From an uncultured Clostridia bacterium (GTDB taxonomy: Bacteria > Bacillota > Clostridia > Oscillospirales > Ruminococcaceae), in NCBI GenBank assembly GCA_947631535.1, contig CANRLU010000005.1, positions 1 to 52,202 on the forward strand: a DNA stretch of 52,202 bases. The letters are read 5' to 3'. Made by a program: the position numbers and the translations under genes. Of this stretch, positions 1 through 52,202 are shown one piece after another. The notes below the pieces were generated by a model. The model did not search any database. It was not told the origin of the DNA and saw only the letters and a program-made list of their open reading frames with translations. Each line of letters begins with the position of its first letter. The first letter of the stretch is position 1.

Positions 1-209
1 CATTGCCTGCTTTGCTATGCTTTTTTCTTCTTCATATATTTTTTCATTTTTCCTATTGACTTTTATTTGCAGGTTTCGAATGATTTGTGGTTACTTCATT
101 CTACCAGAAGTGCGGGAACATGTCTATTTTTTGCACGAATTTTCTTTTTGCGAAAAATAGTGTACCTTATCGAAAGTTCAGATGCTTTTAAAATGTGTAT
201 TCTACCCCT

Positions 210-539
210 TGACAAAAGCGGTCTGAAGACTGGACATCTGAGAGTATTAGTGAGTACAACTTCAAGATGCTGTCGCGGAAATATCAAGCTGAACAGCAAG
301 AACTGGCTGAGAAGATTGACAAACTTAGAGCCGAACTCGCGACTGAAAAGCAAACAACCGCCGACGCTGAAAAGTGGATTGCTTTAATCAAGCAATACTC
401 CGAGCCCACAGAACTGACTGCCGAAATGCTCAACACGCTCATTGAGAAAATAGTCGTACACGAAGCGGCAAAAGATTCCGATGATACCAGAACCCAAGAA
501 ATTGAAATATTTTACCGATTCGTAGGTAAAATTGATTAA
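210..539 (+). pseudogene. 3' remnant of a large serine recombinase (DUF4368-type C-terminus)
   Basis: The frame ending at 539 encodes a coiled-coil-rich segment (YQAEQQELAEKIDKL) followed by LNTLIEKIVVHEA and IEIFYRFVGKID. These resemble the extreme C-terminus of Tn4451/TnpX-like large serine recombinases with a DUF4368 domain. Those proteins are normally about 500 residues long; here only about 105 codons remain. The frame can be read upstream of the ATG at 267 (SEYNFK-M), but a TGA stop closes it near 207, and no resolvase catalytic domain is present in the window. The piece is therefore a truncated relic of an integrated element, not a working gene. The AT-rich sequence at 1-209 holds no recognisable gene. 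Confidence 0.6.
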
Positions 540-570
540 AACGCAAACGCGCGCCTTTAAGTTTGTTAAA

Positions 571-640
571 CGGGGGTCTCCCCATTTGCTGAGCAGGGCG
601 AGGCAAAGAAAGCTTTTCCCCGCCGACAGGCGGCAGACTT
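571..640 (+). repeat. truncated 3' end of the dispersed intergenic repeat (copy C)
   Basis: The segment beginning GGGGGTCTCCCCATTTG and running through GAGCAGGGCGAGGCAAAG matches the last ~40 bases of the repeat copies at 2329-2672 and 20268-20614. Only the right arm of the final hairpin is present, so this copy cannot fold as the full ones do. It continues into a CCGCC/GGCGG hairpin module (617-638) that is also found near 23214-23235. It lies between the recombinase remnant and the next promoter. Confidence 0.6.
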
Positions 641-689
641 TTTCGGAAAGGCTCCCCCGAAAATCCGTTCTCGCCACGCTCCCTTATCC

Positions 690-718
690 TTGACACCCTT
701 GCAGTTTTATGATATAAT
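690..718 (+). promoter_or_regulatory. consensus sigma-A promoter
   Basis: TTGACA at 690-695 and TATAAT at 713-718 are separated by exactly 17 bp, a perfect vegetative promoter. It lies about 35 bp upstream of the ATG at 753, so that ATG, not the in-frame TTG inside the -35 box, is the start of the next gene. Confidence 0.85.
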
Positions 719-752
719 TTCTTACATAAAATACCGTTTTTCGGAGGTGGAT

Positions 753-1571
753 ATGAAGAAGTCGGTTTTCAAACGCTTCGGCGAGGCGCTCGCCGTTATG
801 AGGACAAAAGCGGGCCTTATGCTCATCGGCATGTATTTCGCCGCTGCGGGAATAATGTTTATGCCGCTGCGCTCGCCCCTGCTCTGGGTGGTTTTTGTTC
901 TTCAGATATTTATTGTGTTCGTTATGTCGGCGGTGTTCGCGGGGTTTTGCGGCTCCTGCCTTAAGACCGTCCGCGGAGAAAAGCCCTGCGTCACGGACCT
1001 CTTCGCCGCCTTTAATGACGTCGAGACCCTTAAGCGCGTGATAGGCGGCTGCGCGTTTATGACGCTCATAATTATGCTCTGGAGCTATATTCCCTGCCTG
1101 ATCGTTATCTACGTTTCGGCGACGATAACGAATATCGTTATTGCGGTAACGGGAACGACCGAGCCTATAGCTGCTGTGGAAGCGGCGATATGCGTTGTGT
1201 TCGCCGTTGCGGCGATAGTCATTATGATGATAAAGGCGATCGAATTCGCCTTTACGCCCTACATACTCATCAGCCGGCCCGAGATAAGGGCAACGCAGGC
1301 GATAAAGGAGTCGAAACGCCTCACCAAGGGTCACAGGGGAAAGTTATTCGCCGCGGCTTTTCTGCCAATGGCCTGCTGGTATGTAGTATTTATCGCGGTG
1401 TCCGGTGTTATAGGGATGCCTCCGCCGCTGCTGAGACTGATCGCCATGACGGTGTACTCCGTTATAGCGCTCGCTTTCCTGCCGTTAATACAGGTGTTCT
1501 ACCAGCTCGTGGCCGCAGGGATCTATAACGATGCATATCAGGCCTCGCTTTCGGGGCAGGATAATATTTAA
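753..1571 (+). CDS. DUF975-like multi-pass membrane protein
   Basis: A 272-residue integral membrane protein. The ATG at 753 follows a good ribosome binding site (GGAGGTGG) and the consensus promoter. Hydrophobic stretches at roughly residues 20-37, 40-65, 95-125, 135-165, 200-225 and 230-255 suggest about six transmembrane segments. The stretch ATQAIKESKRLTKGHRGKLF before the fifth segment resembles the A-x-x-x-S-x-x-x-x-x-G-x-K-x-x-LF motif of the DUF975 family. That family is a widespread, uncharacterised group of Firmicutes membrane proteins. The next gene, a lipoprotein, starts 16 bp downstream, so the two are probably co-transcribed. The function is not known, and the family call rests on this motif and the membrane layout. 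Confidence 0.7.
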   Translation: MKKSVFKRFGEALAVMRTKAGLMLIGMYFAAAGIMFMPLRSPLLWVVFVLQIFIVFVMSAVFAGFCGSCLKTVRGEKPCVTDLFAAFNDVETLKRVIGGCAFMTLIIMLWSYIPCLIVIYVSATITNIVIAVTGTTEPIAAVEAAICVVFAVAAIVIMMIKAIEFAFTPYILISRPEIRATQAIKESKRLTKGHRGKLFAAAFLPMACWYVVFIAVSGVIGMPPPLLRLIAMTVYSVIALAFLPLIQVFYQLVAAGIYNDAYQASLSGQDNI

Positions 1572-1587
1572 AAAGGAGATATTGGAA

Positions 1588-2244
1588 ATGAAGAAGATCG
1601 TATTGATACTGACGGTGCTCGTTATGGCGCTGTCGGTGTGCGCATGCGCCGTTGAAGAAAACTCGGAGCCCTCCGGCGGGACGGAGACCAAGCAGGAGCA
1701 AAAGCTTGAGACCGAGCCCGTTCCCGTGGTCGAGCCGCCGATAGAGATATCGGAATTCGGCGAGCCCGAGGATTTGCCCGAGCCCTTTGAGGGCGAAGAG
1801 CCCGCCGAGTTCACCTCAGATGAGCTCGCGATAACCGTAGGAGACCGCTCGTTCAACGCTTCGTGGCTCTATTGGCACAACATCTACGACTGGCGTCAGG
1901 CGGGGATCACCTACGACCAGATCAAAGAGATGAACGGCGCTTATATGGACCTGCCTTTCACCGACGCGGCTATGGAGGCCTATAAAGCCAAGGTCTCGGA
2001 CTTCACGATGATAATGATGCTCAATGACGGCAGTCAGGTATTCACCCCGACGGTAACGGTCGGCGACGAGAGCTATGACTACGAATGGCTCGCCTCTCAC
2101 AACGCCACCGAGTATACCGAGGCCGGCATCGACGCGGACACCGTGAAGACCTATCTCGACGCGATAGAGGAGAACTTCTGGTATGCGCCGGAATACCGCT
2201 GGATAAGCGAGGTCTATAACAGGCTCGTAAACGGCTGGGAATGA
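1588..2244 (+). CDS. small lipoprotein with a duplicated domain
   Basis: A 218-residue predicted lipoprotein. The ATG at 1588 follows AAAAGGAGATATT. A hydrophobic signal peptide ends at a possible lipobox (VCAC), then an acidic, Glu/Pro-rich linker runs to about residue 75. Two related units follow, starting near residues 80 and 150. Each has the pattern TVGDxS(F/Y)xxxWLxxHN, then AGI and a downstream D-x-x-K, so the folded part looks like an internal duplication. I do not recognise the family. Co-transcription with the upstream membrane protein suggests a shared envelope role, but nothing shows a catalytic site. A strong hairpin terminator follows directly. Confidence 0.75.
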   Translation: MKKIVLILTVLVMALSVCACAVEENSEPSGGTETKQEQKLETEPVPVVEPPIEISEFGEPEDLPEPFEGEEPAEFTSDELAITVGDRSFNASWLYWHNIYDWRQAGITYDQIKEMNGAYMDLPFTDAAMEAYKAKVSDFTMIMMLNDGSQVFTPTVTVGDESYDYEWLASHNATEYTEAGIDADTVKTYLDAIEENFWYAPEYRWISEVYNRLVNGWE

Positions 2245-2260
2245 TTTAAGATCGCAAAGC

Positions 2261-2293
2261 GCCGCGCTCCGAGATCGGGGCGCGGCATTTTTG
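2261..2293 (+). terminator. rho-independent terminator
   Basis: GCCGCGCTCC (2261-2270) pairs with GGGGCGCGGC (2277-2286), with one G-T wobble, and is followed by ATTTTT. It ends the membrane protein-lipoprotein transcript just before repeat copy A. Confidence 0.8.
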
Positions 2294-2328
2294 TATGAGA
2301 TAACGTATCCGGATAGAGCTAAAAACTC

Positions 2329-2672
2329 AAAAGTTTTCGGTCAAGCCTTTTTCAAAAAGATAGGCGTTATTTCTATCCGCTCGCACTTCGCGGGCATATA
2401 TGGCTCCGCCCGCTCGTGCTTGCGGAGAAATAATCGCATATCTCGGCTGGCGGATTCAAGGCACAGGGCATTTGGGTCGAGAGCGAAGCGAACGACAGTT
2501 GCGCGTGACTATGTTACCTTTATATCACTATTCGACGCCGCATTGCAGAGCGCGAAATCTTTTTCAAACAAAGCGCAGGAAGGGAGACGTAAACAGTCCG
2601 GTGGACTGTTTACGTCTGGGGAACCCTCGCCGGGGGTTCCCCATTGCCGAGCCGGGCGAGGCAAACAAATAA
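2329..2672 (+). repeat. dispersed intergenic repeat, copy A (~344 bp, full length)
   Basis: This stretch is closely similar over its whole length to 20268-20614, starting at AAAAGTTTTCGGTCAAGCC and ending at GAGGCAAACAAAT. It contains a GCGGGC/GCCCGC stem (about 2392-2415), a perfect ~14-bp stem (GACGTAAACAGTCC with GGACTGTTTACGTC, near 2589-2619), and a GGGGAACCC/GGGTTCCCC stem (near 2620-2643). Open frames through it are not conserved between copies because of indels, so it is probably not coding. There are no transposase genes and no obvious target-site duplications. It could be a structured RNA, a non-autonomous mobile element, or a REP-like repeat. Confidence 0.85.
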
Positions 2673-2710
2673 TGTTTTTGCCCCGAGTGCTTCTTTTTTT
2701 GGATTTTCTA

Positions 2711-2739
2711 TTGACTTTTTTTGCCCGTTAAACTATAAT
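2711..2739 (+). promoter_or_regulatory. sigma-A promoter of secDF
   Basis: TTGACT at 2711-2716 and TATAAT at 2734-2739 with 17-bp spacing lie about 65 bp upstream of the secDF start codon. They sit just outside the 3' end of repeat copy A. Confidence 0.8.
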
Positions 2740-2805
2740 ATACGGGTGAATGTCAATTTTGTACCGAATAAATTGATAGGCAAAAACTTTTAAGGAGGAC
2801 TTTAA

Positions 2806-5181
2806 GTGCGACGCATTAAAAAACCCGTATTCTTTGTCGTGGTCGTGCTTATCGCCGTGTTTGCTGTTCTCACCTTTAACGGCGTGAGCACATATTACGG
2901 TGATATAAAGACGAGTCACATCAAGGGCGTCGATGATATCCGCTGGGGTATAGACATCTCGGGCGGCGTTGACGTTACCTTTGCACCGCCGGAGGGCGTT
3001 ACCGCCACCGAGGAGCAGATGGACGCCGCAAAGGCTGCCATAGAGGTAAGACTTGTGAACCTCGGCATCACCGACTACGAGCTTTATGTTGACTACTCTA
3101 ACTACGACATTATCGTGAGATTCCCCTGGCAGGCCGGAGAAGAGAACTTCGACCCCGAAGCTGCCGTCCGCGAGCTCGGCGAAATGGCCGAACTCACATT
3201 CCGCGAGGGCTATGAGACCGACGAGTACGGCGTGTGGACAGGCACCACCGCCGAGAACGTCATCGTTACCGGCGACCAGGTCGTTTCGGCTTACGTGGGC
3301 ATCTATGAGGAGGACGGTCAGCAGAAATTCTCCGTTTCCCTCGAATTCAACGACGAGGGCGCAAAGGCCTTCGGCGACGCTACCACCCGTCTTGCCGCCT
3401 CTCAGGGCGTCATCTCGATCTGGATGGACGACACCGTCATCTCTTACCCGACGGTAAACAGCGCCATCACCGACGGACATGCCCAGATAACCGGCAGCGG
3501 CAAAGGCTTCAGCTATGAAGAGGCCAAGGCTCTTGCCGATAAGATCTCGGCGGGCGCTCTGCCCTATAAGATGGTAACTTCCAACTTCTCCACCATTTCG
3601 CCTACCCTCGGCGCAGGTGCGAGGAACGCAATGGTCCTCGCCGGAGTTATCGCTTTCGTGGTCATCTGCATCTATATGATCGTTATCTACAGGCTCGCGG
3701 GCGTTGTGGCCTCGATAGCGCTGTTCGGCCAGGTAGTGGGCACCATAGCCTGCATCACCGGCTTCTTCGGTAACATCCCGAGCTTTACGCTCACCCTCCC
3801 CGGTATCGCCGGTATCATACTTGCCGTAGGTATGGGCGTTGACGCCAACGTCGTGACCTTTGAGCGCATCAAGGAAGAGCTCAGAAACGGCAAGGGACTT
3901 TACAGCGCGCTCGAGCAGGGCTATTCAAGAGCCTGGGCGGCTATCTTCGACGGAAACATCACCGTTGTGTTTGTCGCTGTTATCCTTATGGGCGCGTTCG
4001 GACCTCCGGACAGCCTCTTTGCCAAGCTTATGGGCTGGCTCTACTTCGCGTTCCCGACCACCATTGAGGGGACTATCTATTCCTTCGGCTACACCCTCCT
4101 CGTCGGCGTTATACTCAACTTCGTCTTCGGAGTGGGCGCCACAAGGCTTATGCTCGCTTCGCTTTCAAAGTTCAAGGCTTTCAGAGAGCCCAAGCTCTAC
4201 GGAGTCAGGGAGAACGCCAAGGAGCACAGCTTCAGCGTTTATAAGAAGCGCAGGCTGTTCTACACCGTTTCTTCCGCCGTTATCGTTCTTGCGATAGTTT
4301 GCAGCCTCATCTTCGGCCTCAATATGGCCATCGAGTTCAAGGGCGGCACGATAATCTCCTATTCCTACGACGGCGCCGTTGACGAAAACGCCATTGCCTC
4401 CGCCGCGCAGGAGATAACCGGCGAGCCCTGCAGCGCCTCCCTGGGAGAGAGCCTTGCCGACGGCGAAACCACCGTTTCGTTGAGCTTCCCGAGCTCTGAG
4501 GGCCTTACCGCCGACGCGCAGAGCGAGCTCACCGAGGCTCTTCGCGAGCGTTTTGCCGACGCCGGTCTCGAGCTCTACAGCTCGCAGGACGTTGACCCGT
4601 CCACCGGCTCCGGATTCTTCGGAAAGTGCATCGTAGCCGTAATCTTCTCCGCCGTTGTTATGATAATCTACATCGGTTTAAGATTCAGCGGGCGCCGCAA
4701 GAATATGAGCGCAAACGGCTTTGCGATGGGCTGCTGCTCGGTAGTGGCGCTTATCCACGATATGTTCTTTGTTTACGCCAGCTGCCTCATATTCAGGTTC
4801 GATATCGACTCCAACTTTATGGCGGTTCTGCTCACCATCCTCGGCTACTCCATCAACGCTACGATCATCATCTACGACCGTATCCGTGAGAACCGCAGGC
4901 TTTACGGCGACGAAAAGAGCTATGAAGAGCTTGCCGATATGAGTATCTCGCAGTCGTTCGGGCGCTCGGTGCACACCACCGTCACCACCGTTATCGCAAT
5001 GGCAACGGTCTGCGTAGTTGCAGTCATCGCGGGCGTGAGCTCGATACTCTCCTTCGCGCTGCCGCTCGTTATCGGTCTTCTCGCCGGCGTTTACAGCTCC
5101 AACTGCATAGCCCCGACCCTCTGGGCCGCCTGGCAGTATGCCTCTGAGCGCAGAAAGGCGAAGTCGGAAAAGGCAAAATAA
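2806..5181 (+). CDS. secDF: fused protein translocase subunit SecDF
   Basis: A 791-residue fusion of SecD and SecF. These are accessory subunits of the Sec translocon that use the proton motive force to help pull secreted proteins across the membrane. The start is GTG at 2806 with TAAGGAGG upstream. The SecD half (about 1-440) has an N-terminal membrane segment, the GIDISGG motif near residue 50, a large extracytoplasmic domain, and a six-helix bundle with GMGVDANVVTFERIKEE near residue 345. The SecF half (about 455-791) repeats this plan with IEFKGG near 508 and the conserved helix INATIIIYDRIRE near 683. In Bacillus and many clostridia SecD and SecF are also fused. The gene has its own promoter and terminator and appears monocistronic. 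Confidence 0.96.
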   Translation: MRRIKKPVFFVVVVLIAVFAVLTFNGVSTYYGDIKTSHIKGVDDIRWGIDISGGVDVTFAPPEGVTATEEQMDAAKAAIEVRLVNLGITDYELYVDYSNYDIIVRFPWQAGEENFDPEAAVRELGEMAELTFREGYETDEYGVWTGTTAENVIVTGDQVVSAYVGIYEEDGQQKFSVSLEFNDEGAKAFGDATTRLAASQGVISIWMDDTVISYPTVNSAITDGHAQITGSGKGFSYEEAKALADKISAGALPYKMVTSNFSTISPTLGAGARNAMVLAGVIAFVVICIYMIVIYRLAGVVASIALFGQVVGTIACITGFFGNIPSFTLTLPGIAGIILAVGMGVDANVVTFERIKEELRNGKGLYSALEQGYSRAWAAIFDGNITVVFVAVILMGAFGPPDSLFAKLMGWLYFAFPTTIEGTIYSFGYTLLVGVILNFVFGVGATRLMLASLSKFKAFREPKLYGVRENAKEHSFSVYKKRRLFYTVSSAVIVLAIVCSLIFGLNMAIEFKGGTIISYSYDGAVDENAIASAAQEITGEPCSASLGESLADGETTVSLSFPSSEGLTADAQSELTEALRERFADAGLELYSSQDVDPSTGSGFFGKCIVAVIFSAVVMIIYIGLRFSGRRKNMSANGFAMGCCSVVALIHDMFFVYASCLIFRFDIDSNFMAVLLTILGYSINATIIIYDRIRENRRLYGDEKSYEELADMSISQSFGRSVHTTVTTVIAMATVCVVAVIAGVSSILSFALPLVIGLLAGVYSSNCIAPTLWAAWQYASERRKAKSEKAK

Positions 5182-5192
5182 TTAAAAAAAGC

Positions 5193-5228
5193 CCGCCCTC
5201 CCGTTTTTAACGCGGAGGGCGGTTTTAT
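5193..5228 (+). terminator. rho-independent terminator of secDF
   Basis: CCGCCCTCC (5193-5201) pairs with GGAGGGCGG (5214-5222) and is followed by TTTTATAT. Confidence 0.85.
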
Positions 5229-5236
5229 ATGCATAC

Positions 5237-5275
5237 AAAAAGTCCGAGCTGCTTTCAGCGAAAACAGCTCGGGCT
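5237..5275 (-). terminator. rho-independent terminator of nrdR
   Basis: Read on the minus strand, AGCCCGAGCTG pairs with CAGCTCGGACT (one G-T pair) and is followed by a TTTT tract. It lies 30 bp beyond the nrdR stop and faces the secDF terminator. Confidence 0.8.
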
Positions 5276-5306
5276 TCTTATGGAAATGAGAGTGAAGATA
5301 TCTTAG

Positions 5307-5750
5307 TCAGTCGATGTCAAGCTCGCGGATTATTTTTATAAAGCTGTCAAGATCGTTGAAGTCTTTATAAACCGACGCGAAGCGGACATATGCAACAAGG
5401 TCTATATCCTTGAGGGCGGCGAGAACATCGTCGCCAAGCTCGGAGGTGGTAACCTCGGTGCGCATATCGTTGGCGAGCTTATTCTCGATGTTGTCTACTA
5501 TCTGCTCAACGGTATCGGGGCTTATGACCCGCTTTTTTGTGGCGCTCATGATTCCCGCGATGAGTTTTGAGCGGTCGAACGGCTCAAAGCTGCCGTTCTT
5601 TTTTATTACCATCAGTATAGGTTTTTCGACTACCTCGTAGGTGGTGAAGCGCTTGCCGCACTGGGGACATTCGCGGCGGCGGCGCTTTTTATCGTCACTT
5701 GTGCGCGAATCTATGACATTTGTCTTTGCGCCGCAGAACGGGCATCTCAC
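5307..5750 (-). CDS. nrdR: transcriptional repressor NrdR
   Basis: A 147-residue NrdR, the usual length. NrdR represses ribonucleotide reductase genes and senses ATP/dATP. The N-terminal zinc ribbon is intact (C3, C6, C28 and C31, in CPFC and CPQC, with an Arg/Lys-rich turn between them). An ATP-cone domain follows from about residue 47 to 137, starting VVEKPILMVIKKNGS. The start is GTG at 5750; a GGAG lies 9 bases upstream. No ribonucleotide reductase gene or paired NrdR box is visible nearby, so its targets are elsewhere. It has its own promoter and terminator and is monocistronic. Confidence 0.96.
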   Translation of the reverse strand: MRCPFCGAKTNVIDSRTSDDKKRRRRECPQCGKRFTTYEVVEKPILMVIKKNGSFEPFDRSKLIAGIMSATKKRVISPDTVEQIVDNIENKLANDMRTEVTTSELGDDVLAALKDIDLVAYVRFASVYKDFNDLDSFIKIIRELDID

Positions 5751-5823
5751 TGCGCGTCACTCCTTTTGCTTAAAGCGGGGACTTTGAAAGCCCATTAAGA
5801 CAGATTAAATATTGTCTACTCGC

Positions 5824-5852
5824 AGTATACCATATGTCGGGGAAAAAAGCAA
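5824..5852 (-). promoter_or_regulatory. promoter of nrdR
   Basis: On the minus strand, TTGCTT (5852-5847) and TATACT (5829-5824) are separated by 17 bp and lie about 75 bp upstream of the nrdR start codon. Confidence 0.7.
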
Positions 5853-5870
5853 GCATTTTTTGATAAAAAT

Positions 5871-6245
5871 TTAAAAAATCCTGAAAAATTCGGGAAGTTC
5901 TCTCACATATATCTGCCTTGCCTCTTCGCGAATCGATTCGCACTCCGCCGTAAACTCGTCGCAGCCCGCATAAAGCATAGGTTCGAGCCGCGAAATTGCG
6001 GCCGAAAGCTCGCCGAGGCGGTCGTCGTTCACAAAGCAGCCGAGAGCTCGGACGTATTCGCCGTCAAAGTATTCGCGCAGAGAGGTTATCTCTTTTTGGG
6101 CGTCGCCGCCTTCTTCATACGCGCCGAGGACCGCTTCTATGTGACCGTAAAGGCGGTCGTTTTTGCGGTCGATGGAGTAAAGCGCGAATATCCCCACCGC
6201 GATTATAAGCGCAGTTATCGTAAGGCACACGGCAAGTCTCTTCAT
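5871..6245 (-). CDS. DUF4363 family protein
   Basis: A 124-residue protein with one N-terminal membrane segment or signal anchor (KRLAVCLTITALIIAVGIFA) and an all-helical extracytoplasmic part. The ATG at 6245 overlaps the stop of the DUF421 gene by 4 bases (ATGA) and is preceded by AAAAGGAGGC; an upstream in-frame start is less likely. The spacing of aromatic and acidic residues and the ending ELPEFFRIF fit DUF4363, a clostridial family usually encoded directly after a DUF421 protein, as here. The function is unknown. The tight translational coupling suggests it forms a complex with its upstream neighbour or serves the same membrane process. Confidence 0.75.
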   Translation of the reverse strand: MKRLAVCLTITALIIAVGIFALYSIDRKNDRLYGHIEAVLGAYEEGGDAQKEITSLREYFDGEYVRALGCFVNDDRLGELSAAISRLEPMLYAGCDEFTAECESIREEARQIYVRELPEFFRIF

Positions 6246-6925
6246 TTTCTGCCTCCTTTTTGTTTTTCGATTATGTGCAGTTTCCCGTCGGCATCGACGG
6301 TGCATAAAAATACGTCGCCGGCTTCGAGGTGCTTTCGCTTCAGCGCCTTTATGACCTCTTCCTCGCGGATATCGAGGCGGGTCTCGGTTGGCTTTATAAA
6401 ATCGCCGTCGCTGATTATCGCCTGCGGAGGGTCGGAGGGAGCTTCGGGGCAGTTAAGAGTCTTCGGCGTGAGGGGGAGGTTTTCCGCCTTGAGATAGGCG
6501 CTTATCGCGCCAGTGGTCTCGACGACGGCATACTGCACCTCGCTTATATCGAAGATGCCCTGAGTTCGCAGCGACGACATAAGGTCGTCAACGGTGTAGC
6601 GCAGCGCCCGAAGCTCGCTTTGATTGATGACGCCGTTGGATATTACGATCTTGGGTCTACCCGATATTATATGCCTTATCCTGCGCGACTTAAGGCAGAT
6701 ATACGACACTATGACGTCGAGGCAGACGAGCGTGAGAATGGGTATCACGCCGGTAAAGAGCGGCACCGAAACGTCTTCTATCGAGAGTGTGGCGATGTTC
6801 GATATCAGAATGGTTATAACGAGCTCCGCCGGCGAGAGGTCGCCTATCTGCCGCTTGCCCATAAGCCTCACCGAAAAGATTACGAGGATATATATTATCA
6901 CTCCTCTGATAAAAACCGTGAGCAT
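6242..6925 (-). CDS. DUF421 (YetF-like) membrane protein
   Basis: A 227-residue YetF/DUF421 protein. Three N-terminal transmembrane helices (about residues 1-80) include the family motif RLMGKRQIGDLSPAELV. They are followed by a cytoplasmic domain with DDLMSSLRTQGIFDISEVQYAVVE split over its first and second halves, and a C-terminal tail rich in charged residues. AAGGAGG lies 8 bases before the ATG. In spore formers several DUF421 proteins are expressed in the forespore, and this gene is divergent from the germination operon. A sporulation role is possible but is inference only. It is translationally coupled to the DUF4363 gene. Confidence 0.85.
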   Translation of the reverse strand: MLTVFIRGVIIYILVIFSVRLMGKRQIGDLSPAELVITILISNIATLSIEDVSVPLFTGVIPILTLVCLDVIVSYICLKSRRIRHIISGRPKIVISNGVINQSELRALRYTVDDLMSSLRTQGIFDISEVQYAVVETTGAISAYLKAENLPLTPKTLNCPEAPSDPPQAIISDGDFIKPTETRLDIREEEVIKALKRKHLEAGDVFLCTVDADGKLHIIEKQKGGRK

Positions 6926-6978
6926 AGGCTCCGCCTCCTTTTAAATGTAGTCTGCCCGAAAACGCGGCCCGTGATTCA

Positions 6979-7007
6979 GTATATTTTCCGATTTCAGAGG
7001 AAAAATA
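6979..7007 (+). promoter_or_regulatory. candidate forespore (sigma-G/F-type) promoter of the ger operon
   Basis: GTATA at 6979-6983 and AGGAAAAATA at 6998-7007 are 14 bp apart. This fits a forespore-type -35 (GYATA) and nearly fits the -10 GGNNANANTW. It lies 30 bp before the gerA start. No vegetative promoter is visible here. The match is short, so this is tentative. Confidence 0.35.
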
Positions 7008-7037
7008 CCTGCGAAATATTTTTTCTGGGAGACGTAT

Positions 7038-8525
7038 ATGATAGAGAGAACGGAAAATATCAGCCCGAGGCTCGAGGGGGCTGTCGCAAGAGTAAAGGAA
7101 GAGTTCGGCGGCTCTGCCGATTTAAACGTTGCCCGCGCCGAGGTTTCGGGGGTGAAGTGCGCCGTGCTCACGCTCGAGGGAATGGTGAAATCGAGCGACC
7201 TCGCAAAGATGCTCTTCGAGCCGATGATGTCGTATGAGCAAAAAGGCGCGTCCCCGCAGGACGTTTTTAAATATCTGGGCGCAAAGGGGATATTCTCTAC
7301 CGAAGCGAAGATACTCAATCTTTATTCCGAGCTCTGCGAAAAGCTCTGCTCGGGCTTTGCCGTGGTGCTCGTTCACGGCGTGCCGCGCGCCGTGGCGATA
7401 AGCGCGCAGGGCTACGCCACCCGCTCGCCCGACACCCCCGACAGCGAGCCCGACGTAAAGGGCACCCGCGAGGGGCTTTCGGACAACCTGCGCACCTCTA
7501 TGTCGATGATAAGGCGGCGGGTGAGAGATCCTCGTCTGAGGTTTGAATTCGTAAAGGCTGGCAGGATCTCAAACACCGAGCTCTGCCTTGTTTACATCGA
7601 AGGAAAAACGCCCGAAGCCTTACGTAAAAAGACGAAAAAGGCCCTCGGACAGATAAAGTCCGACCTCATTCTCACAAGCGGGGATATAATCCCCTATCTA
7701 TCCGACAACGGCGGCTCGGTGTTTTCGGGGGTGTCCACCACCGAGCGCCCCGACGTGCTCTGCTCGAAGATAAACGAGGGCAGGATAGCCGTCCTCATAG
7801 ACGGCGTGCCGTTTGCGGCGGTCTGCCCGTCGCTCTTTATCGAGAACTTCCAGACCGTTGACGACAGCGCCGAAAAGGCCTATTTTTCCACCTATCAGCG
7901 CTGGATAAGACTCCTTGCGTTCTTTATCTCGACGCTTTTGCCGGGGCTTTATGTCGCGGCAGCGGTGTTCCACCCCGAGGTGCTCTCGCGCTCGCTGCTC
8001 TTAAACCTTCTTGCCTCAGAGGAGCGCACGCCCTACCCGCTCATCGCCGAGATGATAATAGTCATCGTTATGTTCGAGATACTCCGCGAGGCGGGCATAA
8101 GGCTTCCTCGGGCAATAGGCGGGGCGGTCTCGATAGTCGGCGGGCTCGTTATAGGCGATGCCGCCGTCACGAGCGGGCTCATTTCGGCTCCGCTGCTGAT
8201 AATAATAGGAATAACCGCTACGAGCGCTTTCGTTATCCCGAGCCTCAACCCGCAGATGACGATTCTGCGGATACTCAACGTTTTGCTCGGCGGGTGGCTC
8301 GGGTTCTTCGGGATAGCTCTGCTCGGGACGGTGGTGCTCGTGAATACCTGCGTTACCGACAGTTTTGCCGTTCCCTACACGGCTCCGCTCACGCCATTTA
8401 CCCTGAGCGCCGTAAAGGACGCCCTGATGAAAACGAGCAACAAAAAGCGCCCGCAGGAGAACACCGTTGAAAGCCTGAACGGCGCAAAGCCGGCCGAGGG
8501 GGAGAACACCGATGCGCAGCGATAA
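7038..8525 (+). CDS. spore germination protein, GerA family (A subunit)
   Basis: A 495-residue GerXA-type subunit of a nutrient germinant receptor in the inner spore membrane. The N-terminal ~270 residues are the cytoplasmic/soluble region with conserved stretches such as TSMSMIRRRVRDPRLRFEF and ISVLIDGVPFAA-like sequence (IAVLIDGVPFAAVCPSLF). A membrane region with about five helices follows (residues ~290-480), containing EMIIVIVMFEILREAGIRLP and GGLVIGDAAVTSGLIS, both typical of the family. The ATG at 7038 follows GGGAGACG. It is the first gene of an A-B-C operon and overlaps gerB by 14 bases. The germinant cannot be read from the sequence. Confidence 0.92.
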   Translation: MIERTENISPRLEGAVARVKEEFGGSADLNVARAEVSGVKCAVLTLEGMVKSSDLAKMLFEPMMSYEQKGASPQDVFKYLGAKGIFSTEAKILNLYSELCEKLCSGFAVVLVHGVPRAVAISAQGYATRSPDTPDSEPDVKGTREGLSDNLRTSMSMIRRRVRDPRLRFEFVKAGRISNTELCLVYIEGKTPEALRKKTKKALGQIKSDLILTSGDIIPYLSDNGGSVFSGVSTTERPDVLCSKINEGRIAVLIDGVPFAAVCPSLFIENFQTVDDSAEKAYFSTYQRWIRLLAFFISTLLPGLYVAAAVFHPEVLSRSLLLNLLASEERTPYPLIAEMIIVIVMFEILREAGIRLPRAIGGAVSIVGGLVIGDAAVTSGLISAPLLIIIGITATSAFVIPSLNPQMTILRILNVLLGGWLGFFGIALLGTVVLVNTCVTDSFAVPYTAPLTPFTLSAVKDALMKTSNKKRPQENTVESLNGAKPAEGENTDAQR

Positions 8526-9555
8526 AAAAATAAGCGCGGGGCAGCTTATGCTGATGCTGTTTCTTGCGAGGATAATGCACACGATGATATTCAAGGCGAG
8601 CCATTCGGCTTCGGGCGCGGCTATGATGCTCGGCCTGCTCTGCTCGACGGCGGTGGAGGCCGTCCTTGCGATACCTGCGGTGTGGTATTTCAGCGCGGGC
8701 GGCTCGGATCCGGTAAAGGAGATATCCGGAAAGTACAGCTCGGCGGTCAGGTTTTTATATTCGGCGTATTTTGCCGTAATCGCCGGCGGGACGGTTGCGC
8801 TCTTCGCCGAGTTTCTGGCGAGCGAGTTTTCAAAAGTGACTCCTCCGATCGTTGCGGCCCTGCTTTTAATGCTTGCGGCGGCATATTGCGCCTGCCTCGG
8901 GATAGAGGGCCTTGCCCGCGCGGCGACGGTCGTGTTCTGGATGTTTGCGGTGCTCTTCGGGCTTATGGCCGCCGTGAACGAGGGCGGTTTCGACCTTTTG
9001 AACCTTCGTCCTTTTTCCCCAGAAGACAGCGGCAGCTTTTGGGACTACTTCACCGAGAGCTTGTCGTCGGGGTGGTGGCTGCCTATGTTCTGCGTCCTCG
9101 CCGTGCACTTGAGAAAGGGCGCGGTAAAGGCGGCATACGGCTATCTTGCGCTCAAGTTCGTTACGCTCGAAACTCTGCTGCTCCTGGTGACGATCGTCCT
9201 CTGGCGCTACGTTGACGTCATAGGCTATCCGATATTCGCGCTCGGAGCCTACGCCAAGACCGATTTTATCGAGCGCTTCGACGCGATAAATATGCTCATC
9301 TGGGCGATAAACTGCACCCTCGTTCTTGGAATATACCTTTATATCTGTTCGGGGTCGTTCAAAAGGCCGAAGCCCGCCGCGCTGCTATTTGCCGCCGCTG
9401 CGGCCGCCTTCGGGATAGTGGAATACAAAAACGGCCTGCGGTTCGACCAGCCGTGGTTTTTGGGCTTCAAGCTCGCGGGGGTGGCGCTTTTGGGAGTCGT
9501 GCTGCCGTCGGCCGCCGCGGTAAAACTTCTGATAAAAAGGAGCGCAGCAAAATGA
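8512..9555 (+). CDS. spore germination permease, GerB family (B subunit)
   Basis: A 347-residue, roughly ten-helix membrane protein of the endospore germination permease (GerAB/APC superfamily) type. It begins DKKISAGQLMLMLFLARI, a typical GerB opening, and carries LRPFSPEDSG in a loop in the middle. This subunit is thought to bind the germinant within the receptor complex. Its start codon lies inside the end of gerA in another frame, and its stop overlaps the gerC start by 4 bases. The three proteins are therefore translationally coupled. Confidence 0.9.
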   Translation: MRSDKKISAGQLMLMLFLARIMHTMIFKASHSASGAAMMLGLLCSTAVEAVLAIPAVWYFSAGGSDPVKEISGKYSSAVRFLYSAYFAVIAGGTVALFAEFLASEFSKVTPPIVAALLLMLAAAYCACLGIEGLARAATVVFWMFAVLFGLMAAVNEGGFDLLNLRPFSPEDSGSFWDYFTESLSSGWWLPMFCVLAVHLRKGAVKAAYGYLALKFVTLETLLLLVTIVLWRYVDVIGYPIFALGAYAKTDFIERFDAINMLIWAINCTLVLGIYLYICSGSFKRPKPAALLFAAAAAAFGIVEYKNGLRFDQPWFLGFKLAGVALLGVVLPSAAAVKLLIKRSAAK

Positions 9556-10655
9556 AAAAGCTTACTATACTTCTTTTCGCGTTCGCGGCGATGCTTTTAT
9601 GCGGCTGCGAGGCGGGAGAGGTCCAGCGAAGGATAGTCGTTCACGCGCTCGGGATAGACCCTTTGGGCGACGGCTATGAGGTCTCTTATCAGGTGTTCTC
9701 GGGCGGGACATCTTCGGAGCAGGGCGGACCCGTTGACGCGAGCGAATCGACGGTGGTAACGCTTTTGGCGCAGGGCCGTACCCTTTACGAGACCGAGGAG
9801 AGCCTCAGGCTCAGGACGGGCAAAGAGGTGTTTATGGGCGACGTCGAGCTCATAGTTATAAGCGACGAGCTGAAAGACGCCGATCTCACGGAATTTTTGA
9901 GATACTTCCGCATTGCCGACATTTATCTCGGCGTGAACGTGGTATACTGCCGAGGCAGCGCCGGCGACCTTATAGGCCAGAAGCTCAATCAGGGCAGCGC
10001 CACTGCGCTTCTTTTAAAGGGCGTTGTTGAGACGGCCATAGACCGCGACCGCGCCTGCTCTTCGAGGATAATCGAGATATCCAACACTTTCAGCGACGGC
10101 GGCTCGGCGGCGGTGATACCCGTTTTAAGCCTTGAAAAGGAGGGCGGAAAAAGCGAGGATTCCACCGTTACCGACGTTACCCTCGGGGTGTTTGAGAGCC
10201 TTCTTATAACAAAGGACGGTTTTGCCGGCGAGATAGGCGAAGACGCCGCTATGGGGATAAGGCTTCTGCGCGGCGACGCCTCGGAGATGTCGTTAGAGGT
10301 CGAGGCGGGGGAGGGGATCGCCGCAGTCGAGTTGAAAAACCTGAAGATAAAGAGAAAAATAAGCATAGACGGCGGGGCTCCGCTCTTAAAAGTCGCGATA
10401 GAGGGGATATATGACGTCCGCTCGGCTCAGGAGGGCGTAAGCGAAGACGAGATCTCGGACGCCGCCGAAAAGCAGCTCCTGTATCTGTGCGCGCAGGGGT
10501 TTGAAGCCCTGAAAAGCAGCGGCAAGGACTTTATCGGCCTCGGAAAGCTCCTTGAAAAATACGAGCAGGGATATGCCTTAAGGCAGAACGGCGACTTTGG
10601 CGGTGCGATAGAGGGACTTTGGGCGTCGGTAGAGGCAAAGCTTAAAAAATATTAG
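9552..10655 (+). CDS. spore germination lipoprotein, GerC family (C subunit)
   Basis: A 367-residue GerXC lipoprotein. The signal peptide ends with a lipobox (LCGC, Cys at about residue 18), as expected for this subunit, which is lipidated and anchored on the outer face of the inner spore membrane. The family opening is visible as RRIVVHALGIDPLGDGYEVS, followed by the mixed alpha/beta GerC domains and a C-terminal segment including EKYEQGYALRQNGDF. The start at 9552 overlaps the gerB stop (ATGA) and has GGAGCGCAGC upstream. No clear terminator follows; the next promoter is 20 bp downstream. Confidence 0.9.
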   Translation: MKKLTILLFAFAAMLLCGCEAGEVQRRIVVHALGIDPLGDGYEVSYQVFSGGTSSEQGGPVDASESTVVTLLAQGRTLYETEESLRLRTGKEVFMGDVELIVISDELKDADLTEFLRYFRIADIYLGVNVVYCRGSAGDLIGQKLNQGSATALLLKGVVETAIDRDRACSSRIIEISNTFSDGGSAAVIPVLSLEKEGGKSEDSTVTDVTLGVFESLLITKDGFAGEIGEDAAMGIRLLRGDASEMSLEVEAGEGIAAVELKNLKIKRKISIDGGAPLLKVAIEGIYDVRSAQEGVSEDEISDAAEKQLLYLCAQGFEALKSSGKDFIGLGKLLEKYEQGYALRQNGDFGGAIEGLWASVEAKLKKY

Positions 10656-10674
10656 TTCAAAAGGGACTTACCCC

Positions 10675-10703
10675 TTGAAATCCTGCGGCAACTGTGATAT
10701 TAT
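10675..10703 (+). promoter_or_regulatory. promoter of the asp23-fakA operon
   Basis: TTGAAA (10675-10680) and TATTAT (10698-10703) with 17-bp spacing lie about 70 bp before the Asp23-family gene. Confidence 0.65.
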
Positions 10704-10774
10704 AGCATGGATTACAGTCTTTGACGAAGCCGTAAAGGCCATATTTTTCAAAAGCGAGCATTAAGGAGGAAATT

Positions 10775-11134
10775 ATGGTAAAAATCGACAATCATCTCGG
10801 AACCATCGGTCTCACCTCGGGATATCTCTCCTCTCTGATAGGTCATACCGCCACAAGCTGTTTCGGAGTGGTAAGAATGAACCCTGCCGGAGCAACGCAG
10901 GGCGTGAGGGCGGCGGTGCTGAAGTCCGATGCCATAGACAACGGAGTGAAGGTGAGCGTCCCCAAGGGTGGGAACACGATAGATATAGACCTGCACATAA
11001 CGGTTATGTACGGCGTGAACGTCGCCGCGATAACCGACAGCATAATGAATAAAGTCCGCTATACCGTTGAGTCGGAAACGGGTCTTGCCGTAAACAAGGT
11101 AAACGTTTTTGTGGACGATATGGAAAACAACTGA
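10775..11134 (+). CDS. Asp23/Gls24 family protein (YloU-like)
   Basis: A 119-residue Asp23/Gls24 envelope-stress family protein. The ATG at 10775 has AAGGAGGAAATT upstream. Typical family stretches are visible: GTIGLTSGYLSSLIGHTA near the start, then IDIDLHITVMYGVNVAAI, and the ending VNKVNVFVDDME. In Firmicutes this gene type (yloU) usually sits directly upstream of yloV/fakA, as here with 13 bp between them. In Staphylococcus Asp23 lies under the membrane and is linked to the cell-wall stress response; the exact role of YloU is less clear. Confidence 0.9.
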   Translation: MVKIDNHLGTIGLTSGYLSSLIGHTATSCFGVVRMNPAGATQGVRAAVLKSDAIDNGVKVSVPKGGNTIDIDLHITVMYGVNVAAITDSIMNKVRYTVESETGLAVNKVNVFVDDMENN

Positions 11135-11147
11135 GGAGGGCTCAACA

Positions 11148-12809
11148 ATGATAAGCGGAAAGGTTTTGAGGGACGCTTTTGTAAGCGCCGCCAACTGCGT
11201 CGCCGCAAACAAAAAGGATATCGACGCGCTGAACGTCTTCCCCGTCCCCGACGGCGACACCGGCACCAATATGTCTATGACCCTCAGCAACGCGAGAGCC
11301 GAGCTTTTGCTTATGCCCGATACTGTCGGAGTAAACGAAGTCGCCAAGGTTATGAGCGGCGCGCTTTTAAGGGGCGCGAGGGGCAACTCGGGAGTTATAA
11401 CTTCGCTGATATTCAAAGGATTCGACAAGGCTTTCAAAGAGCTCAAAGAGGCTTCGGCCGAAGACCTTGCAAGGGCGCTCGAGCTCGGCGTGGAAAGGGC
11501 CTATAAGGCCGTTATGAAGCCCACCGAGGGTACTATACTCACCGTCGCGAGGCTCGCAAGCGTAAAGGCCCGCGAGACCTGTCAGACCGACGACATTCCC
11601 GCTTTCTGGGACGGAGTATGCGCCGAGGCGGAAAGAGTCCTCGACACCACGCCCGACCTTCTGCCCACCCTCAAAAAAGCGGGCGTTGTGGACGCCGGCG
11701 GCAAGGGGCTCTGCCTTTTGATGCGCGCTATGGGCGAGGTGTTCTCGGGCAGGGGGATAGTAGAATACGTCGAGGAAAAGCCGAAGGCTTCCGAACCCGT
11801 TACCATCGAGACTTTTGCCTCCGTCGTCGGAGCCTTCGACGGCGAGATAACCTATACATACTGCACCGAATTCATCGTAAAGAAGAAAGAGGGCTGCGAA
11901 AGCTCGCTCAAGCTCAGGGCCTACCTTGAGTCTATCGGCGACTGCGTGGTAGTTGTTGAGGACGACGAGATAATAAAGGTGCACGTTCACACCAACAATC
12001 CCGGCAAGGCAATAGAAAAAGGCCTGGAGTTCGGCTCGATGAACCTGCCGAAGATCGAGAATATGAGATATCAGCACGAGGCCGCCAAGAAGACCGATAA
12101 GGTAACGGTCTCGAGTGCCGACAAGGCTTATGTTTCGGTTCCGCCCGAAAAACCCTACGGATTCGTTGCGGTTGCGGCGGGCGACGGCATAGAGGCTATG
12201 TTCAAAGACGCCGGAGCAGACTGCATCGTAAAGGGCGGACAGACTATGAACCCCTCTACGCAGGACATTCTGGCGGCTATACAGTCCACCCCCGCCGAGA
12301 CGGTGTTCGTGCTGCCCAACAACAAGAACATAATTATGGCCGCCGAGCAGGCTGTAAAGCTTGCCGACAGAAAGGTCTGCGTTTTGCAGACGAGGACTAT
12401 CCCGCAGGGGCTCTCGGCGCTTCTGGCCTTTGATTCCGAAGCCGACTTCAACACGATGCGCAGCGATATGACCAAGGCTTTTGAGCGCGTGAAGACGGGT
12501 CAGGTCACATTTGCCGCGCGCGACAGCGAGTTCGACGGGCAGGCCATCCACAACGGGGAAATTTTGGCTCTCGATAACGGAAAGCTCTCGTTTATAGAGA
12601 CCGACGTGAACAAGGCCGCCTACCGCCTTATAAAGAGAATGGTCGATGGCGACAGCGAATTTATCACGATAATCGTGGGAGCGGACATCGACGACGCAAC
12701 AGCGGCTCAGCTCCGCGAAAAGGTCGAAGAAAAGTTCGGCTCTAAAATGGATATCAATGTGATACGCGGCGACCAGCCGGTGTATTACTACATTTTGAGT
12801 GTGGAATAA
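11148..12809 (+). CDS. fakA: fatty acid kinase subunit FakA-like (DAK2/DhaL domain protein, YloV)
   Basis: A 553-residue FakA/YloV protein. FakA phosphorylates fatty acids bound to a FakB partner, which feeds exogenous or recycled fatty acids into phospholipid synthesis. The N-terminal DhaL-type ATP-binding domain (about residues 1-200) has the metal-binding motif FPVPDGDTGTNMSMTL near residue 28 and GARGNSGVI near 78. The middle and C-terminal domains carry VHVHTNNPG-like sequence (KVHVHTNNPGKAIEKG) and FVLPNNKNIIMAAEQA, both characteristic. The ATG at 11148 has GAGGAGGG upstream, preferred over an earlier in-frame start inside the Asp23 gene. No fakB gene is present in the window. Confidence 0.93.
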   Translation: MISGKVLRDAFVSAANCVAANKKDIDALNVFPVPDGDTGTNMSMTLSNARAELLLMPDTVGVNEVAKVMSGALLRGARGNSGVITSLIFKGFDKAFKELKEASAEDLARALELGVERAYKAVMKPTEGTILTVARLASVKARETCQTDDIPAFWDGVCAEAERVLDTTPDLLPTLKKAGVVDAGGKGLCLLMRAMGEVFSGRGIVEYVEEKPKASEPVTIETFASVVGAFDGEITYTYCTEFIVKKKEGCESSLKLRAYLESIGDCVVVVEDDEIIKVHVHTNNPGKAIEKGLEFGSMNLPKIENMRYQHEAAKKTDKVTVSSADKAYVSVPPEKPYGFVAVAAGDGIEAMFKDAGADCIVKGGQTMNPSTQDILAAIQSTPAETVFVLPNNKNIIMAAEQAVKLADRKVCVLQTRTIPQGLSALLAFDSEADFNTMRSDMTKAFERVKTGQVTFAARDSEFDGQAIHNGEILALDNGKLSFIETDVNKAAYRLIKRMVDGDSEFITIIVGADIDDATAAQLREKVEEKFGSKMDINVIRGDQPVYYYILSVE

Positions 12810-12817
12810 GTCTATTG

Positions 12818-12846
12818 TCCGCCGCCCGAAGAGAGCGGCGGATTTC
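12818..12846 (+). terminator. weak hairpin terminator after fakA
   Basis: TCCGCCGC (12818-12825) pairs with GCGGCGGA (12835-12842), followed by only a short TTTC run, so termination may be partial. Confidence 0.5.
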
Positions 12847-12872
12847 ATAAACCGTCAGCATAGGAGAGTCAA

Positions 12873-14606
12873 ATGAAAAATCTTCTGAAATACTTCAAGG
12901 GATACCGCGCCGTCGCCTTCAGCGCGCCGTTTTTCAAGATACTCGAAGCTGTCTTCGAGCTTTTGGTGCCGTTCGTCGTCGCGGCTGTCATCGACAACGG
13001 CATCCCCTCGGGTGACAAAACGTATATCCTCAGAATGTGCGGGGTGCTCGTGCTGCTCGCGGCGGTGGGGCTAGCCTCTACGCTCGCGGCGCAGTATTTT
13101 TCCGCAAAAGGGGCAGTGGGATTCTGCACAAATCTTCGCTACGCGCTGTTTGAGCATATCCAGAAGCTGGGATTTTCCGAGCTCGACGGCGTGGGGGCTT
13201 CGTCGCTGATAACCCGCCTCACGAGCGATCTTAACACCGTGCAGTCGGGGCTTAATATGATGCTTCGGCTTATGATGCGCTCGCCGATAATCGTTTTCGG
13301 CGCGATGATAATGGCCTTTACCATCGACTTCAAGGCGGCGCTCATCTTTGCTGGAGCTATACCGCTGCTCTCAATAGTAGTCGTCGGGATAACCCTCTGG
13401 TGCATACCTCTTTATACAAAGGTCCAGCAGAGGCTCGAAAAGGTGCTTTTGGCGGCAAAAGAGAACCTCGTAGGCGCAAGGGTGATAAGGGCTTTTTGCA
13501 AAGAGGAGCAGGAGACCGAGCGGTTTGCCGCTGAAAACGGCGAGCTCTGCCGCGAGCAGAAGCGCGTCGGTAGGATATCCGCGGCGATGAACCCGCTCAC
13601 GCTCGTCCTGATAAACCTCGCGATAATCCTGCTGATATGGCAGGGAGCGCTGCGGGTCGAGAGCGGTGTCCTGACCCAGGGAATGGTGATAGCGCTCTAC
13701 AACTATATGTCGCAGATACTCGTCGAGCTGATCAAGCTCGCAAACCTCATTTTAAGCGTCCCGAAGACTGTTGCCTGCGCCTCGAGAATGAGTGCAGTCC
13801 TCGCGATAGAGCCGTCTATGAAAAACGGGACCGAGACCGACGCTCTTGAGCGGGAGTATTCCGTCGAGCTCGAGCACGCCTCGCTACGCTATTCCGGCGC
13901 GGCGGAGGACTCCGTTTCGGACATAAGCTTTAGGCTCGAGCCCGGCGAGACCTTGGGCATAATCGGCCCTACCGGCTGCGGAAAATCCAGCCTTGTCGGG
14001 CTTCTGCCGCGGTTCTACGACGCCTCCTCGGGATCGGTAAAGATATTCGGCAGAGACGTTAGGGATTGGGACGCCGCTTCGCTTCGGGGACTGTTCGGGT
14101 TCGTCATGCAGAAAAACCGCCTGTTTTCGGGGACCGTCCGCGAAAATATGCGCTTCGGCGCGCCGGATGCCTCCGACGAGGACATAACCGAAGCCTTAAA
14201 AGCCGCTCAGGCCTGGGACTTCGTCTCGGAAAAGGAGGGCGGGCTCGACTATGTGATAGAGCAAAACGCCGCCAACCTCTCGGGTGGGCAGGCGCAGAGG
14301 CTTTGCATCGCGCGGGCGCTCGTGAGAAAGCCGAAGATACTCGTTTTTGACGACAGCTCATCTGCGCTCGACTACGCCACCGATTCGAGGCTTCGCGCGG
14401 CGCTCTCGTCGCTCGAATATAAGCCCACCGTTATAACCGTTTCGCAGAGGGTCTCGACCGTTATGCACTGCCGCAGGATACTCGTCCTCGAAGACGGGCG
14501 CTGCGCAGGGCTCGGAACCCACGGCGAGCTCCTTGAAAGCTGCGACGAATACCGTGAGATATATGAGTCGCAGATAAAGGCCGAGGAGGGGGGCGCGAGC
14601 GCATGA
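12873..14606 (+). CDS. ABC exporter half-transporter, degenerate-site subunit
   Basis: A 577-residue half-transporter: a six-helix membrane domain (about residues 1-310) fused to an ATPase domain (335-577). The Walker A motif GPTGCGKSS is near residue 365 and the signature LSGGQAQ near 469. The Walker B motif is followed by Asp instead of the catalytic Glu (ILVFDDSSSALD), and the switch His is Gln (TVSQRVST). This is the pattern of the non-hydrolysing site of heterodimeric exporters such as TM287/288. The start of the next gene overlaps its stop by 4 bases, so the two are made together as a heterodimer. The substrate (drug, lipid or peptide) cannot be told from the sequence. Confidence 0.92.
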   Translation: MKNLLKYFKGYRAVAFSAPFFKILEAVFELLVPFVVAAVIDNGIPSGDKTYILRMCGVLVLLAAVGLASTLAAQYFSAKGAVGFCTNLRYALFEHIQKLGFSELDGVGASSLITRLTSDLNTVQSGLNMMLRLMMRSPIIVFGAMIMAFTIDFKAALIFAGAIPLLSIVVVGITLWCIPLYTKVQQRLEKVLLAAKENLVGARVIRAFCKEEQETERFAAENGELCREQKRVGRISAAMNPLTLVLINLAIILLIWQGALRVESGVLTQGMVIALYNYMSQILVELIKLANLILSVPKTVACASRMSAVLAIEPSMKNGTETDALEREYSVELEHASLRYSGAAEDSVSDISFRLEPGETLGIIGPTGCGKSSLVGLLPRFYDASSGSVKIFGRDVRDWDAASLRGLFGFVMQKNRLFSGTVRENMRFGAPDASDEDITEALKAAQAWDFVSEKEGGLDYVIEQNAANLSGGQAQRLCIARALVRKPKILVFDDSSSALDYATDSRLRAALSSLEYKPTVITVSQRVSTVMHCRRILVLEDGRCAGLGTHGELLESCDEYREIYESQIKAEEGGASA

Positions 14607-16333
14607 AGACGAAAGATACGCTTTTAAAGGTCGCTTCGGTGCTCGGAAAGAGCAAGTTTCTTATGTTCTGCTCGATAGCCCTTGCGGCGGCTTCGGTGCT
14701 TATGTCGCTCTATGTGCCTATTCTCTTCGGCAGGGCGATAGACGGCATAGCCGAGAGCGGGATTAACTTTGATATTATTTTCGGATTCCTTTTAAGGGCG
14801 GGGCTCATAACTCTCGCGACGGCTGCCGTCCAGTGGGTGATGGGGATAATCAACAACCGCATAACCTTCGACACGGTAAGAGAGGTCAGAAGGCAGGCCT
14901 TTGATAAGATAGAGCGTCTGCCGCTGAAATATATCGACAGCCACGCCTACGGCGACCTTCTCAGCCGCGTCATATCCGACGTCGATCAGTTTGCCGACGG
15001 CCTTCTTATGGGCTTTACGCAGTTCTTCACCGGAATTATGACCATTTTCACGACTCTCGGATTTATGCTCGCTATTAGCCCGAGAGTGGCGCTCGTCGCT
15101 GCGCTTTTGACTCCGCTTTCGCTCTTTGTGGCGAGGTTTGTGGCGTCAAACACCCACAGCCTCTTTAAGAAGCAGTCGGAGATGAGAGGCGAGCAGACCG
15201 CCCTCATCGACGAGATGATAGGCGGCGCAAAGGTAGTTGCGGCATACGGGTATTCCGACCGTGCGCTCGACCGCTTCGGGAAGATCAACCGCGAGCTCGA
15301 ATCCGTCACCCGCAGGGCGATATTCATCTCCTCGCTCGTCAACCCGACAACAAGGTTCGTAAACGCGCTCGTCTACGCGGCGGTCTGCCTCGTCGGCGCG
15401 GGGACCGTCATCTGCGGCGGAATGACCGTCGGCGGGCTCTCGGCGATCTTAGCATACGCGACGCAGTACGCCAAGCCCTTTAACGAGATAAGCGGCGTTG
15501 TCGCCGAGCTTCAGAACGCGATAGTCTGCGCGCAGAGGATATTCGAGCTCATCGGCGAAGAGCCCGAGCAGAGCGACGTCGGGCTCCCCGAGCTTGAAAA
15601 CATAAGCGGGAACGTCGAGATAAAGGACATAAAGTTCTCCTATTCCCCCGAAAAGCCGCTTATAAACGGCCTCAGCCTGAGCGTCAAGCAGGGGCAGCGG
15701 GTGGCGATAGTCGGCCCGACGGGCTGCGGAAAGACCACACTTATAAACCTCCTGATGCGGTTTTACGACGTTTCGGGCGGCGAGATAACCGTTGACGGCA
15801 GCAACATCGCCGAGGTGACCCGCCACTCGCTCCGCCGCGGCTACGGAATGGTCCTTCAGGATACATGGCTCCGCTCCGGAACGATCCGCGACAACATAAT
15901 CATCGGCAAGCCCGACGCCACCGACGAAGAGATAACCGCCGCCGCCAAGGCCACTCACGCCCACAGCTTTATAAAGCGCCTTCCTATGGGGTATTACACG
16001 CCGGTCGGCGAGGACGGCGGGAACCTTTCCGCGGGGCAGAAGCAGCTTTTGTGCATAACGAGGGTTATGCTCTCGGCGCCGCCTATGCTCATCCTCGACG
16101 AGGCGACTTCATCTATAGACACCAAGACCGAACTTAGGGTGCAGCGGGCTTTTGAAAAGCTTATGAAGGGCAAAACGAGCTTTATAGTCGCCCACAGGCT
16201 CTCGACGATAATGTCGGCCGACGTTATACTCGTCATGCGGGACGGAAACGTCGTCGAGCAGGGGACTCACTCCGAGCTTATGAAAAAGGGCGGCTTTTAC
16301 GCCGAGCTCTATAACAGTCAGTTTGCCAAATAG
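14603..16333 (+). CDS. ABC exporter half-transporter, catalytic-site subunit
   Basis: A 576-residue partner of the preceding half-transporter, with the same layout. Walker A GPTGCGKTT lies near residue 371. Walker B ends with a proper catalytic Glu (MLILDEATSSID) and the switch His is present (IVAHRLST). Its signature motif is LSAGQ rather than LSGGQ. In heterodimers the degenerate site is built from the Asp/Gln motifs of one subunit and the altered signature of the other, exactly as found here, which supports pairing. The ATGA overlap indicates translational coupling. Confidence 0.92.
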   Translation: MKTKDTLLKVASVLGKSKFLMFCSIALAAASVLMSLYVPILFGRAIDGIAESGINFDIIFGFLLRAGLITLATAAVQWVMGIINNRITFDTVREVRRQAFDKIERLPLKYIDSHAYGDLLSRVISDVDQFADGLLMGFTQFFTGIMTIFTTLGFMLAISPRVALVAALLTPLSLFVARFVASNTHSLFKKQSEMRGEQTALIDEMIGGAKVVAAYGYSDRALDRFGKINRELESVTRRAIFISSLVNPTTRFVNALVYAAVCLVGAGTVICGGMTVGGLSAILAYATQYAKPFNEISGVVAELQNAIVCAQRIFELIGEEPEQSDVGLPELENISGNVEIKDIKFSYSPEKPLINGLSLSVKQGQRVAIVGPTGCGKTTLINLLMRFYDVSGGEITVDGSNIAEVTRHSLRRGYGMVLQDTWLRSGTIRDNIIIGKPDATDEEITAAAKATHAHSFIKRLPMGYYTPVGEDGGNLSAGQKQLLCITRVMLSAPPMLILDEATSSIDTKTELRVQRAFEKLMKGKTSFIVAHRLSTIMSADVILVMRDGNVVEQGTHSELMKKGGFYAELYNSQFAK

Positions 16334-16429
16334 CGGCAGTTTTTGGGACAAATTCCCGCCGGACGTACTATTGCGGGCGGGGCGGGCATATACTTGACCA
16401 AGACCAAATAAGGAAAAGGGGCAAGTATT

Positions 16430-16888
16430 ATGTATGTCAGGACAGTAAAGATAAAATCCGTACTTAAAACTCTGGTGACCGTTCTTATAATCGCGGCGGT
16501 GATATTTGCGGCGGTATATGCCGTCAACAGGCTGCTCAAGCCGTCGGCGATAACCCTCGCCACCGAATCCGAAAGGCTCGAATTTCTCAAGAGCCTCGGC
16601 TGGGAGACCTCGCAGGAGGCCATCAACTGCCGCGAGGTGACGGTCCCCGAGGAGTGGAACGACGTTTACACGAAATACAACGAGCTTCAGCTCGCTCAGG
16701 GCTTCGACCTTTCAAAGTATAAGGGCAAGCAGGCGGTGATTTATTCCTACACCGTGCTCAACTACGAGGGCCAGCCCGACAATATGGTCGCGAACCTGCT
16801 CATCTGCGGCGATAAGCTCATCGGCGGCGACGTGAGCTGCACCGAGCTCGGCGGGTTTATGCAGGGGCTTGCAAAAAAGACGGAGTAG
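16430..16888 (+). CDS. DUF4830 domain protein, membrane-anchored
   Basis: A 152-residue protein with an N-terminal membrane anchor (about residues 12-35, ending AVYAVNRLL) and an extracytoplasmic DUF4830-like domain. Conserved features include LEFLKSLGWE, VPEEWNDVYTKYNELQ, LAQGFDLSKYKGK and ICGDKLIGGDV near the C-terminus. Function unknown. The ATG at 16430 follows AAGGGGCAAG. The pseudouridine synthase gene starts 19 bp downstream. Confidence 0.8.
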   Translation: MYVRTVKIKSVLKTLVTVLIIAAVIFAAVYAVNRLLKPSAITLATESERLEFLKSLGWETSQEAINCREVTVPEEWNDVYTKYNELQLAQGFDLSKYKGKQAVIYSYTVLNYEGQPDNMVANLLICGDKLIGGDVSCTELGGFMQGLAKKTE

Positions 16889-16907
16889 CTTTGGAAAGGA
16901 CGTTAAA

Positions 16908-17621
16908 ATGGAAGCTCAAAGGCTCGATAAATACATATCCTCGCAGCTTGCGGGCGTCTCGCGAAAGGACGCCCGCGAGCTGATAAGGCGCGGGGAAGTT
17001 TCGGTGAACGGCAGGACCGTGAGGGAGCCGGAGCATAAGCTATGCCCCTCGGCGGACTCCGTTGTGCTCGGCGGGAAGGCCGTCGGCTATAAGCAATACC
17101 TTTATATAATGCTCAACAAGCCCGCTGGGGTAGTCTGCGCCACGCGCGACCGCCTCTCCGAGACGGTCACCGAGCTTTTGCCCGAAGAGCTTCGGCGCGA
17201 GGGGCTCTTTCCGGCCGGAAGACTCGATAAAGACAGTGTGGGCTTCGTTCTTATAACCGACGACGGCGCACTCGCGCACAGGCTGCTCTCGCCGAAAAAC
17301 CACGTCCCGAAGACGTATTTTGTGAGGCTCCGCGACCCGATAGACGAAAAAGCCGCCGAAGATTTTTTGAGCGGCGTGACCATAGACGGCGGCGAAAAGT
17401 GCCTTCCGGCAGAACTTAGGGCTCTGTCCGAAAGGGAGTGCGAGCTTACGCTCCGCGAGGGAAAATACCACCAGATAAAGCGAATGTTTGCCTGTCGCGG
17501 GAACGAAGTCGTATATTTAAAGCGAATAAGCATCGGCGGCGCGGCGCTCGACCCCTCTCTTTCGGAGGGACAGGCCCGCGAGCTCACCGAAGATGAACTT
17601 TTGCGGCTCACCAAGGCATAG
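16908..17621 (+). CDS. RsuA-family pseudouridine synthase
   Basis: A 237-residue enzyme that isomerises uridine to pseudouridine in ribosomal RNA; the RsuA subfamily acts on the 16S rRNA U516 region. An N-terminal S4 RNA-binding domain (about residues 1-60, RLDKYISSQLAGVSRKDAR) is followed by the catalytic domain. The catalytic motif is GRLDKDSVGFVLITDDG near residue 105, with the Asp of RLD in place; the family more often has GRLDKDTEGLLLLTNDG. The basic loop GKYHQIKRMFACRGN near residue 185 is also typical. The ATG at 16908 has GGAAAGGACG upstream; an earlier in-frame start lies inside the DUF4830 gene and is less likely. Confidence 0.9.
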   Translation: MEAQRLDKYISSQLAGVSRKDARELIRRGEVSVNGRTVREPEHKLCPSADSVVLGGKAVGYKQYLYIMLNKPAGVVCATRDRLSETVTELLPEELRREGLFPAGRLDKDSVGFVLITDDGALAHRLLSPKNHVPKTYFVRLRDPIDEKAAEDFLSGVTIDGGEKCLPAELRALSERECELTLREGKYHQIKRMFACRGNEVVYLKRISIGGAALDPSLSEGQARELTEDELLRLTKA

Positions 17622-17724
17622 CCTGCTGCTCCTTCGGGCGTTTTTACGTCTGAAAATCCCCTTTCTCCAACTTTTTCCGTCAAATTTAATAAAGGGGGGA
17701 GAGCAAGTTTGTTAAAAAAAACAC

Positions 17725-17753
17725 TTGTGTAAAACGGATTCTATGGTTATAAT
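17725..17753 (+). promoter_or_regulatory. promoter of the MsmX-type ATPase gene
   Basis: TTGTGT (17725-17730) and TATAAT (17748-17753) with 17-bp spacing lie about 58 bp upstream of the start codon. The 190-bp gap before the gene holds nothing else recognisable. Confidence 0.7.
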
Positions 17754-17810
17754 ATAAGAGTAGCTAATAATGTATTAGTGTATAAAATCAGCGAAAAGGG
17801 AGGCCTTTCA

Positions 17811-18953
17811 ATGGCTAGCTTATCACTCAAGCACATTTACAAAAAGTATCCGGGCGGCGTTGTAGCCGTTTCCGACTTCTGCCTCGAGGTCAAGGACAAG
17901 GAGTTCATTATCTTCGTAGGCCCTTCCGGTTGCGGTAAATCCACCACTCTGCGTATGATTGCAGGTCTTGAGGAAATCACCGACGGCGAACTTTATATCG
18001 GCAACCGTCTTGTAAACGATATCGCCCCTAAGGACAGAGATATCGCGATGGTTTTCCAGAACTACGCCCTTTATCCTCATATGACGGTCTTTGAGAATAT
18101 GGCTTTCGGCCTTAAGCTCAGAAAGACTCCGAAGGATCAGATAGCCCGCAAGGTTGAAGAAGCCGCGAGGATCCTCGATATTTCCCACCTGCTCGACAGA
18201 AAGCCGAAGGCTCTTTCGGGCGGTCAGAGGCAGCGTGTTGCGCTCGGCCGTGCTCTCGTTCGCGAGCCGCAGGTCTTCCTTCTCGACGAGCCTCTCTCCA
18301 ACCTCGATGCTAAGCTCCGTGCTCAGATGAGAACCGAGATCGCTCTTCTCCATAAGAGACTCGGAACCACCTTCATCTACGTTACCCACGACCAGACCGA
18401 AGCCATGACCATGGCCGACAGAATAGTTGTTATGAAGGACGGCTTCATTCAGCAGGTCGATACCCCGCAGACCCTTTACAGCTACCCCTGCAACCTCTTC
18501 GTTGCCGGATTCATCGGCTCTCCTCAGATGAACTTCATCGATTCCAAGCTCGTAAAGATCGACGGCAAATATAACATTGAGTTCGGCTCGGAAGACACCA
18601 AGGAGCGCAGAGGACGCAAGTTCTACATAGAGCTCCCCGAGGCAAAGGTAAACGAAGAAGCGCTTGCTCCTTACCTCAATAAAGAGATCATCACCGGCGT
18701 TCGTCCGGAGTGCATCCACGATGAGGAAATGTTTATCTCCACCGCCAAGACCGGCGTTATCGAGGCCACCGTTAACGTCGCCGAAATGATGGGCGCCGAG
18801 ACCTATCTCTATCTCACCTGCGAGGGCATCAACCTCACCGCCCGCGTATCCAACCGTTCCACCGCGAGACCTCAGGATGTTATCCAGTGCGCTATCGACG
18901 TCAACAGGATCCACCTCTTCGACAAGGAGACTGAAAAGGTCATCATCAACTGA
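17811..18953 (+). CDS. msmX: MsmX/UgpC-type multi-sugar ABC importer ATPase
   Basis: A 380-residue ATPase of the MalK/UgpC/MsmX group, which drives carbohydrate import and can serve several permeases. Walker [10 protein letters not shown] is near residue 39, the Q-loop in [13 protein letters not shown] near 83, the signature LSGGQRQR near 136, Walker [15 protein letters not shown] near 153, and the switch His in [15 protein letters not shown]-terminal TOBE-type regulatory domain (about 245-380) is present. The ATG at 17811 follows GGGAGGCC. No permease is adjacent. The two permease pairs at 35-37 kb and 42-44 kb lack an ATPase, so this protein is a good candidate motor for them; that link is inference. 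Confidence 0.93.
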
Positions 18954-18975
18954 TAAAACAAAATCGATACTTCGG

Positions 18976-19003
18976 CGGGCGCGCAGTTATTGCGCGCCCG
19001 TTC
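18976..19003 (+). terminator. hairpin between the ATPase and esterase genes
   Basis: CGGGCGCGCA (18976-18985) and TGCGCGCCCG (18991-19000) form a perfect 10-bp stem with loop GTTAT. Only TTCGG follows, so it may attenuate rather than fully stop transcription into the esterase gene. Confidence 0.6.
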
Positions 19004-19025
19004 GGATTAAAAAGGAGCTTATATT

Positions 19026-20261
19026 ATGAGTAATTTAAAAAGAGCATTCATTTTCGCGCTTACTGCGGCGCTTTCTATGGGGCTTCTTACCGCCTGCGGC
19101 GGCGGTCCCGCGAAGGAGGGTCTTGAATGGATAGACAGCCCCTCTAACTTCGACGAATATATGAACAACGCAAAGATCAAGTCGCTCACCTCTCTCGGCA
19201 ACACCTACCGCCTCAAAAAGGCGATAGAAAAGGCGAGGAACGGCGAGGACGTAAATATAGTTTACATCGGCGGCTCGATAACCGAGGGCGACCACCTCGA
19301 CACCTGCTACGCCAACCGCTCGTATAACTACTTCAAAGATACCTTCGGCAAGGGCAAGGGCGAAAACGTCCATTATTTCAACGCCGGAATAAGCGGCACT
19401 CCCTCTACCCTCGGCTCGCTGAGGTTTGAAAACGACGTCTTAAAGAACGAGCCGGACATCGTGTTTATCGAATTTGCGGTAAACGACGGCGACGACGACG
19501 ATACCAAGTCGGCCTATGAGGCGATGATCCGCGACGCGCTCAACTACGAGTCAAAGCCGGCGGTAATACTGCTCTTCGCGAGGATGCAGGAGGGCTGGAC
19601 TTCGCAGGGCTGGAAGAAGGAGATAGGCGCGCATTACGACGTTTCGATGATAAGCTACGCCGACGGCATAACCTACCTCTTCGACGAGGGCGCTATGGAG
19701 TGGAGCGAGTTCTCTAACGACTACACTCACCCCCACGCCGAGGGCAACGCAGTCGTCGCGGAGTTTATAGCCTACTTCTACGACGAGGTAGACCGTTCGG
19801 AGGGCAGTCCCGAGGACATAACCCTGCCCGACTCCGAGATGCACACTCCCGATTACTATTATAACTGCCATATGATGCAGCGCTCCGACACCACTCCCGA
19901 CGACATCGGAAGCTGGCGCAAGGCAAGCTCGGGCTTCCACTATTCCGACGGCTGGACCAAGGCATTCGACGACAATAACGACCCGCTGGTGTTCGAGTTC
20001 ACCGGCAAGAGCGCCTATGTGGTCTACCCCGCGGCGGGCAGCAACACCTTCGGCACGCTCGTTGCAAACGTTTACTTCAACGGCGAGCTCGTCGCGACCC
20101 GCGAATTCAACGAATACCTCGAGGGCGGCTGGAGCTGCCCGTACGTAGGCAATCTCTACCGCTCATATAATGAGGGCGAGTACAGGATAGAATTCACCGC
20201 CAAGGAGGACAACGTCAAGTGCGACCTGCAGGTCCTCGCGGTGGCGTATACGACGAAGTAA
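19026..20261 (+). CDS. SGNH/GDSL-type esterase lipoprotein
   Basis: A 411-residue secreted lipoprotein with a lipobox LTAC (Cys24). The N-terminal half is an SGNH hydrolase: block I Ser84 in IGGSITEG, block II Gly122 in NAGISG, block III Asn153 in FAVND, and block V Asp232-x-x-His235 in DYTHPHAEGN. Such enzymes often remove acetyl groups from polysaccharides. The C-terminal ~130 residues look like a beta-rich accessory domain, possibly carbohydrate binding (for example the FEFTGKSAYVVYPAAGSN region). It follows the sugar ABC ATPase with only a weak terminator between, which suggests a role in glycan use at the cell surface. The true substrate is unknown. Confidence 0.85.
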   Translation: MSNLKRAFIFALTAALSMGLLTACGGGPAKEGLEWIDSPSNFDEYMNNAKIKSLTSLGNTYRLKKAIEKARNGEDVNIVYIGGSITEGDHLDTCYANRSYNYFKDTFGKGKGENVHYFNAGISGTPSTLGSLRFENDVLKNEPDIVFIEFAVNDGDDDDTKSAYEAMIRDALNYESKPAVILLFARMQEGWTSQGWKKEIGAHYDVSMISYADGITYLFDEGAMEWSEFSNDYTHPHAEGNAVVAEFIAYFYDEVDRSEGSPEDITLPDSEMHTPDYYYNCHMMQRSDTTPDDIGSWRKASSGFHYSDGWTKAFDDNNDPLVFEFTGKSAYVVYPAAGSNTFGTLVANVYFNGELVATREFNEYLEGGWSCPYVGNLYRSYNEGEYRIEFTAKEDNVKCDLQVLAVAYTTK

Positions 20262-20267
20262 AATCTT

Positions 20268-20614
20268 AAAAGTTTTCGGTCAAGCCTTTTTCAAAAAGAT
20301 AGGCGTTATTTCTATCCGCTCGCACATCGCGGGCATATATGGCTCCGCCCGCTCGTGTTCGCGGAGAAATAATCGCATATCTCGGCTTGCGGGGCCGAAG
20401 CGCAGGGTACTCGGGTCGAGAGCGAAGCGAACGACAGATGCGGCGTGACTGTGTTACCTTCATATCACTCTTCGACGCCGCATTGCAGGCGCGGAATCCT
20501 TTGTGCAGCGAAGCGCAGGACAGGGAATAAAAACTGTCCGGTGGACAGTTTTTATTGGGGAGACCCTCGCCGGGGGTCTCCCCATTTGTCGAGCGGCAAG
20601 CGAGGCAAATAAAA
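20268..20614 (+). repeat. dispersed intergenic repeat, copy B (~347 bp, full length)
   Basis: It matches copy A (2329-2672) from AAAAGTTTTCGGTCAAGCC to GAGGCAAATAAA. The main hairpin here is AATAAAAACTGTCC with GGACAGTTTTTATT. Five positions of the left arm differ from copy A, and each is matched by a change in the right arm, so pairing is kept. The last hairpin is GGGGAGACCC/GGGTCTCCCC, again different from copy A but still paired. It directly follows the esterase stop and could also act in its 3' end. Confidence 0.85.
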
Positions 20615-20659
20615 TATCTATAGCTCTAAAATAATTTCCGTAAAATTCACCAAAACCCC

Positions 20660-20690
20660 TTGACTTTTCTCGTCGGGGGGGGGGTAGAAT
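20660..20690 (+). promoter_or_regulatory. promoter-like site with a 10-G spacer tract
   Basis: TTGACT (20660-20665) and TAGAAT (20685-20690) are 19 bp apart, and the last 10 bases of the spacer (20675-20684) are all G. Slippage by 1-2 bases would bring the spacing to 17-18 bp. No convincing gene follows on this strand: 20691-20895 contains only frames of about 30 codons. The role is therefore unclear. Confidence 0.4.
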
Positions 20691-20896
20691 GAAAAAGTAA
20701 AAAATATTTTGTCGGAAATCGGAATAAACGCGTTCCGTTTTGCGACTTATATTACAGAGGGAAAATCTTTGCTTTTGATGGCACTCATCGCCCTCGCAGT
20801 CACAAAAAAGAAAAATAATTTTCGCTTTCGCGGAACTTTTTGGCGCTTTTTGGCGTCTATATAAGTGAAAGCTCCCGCAAGAAGTGGTTTTTATAT

Positions 20897-20935
20897 AAAA
20901 ATCTCCGCCCCGTTTTGTTCGGGACGGAGATTTTT
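20897..20935. terminator. bidirectional terminator
   Basis: AAAAATCTCCGCCCCG (20897-20912) pairs with CGGGACGGAGATTTTT (20920-20935), with one G-T mismatch-type pair. T tracts lie on both strands. It ends the bile salt hydrolase transcript on the minus strand and any plus-strand transcript from the G-tract promoter. Confidence 0.85.
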
Positions 20936-20938
20936 GCT

Positions 20939-21910
20939 TTAATTCTGCCGGCAGATCTGCTGACCGGTTATGAGCGGGTAGCTCACGAGCTCGGAGCCGT
21001 CGAGGTTGACCGCGTGCATATCCACGGCGGTTATCTGGCTGTTTTCGTAGGTGGTGTAGTAGTAGATGCCTCTGTCGGTATTGCAGCAGCTTGAGTAAAT
21101 CGTGTATTCAAACGCGTGGCCGACTCGGCAGCAGCCCTTTTGCTGTGCGACGGAGCCTAAAATGTGGAAGAACTGGCTTATGCTCTCGCTCTCGGACTCG
21201 CCGCAGACGGAGTTGAGCTTTGTGAAAGCTGCCTTGATGAACCTCGAAGCGCTTGAAAGGTCGCCCGGGATGCCTATTCCGCCCATTCCGCGGCTGAAAG
21301 GCTTAAGCTCATAGCCGTCGGCGAAGCGGCTCACAGCCTCCTCGCGGGTGCAGTTGAGGTAATTCGCGAGGTTGAGCATATGATAGTCGAACGGCGGGTT
21401 GTTGGTGAGCAGCCCCACGGGGTCGTCCCAGACTTTCAAGCCCTCTTTTACCGACTCCACAACTACCGACTCGCTTTTGTCCGAGATTATCCAGTGGAGC
21501 GGCGAGGCGGGGAGCTCGGCGCTGTAATCTATCTTGGCTATGTTTATCTTCGCGAGGAGCTTTCTCGCCTCCGCGACGGTGGAGCACTGCGAGAGTATCC
21601 AGGGAATAAACTCAAACGGGGCAATATTGTCTTTGCCGTCGGCCTCGGGCTTGTAGTCGGCGAAGGTAGGGAAGTTGAGGCCCGCCATCGAAAGCCCCTT
21701 TTCGTTGGTGCAATCGTAATAGAGCGGGTAGCCGCCCGCGACGTAGGCCATACCTATCAGCGCGAAGTGAGATCTCATCTCACCCGCCCTGCGGAAGACG
21801 AACGGGAAGTTGCGAGGGGTAACGGTGACGGTCTCGTTATAGGAAAATTCGAGGTCGAGATTTCTGCCGAAGTAGTGATCCTGCGTTTTAAAGGATATTG
21901 CCGTGCACAT
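20939..21910 (-). CDS. bsh: bile salt hydrolase / choloylglycine hydrolase family
   Basis: A 323-residue Ntn-hydrolase of the choloylglycine hydrolase family. These enzymes split glycine or taurine from conjugated bile acids; penicillin V acylases are relatives. The catalytic set is complete: nucleophile Cys2 (exposed after Met removal), Arg16 and Asp19 in GRNLDLE, Asn79 in AGLNFP, Asn170 in LLTNNPPFD, and Arg223 in SASRFIKAAF. The sequence follows the Clostridium perfringens enzyme closely, including the ending YYYTTYENSQITAVDM, so bile salts are the more likely substrate. The loop that reads GQG there reads SRG here (about 206-208). AAGGAGGAATC lies upstream. It is the second gene after the SanA-like protein, 12 bp apart. 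It points to life in a gut. Confidence 0.92.
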   Translation of the reverse strand: MCTAISFKTQDHYFGRNLDLEFSYNETVTVTPRNFPFVFRRAGEMRSHFALIGMAYVAGGYPLYYDCTNEKGLSMAGLNFPTFADYKPEADGKDNIAPFEFIPWILSQCSTVAEARKLLAKINIAKIDYSAELPASPLHWIISDKSESVVVESVKEGLKVWDDPVGLLTNNPPFDYHMLNLANYLNCTREEAVSRFADGYELKPFSRGMGGIGIPGDLSSASRFIKAAFTKLNSVCGESESESISQFFHILGSVAQQKGCCRVGHAFEYTIYSSCCNTDRGIYYYTTYENSQITAVDMHAVNLDGSELVSYPLITGQQICRQN

Positions 21911-21922
21911 AAAGATTCCTCC

Positions 21923-22606
21923 TTAAAAATATTCGTCGTTGGTGAGGTCGCCGTCGCCGCTGACGGGGACAGCCTCGCCGAGGTATTTCGGCTGCGGCTT
22001 AACTATAGAGGTGAAAAAGTCCTTGCACCTTGCGAGCACCTCGCGGACGTCGCGCTTGAGCTGTCCGCGGTAGGTTTCGAGGTCGGAATCCACTCCGACG
22101 GCTTCGAGACCGAGGCTTTTTGCTATATAAAGTGCGCGGTAGAGGTGGTAGCGCTGGGTCACGATAATGACCTTTTTCGCGCCGAAGACTTCCTTTGCGC
22201 GGTAGACGGTCTCATATGTCGAAAAGCCGGCGTGGTCCATAAACACGTCGGACGACGGCACTCCGCCGTCAACTGCGAAATGCTTCATAGTGCCCACTTC
22301 GTTGTAGGACTTCCTGCCGTGGTCGCCGCTCATAATTATTTTGGGAGCCGCGCCGAGCTCGTAAAGCTCTACGCCCCGCGTGAGCCTGTCGCGGAGCATA
22401 TCGGAGGGCTCGCCGTTTTCTCTGACCTTGCAGCCGAGGACGATTATGCAGTCTGCCCCGAAGTTTTTGGCCTCTTCGGGCGACACGATGAGCCCCTCGG
22501 TGGAATTTACGACTTTTGAGTTTATCCCGAGGACGGCAGCGAGGCCCGCAGCCGCGGCGGCCGCCAAAAAAGCTATCAGCGGCAGGAAATTAAATCTGCG
22601 CTTCAT
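21923..22606 (-). CDS. SanA/YdcF-like DUF218 membrane-anchored protein
   Basis: A protein of about 227 residues with an N-terminal membrane anchor (LPLIAFLAAAAAAGLAAVLG) and a DUF218 domain (ElyC/SanA/YdcF type). Typical motifs are IIVLGCKVRENGEPSDML, PKIIMSGDHG, and KKVIIVTQRYHLYRALYIA. SanA relatives affect envelope barrier function and vancomycin sensitivity, but their chemistry is not settled. I chose the ATG at 22606 because GGAAG lies 8 bases before it; a GTG at 22615 is also open. It is the first gene of a two-gene unit with the bile salt hydrolase, which may link envelope integrity to bile stress. Confidence 0.85.
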   Translation of the reverse strand: MKRRFNFLPLIAFLAAAAAAGLAAVLGINSKVVNSTEGLIVSPEEAKNFGADCIIVLGCKVRENGEPSDMLRDRLTRGVELYELGAAPKIIMSGDHGRKSYNEVGTMKHFAVDGGVPSSDVFMDHAGFSTYETVYRAKEVFGAKKVIIVTQRYHLYRALYIAKSLGLEAVGVDSDLETYRGQLKRDVREVLARCKDFFTSIVKPQPKYLGEAVPVSGDGDLTNDEYF

Positions 22607-22639
22607 TTTCACCACTTCCGAAAATTAAGATTATAACTA

Positions 22640-23280
22640 TTTTACCACTGCGCGGCGGCGGTGTCAAGGAGGGGAAAGATTAAGATTTGATTAAGGGAAG
22701 TGGGGCAAGCAAAATGGATTGCCGCCTGACGGCGGGGCCGAAATTCCCCCTCCCTCTCCGCCCTCCCCGCAGGGGAGGGCTCGTTCACTTTTCTGTTCGG
22801 GCAGAAAAGTGAACCGAAAAGAGCCCTCCCGAGAGGGGGAAAAGCGACGCAAAGAAAGATATATAGGTCACGTTTGTTTTCGTCGCTTTCGTCGTTCGCT
22901 TCGCTCTCGACCCAACTTTGGCTTTCCCCTTGAAACGCTGTCAGTAGCCGCGCCTGCTAAAGGAATTTTGTTGCAAAGGTCACAGAGGGAAACGGCGCGG
23001 CGATGCACATTCGTGCCCAACAGAGCCGCACCTGCTTCCAGCCGTTAAAATAACTTTCGAGGTACCAGAATACCCCTCCCCTTGAGGGGAGGGGTCGGTC
23101 GTTCACCGAACGGTGAACGACCAGGGTGACAGGGTGATGCCCCCCTCTTCCTCTTTGAGGGAGAGGGGGGTCAGGGGGTGTGGAAGCAAGAAAGCCTCGG
23201 CGCCCGCAGCTTTCCCCGCCGAAAGGCGGCAAACTATTTGACAAAAGCTCTGCCTAAAACTTTTAAAATACATCTGTAAC
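22640..23280. repeat. hairpin-rich intergenic mosaic, no gene
   Basis: No plausible gene lies here. It holds a long inverted repeat (GGGAGGGCTC plus GTTCACTTTTCTG at 22773-22795, paired with 22802-22830 across a CGAAAA bulge) and an alternative stem that uses the same GGGGAGGGC (22760-22768 with 22772-22780). Further stems are CCCCTCCCC/GGGGAGGGG near 23071-23092, GGTCGTTCAC/GTGAACGACC near 23099-23124, and a C/T-rich stem near 23140-23170. A 24-base segment at 22891-22914 is the reverse complement of the core of the dispersed repeat. The module CCCCGCCGAAAGGCGGCA near 23213 matches one at 616. This looks like several nested repeat elements. Confidence 0.6.
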
Positions 23281-23339
23281 CGCTTCCAAACCTTAAGTTT
23301 TCTTAAGAAAAACTTAATCCGATTTTAAGAAAATCCCGC

Positions 23340-23368
23340 TTTACGCTTAATTTTTCGGCGGCTATCAT
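23340..23368 (+). promoter_or_regulatory. promoter of the C39-like peptidase gene, with CTTAAG repeats upstream
   Basis: TTTACG (23340-23345) and TATCAT (23363-23368) are 17 bp apart and lie 40 bp before the start codon. Just upstream (about 23291-23331) are CTTAAG, CTTAAG, CTTAA and TTTTAAG units, arranged partly as a palindrome, which could be an operator. Confidence 0.5.
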
Positions 23369-23408
23369 AAAAGCAACGAAAAAATCAGATAAAGGAGCGG
23401 GATACAAA

Positions 23409-24086
23409 ATGAGGATCATAAAAAGCATTGCCGCGGTGATATACGCCGTTCTGACGGCGCTATCGGCGTTCTGCGGAATGAATGAGGCCTTCGGCCAAAA
23501 GGTTCGCGCCGACGACGTTATCGCGTGCAGCCAATACCCCGAATGGCCCACGGGCTGCGAGAGCGTCGCGCTCTACATACTCCTTGACTACTACCGCGTA
23601 GACGCCTCGGTGCGCGATATAGTCGAGGCGCTGCCGAAAGAGCTCCTGCCCTGGGAGGAGGACGGCATAACATACGGCGGCAACCCCGAGCGCGGATTTG
23701 TGGGCGACCCCTCCGACCGCGGCTCCTACGGAGTTTTAAACGGCCCGATAGCCGCAGCCGCGAACAGGTTCCTCGGCGGGGCCGTCGCCGAGAGCGGCCT
23801 TTCGGTCCGCGACGTTGAGAGTATACTTCGCAGCGGTGCGCCGCTTATATGCTGGGTGAGCATGTATCCCCACAGCGAGCCGAAAATATCTCACTGGACT
23901 GACGCCGTTACCGGCGAACAGGTGACCTGGATAGGCGGCGAGCACGCAGTTGTCGTCTACGGCCGCGAGGGAATGGATTTTAAAGTATCCGACCCGAGGT
24001 CCGGCCGCCGCGAGGTGATGTCAAGAAGCGATTTTGCCGCCGGTTTCGCCCGCCACGGCGGCAGGGTGGTCTATTACCCCGAATAA
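23409..24086 (+). CDS. secreted C39-like cysteine peptidase family protein
   Basis: A 225-residue protein with a signal peptide (about residues 1-29) and a papain-fold C39-like domain (YvpB type). The expected catalytic residues are visible: Cys50 in YPEWPTGCES, a His near residue 179 in GGEHAVVVYG, and an Asp near 194 in VSDPRSG. The family includes exported peptidases of unclear substrate in Firmicutes, separate from the bacteriocin-processing C39 domains of ABC transporters. AAAGGAGCGGG lies before the ATG. It stands alone between its own promoter and a terminator. Confidence 0.85.
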   Translation: MRIIKSIAAVIYAVLTALSAFCGMNEAFGQKVRADDVIACSQYPEWPTGCESVALYILLDYYRVDASVRDIVEALPKELLPWEEDGITYGGNPERGFVGDPSDRGSYGVLNGPIAAAANRFLGGAVAESGLSVRDVESILRSGAPLICWVSMYPHSEPKISHWTDAVTGEQVTWIGGEHAVVVYGREGMDFKVSDPRSGRREVMSRSDFAAGFARHGGRVVYYPE

Positions 24087-24090
24087 AAAA

Positions 24091-24113
24091 GCCTCCCGAG
24101 CGGGAGGCTTTTT
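24091..24113. terminator. bidirectional terminator between the C39-like gene and thrS
   Basis: GCCTCCC (24091-24097) and GGGAGGC (24102-24108), flanked by an A run on the left and TTTTT on the right, serve both converging genes. Confidence 0.85.
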
Positions 24114-24117
24114 GCGG

Positions 24118-25884
24118 TTACTGTATCCTTTCCCTGATCTCTTTCGTGATCTTTTCCACGAATTCCTCAAGGGTGAATGTCTCGGTAGAGGTGGAGTCGA
24201 GCCTGCGGACCGAAACGGTGCCCTCTTCGGCCTCTTTCTGACCGACGATGACCATATACGGCACCCTGTCCACGACCTGGGCTTCTCTTATCATATAGCC
24301 GATCTTTTCGTTCCTGTCGTCGAGCTCGGTCCTCACCTTTGCGGCTCTGAGAGCTTCATATACCTTGTTTCCGTAGTCTGCGCACTTCTCGGAAACGAGC
24401 AGGACCTTTGCCTGCACCGGCGCGAGCCATGTCGGGAACTTTCCGGCGTAATGCTCGATGAGGTTTCCTATGAAGCGCTCTATCGAGCCGAACACAACGC
24501 GGTGAATCATTATCGGGCGCTGCCTCTCGCCGTTCTGGTCGATATATTCGAGGTTGAAGTTGAGCGGCATCTGGAAGTCGAGCTGAATGGTGCCGCACTG
24601 CCAGGTCCTTCCGAGGGAGTCCTCAATGTGGAAGTCTATCTTCGGGCCGTAGAAGGCGCCGTCGCCCTCGTTGATAACATAAGGAAGCCCCAATTTTTCG
24701 AGCGCGTGCTTGAGGCCGTTTGTTGCGGCTTCCCAGTCTTCGTCAGAGCCCATCGAGTTTTCGGGACGGGTGGAGAGCTCAACGGAATACTTGAATCCGA
24801 ACTTTTTATACACCTCGTCGATTAGGTTCACAACGCCGATTATCTCGTCGGTTATCTGGTCGCGGGTCATAAATATGTGAGCGTCGTCCTGGGTGAAGCA
24901 TCTCACGCGGAAGAGCCCGTGAAGCGTGCCTTTAAGCTCGTGGCGGTGGACAAGTCCGAGCTCGCCCATTCTTATCGGCAGATCGCGGTAGCTGTGGGGC
25001 TGCGACTTGTAAACCATCACTCCGCCGGGGCAGTTCATCGGCTTTACGCAGTAAATTTCGTCGTCGATGACAGTCGAATACATATTGTCCTTATAGTGGT
25101 CCCAGTGGCCCGAGGTCTCCCAGAGGCGGCGGTTCATGATCATCGGGGTCTGGACCTCAACATAGTGGTCGCGGGTGTGGATATCGCGCCAGTAGTCGAT
25201 GAGGGCGTTTTTGATCGCCATTCCCTTGGGGAGGAAGAAGGGGAATCCGGGGGCCTCGTCGGCGAGCATAAACAGGCCCATCTCCTTGCCGATGCGGCGG
25301 TGGTCGCGCTTTTCGGCCTCTTCAAGGAGCTTAAGGTAGTCGTCGAGCTCCTGCTGAGTGCGGAAAGCTATGCCCTTTATGCGGGTGAGCATCTTGTTGT
25401 CTTTGTTGTTCTTCCAGTAGGCTCCGGATACGGCGGTGAGCTTGAACGCCTTGAGAGCCTTTGTGTAGGTGAGGTGAGGGCCCACGCACATATCCACGTA
25501 GTCGCCCTGCTTGTAGAAGCTTATAACGGCGTCCTCGGGGAGATCGGCTATATGCTCCACCTTATATTTTTCGCCGCGCTCCTGCATAAACGCCACGGCT
25601 TCCTCGCGGGGGAGGATAAACGGGCGGATGGGCAGGTTCTCCTTTACGATTTTTTTCATCTCGGCCTCTATCGCTCCGAGGTCGTCGTCCGAGAGGGTCT
25701 TGTCGCCGAGATCGACGTCGTAATAGAATCCCGTTTCGTTTGCGGGGCCGTAGGCGAATTTTGCCTCGGGCCAGAGCCTCGAGATGGCCTGCGCCATAAT
25801 GTGCGCGGCCGAATGGCGCAGAATGTGCAGCTCTTCTTCGGGGGCGCACTCTCCCACGGTGCCGTTTGAATAGATTACTTTCAT
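24118..25884 (-). CDS. thrS: threonyl-tRNA synthetase lacking the TGS domain
   Basis: A 588-residue ThrRS that charges tRNA-Thr. It starts almost directly with the editing domain: His24 and His28 in LRHSAAHIMAQA, with the matching Cys/His in DMCVGPH. The usual N-terminal TGS domain (about 60 residues in the 640-residue form) is absent. The class II catalytic core is complete: MNCPGG, RCFTQDDAHIF, and IHRVVFGSIERF near the end of the core carry the zinc and ATP contacts. A C-terminal anticodon-binding domain starts near residue 490. AGGAGGATACACC precedes the ATG at 25884. It lies downstream of a T-box leader and an unknown ORF, 34 bp away, so it is controlled by tRNA-Thr charging. Confidence 0.95.
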   Translation of the reverse strand: MKVIYSNGTVGECAPEEELHILRHSAAHIMAQAISRLWPEAKFAYGPANETGFYYDVDLGDKTLSDDDLGAIEAEMKKIVKENLPIRPFILPREEAVAFMQERGEKYKVEHIADLPEDAVISFYKQGDYVDMCVGPHLTYTKALKAFKLTAVSGAYWKNNKDNKMLTRIKGIAFRTQQELDDYLKLLEEAEKRDHRRIGKEMGLFMLADEAPGFPFFLPKGMAIKNALIDYWRDIHTRDHYVEVQTPMIMNRRLWETSGHWDHYKDNMYSTVIDDEIYCVKPMNCPGGVMVYKSQPHSYRDLPIRMGELGLVHRHELKGTLHGLFRVRCFTQDDAHIFMTRDQITDEIIGVVNLIDEVYKKFGFKYSVELSTRPENSMGSDEDWEAATNGLKHALEKLGLPYVINEGDGAFYGPKIDFHIEDSLGRTWQCGTIQLDFQMPLNFNLEYIDQNGERQRPIMIHRVVFGSIERFIGNLIEHYAGKFPTWLAPVQAKVLLVSEKCADYGNKVYEALRAAKVRTELDDRNEKIGYMIREAQVVDRVPYMVIVGQKEAEEGTVSVRRLDSTSTETFTLEEFVEKITKEIRERIQ

Positions 25885-25918
25885 GGTGTATCCTCCTATT
25901 TATATAGTATTAAACTTT

Positions 25919-26326
25919 TCACAAAACATACAGTGTGGTGATGTCTCCTATATCGATGCCCGTGCGCTCGGCCTGTTTGCCGAACTCGTTGTCGCTTTTA
26001 TCCCATTTGTGATAGTACGACTTATCGCAGGATTCGATTTCAAATCCGCACTTTATAAACTTCTCTTTCCAGGATTCGCCGGGCTCGTCGTCGTAAAACG
26101 GCGCGGACACATCGGAAAACAGTCTGCGGACTTCGTTGAAAATCTCTGCGTGAACTGGACTTTCATGCTGCTTATACTGCCGGTTGTCACGGAAGCAGCC
26201 GCCGAGCCAAAAATCACGGTCTTCTTCAAAAAACTGATCGCCGTCGGCGTCGGTGCCGTAGTAGTAATCGCCGCAGATCACTTTTTCGGGCCGGCGGCTG
26301 AATAAGCCGCAAAATAAATCGTTCAT
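25919..26326 (-). CDS. unknown small protein between the T-box and thrS
   Basis: A 135-residue acidic, aromatic-rich soluble protein that I do not recognise. It starts MNDLFCGLF and includes ICGDYYYGTDADGDQFFEED and KFIKCGFEIESCDKSYYHKW. There is no signal peptide or membrane segment, and four Cys are scattered without a clear metal motif. The ATG at 26326 follows GAGGTGGCTG; an in-frame start at 26362 lies inside the T-box terminator and is unlikely. It lies between the leader and thrS on one transcript, so it should rise when threonine is short. No function can be assigned. Confidence 0.65.
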   Translation of the reverse strand: MNDLFCGLFSRRPEKVICGDYYYGTDADGDQFFEEDRDFWLGGCFRDNRQYKQHESPVHAEIFNEVRRLFSDVSAPFYDDEPGESWKEKFIKCGFEIESCDKSYYHKWDKSDNEFGKQAERTGIDIGDITTLYVL

Positions 26327-26360
26327 CGCGCAGCCACCTCTTTGGTGAAAGCGGGGAAAC

Positions 26361-26580
26361 AAAAACGCCCCGCAAGCTTTTGGCTCACGGGGCGATAAGA
26401 TCGCGGTTCCACCCGAATTTATAACTCAAGGGCCCTTAACGCGGGCTTTTCGGCGCTTATTGGGCGCACTCGGGGGCGGTATCCTTTTTTGCCGCGAGAC
26501 CCGCGCCGCTCTCAGCTTTGCGGCACTCTCTTAAGAGCCTCTGCCGGCGGGCTTCCCCGTCGTCGTGTTATCGGATTTAC
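26361..26580 (-). promoter_or_regulatory. T-box riboswitch leader (threonine type)
   Basis: On the minus strand the T-box sequence GGGTGGAACCGCG is at 26414-26402. A terminator follows: CGCCCCG (26394-26388) with CGGGGCG (26372-26366), then TTTTT (26365-26361). Upstream is a long Stem I region with conserved-looking ACGACGGGGAAG and GCTGAGAG segments. A candidate specifier is ACC (Thr) at 26480-26478, within GGATACCGCC. Uncharged tRNA-Thr would favour the antiterminator and read-through into the unknown ORF and thrS. The T-box itself is clear; the specifier position is inferred. Confidence 0.92.
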
Positions 26581-26586
26581 GCTAAA

Positions 26587-26615
26587 AGAATACCACCGGA
26601 GAATAAAAATGTCAA
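26587..26615 (-). promoter_or_regulatory. promoter of the T-box/thrS operon
   Basis: On the minus strand, TTGACA (26615-26610) and TATTCT (26592-26587) have 17-bp spacing, directly upstream of the T-box leader. Confidence 0.75.
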
Positions 26616-26675
26616 GAGAAAAATAAATTTCATCGGCAAAAGAGGGTAAAAATCGTCGATTTGCAAAAATTATTC

Positions 26676-26702
26676 TTGACATAAGCGAAAAACAAGTATA
26701 AA
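26676..26702 (+). promoter_or_regulatory. promoter of rny
   Basis: TTGACA (26676-26681) is followed after 15 bp by TATAAA (26697-26702). The spacing is short, so the exact -10 is uncertain. It is divergent from the thrS promoter and about 97 bp before the start codon. Confidence 0.5.
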
Positions 26703-26799
26703 ATATAAGAGTATATTGCATTATTATGCTTATATGTAATACCGATTATACCGTTGAATATATGCGTATCGGAAAAATACTTATGAAAGGAGAATGTCG

Positions 26800-28359
26800 A
26801 TGACCTTATTGGACATCATACTGCTTTTAGTAGCCGTTGCGGCGGCTGTTGTATCAGGAATAGTATTCTATAAGCTCGGATATAACGATAGAAAGAAAAA
26901 AGCAGAAGCACAGATCGGCTCGGCGGAGCAGGAAGCTTCGCGCATAGTTGACGAGGCGAAAAAGAGCGCCGACTCGCTTAAAAAAGAAAAGCTGATCGAG
27001 ACCAAGGACGAAATTTACAAGGCACGCCAAGAGGCGGAGCGCGAGATCAAAGAGCGCCGCTCGGAAGTAACACGACAGGAGAGAAGGATCCAGCAGAAAG
27101 AGGAGACTCTCGACAAAAAGCTCGACAATATCGAGCGCAAGAACGACCTTGTGGCCCAGAAACTCGCACAGGCCGACGCTAAGCTCGGCGAAGCGGAGGA
27201 TATCCGCCGCGGGCAGCTCGAAATGCTCGAAAGGATATCGCAGTTTACGGTCGAGCAGGCAAAGGACTACCTTTTAAAGCAGCTTGAAGACGAACTTGTT
27301 CACGAAAAGGCCGTGAAGATACTCAATTACGAGCAGCAGATCAAGGAGGAATGTGAAGCCAAGGCAAGGCAGCTTATATCGCTGGCGATAGCAAGATGCG
27401 CCGCGGATCAGGTATCCGAGTCGGCGGTAAGCGTTGTCCCGCTGCCTAACGACGAAATGAAGGGCCGCATAATCGGCCGCGAGGGAAGAAATATCCGCGC
27501 GATAGAGCAGCTCACCGGCGTAGACCTCATCATCGACGACACGCCCGAGACCATAACCCTCTCCTGCTTCGACCCCGTAAGGCGCGAAGTCGCGAGGATA
27601 GCTCTTGAAAAGCTCATTCAGGACGGCAGGATCCACCCGACGAGAATAGAAGAAATGGTGGATAAGGCCAGGCGCGAAGTCGAGCAGGTGATAAAGAGCG
27701 AGGGCGAGCGCGCAATTCTGGAGGCAAATATCCACGGGCTCAACCACGAGCTCGTTAAGCTCATAGGAAGGCTCCACTACCGCACGAGTTACCGTCAGAA
27801 CGTTCTGAACCACTCCATAGAGGTCGCGCACCTCGCCGGAATGATGGCTTCGGAGCTCGGAGTTGACCCGACTCTTGCCCGCAGAGCCGGCCTGCTGCAC
27901 GATATAGGCAAGGCTCTCTCGCACGAGATAGAGGGCTCGCACGTTCAGATAGGCGTTGACGTCTGCAAGAAATATAAAGAGTCGCCCGATATTATCCACG
28001 CCATTGAGGCCCACCACGGCGACGTTGAATGTCACAGCGTGATAGCCGCGCTCGTTCAGGCGGCAGACGCTATTTCTGCGGCAAGACCCGCAGCCCGGAG
28101 CGAAAACTTCGAGAATTACATCAAGAGGCTCGAAAAGCTTGAAGAGATCTGCTCGAGCTTTGAGGGAGTTGAAAAGTCCTTCGCAATTCAGGCGGGCAGA
28201 GAAGTAAGAATAATCATTATGCCCGAAAAGGTTGACGACGAGCAGATGGTCATCGTCGCGAGAGATATCGCGAAAAAAATTGAGGACGAAATGGACTATC
28301 CCGGCCAGATAAAAATAAATCTTATAAGAGAAACCAGAGCCGTGGATTACGCAAAATAA
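26800..28359 (+). CDS. rny: ribonuclease Y
   Basis: A 519-residue RNase Y, the membrane-bound endoribonuclease that starts mRNA decay in many Firmicutes. It has one N-terminal membrane helix (about residues 5-25), a long charged coiled coil (30-190), a KH RNA-binding domain ([15 protein letters not shown] near 222), and an HD domain with the metal-binding pair in [12 protein letters not shown] near 367-368. I chose the ATG at 26800 rather than 26794 because GGAG then lies 7 bases away instead of 1. The length matches the family. A strong terminator follows. Confidence 0.96.
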
Positions 28360-28383
28360 GCTCGAATATAGTGAAAATCAATA

Positions 28384-28422
28384 ACAATCGGCGGCAAAAT
28401 TCTGCTGCCGATTGTGCATTTT
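28384..28422 (+). terminator. rho-independent terminator of rny
   Basis: ACAATCGGCGGCA (28384-28396) pairs with TGCTGCCGATTGT (28403-28415), followed by GCATTTTT. Confidence 0.85.
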
Positions 28423-28554
28423 TCACAAAGTAAGAAAAAATAAAAATTTATTGAAACAATTTGAGTCCGGCTCGACACTATTTAGACAGCGGGAAGCAAA
28501 GATAAGCATCACCGCGGCGGAAATCACAAATTTTCCAAAAATTAAGGAAAAGGG

Positions 28555-28583
28555 TTGACAAATCCGTCGATGAGTGTTATACT
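28555..28583 (+). promoter_or_regulatory. strong promoter of the surface-protein gene
   Basis: TTGACA (28555-28560) and TATACT (28578-28583) have 17-bp spacing. About 80 bases of untranslated leader follow before a perfect AAGGAGG site. Confidence 0.85.
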
Positions 28584-28672
28584 GCTTATGTCTTGGATTC
28601 CCGAGACAAGCCAAAATTCCTATACCCGTATAGGGATAAACCTATCCAAATTTTATAAGGAGGAAAACTACT

Positions 28673-30178
28673 ATGGCAAAGAAAATTTTGGCAGTCGTTG
28701 TGGCTGTCATGATGGCTGTCTCTGCAATGGCCGTCACCGCTTTTGCTGACGATGTTATCATCCCGCTTTATAATTCCGGCATGAACATCAACGGCAATTC
28801 CAATCAGATCACTGTAACCTTCGATATCCCTGTTTGGGGTCTCTACGGTTATCTCACCGCGGGTGACTACTTCACCCTGGACCTGCCGACTTACTTCGGC
28901 AACGCGGTCCCTGCCGGCTGCACCATCAACTGGTCTCTGGTCGTTGACAGCACCGCTTGGACTCTCCAGTCCCAGAAGACCACTGCTGACGGCGCTGCCG
29001 TAAAGCAGGCTAAGGTTGCTATCTCCTTCCTCGGCCACAACTGGAACGGCACCGATACTGCTATTCCTCAGGCTACCGGTTACAACCAGACCACTTCCTT
29101 CAGGCTCGTTGCTACCATCAGCGGCGTTCCGCTCTACAACGGCTGGCAGACTCCTTCCGTTGACACCGGCGCTCTCTTCACCAACACCAACTGGGGTGCA
29201 ACTCCTACCTATGGCAAGGAGCCCTCTCTGGTAGTTGCTCAGTGGTATAGGAACGGCGAGGCTATCCCCTCCAACTCTTCCTATGTTCTTCAGTGGAATC
29301 CTTCCGCTTCCACCAACGACACCTCTGCCGCTGCTGCTTACAACTTCGTAAGCACTGAGTGGACCACCGATCTTGACATCGGCAATGTTGATACCGTTGC
29401 TGCCAACCCGCTCACTTGGGACCACACCATGGAAAACAGAGGCGCTATCTACAGCTACGCCGGCGACACCGTTGAACTCGTTGTTGAGCTCAACAAGAAG
29501 ATCGTTGGCCAGGCCGTATACACTCTCTGGGCCAAGGGCGTTGACGCTGCTTACGACTACAACGCCACTTACTGGTGGCAGTACAGCAACAAGAGGAACT
29601 ACGTTGACGAAGTTACTGTTGTTGGCTCTACCGATAAGCTCGTATTCGATGTTCCGATAAACTTCCTGTTCGATGGCACTTACGGCACCTACAACACTGA
29701 GTTTGCTATCCTTGAGAACATCACCCTTATGAACTTCACCAACATGGCTGCGAACGACTACCTCCACGCTACCGGTTCGGGCAACTACGGCCCGTTCAAG
29801 TGGGATAGCTGGAACCAGGGCGGCCGTCTCCAGTACAACGGTGAGTTCGTCAACTACGCCAGAACCGGTAAGGCCGGTGCTAACGGCGCCGATGTCGATG
29901 CCAAGGCTATCTACCTCAGACTGCCCGAGATCGCCACTGACGAAGACAAGACCACCAACACCGATCCTGCTGCTGAGGGTACCGGCAATGATTCCGATAT
30001 CGAAGGTGGCGACGAGATGAACGTTGGTGACACCGACGAGACTCCTGCTGAGGGTGACACCACTCCCTCCGAGCCCGAGCAGACTGCTCCCGAGCAGAAC
30101 CCTCCTACGGGCATTGCTCTTGCGGTCATCCCGATGATCCTTGCCGCTGCTGCTGCAGTTGTTGCTAAGAAGCACTAA
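28673..30178 (+). CDS. abundant secreted surface protein with an NPPTG-like sorting signal
   Basis: A 501-residue protein with a signal peptide (ends AVTAFADD, cleavage near residue 26), a beta-rich body of about 380 residues, a low-complexity acidic/Thr/Pro linker (about 425-472), and a C-terminal NPPTG followed by a hydrophobic stretch and KKH. That ending looks like a sortase-type cell-wall sorting signal of the NPxTG kind. Codon use differs from its neighbours (many GCT, ACT and GTT codons and few rare ones), and the promoter and ribosome site are near consensus. Very high expression is therefore likely, as for an S-layer-like or major surface protein. I do not recognise the body. No sortase is in the window. 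Confidence 0.75.
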   Translation: MAKKILAVVVAVMMAVSAMAVTAFADDVIIPLYNSGMNINGNSNQITVTFDIPVWGLYGYLTAGDYFTLDLPTYFGNAVPAGCTINWSLVVDSTAWTLQSQKTTADGAAVKQAKVAISFLGHNWNGTDTAIPQATGYNQTTSFRLVATISGVPLYNGWQTPSVDTGALFTNTNWGATPTYGKEPSLVVAQWYRNGEAIPSNSSYVLQWNPSASTNDTSAAAAYNFVSTEWTTDLDIGNVDTVAANPLTWDHTMENRGAIYSYAGDTVELVVELNKKIVGQAVYTLWAKGVDAAYDYNATYWWQYSNKRNYVDEVTVVGSTDKLVFDVPINFLFDGTYGTYNTEFAILENITLMNFTNMAANDYLHATGSGNYGPFKWDSWNQGGRLQYNGEFVNYARTGKAGANGADVDAKAIYLRLPEIATDEDKTTNTDPAAEGTGNDSDIEGGDEMNVGDTDETPAEGDTTPSEPEQTAPEQNPPTGIALAVIPMILAAAAAVVAKKH

Positions 30179-30224
30179 TTCCTCCTATTAAAGAAGGATA
30201 AACCGTTACTAAACGGGTAAACAG

Positions 30225-30260
30225 CCCGCCACCTGATGCAGACAGGTGGCGGGATTTTTT
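30225..30260 (+). terminator. rho-independent terminator of the surface-protein gene
   Basis: CCCGCCACCTG (30225-30235) and CAGGTGGCGGG (30243-30253) form a perfect 11-bp stem followed by ATTTTTT. The stretch 30261-30432 contains no recognisable gene. Confidence 0.9.
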
Positions 30261-30432
30261 GCGCTCTTTTTGCTCGGCGTCAGCCGAGGGACGCGACGGG
30301 AGCAAAAGGAAAAGCGGTCACTCTCACCGCGTCGCGTTGCAGACGAGTGGGGGATTTTTTTGCACAAAGATAAATCCCGCCCAAAAAATTAATCTGTCGG
30401 CAAAAAAATTTGTGAAAATCGCGTGTAGGGAC

Positions 30433-30461
30433 TTGACACCGCGCTTTCACTTTGATATAAT
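30433..30461 (+). promoter_or_regulatory. consensus promoter at the head of the composite transporter cluster
   Basis: TTGACA (30433-30438) and TATAAT (30456-30461) have 17-bp spacing, a perfect vegetative promoter. It is about 155 bp before the first gene, leaving a long leader. Confidence 0.85.
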
Positions 30462-30616
30462 GTAACCAATAAATCGCGATAAGTCTCAACTGAATATCGT
30501 TAAGTGAGAGCAAATATTTATTTTCCGTTTGTGAAAATAGTATTTGCTTGAACTCGTTTATGAGATTTGCACTATTGATTTGTGCAAAATGCACAAACAC
30601 GCCCTATGGAGGAAAA
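30462..30616 (+). promoter_or_regulatory. long structured 5' leader, possible cis-regulatory RNA
   Basis: The ~145-base leader holds at least two stem-loops. GCAAATA (30510-30516) pairs with TATTTGC (30541-30547), continued by ATTTTC/GAAAAT inside. TTTGCAC (30566-30572) pairs with GTGCAAA (30582-30588). The ribosome site GGAGG is at about 30608. There is no T tract or known riboswitch core that I recognise, so any regulation would be by an unknown ligand or protein, or by RNA stability. Confidence 0.4.
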
Positions 30617-31294
30617 ATGGCAGAACTACTTACCGCCCGCAACGTCACTCGGGACTTTATCATCGGAGACGGGAGCGTGGTGCACGCGCTCAAAGGCGTT
30701 AATATCGACGTCGCAGAGGGCAGGCTCACGATTTTAAAAGGGCGCTCGGGCTCGGGAAAAACTACCCTGATAAATATGCTCGGCGCGCTCGACAGGCCCA
30801 CCTCGGGAGAGGTGATATTCGACGGCCAGGATATAACCAAGCTCAGCGATTCAAAGCGCGATGAGATCAGGCGCTATCAGATGGCGTTCGTGTTCCAGTC
30901 GGTGGCGCTGATGAGCTCGATGACGGCCTACGAAAACGTTGATTTCGGGCTGAGGCTCGCGGGATTCCCGCTTGATAAGCGCAAAGAAAGGGTCACAAAG
31001 TGCCTCGAAGAGGTAGGCCTTGCAAAGAGGATGCATCACCGCCCAGGCGAGCTCTCGGGCGGCGAGCAGCAAAGAGTCGCAATAGCGCGCGCTCTGGCTC
31101 ACGAGCCGAAGATAATCTTCGCCGACGAGCCCACCGCCGAGCTCGACTCGGGAACCAGCCACCATATCGTCGAGCTCTTCAAAACGCTCGTTTTGGACGA
31201 ACATATGACGATAGTTATGACTACGCACGACGTCAGCCTTCTTGAGATCGCCGACCGCGTTTATACCCTTGAGGACGGTGAGATAGTTGACTAA
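30617..31294 (+). CDS. LolD/MacB-type ABC ATPase (first)
   Basis: A 225-residue ATPase of the LolD/MacB/FtsE group, which pairs with FtsX-type permeases. Walker A GRSGSGKTT is near residue 43, the Q-loop in FVFQSVALMSSMTAYENV, the signature LSGGEQQR near 142, Walker B IIFADEPTAELD near 160, and the switch His in VMTTHD. GGAGG lies 5 bases before the ATG at 30617. No permease follows directly; the second ATPase overlaps its end by 8 bases. The only FtsX-type permease in the window is at 47213-50032, in the same cluster. The Walker A first residue is Arg where the family often has Pro or Thr. Confidence 0.9.
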   Translation: MAELLTARNVTRDFIIGDGSVVHALKGVNIDVAEGRLTILKGRSGSGKTTLINMLGALDRPTSGEVIFDGQDITKLSDSKRDEIRRYQMAFVFQSVALMSSMTAYENVDFGLRLAGFPLDKRKERVTKCLEEVGLAKRMHHRPGELSGGEQQRVAIARALAHEPKIIFADEPTAELDSGTSHHIVELFKTLVLDEHMTIVMTTHDVSLLEIADRVYTLEDGEIVD

Positions 31295-32249
31295 AAAGAA
31301 GAAGAAAAAGCTCGAACACGAGCAGGAACTCATCGCCGAAAGCGAGTACGCGATCGAGTGCGAAAACCTCGTTAAGATCTATAAGACCGACCAGATAGAG
31401 GTCGTGGCGCTGCAGGGGCTCGACCTTCAGGTGAAAAAAGGCGAGCTTGTGGCGATAGTCGGAACCTCGGGCTCGGGCAAATCGACACTTTTGAATATGC
31501 TCGGCGGCCTCGATAAGCCCTCGGCCGGTAGCCTTACCGTAAACGGCCGAAACCTCCTCAAATTCACCGAGGAAGACTATATGATCTATAAGCGCAACAC
31601 CGTCGGGTTCGTTTGGCAGAACAACGCCCGAAACCTCGTCCCTTACTTAACTGCGGTGCAGAACGTCGAGCTGCCGATGCTGCTCCAGGGGCAGAAGGAG
31701 AGAAGAGCAAGAGCTCTCGAGCTCCTCGACGCCGTGGGCCTCTCGAACAGGCTCAATTCCAGGCTCGACCAGATGTCGGGCGGCGAGCAGCAAAGAGTCG
31801 CAATAGCGATATCCCTTGCGAATAACCCCGCTATCCTCCTCGCCGACGAGCCCACAGGCTCTGTCGATACGAAAACCTCAGACCAGCTTTTGCAGGTCTT
31901 CAAGGATATAAACGAAAAGCGCGGCGTAACGGTCGTCATAGTCACCCACGACCTAAGGCTCGCAAAACAGGTCAACCGTGTGGTCGCCATTCGCGACGGC
32001 AGGACTTCGAGCGAAATAATCAAAAAGTCCCACGCGGAGATAATGAGCGAGTCGAAGGGCTGGGACAACGGCGAAGAGCCCGCGCCGGAAGAGCAGGAGG
32101 TCTCGGAGGAGCTGGTGGTCCTGGACAGAACAGGGCGTCTCCAGATTCCGAAGGAATACCTCGAAGCGCTTGAAATCAAGGGCGGTTCGAAGGTAAAGGC
32201 AGACCTCGATCTTGAGCAGGAGAGGATATACATCCACAAGGCTCAGTAA
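31287..32249 (+). CDS. LolD/MacB-type ABC ATPase fused to an AbrB-like domain (second)
   Basis: A 320-residue protein. A lysine-rich head (KKKKKK) leads to a LolD/MacB-type ATPase (about residues 25-245) with Walker A GTSGSGKST, signature MSGGEQQR, Walker B ILLADEPTGSVD and the switch His in VIVTHD. After an acidic linker (about 250-275), the last ~45 residues (VLDRTGRLQIPKEYLEALEI, then KGGSKVKADLD) match the swapped-hairpin AbrB/SpoVT fold, which usually binds DNA or serves as a dimerisation unit. The start is TTG at 31287, overlapping the first ATPase; no later Met fits. The fusion is unusual. The pair of ATPases could make the two motor sites of one double FtsX permease. Confidence 0.85.
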   Translation: MTKKKKKKLEHEQELIAESEYAIECENLVKIYKTDQIEVVALQGLDLQVKKGELVAIVGTSGSGKSTLLNMLGGLDKPSAGSLTVNGRNLLKFTEEDYMIYKRNTVGFVWQNNARNLVPYLTAVQNVELPMLLQGQKERRARALELLDAVGLSNRLNSRLDQMSGGEQQRVAIAISLANNPAILLADEPTGSVDTKTSDQLLQVFKDINEKRGVTVVIVTHDLRLAKQVNRVVAIRDGRTSSEIIKKSHAEIMSESKGWDNGEEPAPEEQEVSEELVVLDRTGRLQIPKEYLEALEIKGGSKVKADLDLEQERIYIHKAQ

Positions 32250-32316
32250 CCATTTTTATAACCCCTATAACGGAGAAAATATATCGCACTCCAATTAAAC
32301 GAAAGGTGGAATTACA

Positions 32317-35232
32317 GTGAAAGACAAAATGTTCAGGCGTCTGGTATCGCTTATACTGGTTCTGGCGATGACAGTGCCGACATTGGGAACTGTTTACGCA
32401 GACGATTCAGCTGCCGGTCAGGAACCCGTAAGGGAGACCTCGGCGCAGTCGCTCGACGACGAAAACAGAGCCCGCACCTACAGCACCTATTACGACAAGC
32501 ACGTTGACGACCCGCGTCCCGACGCCGAAATAGTCATAAAGGGTACCGATTATGTCTCGGTATCGGACGACTCCGGCGCATACGTTGACGAGATCGACGG
32601 CAAAGAAGCGCTCGTATGGCCCGAGGCTACCGGCAGCATAGAATACACGGTAGACATCGAAAAGGCCGGCGTTTACGCGATGAAGATGGACTACTACGCT
32701 CTTCCAAGCTCGGCGAACAACATTGAGTTCGGCGTGCTGATAGACGGCAAGAGCCCGTTCGACACCGCAAACCGCATCGCGCTCGCTAAAGTCTGGGTAG
32801 GTGCGGAAAAGTCGTATGAGTATGACGACGCCGGAAACAGAGTCTTCAAAAAAGACTCCCATGGCAACCAGATAAGGCCTACCCTCGCCGAGGGCCAGGG
32901 CTGGCAGACCGCCTACTTCAAGGACGGCGACGGCCTGTTCATAGGCCCGCTGGGCTTCCACTTCACCAAGGGCGAGCACACCATCACGTTCACCTCGGAA
33001 AAGGCGAGATTTGCTATCGGTGAAATAGTGATAGGCAACCCCGCAGAGCTTAAGCCCGCCGCGAGCACCGATAACGTGACCGCCGACGAGTCGAAGGCCT
33101 CGCAGTCGTCCGATATCTTCGTTTCGCTCGAAGGCGAAGACCCGATAAGCGCTTCGGATATCACCCTTTATCCCACCTACGACCGTTCTACATACCTGAC
33201 CTCCCCCTCCGACCCTTCAAAGATGATCTACAACACCATCGGCAAGGAAAACTGGAAGGATTCCGGTCAGAGCGTGACCTGGGGCTTTACTATGCCTAAA
33301 GCCGGCTGGGTCAAGATAGGCATAAGAGCCAAGCAGGACCAGATGCGCGGCCTTTATTCCAACCGCACCCTCTATATCGACGGCGAGATCCCCTGCAAAG
33401 AAGCAGAGCAGATAAAGTTCTACTACTCCACGGTTTGGGACTGCGTATCTCCCACCGATTCCGACGGCAACGTTCTTTACTTCTATCTCGACGCCGGTGA
33501 GCACACCCTCACCCTTGAGGCGATGCCCGGCGAGATAGGCGACATTATGCGTCAGCTCGACGACATCGTGTATTACCTCAACAGCTACTACAGGCAGATA
33601 CTCCAGATAACCAGCCCCTCGCCCGACGAGAACAACACCTATATGGTCCATAAGCAGATAACCGGTCTGCTTGAAGACTTCGAGAAATACGAAGCCCAGC
33701 TCCGCGAGCTCAAGAAGGACATAGAAGTGCTCGCCGGCACCGAAGGCACCGAGGCCGTTTCGCTCGACACTATGGCGAAGCTCCTCGAAAGGCTCGTGAA
33801 GCGCCCCGACGATATCCCGAGCTGCCTCGGCCAGATAAAGGATAACATTTCCTCGCTCTCGCAGTGGATGACCGACTACAGAAGCCAGTATCTCGAAGTT
33901 GACGTTATCGAGCTCGCCTCGGCCGACAAGGACTTCAGCACTGTAAAGGAAAACGGCTTCAAGCAGCTCAAGTTCAGCTTCCTCTCCTTCATCGGCTCCT
34001 TCTTCGAGGATTACAACGTCCTCTCCGACGCCGATAAATCCGCCCTCAACGTCTGGGTATCCCTCGGACGCGACCAGGCGCAGATAGTCAAGGAGCTCGT
34101 TGACTCCTACTTCGTTGAAGACACCGGCATAGCCGTCAGCATCAACCTCGTTCAGGGCGGTATCCTCGAATCCACCCTCGCGGGCAAGGGACCTGACGTC
34201 GTCCTCTTCGTAGGCGGCGACCTCCCGATCCAGCTCGCCGCTCGTGACGTTCTGGTCGATATCTCGAAGTTCCCCGATTATGAGGAGGTCACCAAGAGAT
34301 TCGCCCCCAACGTTATGACCCTTTACACCTATCAGGACGGCGTTTACGGGCTGCCTATCTCGCAGGGCTTCTCGATGATGTTCACCCGCGACGATATCCT
34401 TCAGTCCTTCGGCTTCGAGAAGGGCCCCGATACCTGGACGGAGCTCATAGATATGCTCCCGACCCTCCAGAGAAGCTACATGGGCGTAGGCTTCAACTTT
34501 GACGTGTTCGGCACCTTTATGGTCCAGCGCAATATGGGTTACTACAACTCCAACAAGACCCAGACGGTATTCGATTCTCAGCCGGCGGTAGAAGCCTTTG
34601 AGATGTGGACCAAGTTCTACACCACATACAGCTTCGAGCAGACGTTTGACCAGTTCACCCGTTTCCGCACCGGTGAGTATCCGATAATCATTACCGGCTA
34701 CACCTTCTACAACCAGCTCTATATGGCTGCCCCCGAAATCCGCGGACTCTGGAGCTTCAACCTCATCCCCGGCACGCCCGAGGCTGACGGCACGCTCAAC
34801 CGCTCCACCACCTCTTCGTCTTCGGGCGGAATAATCTTCTCGAAACTCAGCGAAGAGCAGCAGGCCGACGCTTGGGAGCTCATCAAATGGTTCACCAGCG
34901 CCGAGACGCAGTCGGAATACGGCCGCTCGATAGAAGCTCTGCTCGGCCCTCTCGGACGCTTTGACACCGCTAACGTAGAGGCCCTCGGGCAGCTCGCCTG
35001 GAGCCAGTCGGAGCTCCAGCTTATCCACGAGCAGATGAGCTATACCGTGGATATAGACATCATTCCCGCGACCTACATCGTGACCAGAGGTATCACCAAC
35101 GCCTTCAGAGAGACCGTTAACCTCAGCACCAACCCGCGCGACACTCTCGTTCAGTACAACCGCGATACCAACGATGAGATCATAAGAAAATACGAGGAGC
35201 TCGGTATAGATATCGAGATCCCCGAGGAATAA
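32317..35232 (+). CDS. large multidomain extracellular solute-binding protein
   Basis: A 971-residue secreted protein starting at GTG 32317 (AAAGGTGG upstream). The signal peptide ends near VYADD and contains no Cys, so unlike most Gram-positive binding proteins it is not a lipoprotein. Two beta-rich, carbohydrate-binding-like modules follow (about 60-245 and 265-420), with EYTVDIEKAGVYAMKMDYYA and VTWGFTMPKAGWVKIGIRA as their openings. A helical, coiled-coil-like region runs over 430-550. A family-1 sugar-binding-protein domain occupies about 575-970, including LNVWVSLGRDQAQIVKELVD, YGLPISQGFSMMFTRDD and SGGIIFSKLSEEQQADAWEL. Two permease genes follow at once, so it should deliver oligosaccharides to them. 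Confidence 0.85.
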   Translation: MKDKMFRRLVSLILVLAMTVPTLGTVYADDSAAGQEPVRETSAQSLDDENRARTYSTYYDKHVDDPRPDAEIVIKGTDYVSVSDDSGAYVDEIDGKEALVWPEATGSIEYTVDIEKAGVYAMKMDYYALPSSANNIEFGVLIDGKSPFDTANRIALAKVWVGAEKSYEYDDAGNRVFKKDSHGNQIRPTLAEGQGWQTAYFKDGDGLFIGPLGFHFTKGEHTITFTSEKARFAIGEIVIGNPAELKPAASTDNVTADESKASQSSDIFVSLEGEDPISASDITLYPTYDRSTYLTSPSDPSKMIYNTIGKENWKDSGQSVTWGFTMPKAGWVKIGIRAKQDQMRGLYSNRTLYIDGEIPCKEAEQIKFYYSTVWDCVSPTDSDGNVLYFYLDAGEHTLTLEAMPGEIGDIMRQLDDIVYYLNSYYRQILQITSPSPDENNTYMVHKQITGLLEDFEKYEAQLRELKKDIEVLAGTEGTEAVSLDTMAKLLERLVKRPDDIPSCLGQIKDNISSLSQWMTDYRSQYLEVDVIELASADKDFSTVKENGFKQLKFSFLSFIGSFFEDYNVLSDADKSALNVWVSLGRDQAQIVKELVDSYFVEDTGIAVSINLVQGGILESTLAGKGPDVVLFVGGDLPIQLAARDVLVDISKFPDYEEVTKRFAPNVMTLYTYQDGVYGLPISQGFSMMFTRDDILQSFGFEKGPDTWTELIDMLPTLQRSYMGVGFNFDVFGTFMVQRNMGYYNSNKTQTVFDSQPAVEAFEMWTKFYTTYSFEQTFDQFTRFRTGEYPIIITGYTFYNQLYMAAPEIRGLWSFNLIPGTPEADGTLNRSTTSSSSGGIIFSKLSEEQQADAWELIKWFTSAETQSEYGRSIEALLGPLGRFDTANVEALGQLAWSQSELQLIHEQMSYTVDIDIIPATYIVTRGITNAFRETVNLSTNPRDTLVQYNRDTNDEIIRKYEELGIDIEIPEE

Positions 35233-35248
35233 GGAGGGAGGAATAAAT

Positions 35249-36196
35249 ATGGCAAAGGAAAAAACAGTCGAAAGAAAGAAGCCCATTGAACCGGGCAGCT
35301 GGCGCCACACTCTCCACGAAATGAAGATGAATCAGGCGTGCTACTGGATGATGCTTCCTTTCTTCGCGCTCTTCACGGTCTTCACGGTCATACCGGTCGT
35401 CATGTCGCTGCCTCTCGGATTGACCAGCTTTAACCTCGTTCAGTTCCCGCGCTACATAGGCCTTCAGAATTTCTATTCGCTCTTCGTAAACGACGACGTC
35501 TTCCTTATCGCGGTAAAGAACACGCTCATCTTTGCGATATTCACCGGCCCGTTCTCTTATGTACTCAGCTTCATTCTTGCCTGGCTCATTAACGAGATGA
35601 ACCCCTTCCTGAAGGTATTCTTCACCTTCGTGTTCTACGCCCCGTCGATGACCCCTTCGGCGTTCGTTATCTGGCAGCTCGTCTTCTCGGGCGACTCCTA
35701 CGGATACCTTAACTCGGTCCTCCTCGACCTCGGCATTATCAACACCGCCAAGCAATGGCTGACCGACGTCACTTATATGATGACGGTAGTTATCATAGTT
35801 CAGCTCTGGACTTCGATGGGCGCGGGCTTCCTCGCTCTTCGTGCCGGCTTCCAGGGTATAGACACCGCCCTTTACGAGGCGGGCGCCATAGAGGGCATAC
35901 AGAACCGCTTCCAGGAGCTGTTTACCATCACGATCCCCGCGATGGGTCCCTCGCTCCTGTTCGCCGCCGTTCTCGCCATTTCGGGTGCTTTCACCGTCGG
36001 CTCGGTCGGCGCGGCCCTCTGCGGTATGCCGTCAACAGCTTACGCCGTTCATACGGTTATGAACCACGCGCAGGACTACGGCTCTATCCGTTACGAAATG
36101 GGCTACGCTTCGGCAATATGCTTCGTACTCTTTGCGGTAATGCTTATATGTAACCAGCTGATCCGCAGAGTGCTGAGCAAATTCACCGATAACTAA
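35249..36196 (+). CDS. sugar ABC importer permease, MalF type (first pair)
   Basis: A 315-residue permease of the binding-protein-dependent sugar importers. It has about six transmembrane helices, starting with ACYWMMLPFFALFTVFTVIP near residue 30. The ATPase-docking EAA loop is visible as EAGAIEGIQNRFQELFTITIP near residue 210, shown here in two parts for the helix and the loop. AAGGAGGGAGG lies before the ATG. It is encoded 16 bp after the binding protein and 15 bp before the second permease. No ATPase is encoded with them. Confidence 0.92.
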   Translation: MAKEKTVERKKPIEPGSWRHTLHEMKMNQACYWMMLPFFALFTVFTVIPVVMSLPLGLTSFNLVQFPRYIGLQNFYSLFVNDDVFLIAVKNTLIFAIFTGPFSYVLSFILAWLINEMNPFLKVFFTFVFYAPSMTPSAFVIWQLVFSGDSYGYLNSVLLDLGIINTAKQWLTDVTYMMTVVIIVQLWTSMGAGFLALRAGFQGIDTALYEAGAIEGIQNRFQELFTITIPAMGPSLLFAAVLAISGAFTVGSVGAALCGMPSTAYAVHTVMNHAQDYGSIRYEMGYASAICFVLFAVMLICNQLIRRVLSKFTDN

Positions 36197-36211
36197 AGGA
36201 GGGGAATATAA

Positions 36212-37189
36212 ATGGCTGAAACTTTAGTAAACAACGCCGCGATAACCGACTCGCTCGAAGCCGAGAACGCAAAGGCGCTGAAAAAGCTCAGAAAGCGTCA
36301 GAAAAAAAGAGGAAGCATTGAAAACGCGAGAGTCAAGAAGTCAAAGGGCAAGCACATCAACGGCTCGCTGGGCGGCGATATCGCAATATTCATTCTCCTC
36401 GCCCTGCTGGGATTATTCATGCTCTTCCCGCTCTATTATTCGATAATCCAGTCGTTCAAGCCCATAAGTGAGCTGTTCGTATTCCCGCCTAAGCTTTACG
36501 TTATTTCTCCTACGGGCGAAAACTTCTCGAACCTCTTCAAGGTCGCAGGAAACCTTTGGGTGCCATTCTCGAGATACGTGTTCAACTCGGTGTTCATCAC
36601 CATAGTCATCACGCTTATGCACGTGTTCGTGGTCTGCTGCTGCGCATACTGCCTCTCGAAGTGCCGCTTCCCTGGATATAACTTCCTCAACCAGCTGATA
36701 GTTACCTCGATGCTCTTCACTTCTACCGCGACCTGGATCATGCAGTTCGTCGTTATGGCGAAGATGCATATGATCAACACCTACTGGGCGCTTATCCTTC
36801 CTTCCGTCGCCACTTCGATGGGACTTTACCTGATGCGTCAGAATATGTCCACCATCAACGACGCCATTATCGACGCCGCCAAGGTTGACGGCGCGGGCGC
36901 CTTCCGCACCTGCTGGCAGGTAGTCATACCCAACCAGAAGCCGGCTATCGCCACCCTTATAATCTTCGTCTTCCAGGGCGCCTGGAACGTTCAGGGCGGT
37001 GCGCTGGTCTACAAGGAAGACCTCAAGACTCTGCCCACCATCATGTCGCAGATCGCCGCTTCGGGTATCGCGAGGCAGGGCATCATCTACGCGTCCGCCG
37101 TCGTTCTTATGATCCCTCCGCTTGTCATCTTCCTCATTGCCCAGAGTAATGTTATGGAGACCATGGCCAACTCGGGTATGAAGGATTGA
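36212..37189 (+). CDS. sugar ABC importer permease, MalG type (first pair)
   Basis: A 325-residue MalG-type permease that would form a heterodimer with the preceding one. An N-terminal basic cytoplasmic extension (about residues 20-52, rich in Lys and Arg) precedes six helices; the first begins IAIFILLALLGLFMLFPLYY. The EAA loop is DAAKVDGAGAFRTCWQVVIP near residue 225. AGGAGGGG lies before the ATG. The long basic head is not typical of MalG and recurs in the second permease pair of this cluster. Confidence 0.92.
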   Translation: MAETLVNNAAITDSLEAENAKALKKLRKRQKKRGSIENARVKKSKGKHINGSLGGDIAIFILLALLGLFMLFPLYYSIIQSFKPISELFVFPPKLYVISPTGENFSNLFKVAGNLWVPFSRYVFNSVFITIVITLMHVFVVCCCAYCLSKCRFPGYNFLNQLIVTSMLFTSTATWIMQFVVMAKMHMINTYWALILPSVATSMGLYLMRQNMSTINDAIIDAAKVDGAGAFRTCWQVVIPNQKPAIATLIIFVFQGAWNVQGGALVYKEDLKTLPTIMSQIAASGIARQGIIYASAVVLMIPPLVIFLIAQSNVMETMANSGMKD

Positions 37190-37226
37190 TCTTTAAAACC
37201 AAAAATATAAAGAAAGGTGATAAGCG

Positions 37227-38897
37227 GTGAGAAAAATGAAAATCAAAAAGCTAATAAGTATACTGCTCGCTGCGGTTCTTGCCGTTATGACTATGTCGGC
37301 AACGGTGAGCGCGGTAGACCCGTATACAACATACAACTACGACGCCTGGTTCAACGCGATCCCCTCGCAGGCCGGCTATGAGGTAGTTGCCACCTACGAT
37401 TCGGTGACCATGCACCTTGAGCAGCTCTCCGATCCCAACAGCGAATTCTTCATCAGCGAAGACGAACCCGCAACGATGTCGGATATGAAGGACTTCTTCC
37501 TTTCTCCCAAAAACGAGTTCTACATAGTTGATACAGGCAACAACCGCATAATCAAGACCGACCTCGAATTTAACCTCCTTGCCTGCTATAAGAACTTCCC
37601 CGGAAGCTACACCAAGCACACTATAGTAGACGATCAGGGCAACGAAACGGTCGTTGACGCCGATGAGCTCAAGTCGCCTTACGGCATCTTTGTTGACGAG
37701 GACGACGTTATGTACATCGCCGACAGAGATAACCAGCGCGTTGTAAAGTGCGTCGAAGAGACCAAAACGAGCGCAAGGATACTCAGCGAGTATTACCGCC
37801 CCGAGACCGAGCTCTACGATTCAGTTTCGTTCTACTGCACAAAGGTCCTTGTAGACGCTGCCAAAAACGTTTACGTCCTCTGTCCGGCGGTCAATAAGGG
37901 CGCTATAATGTTCTCGGATTCCGGTTCCTTCGTCGGATACTACGGAGCCAACCGCGTTGAAGTTACCGCGGAGGTTATAAGGAACAAGATCTGGAGAAAG
38001 ATAGCCTCGGAAGAGCAGCTTGCCTCGCTCGTAAGGCTCACTCCTGTTGAATACGCCAACTTCGATATCGACAAGGAAGGATTCATCTGGACGGTAACCG
38101 AAGTCGCCAACGCCACTACCGACGCCGTTAAGAAGATGAACCCCGCCGGATACAACATCCTCGAAAGAACGGCCGACAACAATCAGTTCGGCGACCAGAT
38201 ATCGGTCACCTACAACGGCACCACCTATGCCACCCGTCTGACTGACATTACGGTTTCCGAAGACGGCTTCGTCAATATCCTCGACTACACCTCGGGCAGA
38301 GTATTCCAGTATGACGAGCGTTGCAATCAGCTCCTCATATTCGGATTCGACCAGGAGGAGCAGCGCGGCGGATTCTACAACCCCAACGCCATAGAGTCTC
38401 ACGGCGACAATATCTACGTCCTCGACGGCAGAAACTGCGATATAACCGTCTTCGGCCTCACCGAGTTCGGCAGATACGTCCACGAGGCCATAGCCCTTCA
38501 CAACAGAGGCCTCTACGCAGAAGCCTACGATATCTGGCAGGAAGTCCTCAAGCGCGACGGCGGCTTCTATATGGCTCTCCTCGGCACCGCCAAGGCCCTG
38601 TATAATCAGGACGACTACGAGGGCGCTATGAAATATGCGAAGCTCGCTTTCAACGATACCGACTACGATAAGGCTTTCGAGGCCAACCGCCAGGAAATGC
38701 TCAGAGACAACTTCACGATGTATGTGGTGATAATCCTGCTCGTGGTAGTGGCGTGGATAGTTATAAACGTTCTGAAAAAGAAGAAAAAGATCCCGCAGAA
38801 GCTTATAGCTACCGGCGTTTCGATAGTTGTTGAAAAGGGCAAGACCCTTATTCAGAATATTGTAGCGAAAGCACAGAAAGGGGGCAAGGGTAAATGA
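37227..38897 (+). CDS. membrane-anchored beta-propeller/TPR protein
   Basis: A 556-residue protein starting at GTG 37227 (AAAGGTG 7 bases upstream). A signal peptide ends near SATVSAVDP. NHL/six-bladed-propeller-type repeats follow (about residues 75-410), with blades such as FYIVDTGNNRIIKTDLEFN and MYIADRDNQRVVKC. Then come a TPR-like helical pair (about 415-480, ALHNRGLYAEAYDIWQEVL), one membrane helix (about 495-515) and a basic tail. The propeller and TPR parts should lie outside the cell, as binding or scaffold modules. A 4-base overlap with the YIP1 gene suggests that the two proteins work together. The function is unknown. Confidence 0.8.
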   Translation: MRKMKIKKLISILLAAVLAVMTMSATVSAVDPYTTYNYDAWFNAIPSQAGYEVVATYDSVTMHLEQLSDPNSEFFISEDEPATMSDMKDFFLSPKNEFYIVDTGNNRIIKTDLEFNLLACYKNFPGSYTKHTIVDDQGNETVVDADELKSPYGIFVDEDDVMYIADRDNQRVVKCVEETKTSARILSEYYRPETELYDSVSFYCTKVLVDAAKNVYVLCPAVNKGAIMFSDSGSFVGYYGANRVEVTAEVIRNKIWRKIASEEQLASLVRLTPVEYANFDIDKEGFIWTVTEVANATTDAVKKMNPAGYNILERTADNNQFGDQISVTYNGTTYATRLTDITVSEDGFVNILDYTSGRVFQYDERCNQLLIFGFDQEEQRGGFYNPNAIESHGDNIYVLDGRNCDITVFGLTEFGRYVHEAIALHNRGLYAEAYDIWQEVLKRDGGFYMALLGTAKALYNQDDYEGAMKYAKLAFNDTDYDKAFEANRQEMLRDNFTMYVVIILLVVVAWIVINVLKKKKKIPQKLIATGVSIVVEKGKTLIQNIVAKAQKGGKGK

Positions 38898-39529
38898 TTT
38901 ATGATATGAAACCGTGGCAATGGGTAAAGCATGTTATCTTCCACCCGACCGAAGGCTATGAGGATATGAGATGGAAGAAAGCCGGCTCGATAAAAATTGC
39001 CTTCTTCATCGTTTTCCTGCTCTTCTGCTCTCAGGTATTTTCCGCGAGATACGGCGGATTCGCCTATAATATGAAGGCTTATTCCGACGTATTCAACATC
39101 GTCCCGATACTCGTGCAGTCAGTCGCCTACTACGCCACTTGGGTAGTTGCCAACTGGAGTATCTGCACCCTGTTCGACGGCGAGGGAAATATGCGCAGGG
39201 TAGCCATTTACACAGCATACGCTCTGGTCCCGTACATCGTCTGCAACTTCCTTGCAACCCTTATCTCCTACGGGATTACGCTCGACGAAAGCATTTGGTA
39301 TACCGCGATATCGCAGGTAGGGCTTTGGTGGTCGGTAGTTCTGATGGTATTCGGAATGAAAGCCTGCCATCAGTACAACTTCACCATGACGATAGTCAGT
39401 ATGATATGCACCGTGCTCGGAATGGTGCTCATCCTCTGCCTGTTGGCACTGGTTATGTCGCTCTTCCAGCAGGTATACGTTTTCTTCGCAACCATCTACA
39501 CCGAAATACTCTACAGAGTAAGAAGCTGA
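38894..39529 (+). CDS. YIP1-family membrane protein
   Basis: A 211-residue membrane protein with the YIP1-domain layout. A short amphipathic start with WQWVKHVIFHPTEGYEDMRW is followed by about five transmembrane helices, including WSICTLFDGEGNMRRVAIYT and ALVPYIVCNF in the middle. The family is widespread in bacteria with unknown role; in eukaryotes it is linked to membrane traffic. The start codon overlaps the stop of the propeller gene (ATGA). In Firmicutes, YIP1 genes are often found beside DUF5696 and sugar-transport genes, as far as I recall. Confidence 0.85.
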   Translation: MIYDMKPWQWVKHVIFHPTEGYEDMRWKKAGSIKIAFFIVFLLFCSQVFSARYGGFAYNMKAYSDVFNIVPILVQSVAYYATWVVANWSICTLFDGEGNMRRVAIYTAYALVPYIVCNFLATLISYGITLDESIWYTAISQVGLWWSVVLMVFGMKACHQYNFTMTIVSMICTVLGMVLILCLLALVMSLFQQVYVFFATIYTEILYRVRS

Positions 39530-39551
39530 CACAGCAGAAAGTGAGTAAATT

Positions 39552-42074
39552 ATGAAAAACACATTTCTAAGATTACTGGCTTGCCTGCTTGCAGCGGCAA
39601 TCCTGATTACAGCAGCTGCGTTCCCCGCGTTCGCCGATGAAAACGAAGCGGGCGCAGATGCCGGCACCGAAGACGTGGAGACCACCGAGCCCGCCGAGGG
39701 CGACGCCGAAGCTCCTGCAGACGGCGAAGAAGCTCCCGCAGACGAAGAAGCTCCGGCCGACGGCGAAGAAGTCCCCGCAGAGGGCGAAGAGGCCCCTGCC
39801 GAGGGAGAAGAAGTTCCCGCAGACGAGGCTGCCGGCGAGGAAGAGAGCGAATTTGACGAGACCGTCGCTCTCATCACCGACGAAGAGGCTCTTGCCTCCT
39901 GCCAGGTGGCTGCCGAGAACGACAGCTTTATCCTCTACTACGATCCCGGCGTTGAAGACGCCGAGCTCGAGAGAATAGCGATCTACGTCAAAGAGACGGG
40001 CGAGCTCATCTGGACCAACCCGATAAACGCTCTTGCCGATACCTCGACCAATAAATCGAGCCTTCGCGAGAACCGCCTCTCAAACCTCTCCTATAAGTAC
40101 GGCAACGCTACCGACCTCATCACCTCCTCGGCGTTCCTTTACTCCTACCGTCAGTCCACCTCTCGCGGCAACACCAAAATGGAGCCCGTTGAGGGCGGCC
40201 TCAAGGTAACCTACAAGCTCCAGACCGCCAACGCCACCGTTCCCGTTTACTTTATCCTCGAAGACGAGTACATCGACGTTTACATCAACACCGACGAGAT
40301 AAAGGAATCGAACGGCTACGACCCCGAGGTTGAGGACGATCAGTCGAAATCTAACGACACCATCATTCTCACCGAGCTCGGACTTCTGCCCTATGTGGGC
40401 GCCGCCACTACCGACGACGAGGGCTATATGCTTGTCCCCGACGGTTCCGGCACCGTAATAAAGCTGAATAACGGCAAGGGCAACTATTCCGACTATTCGC
40501 AGACCGTCTACGGCCGCGACATAACCCAGGTAAGAGAAAACGCCCCCGACCAGACCGAGCAGGCTTATCTGCCGGTAATGGCAATGGTAAAGGGCAAGAC
40601 GGGACTTGTTACGATAGCCGCCTACGGCGACACCTTCGCCAATGCGAACGCCGCTGTAGCCTACTCCAAGAGCGAAAACTCGTGGTATAACAGCTGCTAC
40701 TTCTCGTTCACGCTCCGCTCTAACGACAACTACTATATGACCGGCGACTCCACCGCCATTATAGTGTTCGAAAAGGGCGACGGTACCATAGGCGTCCCGA
40801 AGGTAGGCGTAAGGCTCTATCCCGTAGTCGCCAAGGGCGACACCGTCACCGTGGCCGAGATAGCCGACGTTTACAGGAACTACCTCATCGAGGAAAAGGG
40901 CCTTACCAAGCAGGAAGCTGCCAACGATTCCGCGCTTTACATCGACTTCTACGGCGGCACCCGCAAGTCTAAGTCGATACTCGGTATCCCGATAGGCCTC
41001 AAGACCGCTTTCACCGCCTTTGACGAAGCGACCGACATAGTCACAAAGCTTCAGGAACTCGGAGTTGACAATCTGGTCGTCAATTACAACGACTGGTCTG
41101 ACGACTCTATGAGCAAGAAGATCGACACCGGTTCCTCGATAGCCTCAGTTCTCGGCGGCAAGGGAGCCTACAAAAAGATGCTCAAGGCGTTTGCCGATAC
41201 CGGCGTCGATTACTACGCCACCGTCTCGGGAATAACCTTCAGCTCTAACGGCAACGGCTTCTGGACTCTCTTTAACACCGCTTACAGAGTTTCGAAGTCC
41301 TATTCGAGGCAGTACACCTATAACATAGCCTACGGTACGCCCGATTCCGGCGTTGCTCCCGCCCTTATGAGCCCGAGATCAATAGAAAAGCTCTCCGCAA
41401 AGGTCACCAAGAACCTCGGCAAATTCGAGCAGGGCGCAGGCCTCGGACTTGTCTCCAACACACTCTGGAGCGACTTCTCGAATAAATACCGCACCAACCG
41501 CTATGCCACCGCGCAGTATGTCGTGGATTATTACAAGGCGGCTATCGAGTCGAACGGCAAGGTAATAGCCGACGCGCCCAACGCCTACGTCATTCCTTAC
41601 GTTAGCAGGGTGAACAACCTCACTCTTCAGTCGAGCCAGTTCAAGGTGTCGGACTACGACGTTCCGTTCTATCAGATGGTCCTCCACGGATATGTGGACT
41701 ACTCCTGCGAAGCCGTAAACGGCACGCCCGATACCACAGTGGCGGTCCTCAAGGCAATAGCCGCAGGCTCGAATATCCACTTCGACTTCATCAACGAAGA
41801 AGCCACCGAGCTCGTCAACACCGATTATGTTGACCGCTTCTACTGTACCGCAGAGGGCTGGCTCGAAGAAGCCGCAGGTGCATACAAGCTTGTTGACGAG
41901 GTCCTGACTCCGGCGAAAGACGCCACCATCACCGATTACGTTATAGACGGAAACGTGATAACCACCACCTACTCCAACGGATACAAGACCGTTGTCGATC
42001 TCGGCACCGGCAATATAACCGCCGGCGGCAAGACCTATAACTACACCGAATACGTCAAAGGAGGTAAGGACTAA
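39552..42074 (+). CDS. secreted DUF5696 protein, possible glycan-active enzyme
   Basis: An 840-residue secreted protein. The signal peptide ends at AAFPAFADE. Residues about 35-105 are an acidic low-complexity region of imperfect EEAPADGEE/EEVPAEGEE repeats. The rest matches my memory of DUF5696: a beta-rich part (about 115-440, with TLIL-ELGLLPYVGAA- and YMLVPDGSG-type segments) and a barrel-like part (about 450-790, ALYIDFYGGTRKSKSILGIP, then LGVDNLVVNYNDWSDD). The fold resembles alpha-galactosidase-type glycoside hydrolases, but no activity is known to me and I cannot name catalytic residues. There is no lipobox or membrane segment after the signal. Its stop overlaps the next permease start (TAATG). 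Confidence 0.75.
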   Translation: MKNTFLRLLACLLAAAILITAAAFPAFADENEAGADAGTEDVETTEPAEGDAEAPADGEEAPADEEAPADGEEVPAEGEEAPAEGEEVPADEAAGEEESEFDETVALITDEEALASCQVAAENDSFILYYDPGVEDAELERIAIYVKETGELIWTNPINALADTSTNKSSLRENRLSNLSYKYGNATDLITSSAFLYSYRQSTSRGNTKMEPVEGGLKVTYKLQTANATVPVYFILEDEYIDVYINTDEIKESNGYDPEVEDDQSKSNDTIILTELGLLPYVGAATTDDEGYMLVPDGSGTVIKLNNGKGNYSDYSQTVYGRDITQVRENAPDQTEQAYLPVMAMVKGKTGLVTIAAYGDTFANANAAVAYSKSENSWYNSCYFSFTLRSNDNYYMTGDSTAIIVFEKGDGTIGVPKVGVRLYPVVAKGDTVTVAEIADVYRNYLIEEKGLTKQEAANDSALYIDFYGGTRKSKSILGIPIGLKTAFTAFDEATDIVTKLQELGVDNLVVNYNDWSDDSMSKKIDTGSSIASVLGGKGAYKKMLKAFADTGVDYYATVSGITFSSNGNGFWTLFNTAYRVSKSYSRQYTYNIAYGTPDSGVAPALMSPRSIEKLSAKVTKNLGKFEQGAGLGLVSNTLWSDFSNKYRTNRYATAQYVVDYYKAAIESNGKVIADAPNAYVIPYVSRVNNLTLQSSQFKVSDYDVPFYQMVLHGYVDYSCEAVNGTPDTTVAVLKAIAAGSNIHFDFINEEATELVNTDYVDRFYCTAEGWLEEAAGAYKLVDEVLTPAKDATITDYVIDGNVITTTYSNGYKTVVDLGTGNITAGGKTYNYTEYVKGGKD

Positions 42075-43117
42075 TGGCTGAAACCAATAACGCGGCTGTC
42101 GAGACCGCTCCGGAAGTCAAGGCTCCGAAGGTAAAGGCGCCAAAGGTGAAAGAGCCCAAGGCTCCGAAGCCCGAAAAAGCGGCAAAGGCCGAAAAGGAAT
42201 CGAAGCCCAAAAAGCAGAGAGGCCTAAGAATACCTTATGAAAAGCGCAAAGCGCTGTATGCCTACGGCTTCCTTGCAATATGGATAATCGGCTCGCTCTA
42301 CTTCTTCTTAAGGCCGCTTCTGGTCTCGCTCTGGTATTCATTCAACGAGACCGCCGTAAAGCTGGGCTATATGGAGACCAAGTTCATCGGTATTCAGAAC
42401 TACATAAAGGCGTTCCGTGAGAACACCGAATATACCGAGGCTCTCCTTTCGGTCCTTTCCAACACCCTCTGGAAGACTCCGCTTATAATCATCTTCTCGA
42501 TATTCATAGCGGTAATACTCAACCAGAAGTTCCGCGGCAGAACGTTTGCCCGTGCCGTATTCTTCCTCCCCGTTATCATCGCCACCGGACCTGTCCTCAG
42601 CATAATCAACGGCGATATGGATACTTCGGGATATTCGGGAGGCGCCGAGCAATTCTCGACGATGTTTGAAACGGATATGACCGGCGCGCTGTTCAACTTC
42701 CTCGGAGTTTACAACATAAGCGATAAGGTCACGGATATGATCTCAACGGTCACTTCCAACGTCTTCAACCTGGTGTGGAACTCCGGTATCCAGATAATCA
42801 TCTTCCTCTCCGCGCTTCAGAACATTCCCTATTCCGCCAAGGAAGCCGCCTCTATCGAGGGTGCAACGGCCTGGGAGTTCTTCTGGAAGATCACTATCCC
42901 CTACATCAGCCCGATGATAGTCACCAACCTCATCTACACGATAGTTGACTCCTTCATCGACCCGAACAACAGCGTTATGACACTGGTTCTTGCTCGGGCG
43001 TCGGCTTGGTATCACGGGGAATCGGCAGCTATGGCGTGGGCTTACTTCCTCATAGTAATTCTCGCGCTCTGCATCGTGCTTCCGATAATCAACAAATTTG
43101 TTTACTACGAAGTATAA
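42074..43117 (+). CDS. sugar ABC importer permease, MalF type (second pair)
   Basis: A 347-residue MalF-type permease with an unusual ~60-residue cytoplasmic head made of Lys/Pro/Ala repeats (KAPKVKAPKVKEPKAPKPEK), resembling histone-H1-like tails. Six helices follow, from about residue 65 (YAYGFLAIWIIGSLYFFLRP). The EAA loop is EAASIEGATAWEFFWKITIP near residue 255. The start overlaps the stop of the DUF5696 gene by one base, so translation is coupled. It is a second permease pair in one cluster with only one binding protein. Confidence 0.9.
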   Translation: MAETNNAAVETAPEVKAPKVKAPKVKEPKAPKPEKAAKAEKESKPKKQRGLRIPYEKRKALYAYGFLAIWIIGSLYFFLRPLLVSLWYSFNETAVKLGYMETKFIGIQNYIKAFRENTEYTEALLSVLSNTLWKTPLIIIFSIFIAVILNQKFRGRTFARAVFFLPVIIATGPVLSIINGDMDTSGYSGGAEQFSTMFETDMTGALFNFLGVYNISDKVTDMISTVTSNVFNLVWNSGIQIIIFLSALQNIPYSAKEAASIEGATAWEFFWKITIPYISPMIVTNLIYTIVDSFIDPNNSVMTLVLARASAWYHGESAAMAWAYFLIVILALCIVLPIINKFVYYEV

Positions 43118-43131
43118 GGGAGGGATATTGA

Positions 43132-44286
43132 ATGGCAACTGCAAAAGAAGAAAGACAGTTCGCAAAAGAGCGCGAAAAAGCTCTTAAAGAGCGCGCCAAG
43201 GCCTATAAGGCCGCCAAAAAGGCCGGCACTCTTGACGAACGCATTATCTCGCCCGAACACATAAGGTATATGCGCCGCAGGGCTATAATAAGCAAGGTTT
43301 GGCCCTTCTTCCGCTTCCTCATCCTCTTTGGGCTCTGCTTCGTAATTCTCTATCCTCTTATCTACATGTTCTCCACGGCGTTCAGGCCCAACGTCCAGAT
43401 GACCGACCCTTCGGTAATCTGGCTGCCTAAGTCGCTCACTATGAGCAATATGATCGACGTCTGGGAGACCATGGACTTCGGCCCCACCCTCTGGAACACC
43501 CTGAAGCTCAATATAGTCTGCTCGCTTCTGTCGGTCGTTGTCTGCGCAATAACCGGCTACGGCCTCGCAAGATTCAACTTCAAGGGCAAGGGAATCTGCT
43601 TCGCGCTGGTAATTATGCAGATAATCGTTCCTCCGCAGATAACCGTTATCCCGCTTTATCTCCAGTATGCCTTCTTCAAGGGCTTCGGCCTCGTAAAGCT
43701 GCTGCATGTCCTCGGAGTAAAGCAGATAGCCTACAGCGCCACCCAGGAGCCGAAGATGATCCAGGAGATCATGACCCCCGCGGGCGAGCCCACGGGCCAG
43801 TGGTATGTTTCGCTCATCAATATTCCGATAGTTATGTATGCCCCCGCTATATTTGCAAACGGCATAAAGTCGGGTCTGTTCATCTTCATCTTCCGCCAGT
43901 TCTTCCGCGGACTGCCGATAGAGCTTGAAGACGCCGCCTACCTCGACGGCTGCGGCCCGTTCAAGACCTTTATCAGAATAATGGTTCCTAACGCTTCCAC
44001 TTCATTCCTCACCGTCTTCCTCTTCGCGATAGTCTGGTATTGGAACGACTTCTATATCAGTTCCACGTTCTTCACAAGTAACCACACCGTCGCACTTCAG
44101 CTGAGAAAGCTCTCGGATTCGCTCGACCAGCGGCTGTTCAGCGGCCAGCAGGTGGGTACGAGGAAGAAAATCGTATGGCTCGAATCCGGCTGTCTGCTTT
44201 CGATAGCGCCGATCCTCGTTATGTATGTATTCCTGCAGAAATACTTCACCGAGGGTCTTGCAAGATCCGGTCTTACCGGTATGTAA
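43132..44286 (+). CDS. sugar ABC importer permease, MalG type (second pair)
   Basis: A 384-residue MalG-type permease, longer than the usual ~280. It has a charged Lys/Glu/Ala-rich helical head (about residues 1-50, EREKALKERAKAYKAAKKAG) and an inserted loop in the middle (about 195-225, including SATQEPKMIQEIMTPAGE). Six helices are visible, the first near residue 60 (FFRFLILFGLCFVILYPLIY). The EAA loop is DAAYLDGCGPFKTFIRIMVP near residue 265. GGAGGGATATTGA lies before the ATG. Confidence 0.9.
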   Translation: MATAKEERQFAKEREKALKERAKAYKAAKKAGTLDERIISPEHIRYMRRRAIISKVWPFFRFLILFGLCFVILYPLIYMFSTAFRPNVQMTDPSVIWLPKSLTMSNMIDVWETMDFGPTLWNTLKLNIVCSLLSVVVCAITGYGLARFNFKGKGICFALVIMQIIVPPQITVIPLYLQYAFFKGFGLVKLLHVLGVKQIAYSATQEPKMIQEIMTPAGEPTGQWYVSLINIPIVMYAPAIFANGIKSGLFIFIFRQFFRGLPIELEDAAYLDGCGPFKTFIRIMVPNASTSFLTVFLFAIVWYWNDFYISSTFFTSNHTVALQLRKLSDSLDQRLFSGQQVGTRKKIVWLESGCLLSIAPILVMYVFLQKYFTEGLARSGLTGM

Positions 44287-44301
44287 TTCTCAATTACGCA
44301 A

Positions 44302-44334
44302 AGCCTGCCGTCTTCAGCGGACGGCAGGCTTATG
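44302..44334 (+). terminator. hairpin between the second permease pair and the GH26-like gene
   Basis: AGCCTGCCGTC (44302-44312) and GACGGCAGGCT (44320-44330) pair perfectly, but only TTATGG follows. It may attenuate transcription rather than separate two operons. Confidence 0.6.
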
Positions 44335-44385
44335 GCATGCTCGGCAAAAGCTTACAATAAAACCCCTCGGGAGTGTTGCATTTAA

Positions 44386-45969
44386 ATGAAGAGAACGGTT
44401 TCCTTGCTCCTCTGCGGGCTTCTTTTGCTGTCGGGGTGTTCTTTTTCGCAGCCAGACGGCGAAGCTGCAACGTCCGCTCCCGATACGCCTGAGGTGACTT
44501 CTGCCGAAGTAACGACTCTTCAGACGGAAGCGACCACCCAAAGCGAAGCTCCGGCAATAGAGGCGCCTCATTTTCCGGAGGCGGAGCCCACCCATTTTGA
44601 ATATGCCCCTGCCGATGCGGAGCTGCTCATCGAGGCCGAAGACGGTCTTTTGGGCGGGACCGCGCAGATAACCGATTCCCGCGAGGGATACTCGGGCAGC
44701 GGGTGCGTGAACGGGATATTCGGTGGCGGAGGGCTTTTGCTCGAGGCGGAGATACCCGCTTCGCAGCACTACCACATCACCCTTAGAGCTGCTTCCGACG
44801 TTCCCGTAAGTGGGCGAATCGTTGTGAACGGCGCTCCGCGGGGCGAGTTCGAGCTGTCGGGCGTCGGAAGCTTTGAGTCCGTAAGGTTCGACAATATCTA
44901 CCTCGCCAAAGGCACCGCGCAGATATCCTTTGCCGACCTCACCGCCGACGCCGATATAGACTGCGTGATGCTCAATAACTCCGAAGATGTCCTCGGGCTC
45001 GACTACGGTCTCAACGGCGCTCTTTCAAACAAGTATGCCGACGAAAGCGCGCAAAAGCTCTATTCCTATCTGCTTTCCTGCTACGGAAGCAAGGTGCTCT
45101 CGGGGCAGCAGTGCTCGCAGGGCAGCAACGGCGAGTTCGACCGCGTTTACGCGCTCACGGGCAGATATCCCGCCATACGCTTCGGCGAGCTTATGGACTA
45201 CACCGTCGGCAGCGACACCGGCGACATAGAGCTCGCGCTCGAATGGGCGGAGTCGGGCGGGATCGTGGGCTATGTCTGGAACTGGCCTATGGTGGGCTCG
45301 GTATATCGCAGCAAAACCTCTTTTGACCTCGAAAAAGCCGTCACCAACCTCGATATTGCCGCTATGGGGAGCGGCGCTCTCGAACTCAGATACACTTCGG
45401 GAGACATCACGGCCGAGACCCTTGCCGTGATAGACGGCATCGACAAGGTATCGCAGCAGCTTTTAAGGCTTAAAGACGCCGGAGCGGCAGTCATCTTCAG
45501 GCCTCTTCCCGAGGCGAGCAGCGGGCTGTTCTGGTGGTCTGAAAGCGTTGAGAGCTACCTGTGGCTCTACAAGCTCATTTACGAGCGAATGACGCTCTAC
45601 TGGGACCTCGGAAACCTGATATGGGTGTGGAACGGTCAGAGCGCGGATTGGTATGTGGGCGACGGCTACGCCGACATCATTTCGCTCGACGTTTATTACC
45701 CAGAAGACGAAACGCCACCCCAGCCCAGCGGCGTGAACTTTATTCTCGCGGCATCAAAGATATCGGCGGCAAAGCCGATAGCTATGAGCGAGTGCTCCGA
45801 CCTCCCGTCGCCCGACGGCATAGAGGCGGACAGAGCCTATTGGCTCTACTGCTCGGCCTGGACGGGAGACTATTCGGCGGGCGGAAAATATATGCAGGAC
45901 GGCGAGTGGGTGCAGTTTTACAACAGCACGGCCGTCATTGCAAAGGATGAAATCGATTACGTTCGGTAA
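44386..45969 (+). CDS. GH26-like glycoside hydrolase lipoprotein with a carbohydrate-binding module
   Basis: A 527-residue lipoprotein (lipobox LSGC, Cys18) with a Thr/Glu/Ala linker to about residue 75. Then comes a CBM35/CBM6-like module (about 80-205, ELLIEAEDGLLGGTAQITDS) and a GH26-type barrel (about 220-525). GH26 contains beta-mannanases. Visible GH26 landmarks are KVLSGQQCSQG, TGRYPAIRF, VWNWP, the acid/base Glu376 in RPLPEASSGLFWW, LIWVWN, and the nucleophile candidate Glu469 in IAMSECSD. The residue before Glu376 is Pro where GH26 enzymes normally have His (RPLHE), so activity or substrate may be altered. It would cut glycans at the cell surface for the importers encoded upstream. 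Confidence 0.8.
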   Translation: MKRTVSLLLCGLLLLSGCSFSQPDGEAATSAPDTPEVTSAEVTTLQTEATTQSEAPAIEAPHFPEAEPTHFEYAPADAELLIEAEDGLLGGTAQITDSREGYSGSGCVNGIFGGGGLLLEAEIPASQHYHITLRAASDVPVSGRIVVNGAPRGEFELSGVGSFESVRFDNIYLAKGTAQISFADLTADADIDCVMLNNSEDVLGLDYGLNGALSNKYADESAQKLYSYLLSCYGSKVLSGQQCSQGSNGEFDRVYALTGRYPAIRFGELMDYTVGSDTGDIELALEWAESGGIVGYVWNWPMVGSVYRSKTSFDLEKAVTNLDIAAMGSGALELRYTSGDITAETLAVIDGIDKVSQQLLRLKDAGAAVIFRPLPEASSGLFWWSESVESYLWLYKLIYERMTLYWDLGNLIWVWNGQSADWYVGDGYADIISLDVYYPEDETPPQPSGVNFILAASKISAAKPIAMSECSDLPSPDGIEADRAYWLYCSAWTGDYSAGGKYMQDGEWVQFYNSTAVIAKDEIDYVR

Positions 45970-46040
45970 TTAGTATCATAAATATTACTTGCCGTATAAA
46001 TATATTTTACTTCAAACCATACCGATATCGCAATATGCTA

Positions 46041-46069
46041 TTGATTTATTCAAAAAATTCTGGTAAAAT
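46041..46069 (+). promoter_or_regulatory. promoter of the MacA-like gene
   Basis: TTGATT (46041-46046) and TAAAAT (46064-46069) with 17-bp spacing lie 46 bp before the start codon, in an AT-rich gap of 146 bp. The last three genes of the cluster may thus also be transcribed separately. Confidence 0.6.
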
Positions 46070-46115
46070 AGTGATAATTACGATTCGGCTTTTACATTTC
46101 GTTAGGAGGAACGTC

Positions 46116-47165
46116 ATGAAATTTTCAAAGGTAATTTCGCTCGCGCTCGCCGCGGCACTTATTCTCACCGCGCTGAGCGGCTGCTACTTCCTGCCCGAAG
46201 AGGAGGAGCTTTTGGAGGCACCTGTTGTAAAGGCGAGCGAAGTGTCATACACCACCACCACCGCCGAGCTCAAGGACATCACCCGCCAGGTGCTCACCCC
46301 GGGAACGATAGCCTCGGGTACAAGGTATGACGCGCGTTTTTCCGACGTTGGCGGCAACATAAAGGCTGTATATGTCTCTGCCGGAGATATGGTTGAAGAG
46401 GGGCAGCTTCTTGCCGAATTCGATACATATGAGCTCGACAACGAGATAGCCCTTATGGAGATGCAGCTCACCCGCGAAAAGCTCGAATACGAGATAGCGG
46501 TCGAAAAGCACGAATCCGAAAACGTAAAGGCCAAGGAGCAGCTCGATATCGACCTTATGCAGCTCGACCTCGACAAGCTCTATGCCGAAAAGGAAGCCGC
46601 AAAGCTCTATTCGCAGGTATCGGGCACTGTCTCATATGTTATGACCTGCTCCCCCGGCGACTGGGTCAACCCCGGCGTGACGGTAGTTACCGTTATCGAC
46701 ATAACCGACCTCTATATCGAGATAAACCCGAGCAGCGAAGTCGGCGAATTCCTCATCGGCAGGCCGATAACCATTCGCTACAACGGCGAATACTTCGACG
46801 GCACCATCGTGAGGAACAAGAGCGGCCGCCAGTGGGATGCCTCGGTCGAAGGCCCGCTTGTTGACGCCTCGGGCGAAGATGTGCTGGGCGAGATGTCGGA
46901 GAACATAGTCGTCAAGTTTGACGACATTATCCCAGAGTCCTCGGCCGTGGGTAACATTGCCGATACGCTCCTCGTGCTCGACAAGCGCGAGAACGTCATA
47001 GTGATCTCCGCAAACCTTGTCAAAAAGGTTGACGGGGTAGATTGCGTGTATGTGTTCAAAGACAACGAAAGAGTTAAGGTGAACGTAACTCTCGGCTTAA
47101 GAAGCGGTTCTACCGTTGAAATCACCTCCGGACTGGAACCCGGCGATGAAGTGATCATTCGCTAA
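46116..47165 (+). CDS. MacA-like periplasmic-adaptor lipoprotein
   Basis: A 349-residue membrane-fusion-type protein. The ATG at 46116 follows TTAGGAGGAACG; the earlier in-frame start is inside the promoter. A lipobox LSGC (Cys23) anchors it outside the membrane. The adaptor layout is seen as a lipoyl-like half (GGNIKAVYVSAGDMVEEGQLL near residue 87), an alpha hairpin (about 110-160), the second lipoyl half (SGTVSYVMTCSPGDWVNPG near 170), a beta barrel, and a C-terminal membrane-proximal part ending SGLEPGDEVIIR. In Gram-positives such adaptors serve MacB/FtsX-type transporters. The permease gene follows 47 bp downstream. Confidence 0.88.
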   Translation: MKFSKVISLALAAALILTALSGCYFLPEEEELLEAPVVKASEVSYTTTTAELKDITRQVLTPGTIASGTRYDARFSDVGGNIKAVYVSAGDMVEEGQLLAEFDTYELDNEIALMEMQLTREKLEYEIAVEKHESENVKAKEQLDIDLMQLDLDKLYAEKEAAKLYSQVSGTVSYVMTCSPGDWVNPGVTVVTVIDITDLYIEINPSSEVGEFLIGRPITIRYNGEYFDGTIVRNKSGRQWDASVEGPLVDASGEDVLGEMSENIVVKFDDIIPESSAVGNIADTLLVLDKRENVIVISANLVKKVDGVDCVYVFKDNERVKVNVTLGLRSGSTVEITSGLEPGDEVIIR

Positions 47166-47212
47166 ACTACACATAAGTAACACTCTTTGCCGACCTTTCA
47201 GGAGGACACTAA

Positions 47213-50032
47213 ATGCTGACACTATTACTGCGGAAGATGCGCAACACGAAATGGATGGTCATTTGCCTGCTCATCGGCTTTATTATGGCTACGGCTATGA
47301 CCAGCACCATTCCGATATATATGCATGCGTCGCTTCAGCGCATGCTCATCAAGGATATGCAGGCATATCAGGAGGACACGGGTGAATACCCCGGAGTTTA
47401 CTCCGTTTCAAAGACGATAATAAGCGGAACGAGCCCATCAAATCAGCGTGCAAACGTCAATAACGTTTACGCCCGCGCCGCCAACCGCTTCAACGACCTT
47501 CTGGTGCCTTATCTCACCTATAAGTGCTTCACCTGCGACTCTTATCTTTATGTCTCTAACATAACGAGCGAATCCGGCGAAGCCTCGATGCTCAAGCTCG
47601 GCGCTATGACCGACATCGGCGACCATATAAACATTGTCTCGGGCAGAATGTTCGAGCCGGGTGCCGATGAAGACGGCGTGTATGAAGTTATATGCACCGA
47701 GCGCGCTCTCCAGCTCGGCCAGGTTACTACCGGCGAAGTCTACGAGCTCCAGAATATGATCGAGCACGACAGGGGAGTTGTAAAGGTAAAAATAGTGGGT
47801 ATCTTCGAGATCTCCAACCCCACCGATACATATTGGTCGGAGGGCCTCACCGGATACGACAACACCGTTTTCTGCGACTTCGGCGACCTCACCGACGAGA
47901 TCATCTTTACCGGCGCCGTAAGCCTCAACTCGGTTGATTGCCGCTTTATCATCGACTACCAGAATATAGACATGAACCTCATAGAGCACGTCCGCAGCAG
48001 CTTCGCCTCGCAGAAGGAAGCCTACAACGAGGAGAACACCAACTTTGAGGTTCCCGCGCAGGCCGTCCTCGAAGAATATGCGGGCAAGGCGGCTTCGCTC
48101 AGGTATATCCTTCTTATGCTCGATATCCCCGTTGTGCTGATGCTCATCTTCTACCTGTTTATGGTGTCGCAGCTCAATATCGAGTCTGAGCGCAACGAGA
48201 TAGCCATGCTCAAATCCCGCGGCGCGTCGTCTTGGCAGATACTTCGCATTTACGCCTACGAGACCCTTATCCTCGGCGCGATATCGGCGCTGGTCGGACC
48301 GTTCGTCGGGCTCGGGCTCTGCAACATCTTGGGCGTTTCAAACGGCTTTATGGAATTCGTAAACCGCCCCGCGCTCCACGCAAAGCTCTCCTGGGCGCCG
48401 TTCGTATACGCAATAGCGGCCGTTGCGGTATTCTTTGTTACCACACTCGTGCCGATAATCCCCGCTTCGCGCGTTTCGATAGTCGCGCATAAGCAGTCGA
48501 AGGCTCACGAGCAGAAAAAGCCGTTTTGGCAGCGCTCCTTCCTCGATGTTATCTGTGTAGTCCTGCCGGTCGTGTGGCTCTGGTGGTATAATAGAACCAA
48601 CGAGAACCTTATCCAGCAGGGAATAGTCGATACCTCGGCGAATATGAACCCTCTGATGTTTGCGGCGTCAACGGTGTTTATCCTCGGCGCAGGGCTGCTC
48701 TGCGTAAGGCTTTACCCCTACTTTATCAGGCTCGTTTACAACATCGGGCGCAAACATTGGTCGCCCGCGGCGTATATCTCGCTCAACAATATCGGCCGCT
48801 CGTCAACGGGCCGCGAAAAGTTTATAATGATATTCCTTATCCTCACGGTCGCGCTCGGCATCTTCTCGGCTAACACCGCCCGCGCCATAAACCGCAACAC
48901 CGAAGAGAGGATACGCTATAACGTCGGCGCCGATGCAGTTATCACCGAGGCCTGGAAGACCAGCCGCGTCAAGGTTTACGACGAGGAAGCCGGCGAGGAG
49001 ACCTCGACGACACAGTATACCGAGCCGGAGCTTGAGCGCTATTCAACTCTTGCGGGCGTCAAACTTGCCACCCCCGTATTCCAGCGCGACACCGTTCAGC
49101 TCAGATACAACGACTCCACCCAGACCGACGTCCACCTTATGGCCATAATCCCCGACCAGTTCGCGCAGGTCGCGTGGTTCCGCTCCGACCTCCTGCCGGT
49201 GCATATAAACTACTACATCAACGCATTGAGCGAGTGCCAGGACGGCGTTATCATCTCGCAGTCGTATGCCGACAAGAAAGGTGTCTCCCTCGGCGACGTT
49301 ATCGAGGTCAAGTGGGCGCGCAACAACTGGTTCGAGGGGACCGTCGTCGCGATAGTTGACTTCTGGCCCAGTCTCAACCCCTACGAGAAGAATTCCTCCG
49401 GCGAATACAGGGACTTCGTCATTATGAATTACGACTATGTGAACATTATGACGATAACCGAGCCCTACGAGGTCTGGCTCGACCTTGAGGACGACGCCGA
49501 TATCGGTGAGTTCTATCAGTCGGTAGTGGATAACGACATCACCGCGACCCGCCTCGACGTTGCATCGCAGATGATAGTCTCCTCAAAGACCGACGCCGTG
49601 CTCCAGGGCGTAAACGGCGCCCTCACCCTCGGATTCATCACGATAATGGCGATGTGCTTCATCGGCTTCCTTATCTACTGGATACTCTCGATAAAGGGCA
49701 GAACGCTCCAGTTCGGTATCCTAAGGGCTATGGGTATGTCGTTCAGAGAGATAATCTCGATGATAATTTACGAGCAGGTGCTTGTTTCGGGAGTCTCGAT
49801 ATTCCTCTCCATCATCATCGGCGGCATAGCTTCCGACATCTTCGTGCCGCTCTTCCAGGTGCTCTACAACGTTACCGATCAGGTCCCGCCTTTCAAGGTG
49901 GTATCCCAGAGGAGCGACTACTACAAGCTCTATGCAATAGTCGCGGTAATGCTCATAGTCGGATTCATCGTGATAGCGCGGCTCATAAAGCAGATAAATA
50001 TCAACAAGGCTCTGAAGCTCGGCGAGGATTAA
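47213..50032 (+). CDS. double FtsX-domain ABC permease
   Basis: A 939-residue permease with two FtsX/MacB-type modules in one chain. The first module has an N-terminal helix (about 13-35), a large extracellular domain (40-290), and three helices with SERNEIAMLKSRGASSWQIL in the coupling loop (about 295-430). Two more helices link to the second module, which opens IMIFLILTVALGIFSANTAR (near 540), has another extracellular domain, and ends with three helices and ILRAMGMSFREIISMIIYEQ as its coupling loop (about 800-930). Two modules in one chain need two ATPases. The two different LolD/MacB-type ATPases at 30617-32249 fit that need. GGAGGACACTAA precedes the ATG. Confidence 0.88.
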   Translation: MLTLLLRKMRNTKWMVICLLIGFIMATAMTSTIPIYMHASLQRMLIKDMQAYQEDTGEYPGVYSVSKTIISGTSPSNQRANVNNVYARAANRFNDLLVPYLTYKCFTCDSYLYVSNITSESGEASMLKLGAMTDIGDHINIVSGRMFEPGADEDGVYEVICTERALQLGQVTTGEVYELQNMIEHDRGVVKVKIVGIFEISNPTDTYWSEGLTGYDNTVFCDFGDLTDEIIFTGAVSLNSVDCRFIIDYQNIDMNLIEHVRSSFASQKEAYNEENTNFEVPAQAVLEEYAGKAASLRYILLMLDIPVVLMLIFYLFMVSQLNIESERNEIAMLKSRGASSWQILRIYAYETLILGAISALVGPFVGLGLCNILGVSNGFMEFVNRPALHAKLSWAPFVYAIAAVAVFFVTTLVPIIPASRVSIVAHKQSKAHEQKKPFWQRSFLDVICVVLPVVWLWWYNRTNENLIQQGIVDTSANMNPLMFAASTVFILGAGLLCVRLYPYFIRLVYNIGRKHWSPAAYISLNNIGRSSTGREKFIMIFLILTVALGIFSANTARAINRNTEERIRYNVGADAVITEAWKTSRVKVYDEEAGEETSTTQYTEPELERYSTLAGVKLATPVFQRDTVQLRYNDSTQTDVHLMAIIPDQFAQVAWFRSDLLPVHINYYINALSECQDGVIISQSYADKKGVSLGDVIEVKWARNNWFEGTVVAIVDFWPSLNPYEKNSSGEYRDFVIMNYDYVNIMTITEPYEVWLDLEDDADIGEFYQSVVDNDITATRLDVASQMIVSSKTDAVLQGVNGALTLGFITIMAMCFIGFLIYWILSIKGRTLQFGILRAMGMSFREIISMIIYEQVLVSGVSIFLSIIIGGIASDIFVPLFQVLYNVTDQVPPFKVVSQRSDYYKLYAIVAVMLIVGFIVIARLIKQININKALKLGED

Positions 50033-50054
50033 GCCTTAAAGAGGTAGTGATAAT

Positions 50055-50477
50055 TTGCTTTTCTGGATAACAGATAAGTCCGACAGATATCCCGTTATAT
50101 TCGGCTTCGCGCTTTTCGGCCTGATAAGCATAGTCCCCGGGCTGGCGATGCTTCTGGCGTCGCTCGTCGGGCTCGACCTAACCTACGCGATAATCGCCTA
50201 TGCGTTCGTGCTGCAATTTGTCCTTTGCCTATCGGTCGAGAGAACGATCCACCTTATGCTGCCGTTTATAGTGTGCATAATAAGTTTCGTGATTATGGAC
50301 GTCCTATACTTTGCGGCTATGTTTCTCAACGGAAGCGTGCCTCGGCAGGCCGTGGCGCTTATACTCGCCGTCGGAACAAACGGCGGCAGGGTGTTCGTCA
50401 CCGAGGTGCTCGGAATAGTCGCCTCGCTGATATGCTACGGGCTGTTCGTATTCGTGAGATCGCTGTTCAGAAAATAA
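50055..50477 (+). CDS. small membrane protein of unknown function
   Basis: A 140-residue membrane protein with four predicted helices (about residues 13-38, 42-58, 67-90 and 112-135). It starts at TTG 50055, with GAGG about 10 bases upstream, and lies 22 bp after the FtsX permease. I do not recognise a family. Its position as the last gene of the cluster suggests an accessory role for the permease. A strong terminator follows. Confidence 0.65.
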   Translation: MLFWITDKSDRYPVIFGFALFGLISIVPGLAMLLASLVGLDLTYAIIAYAFVLQFVLCLSVERTIHLMLPFIVCIISFVIMDVLYFAAMFLNGSVPRQAVALILAVGTNGGRVFVTEVLGIVASLICYGLFVFVRSLFRK

Positions 50478-50480
50478 TAA

Positions 50481-50519
50481 AAAATATCGGGTTCGGCTCA
50501 GCCGTTCCCGATATTTTTA
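50481..50519. terminator. bidirectional terminator at the end of the cluster
   Basis: AAAATATCGGG (50481-50491) pairs with CCCGATATTTTT (50507-50518). A and T runs lie on both sides, so it can stop the cluster on the plus strand and the histidine kinase transcript on the minus strand. Confidence 0.85.
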
Positions 50520-50548
50520 TACGTAGTGTATATTTCAGACTGTATATT

Positions 50549-51991
50549 TCAGCTCGTAGTGAAGTCCTCGTCCGAAATCTTTATCTCGAACCAGAAAGTC
50601 GAGCCTTTTCCGAGTTCCGACTGCACCCCGAAGCGCATGCCGTGAAGCCTGAGTATCTCCTTTACTATCGAGAGCCCGAGGCCGGTGCCGGTGACGTCGC
50701 GCTTGGTGCGCTCGTCTCGGTAGTAGCGGTCGAACACGAGCGGGAGCTTTTCCTTTTCAATCCCCACGCCGAAGTCAACGACCTCTATCCTCACGGTGTG
50801 TTCGAGGTTGCGCTGGCGAACGATTATCCTGCGCGAGTCGCCGGAATAGTTCACAGCGTTGTCGATGAAGTTGCGGAGCACCTGCTCGAGGCGCTGCTCG
50901 TCGCCTATGCAGAGGACGTCGGCGTCGTGCTCTATCTCAAACTCAAAGCCGGTGCGTTCCGAAAGCGCCTGATACCGCGAAACGGTGTCGTCGATGAAAT
51001 CGTTGACCGAGAACTGCGTCCGCTTGAGCTCTATGCTGCCGTTCTGGAGCTTCGAAAGCTCCAAAAGGTTGCTCACGAGCGCCGAAAGCCTGTCGGCCTC
51101 GTCGATTATCACCTTGAGGTGGGCGCTGCGCTTTTCGGGATTGTCTCCCGAGAGGTCGCGTATCATCTCGGCGTAGGCCTTTATCATCGTCAGCGGAGTC
51201 CTTAAGTCGTGCGAGACGTTCGCGATGAGGTCGTTTCTCAGCGAATCCACCTTCGATATCTCCGAGCCGGCGTAGTTGAGCGCGTCGGAGAGCTCGTTTA
51301 TCTCGGCGTAGCTTCCGCCCTCAAAGTGAGCGGTGTAATCGCCCGAGGCAAGGCGTTCAGCGGCGGCGGTTATGTTCTTAAATGGCCGTGAGAGGCGGTT
51401 TGAGAGCAGGAAGGTTATAAACAGCCCGAGGAAAAGCGTTATCAGCGAGATAAACACGAGCTGCTCTTTTATCACCTCTGCCACGGGGCCTATCGGCTCG
51501 AGAGAGGCGTTGATGAAAACAAGGTAGCTGTCGTTGAGCTTGCTGCCGTAGATAAATTCGGTGGTGTTAAAGCGCTCGTTGGTCGTCACCGAAAGGTAAT
51601 ATCCCTGCTCGCTCTTCATAAGCTGCGAGCGGTAATAGAAGAGCCTGTAGCCGTCGCCCGAAGTCAGGGCGGAGAAGCCACCCATAAAGTCGGCGGATAT
51701 TACGGCATTGCCGTTGATGTCGGTCACGACCACCGTCATCGTGTTGCTATGGGCGAGGTCTTCAATAAAGGTGCGGTTAGAGAGCGGGTGCTCGCTGTCG
51801 AACTCCGAGGATATAGTCGAAGCTATGCGGTATATCTTCGAGCGGATGGTTGCCTCGTAGTATTTGTCGAGCGTGAAGACCTGAAAGAACCACACGATTA
51901 TCAGAATCACCGCGGTAAAAACGGCGAAATACACCCATATCGTCGAGCGCAGGGTGAGCGTTTTGCGCGCCGGCTTATTTGATGTTGTCAA
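50549..51991 (-). CDS. two-component sensor histidine kinase
   Basis: A 480-residue membrane kinase. Two transmembrane helices (about 17-38 and 177-198) flank an extracellular sensor domain of ~135 residues. A HAMP domain follows (about 198-250), then the phospho-acceptor His261 in NVSHDLRTPL and the ATPase domain with NFIDNAVNYS (N box), VDFGVGIEKEKLPLVFDRYY (G1/F box) and GTGLGLSIVKEI (G2). The start is TTG at 51991, inside the last 17 bases of the response regulator gene. It converges on the transporter cluster; the sensed signal is unknown. Confidence 0.93.
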   Translation of the reverse strand: MTTSNKPARKTLTLRSTIWVYFAVFTAVILIIVWFFQVFTLDKYYEATIRSKIYRIASTISSEFDSEHPLSNRTFIEDLAHSNTMTVVVTDINGNAVISADFMGGFSALTSGDGYRLFYYRSQLMKSEQGYYLSVTTNERFNTTEFIYGSKLNDSYLVFINASLEPIGPVAEVIKEQLVFISLITLFLGLFITFLLSNRLSRPFKNITAAAERLASGDYTAHFEGGSYAEINELSDALNYAGSEISKVDSLRNDLIANVSHDLRTPLTMIKAYAEMIRDLSGDNPEKRSAHLKVIIDEADRLSALVSNLLELSKLQNGSIELKRTQFSVNDFIDDTVSRYQALSERTGFEFEIEHDADVLCIGDEQRLEQVLRNFIDNAVNYSGDSRRIIVRQRNLEHTVRIEVVDFGVGIEKEKLPLVFDRYYRDERTKRDVTGTGLGLSIVKEILRLHGMRFGVQSELGKGSTFWFEIKISDEDFTTS

Positions 51992-52202
51992 ATTTATATC
52001 CCATTCCTCTCAATGTAACTATGAGGTCGCGGTAGGGGCCGAGGCTGTTGCGGAGCATTTTTATGTGAGTGTCAACGGTGCGGTCGTCGCCGTAAAAGTC
52101 GAATCCCCACACCTCTTCAAGGAGCTTCTCGCGCGACATCGCGATGTTCATATTCTTTGCGAGGAAGAAAAGAATGTCATACTCCTTCGGGGTCATCTGG
52201 AC
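51975..52202 (-). CDS. OmpR-family response regulator, C-terminal part (cut by window edge)
   Basis: The final 75 residues of a winged-helix response regulator; the receiver domain lies beyond the window. LTPKEYDILFFLAKN-type sequence (MTPKEYDILFFLAKN), the recognition region REKLLEEVWGFDF, and DDRTVDTHIKMLRNSLG identify the OmpR/PhoB DNA-binding domain. It ends LRGMGYKFDNIK and overlaps the kinase gene by 17 bases, so the two are translated together. Confidence 0.9.
   Translation of the reverse strand, partial: VQMTPKEYDILFFLAKNMNIAMSREKLLEEVWGFDFYGDDRTVDTHIKMLRNSLGPYRDLIVTLRGMGYKFDNIK

Follow-up and report, generated by a model that had tools for sequence, protein, structure and literature searches.

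The window, by which we mean the whole 52,202-nt stretch of DNA analyzed here and which comes from a gut-dwelling relative of Ruminococcus, harbored a co-directional block of 14 genes in which a sugar-capture and import gene set (the core) is combined with an FtsX unit, consisting of a membrane-fusion adaptor (MFP), a double FtsX-domain permease, and two LolD/MacB-type ATPases (ABC1 and ABC2). With a probability of about 0.5, we consider this block to be a plant-polysaccharide operon whose two modules are functionally tied. The evidence lies in the observed gene content, predicted folds, conservation, and repeated linkage of the modules. Since the two parts are linked in several lineages, this repeated linkage suggests that they act together on plant polysaccharides.

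Organization of the gene block

All 14 genes lie on the plus strand, between an extended promoter and a strong terminator (Table 1), with intergenic gaps of -8 to +146 nt. The gene calls are mechanical open reading frames scored by phmmer with the window proteins. The earlier note on this DNA had described 13 such genes; its promoter, direction, and terminator stand, and the count was corrected to 14. The gene families that it had named were recovered by Pfam and NCBIfam, with the TPR part read by eye and LolD falling below the cut-off. The perfect promoter was the sole 12/12 match in both stretches scanned. An RNA family in the 5' leader was discarded, as Rfam gave no match at the gathering score in 26300-52202, leader included. 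The terminator hairpin was absent from the list of a simple terminator scan.

The most likely start of ABC1 is the ATG at 30617 with GGAGG upstream, and that of the adaptor is 46116 with AGGAGG upstream, its genus relatives being 348-349 aa long. The GH26 gene has a 99-nt gap on its upstream side and is separated from the adaptor start by 146 nt. Because this 146-nt gap holds a weak promoter-like match (9/12, at 46041-46069), the adaptor-FtsX pair may also have a promoter of its own. The 14th gene was matched in two loci (L159 and L160) and weakly in two others (L162 and L059), with no match in L060, L161, L163, or L164.

Table 1. Features of the gene block and the MsmX/MalK-type ATPase gene outside it
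Feature	Position	Strand	Remarks
Sigma-A-type extended promoter	30433..30461	+	TTGACA-17-TATAAT, TG before second hexamer; 12/12 consensus
5' leader	30462..30616	+	155 nt; long hairpin, -37.5 kcal/mol (predicted fold)
ABC1, LolD/MacB-type ATPase	30617..31294	+	225 aa; Walker A/B, signature, and H-loop intact
ABC2, LolD/MacB-type ATPase	31287..32249	+	320 aa; C-terminal AbrB/MazE-like (swapped-hairpin) domain
Giant extracellular solute-binding protein	32317..35232	+	971 aa; signal peptide, no lipobox
CUT1 permease A1, UgpA-like	35249..36196	+	
CUT1 permease B1, UgpE-like	36212..37189	+	EAA-type motif
NHL beta-propeller (PknD-sensor-like) and TPR-like region	37227..38897	+	Signal peptide, C-terminal membrane helix
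Yip1-family membrane protein	38894..39529	+	
DUF5696 protein	39552..42074	+	Secreted; GH129/GH101-like fold (beta-sandwich and TIM barrel)
CUT1 permease A2	42074..43117	+	
CUT1 permease B2	43132..44286	+	EAA-type motif
GH26 beta-mannanase-like lipoprotein	44386..45969	+	CBM35-like N-terminal module
MacA-like membrane-fusion adaptor (MFP)	46116..47165	+	Lipoprotein
Double FtsX-domain permease	47213..50032	+	939 aa; two FtsX domains in one chain
Small membrane protein (14th gene)	50055..50477	+	140 aa; matched in some genus members
Intrinsic terminator region	50470..50530	+	Long hairpin, T-rich end, -23.2 kcal/mol
MsmX/MalK-type ATPase (OB_MalK, TOBE)	17778..18953	+	Outside 30433..50519

The sugar core and its enzymes

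The core comprises the giant sugar-binding protein, two CUT1 permease pairs, the NHL-TPR anchor, Yip1, and DUF5696. The binding protein consists of two N-terminal beta-sandwich domains, a helical bundle, and a C-terminal sugar-binding protein. The CBM35 signal of the beta-sandwiches was only weak, since the 50 best Foldseek rows were sugar-binding proteins or maltose-binding protein fusions aligned over approximately 400-430 columns. Gram-positive binding proteins are usually lipid-anchored; by a permissive pattern, the lipobox was absent from the window protein, as well as from 114 of 123 rows in the family and 30 of 35 in the phylum. The strict EAA-type pattern was confined to permeases B1 and B2, with looser versions seen by eye in A1 and A2, and A1 had no Pfam match at 0.001. 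The core itself contained no MalK-type ATPase, and the one OB_MalK match found in the genome, at 17778-18953, is the likely energizer of the sugar permeases.

For the NHL protein, Pfam gives NHL only, the TPR part being read by eye. Yip1 is apparently fused to the NHL-TPR protein in many relatives. Of 59 sequences searched, which include three short duplicates, 58 gave a Yip1 match, and the same search matched the adaptor and FtsX in the window alone. The available text of PMC4887032 names YknW as the Yip1 member of YknWXYZ, a system of four components; with Yip1 belonging to the core and those 58 sequences lacking an adaptor or FtsX match beyond the window, Yip1 was dropped as a mark of such a complex here.

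DUF5696, on which no papers were found by that name, has a probable glycosidase fold. The match to GH129 comes from a predicted model (pLDDT 82.6), and identity with the GH129/GH101 glycosidases NagBb and ZgGH129 is 10-14%. As a further difference, only the aspartates D641 and D701 stand out as conserved acids of its barrel, with no glutamate conserved above 80%. A phylum-wide DUF5696 profile reached the PDB at E < 0.1, and the family profile (A4) gave nothing there below 0.1.

The GH26 lipoprotein had a family match of 113.1 bits, and E376 and E469, which we take to be the GH26 catalytic pair, were present in 18/18 sequences. Its match to the GH26 beta-mannanase PDB 3zm8 covers both the N-terminal module, presumably a CBM35, and the GH26 domain with both expected glutamates; unlike 3zm8, the window protein is predicted to be a surface lipoprotein in an importer operon. 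Activities of GH26 other than mannan hydrolysis are also possible.

The ATPases, adaptor, and FtsX permease

LolD was the top NCBIfam match for both ABC1 and ABC2, below the equivalog cut-off in each case; the ATPase motifs of both were intact, and neither had a reported OB/TOBE domain. The C-terminal pieces of ABC2 matched PF04014 at 0.01 in 17 of 20 cases (best 3.2e-9), the window piece reaching 20.6 bits against a cut-off of 24.7, and the domain matched AbrB in the PDB at 0.0012. The arginine pair of AbrB, which we take to be its DNA-contacting residues, is replaced in the consensus of the aligned domains. The adaptor exceeded the cut-offs of PF13533 and PF16576, matched TIGR01730 at 3.4e-19 (69.0 bits, below the cut-off of 94.9), and matched MacA in the PDB at 2.2e-9. 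The permease showed 9 hydrophobic segments on a crude scale and PF02687 over two stretches (1.9e-22), with no phmmer match in the PDB at 0.1.

A MacA-like adaptor, an FtsX/MacB-fold permease, and LolD/MacB-type ATPases are thus predicted together, as in MacAB/YknXYZ-type systems, and an export function is putative. The likeness to Bacillus YknWXYZ, as far as the available descriptions go, and to MacAB extends to the MFP, the FtsX/MacB-type permease, a LolD-type ATPase in a monoderm, and a Yip1 gene in the block. However, the window permease carries both FtsX domains on a single chain and is paired with two different ATPases, and the Yip1 of the window belongs to a sugar core in which it is present, often apparently fused to NHL-TPR, without an FtsX unit beside it.

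Distribution and linkage across genomes

The core recurs across the phylum without the FtsX unit alongside; it is far more widespread than the unit and persists in its absence. DUF5696 was matched in 46 of 398 phylum genomes sampled, and the core was found in the rumen fiber degraders Ruminococcus albus and R. flavefaciens (among the best 80 named matches listed). In R. albus AR67 (L177), a cultured relative, ABC1-ABC2 also stand ahead of the core. In the family, 36 genomes were FtsX-positive and 62 core-positive by our own reading of rows above a clear score gap. Where both were present, ABC1-ABC2 stood directly ahead of the core in 21/21 genomes, a set in which G467 shows the ABC2 end only at a contig edge, G495 has a short ABC2, G446 has a split binding protein (left so), G432 has ABC2 separated from the binding protein by a 157-aa open reading frame, and G412 carries an additional core copy with its front cut off (L122). 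In FtsX-less genomes, none of the 37 core loci whose front was visible had the ATPase genes ahead of the core, the absence of ABC2 from core-only genomes being scored on 11 candidates per genome. Two loci (L152 and L153) were assigned by visual inspection, and the downstream genes scanned numbered 66 of the 94 listed for the family and 67 of the 104 listed for the phylum.

The FtsX unit stood alone in 14/14 core-less family loci, three of which (L085, L087, and L090) show the four-gene cluster partly. Some FtsX-positive core-less genomes (e.g., G493, G427, and G575) had distant partial DUF5696 matches. Because the genes form one MFP-FtsX-ABC1-ABC2 cluster elsewhere, the front ATPases and the back adaptor and FtsX permease are probably partners, as the earlier note had supposed. 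By coordinates, FtsX and its ABC2 were neighbors in 25 of the 34 class genomes outside the family. Among genomes holding both parts, the unit lay beside the core in 1/17 in the class outside the family, where several assemblies are fragmented and contig ends could hide linkages, and in 0/6 in the phylum outside the class.

Co-occurrence exceeded expectation 1.9-fold in the family, 2.0-fold in the class, and 6.6-fold in the phylum, without phylogeny correction, and an association of core and FtsX unit above chance is supported. Linkage of the parts is missing from the majority of genomes outside the family. The idea that the full set always brackets the same sugar genes was not borne out, and that of a set always traveling together was abandoned, as the core lacks the unit in most genomes and the unit lacks the core in many. 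At the loci inspected, complete bracketing was restricted to the genus of the window and its near relatives, which have GH26, and to G461, which lacks it. MFP-FtsX was joined to the core in three separate lineages, behind it in two and ahead of it in another family (L240); it is mostly located elsewhere while ABC1-ABC2 stay with the core, and the open reading frames flanking it vary between genera, close sisters excepted, as judged by size rather than homology.

For the placement of ABC1-ABC2 ahead of the core, a single gain or capture plus joint losses is the best reading of the trees. Instead of two gains, the back linkages may represent an ancestral state that was lost many times; change counts on the tree cannot separate the two. 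The core tree (all 19 front-ATPase loci and 18 of the 36 without, from the concatenated set) is a quick one without bootstraps, carrying a long-branch warning for L101 and L009.

Proposed mechanism and alternatives

Our best reading of these sequences is a system for importing plant hemicellulose, probably beta-mannan, that would have recruited a Ykn/MacAB-like mechanotransmission unit; here we infer the substrate, docking role, energizer, and mechanical coupling. Weighing against this reading are the frequent separate occurrence of the two parts, the scarcity of linkage outside the family, the lack of phylogeny correction in the co-occurrence ratios, and the possible separate promoter of MFP-FtsX. 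The non-lipidated giant binding protein, with its carbohydrate-binding-like domains, would catch the oligosaccharide. In the window's genus, the GH26 lipoprotein would make beta-mannan or galactomannan pieces, the most likely substrate, and the GH129-like DUF5696 protein would trim them. The membrane-anchored NHL-TPR/Yip1 pair may dock secreted proteins at the cell surface, and the two CUT1 permease pairs would take in the products with ATP hydrolyzed by the MsmX-type ATPase. Using cytoplasmic ATP, the adaptor, double FtsX permease, and ABC1/ABC2 would form a Ykn/MacAB-like mechanotransmission machine acting on the same surface assembly, through release, loading, or activation of the bound protein or glycan.

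In FtsEX-type mechanotransmission, an FtsX-type permease passes the energy of ATP to an extracytoplasmic partner. The window shares the FtsX-type permease, and the proposed partner here is the glycan-capture assembly; in contrast to FtsEX, its operon holds no peptidoglycan hydrolase gene. The import side resembles Gram-positive CUT1 importers fueled by MsmX/MsmK, of which the cello-oligosaccharide transporter of Anaerocellum bescii is an example in the available text of PMC12838199, in having a binding protein and CUT1 permeases, no ATPase in the core, and an MsmX-type ATPase elsewhere. It differs in its two permease pairs, its one giant non-lipidated binding protein, and the addition of NHL-TPR, Yip1, DUF5696, and an extra FtsX machine.

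It is a serious possibility, which we nevertheless find less convincing, that the adaptor, FtsX, and ABC1/ABC2 make up a conventional MacAB/YknXYZ-like exporter, with a peptide, lipopeptide, or antimicrobial as its substrate, and simply share regulation with the sugar operon because growth on plant fiber benefits from both, without physical coupling. The MacA-like adaptor and LolD/MacB-like ATPases are consistent with this explanation, as are the unit standing alone at every core-less family locus, the frequent FtsX-ABC2 adjacency in the class outside the family, and the description of Ykn/MacAB relatives as exporters in the available text of PMC4887032. By itself, however, an exporter leaves unexplained several separate joinings (ABC1-2 in front once, MFP-FtsX behind twice and in front once) and the retention of ABC1-ABC2 with the core in 21/21 genomes while MFP-FtsX is mostly elsewhere. 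These joinings also weigh on the improbable explanation of a historical accident, in which one FtsX unit was inserted beside the core, carried by descent, and later rearranged: the single gain ahead of the core and the lack of linkage in most genomes outside the family agree with it, but the ABC2-core adjacency was kept throughout although the open reading frames around MFP-FtsX differ between genera, and the L240 front linkage on top of two back linkages would seldom arise by chance (judged, not computed).

That ABC1/ABC2 serve the sugar permeases, with the FtsX part incidental, appears very improbable. In favor of it, both genes open the sugar operon, and a MalK-type ATPase is missing from the core; against this, both are LolD/MacB-type without a reported OB/TOBE domain, the sole OB_MalK match lies at a separate locus, and they sit with FtsX in the absence of the core and did not turn up with cores lacking FtsX. 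This role was dropped on the grounds of the MalK-type gene and the FtsX-less cores.

Within the preferred reading of two functionally tied modules, a more specific version can be offered tentatively and is rather unlikely as it stands: a Gram-positive energy-coupled glycan capture, in which the FtsX/MacA machine would drive the capture assembly (the giant CBM-bearing binding protein, the NHL-TPR/Yip1 dock, and the GH129-like enzyme) and hand oligosaccharides to the two CUT1 importers. It would employ two different ATPases, one with an AbrB-fold domain that may act in dimerization or regulation. We know of no earlier case of an ABC mechanotransmitter powering the surface steps of an ABC importer; if true, this would be, to our knowledge, the first.

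Significance

In agreement with the earlier note, which knew of no described system with the full set, no description of the core or the full cluster was found in the literature under the names searched, mostly in titles and abstract openings. R. albus 7 has cellulose-induced ABC operons (PMC4300822), and the available text established no tie between these and the core. The core is thus an apparently undescribed, widespread, and conserved sugar-capture and import gene set, and its repeated pairing with the FtsX unit provides a testable case of a mechanotransmitting ABC system coupled to an importing one. The analysis also gives DUF5696 a probable glycosidase fold. The core matters as a conserved glycan-uptake set that is present in rumen fiber degraders and in roughly one in ten of the sampled phylum genomes.

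Organization and boundaries of the operon

The genome holding the window had a size of 2.1 Mb, and the window represents its contig 5. Among the matches listed, the nearest named relatives were uncultured Clostridia ('Lapin' isolates, presumably of rabbit origin) and Oscillospiraceae (including one from a roe deer rectum), with Ruminococcus next.

Between an extended promoter and a strong hairpin, 14 genes were identified on the + strand with gaps of -8 to +146 nt, in the order ABC1, ABC2, giant binding protein (SBP), A1, B1, NHL-TPR, Yip1, DUF5696, A2, B2, GH26 (a beta-mannanase-like lipoprotein), MacA-like adaptor (MFP), double FtsX permease, and small membrane protein. The co-directional run from promoter to terminator described in the earlier note was therefore confirmed, as were its gene families, but the count of 13 genes was one short, the small membrane protein being the last. 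Because the 146-nt gap preceding adaptor-FtsX contains a weak promoter-like match, transcription of the whole block as one unit is likely but not certain. The block is a real operon and is mostly conserved.

The leader might be a regulatory hairpin, and the histidine kinase might regulate the operon; a reverse ORF of like size (judged by size alone) also follows the operon in loci L060, L159, L160, and L162.

Features of the window and their coordinates
Feature	Position	Strand	Remarks
ABC half-exporter pair	12873-14606; 14603-16333	+	Overlapping, upstream in the window; likely a heterodimer
501-aa ORF	28673-30178	+	Just 5' of the operon promoter; hydrophobic, anchor-like C-terminus; no Pfam match
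Extended promoter	30433 (start)		12/12 consensus match
Leader	30462-30616		155 nt, promoter to ABC1; structured, about -37.5 kcal/mol; no Rfam match
ABC2	31287-32249	+	AbrB/MazE-like C-terminal domain on a LolD-type ATPase (residues about 270-320)
MacA-like adaptor	46116 (likely start)	+
Strong hairpin	within 50470-50530		End of block
Histidine kinase	50549-51991	-	Convergent with the operon end

Distribution of the core

DUF5696 (PF18952) was matched in 46 of 398 genomes of the phylum, 39 of them above the cut-off. Among 55 fetched loci, some ending early at contig edges, NHL-TPR, DUF5696, and permease pair 2 (A2/B2) occurred together in 49, and the giant binding protein accompanied pair 1 (A1/B1) in 35. 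Yip1 was a gene of its own in 18 loci, NHL-TPR was of fusion size in 34, and neither applied in three; the Yip1 query had matches in 58 of 59 sequences searched. The core is a widespread system in its own right and appears to be a hitherto undescribed form of CUT1 glycan uptake, no description of the cluster having been found in the open-access papers covered. In the first phylum set, the window was the only match to the adaptor and FtsX queries (E 1e-3), and the window and L055, a locus of the same family, were the only ones with ABC1-ABC2 ahead of the core.

Within the best 80 matches of a longer list of named relatives, ABC2 lay ahead of the core in 29 of the 68 loci whose front was visible, and FtsX lay behind it in six, all close kin of the window. 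Ruminococcus albus AR67 (L177) carried ABC1-ABC2 ahead of the core; eight visible-front loci of R. flavefaciens (L186, L205, L207, L208, L214, L215, L221, and L226) did not. In the first seven of these, the opposite strand upstream carried an ABC gene of weak similarity (67-78 bits); L226 had neither this gene nor ABC1-ABC2.

Arrangement and history of the FtsX unit

Clear FtsX orthologues were present in 36 of 197 family genomes and the core DUF5696 in 62, with both in 21. Four arrangements were seen across the fetched loci: MFP-FtsX-ABC1-ABC2 as one cluster in a genome without full DUF5696 (A); ABC1-ABC2 immediately ahead of the core and MFP-FtsX at another place (B); the same with MFP-FtsX behind the core (C), in the window's genus and near kin and, without GH26, in genome G461; and the core without ABC1-ABC2 in FtsX-less genomes (D). 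In A, ABC1 and/or ABC2 followed FtsX in 14 of 14 loci examined. The expected bracketing held for the ATPases, which immediately preceded the core in all 21 both-positive genomes (G467 showing the ABC2 end only), but not in general for adaptor-FtsX, found behind the core in C alone. In FtsX-less genomes, the front was visible in 37 core loci, and none of these had ABC1-ABC2 before the core. ABC2 orthologues above 300 bits (one match per genome at E 1e-60, 11 candidates scored per genome) occurred in 33 of 197 family genomes, all FtsX-positive, and ABC2 was visible in fetched loci of the remaining three FtsX genomes (G467, G427, and G575). The AbrB/MazE-like domain was kept in 60 of 61 ABC2 orthologues, and no mention of an 'AbrB-like domain' appeared in the 10 papers listed.

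The FtsX tree (34 rows) split A from B and C with support of 100/100 and placed C at two positions within B; C could also be old and have been lost many times. The core tree was built from 37 of 55 rows (3440 columns), and a FastTree of all 55 rows agreed with it. ABC1-ABC2 loci required three changes on this tree, and a single clade of these loci was rejected (AU p 4e-59). The most plausible reading is a single gain with two losses; going by change counts alone, repeated gains may have occurred instead. The lineages read as losses lacked the FtsX orthologue too, and therefore the two halves, mostly at separate chromosome sites, seem to have been lost jointly at least twice.

Co-occurrence exceeded expectation in the family (21 observed vs 11.3 expected; odds ratio 4.1, p 2.6e-4, kinship ignored), in the class sample of 245 genomes (FtsX type in 36, DUF5696 in 63; 19 vs 9.3; odds ratio 4.2, p 1.5e-4, kinship likewise ignored although the genomes are related), and in the phylum (8 vs 1.2; p 2.4e-6, kinship ignored), but physical linkage did not extend far beyond the family. 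By coordinates, G681 of another family was the sole linked case among 17 both-positive class genomes outside the family, and none was found in six both-positive phylum genomes outside the class. G681 is an independent linkage of the core with MFP-FtsX, which lies immediately ahead (L240: MFP-FtsX-SBP-A1-B1-NHL-TPR-Yip1-DUF5696-A2), with ABC1-ABC2 at a separate site (L241). In 34 FtsX-positive class genomes outside the family, ABC2 was beside FtsX in 25, apart in seven, and not found in two; ABC1-ABC2 away from both FtsX and the core therefore also occur (L241 and L242). These two solitary loci, from two other families, had similar-looking neighbours, a 425-aa reverse ORF and an ORF that may, from its start, encode an aconitase.

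Biological interpretation

The FtsX unit is related to Ykn/MacAB and has been recruited to the core. What speaks for coupling between them is their repeated linkage and apparent co-loss and not function; the earlier suggestion that the sugar and MacAB parts act together is partly supported, and such joint action is putative.

Downstream genes in the family (66 proteins scanned of 94 listed) included GH95 (10), GH26 (4), and GH130 (3), and those in the phylum (67 scanned of 104 listed) included 20-23 conventional binding proteins, then GH26 (5), GH43 (4), and GH42 (3). This gene content points to hemicellulose as the putative substrate in general; in the genus of the window it points to beta-mannan. 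The ligand of the core probably differs between carriers.
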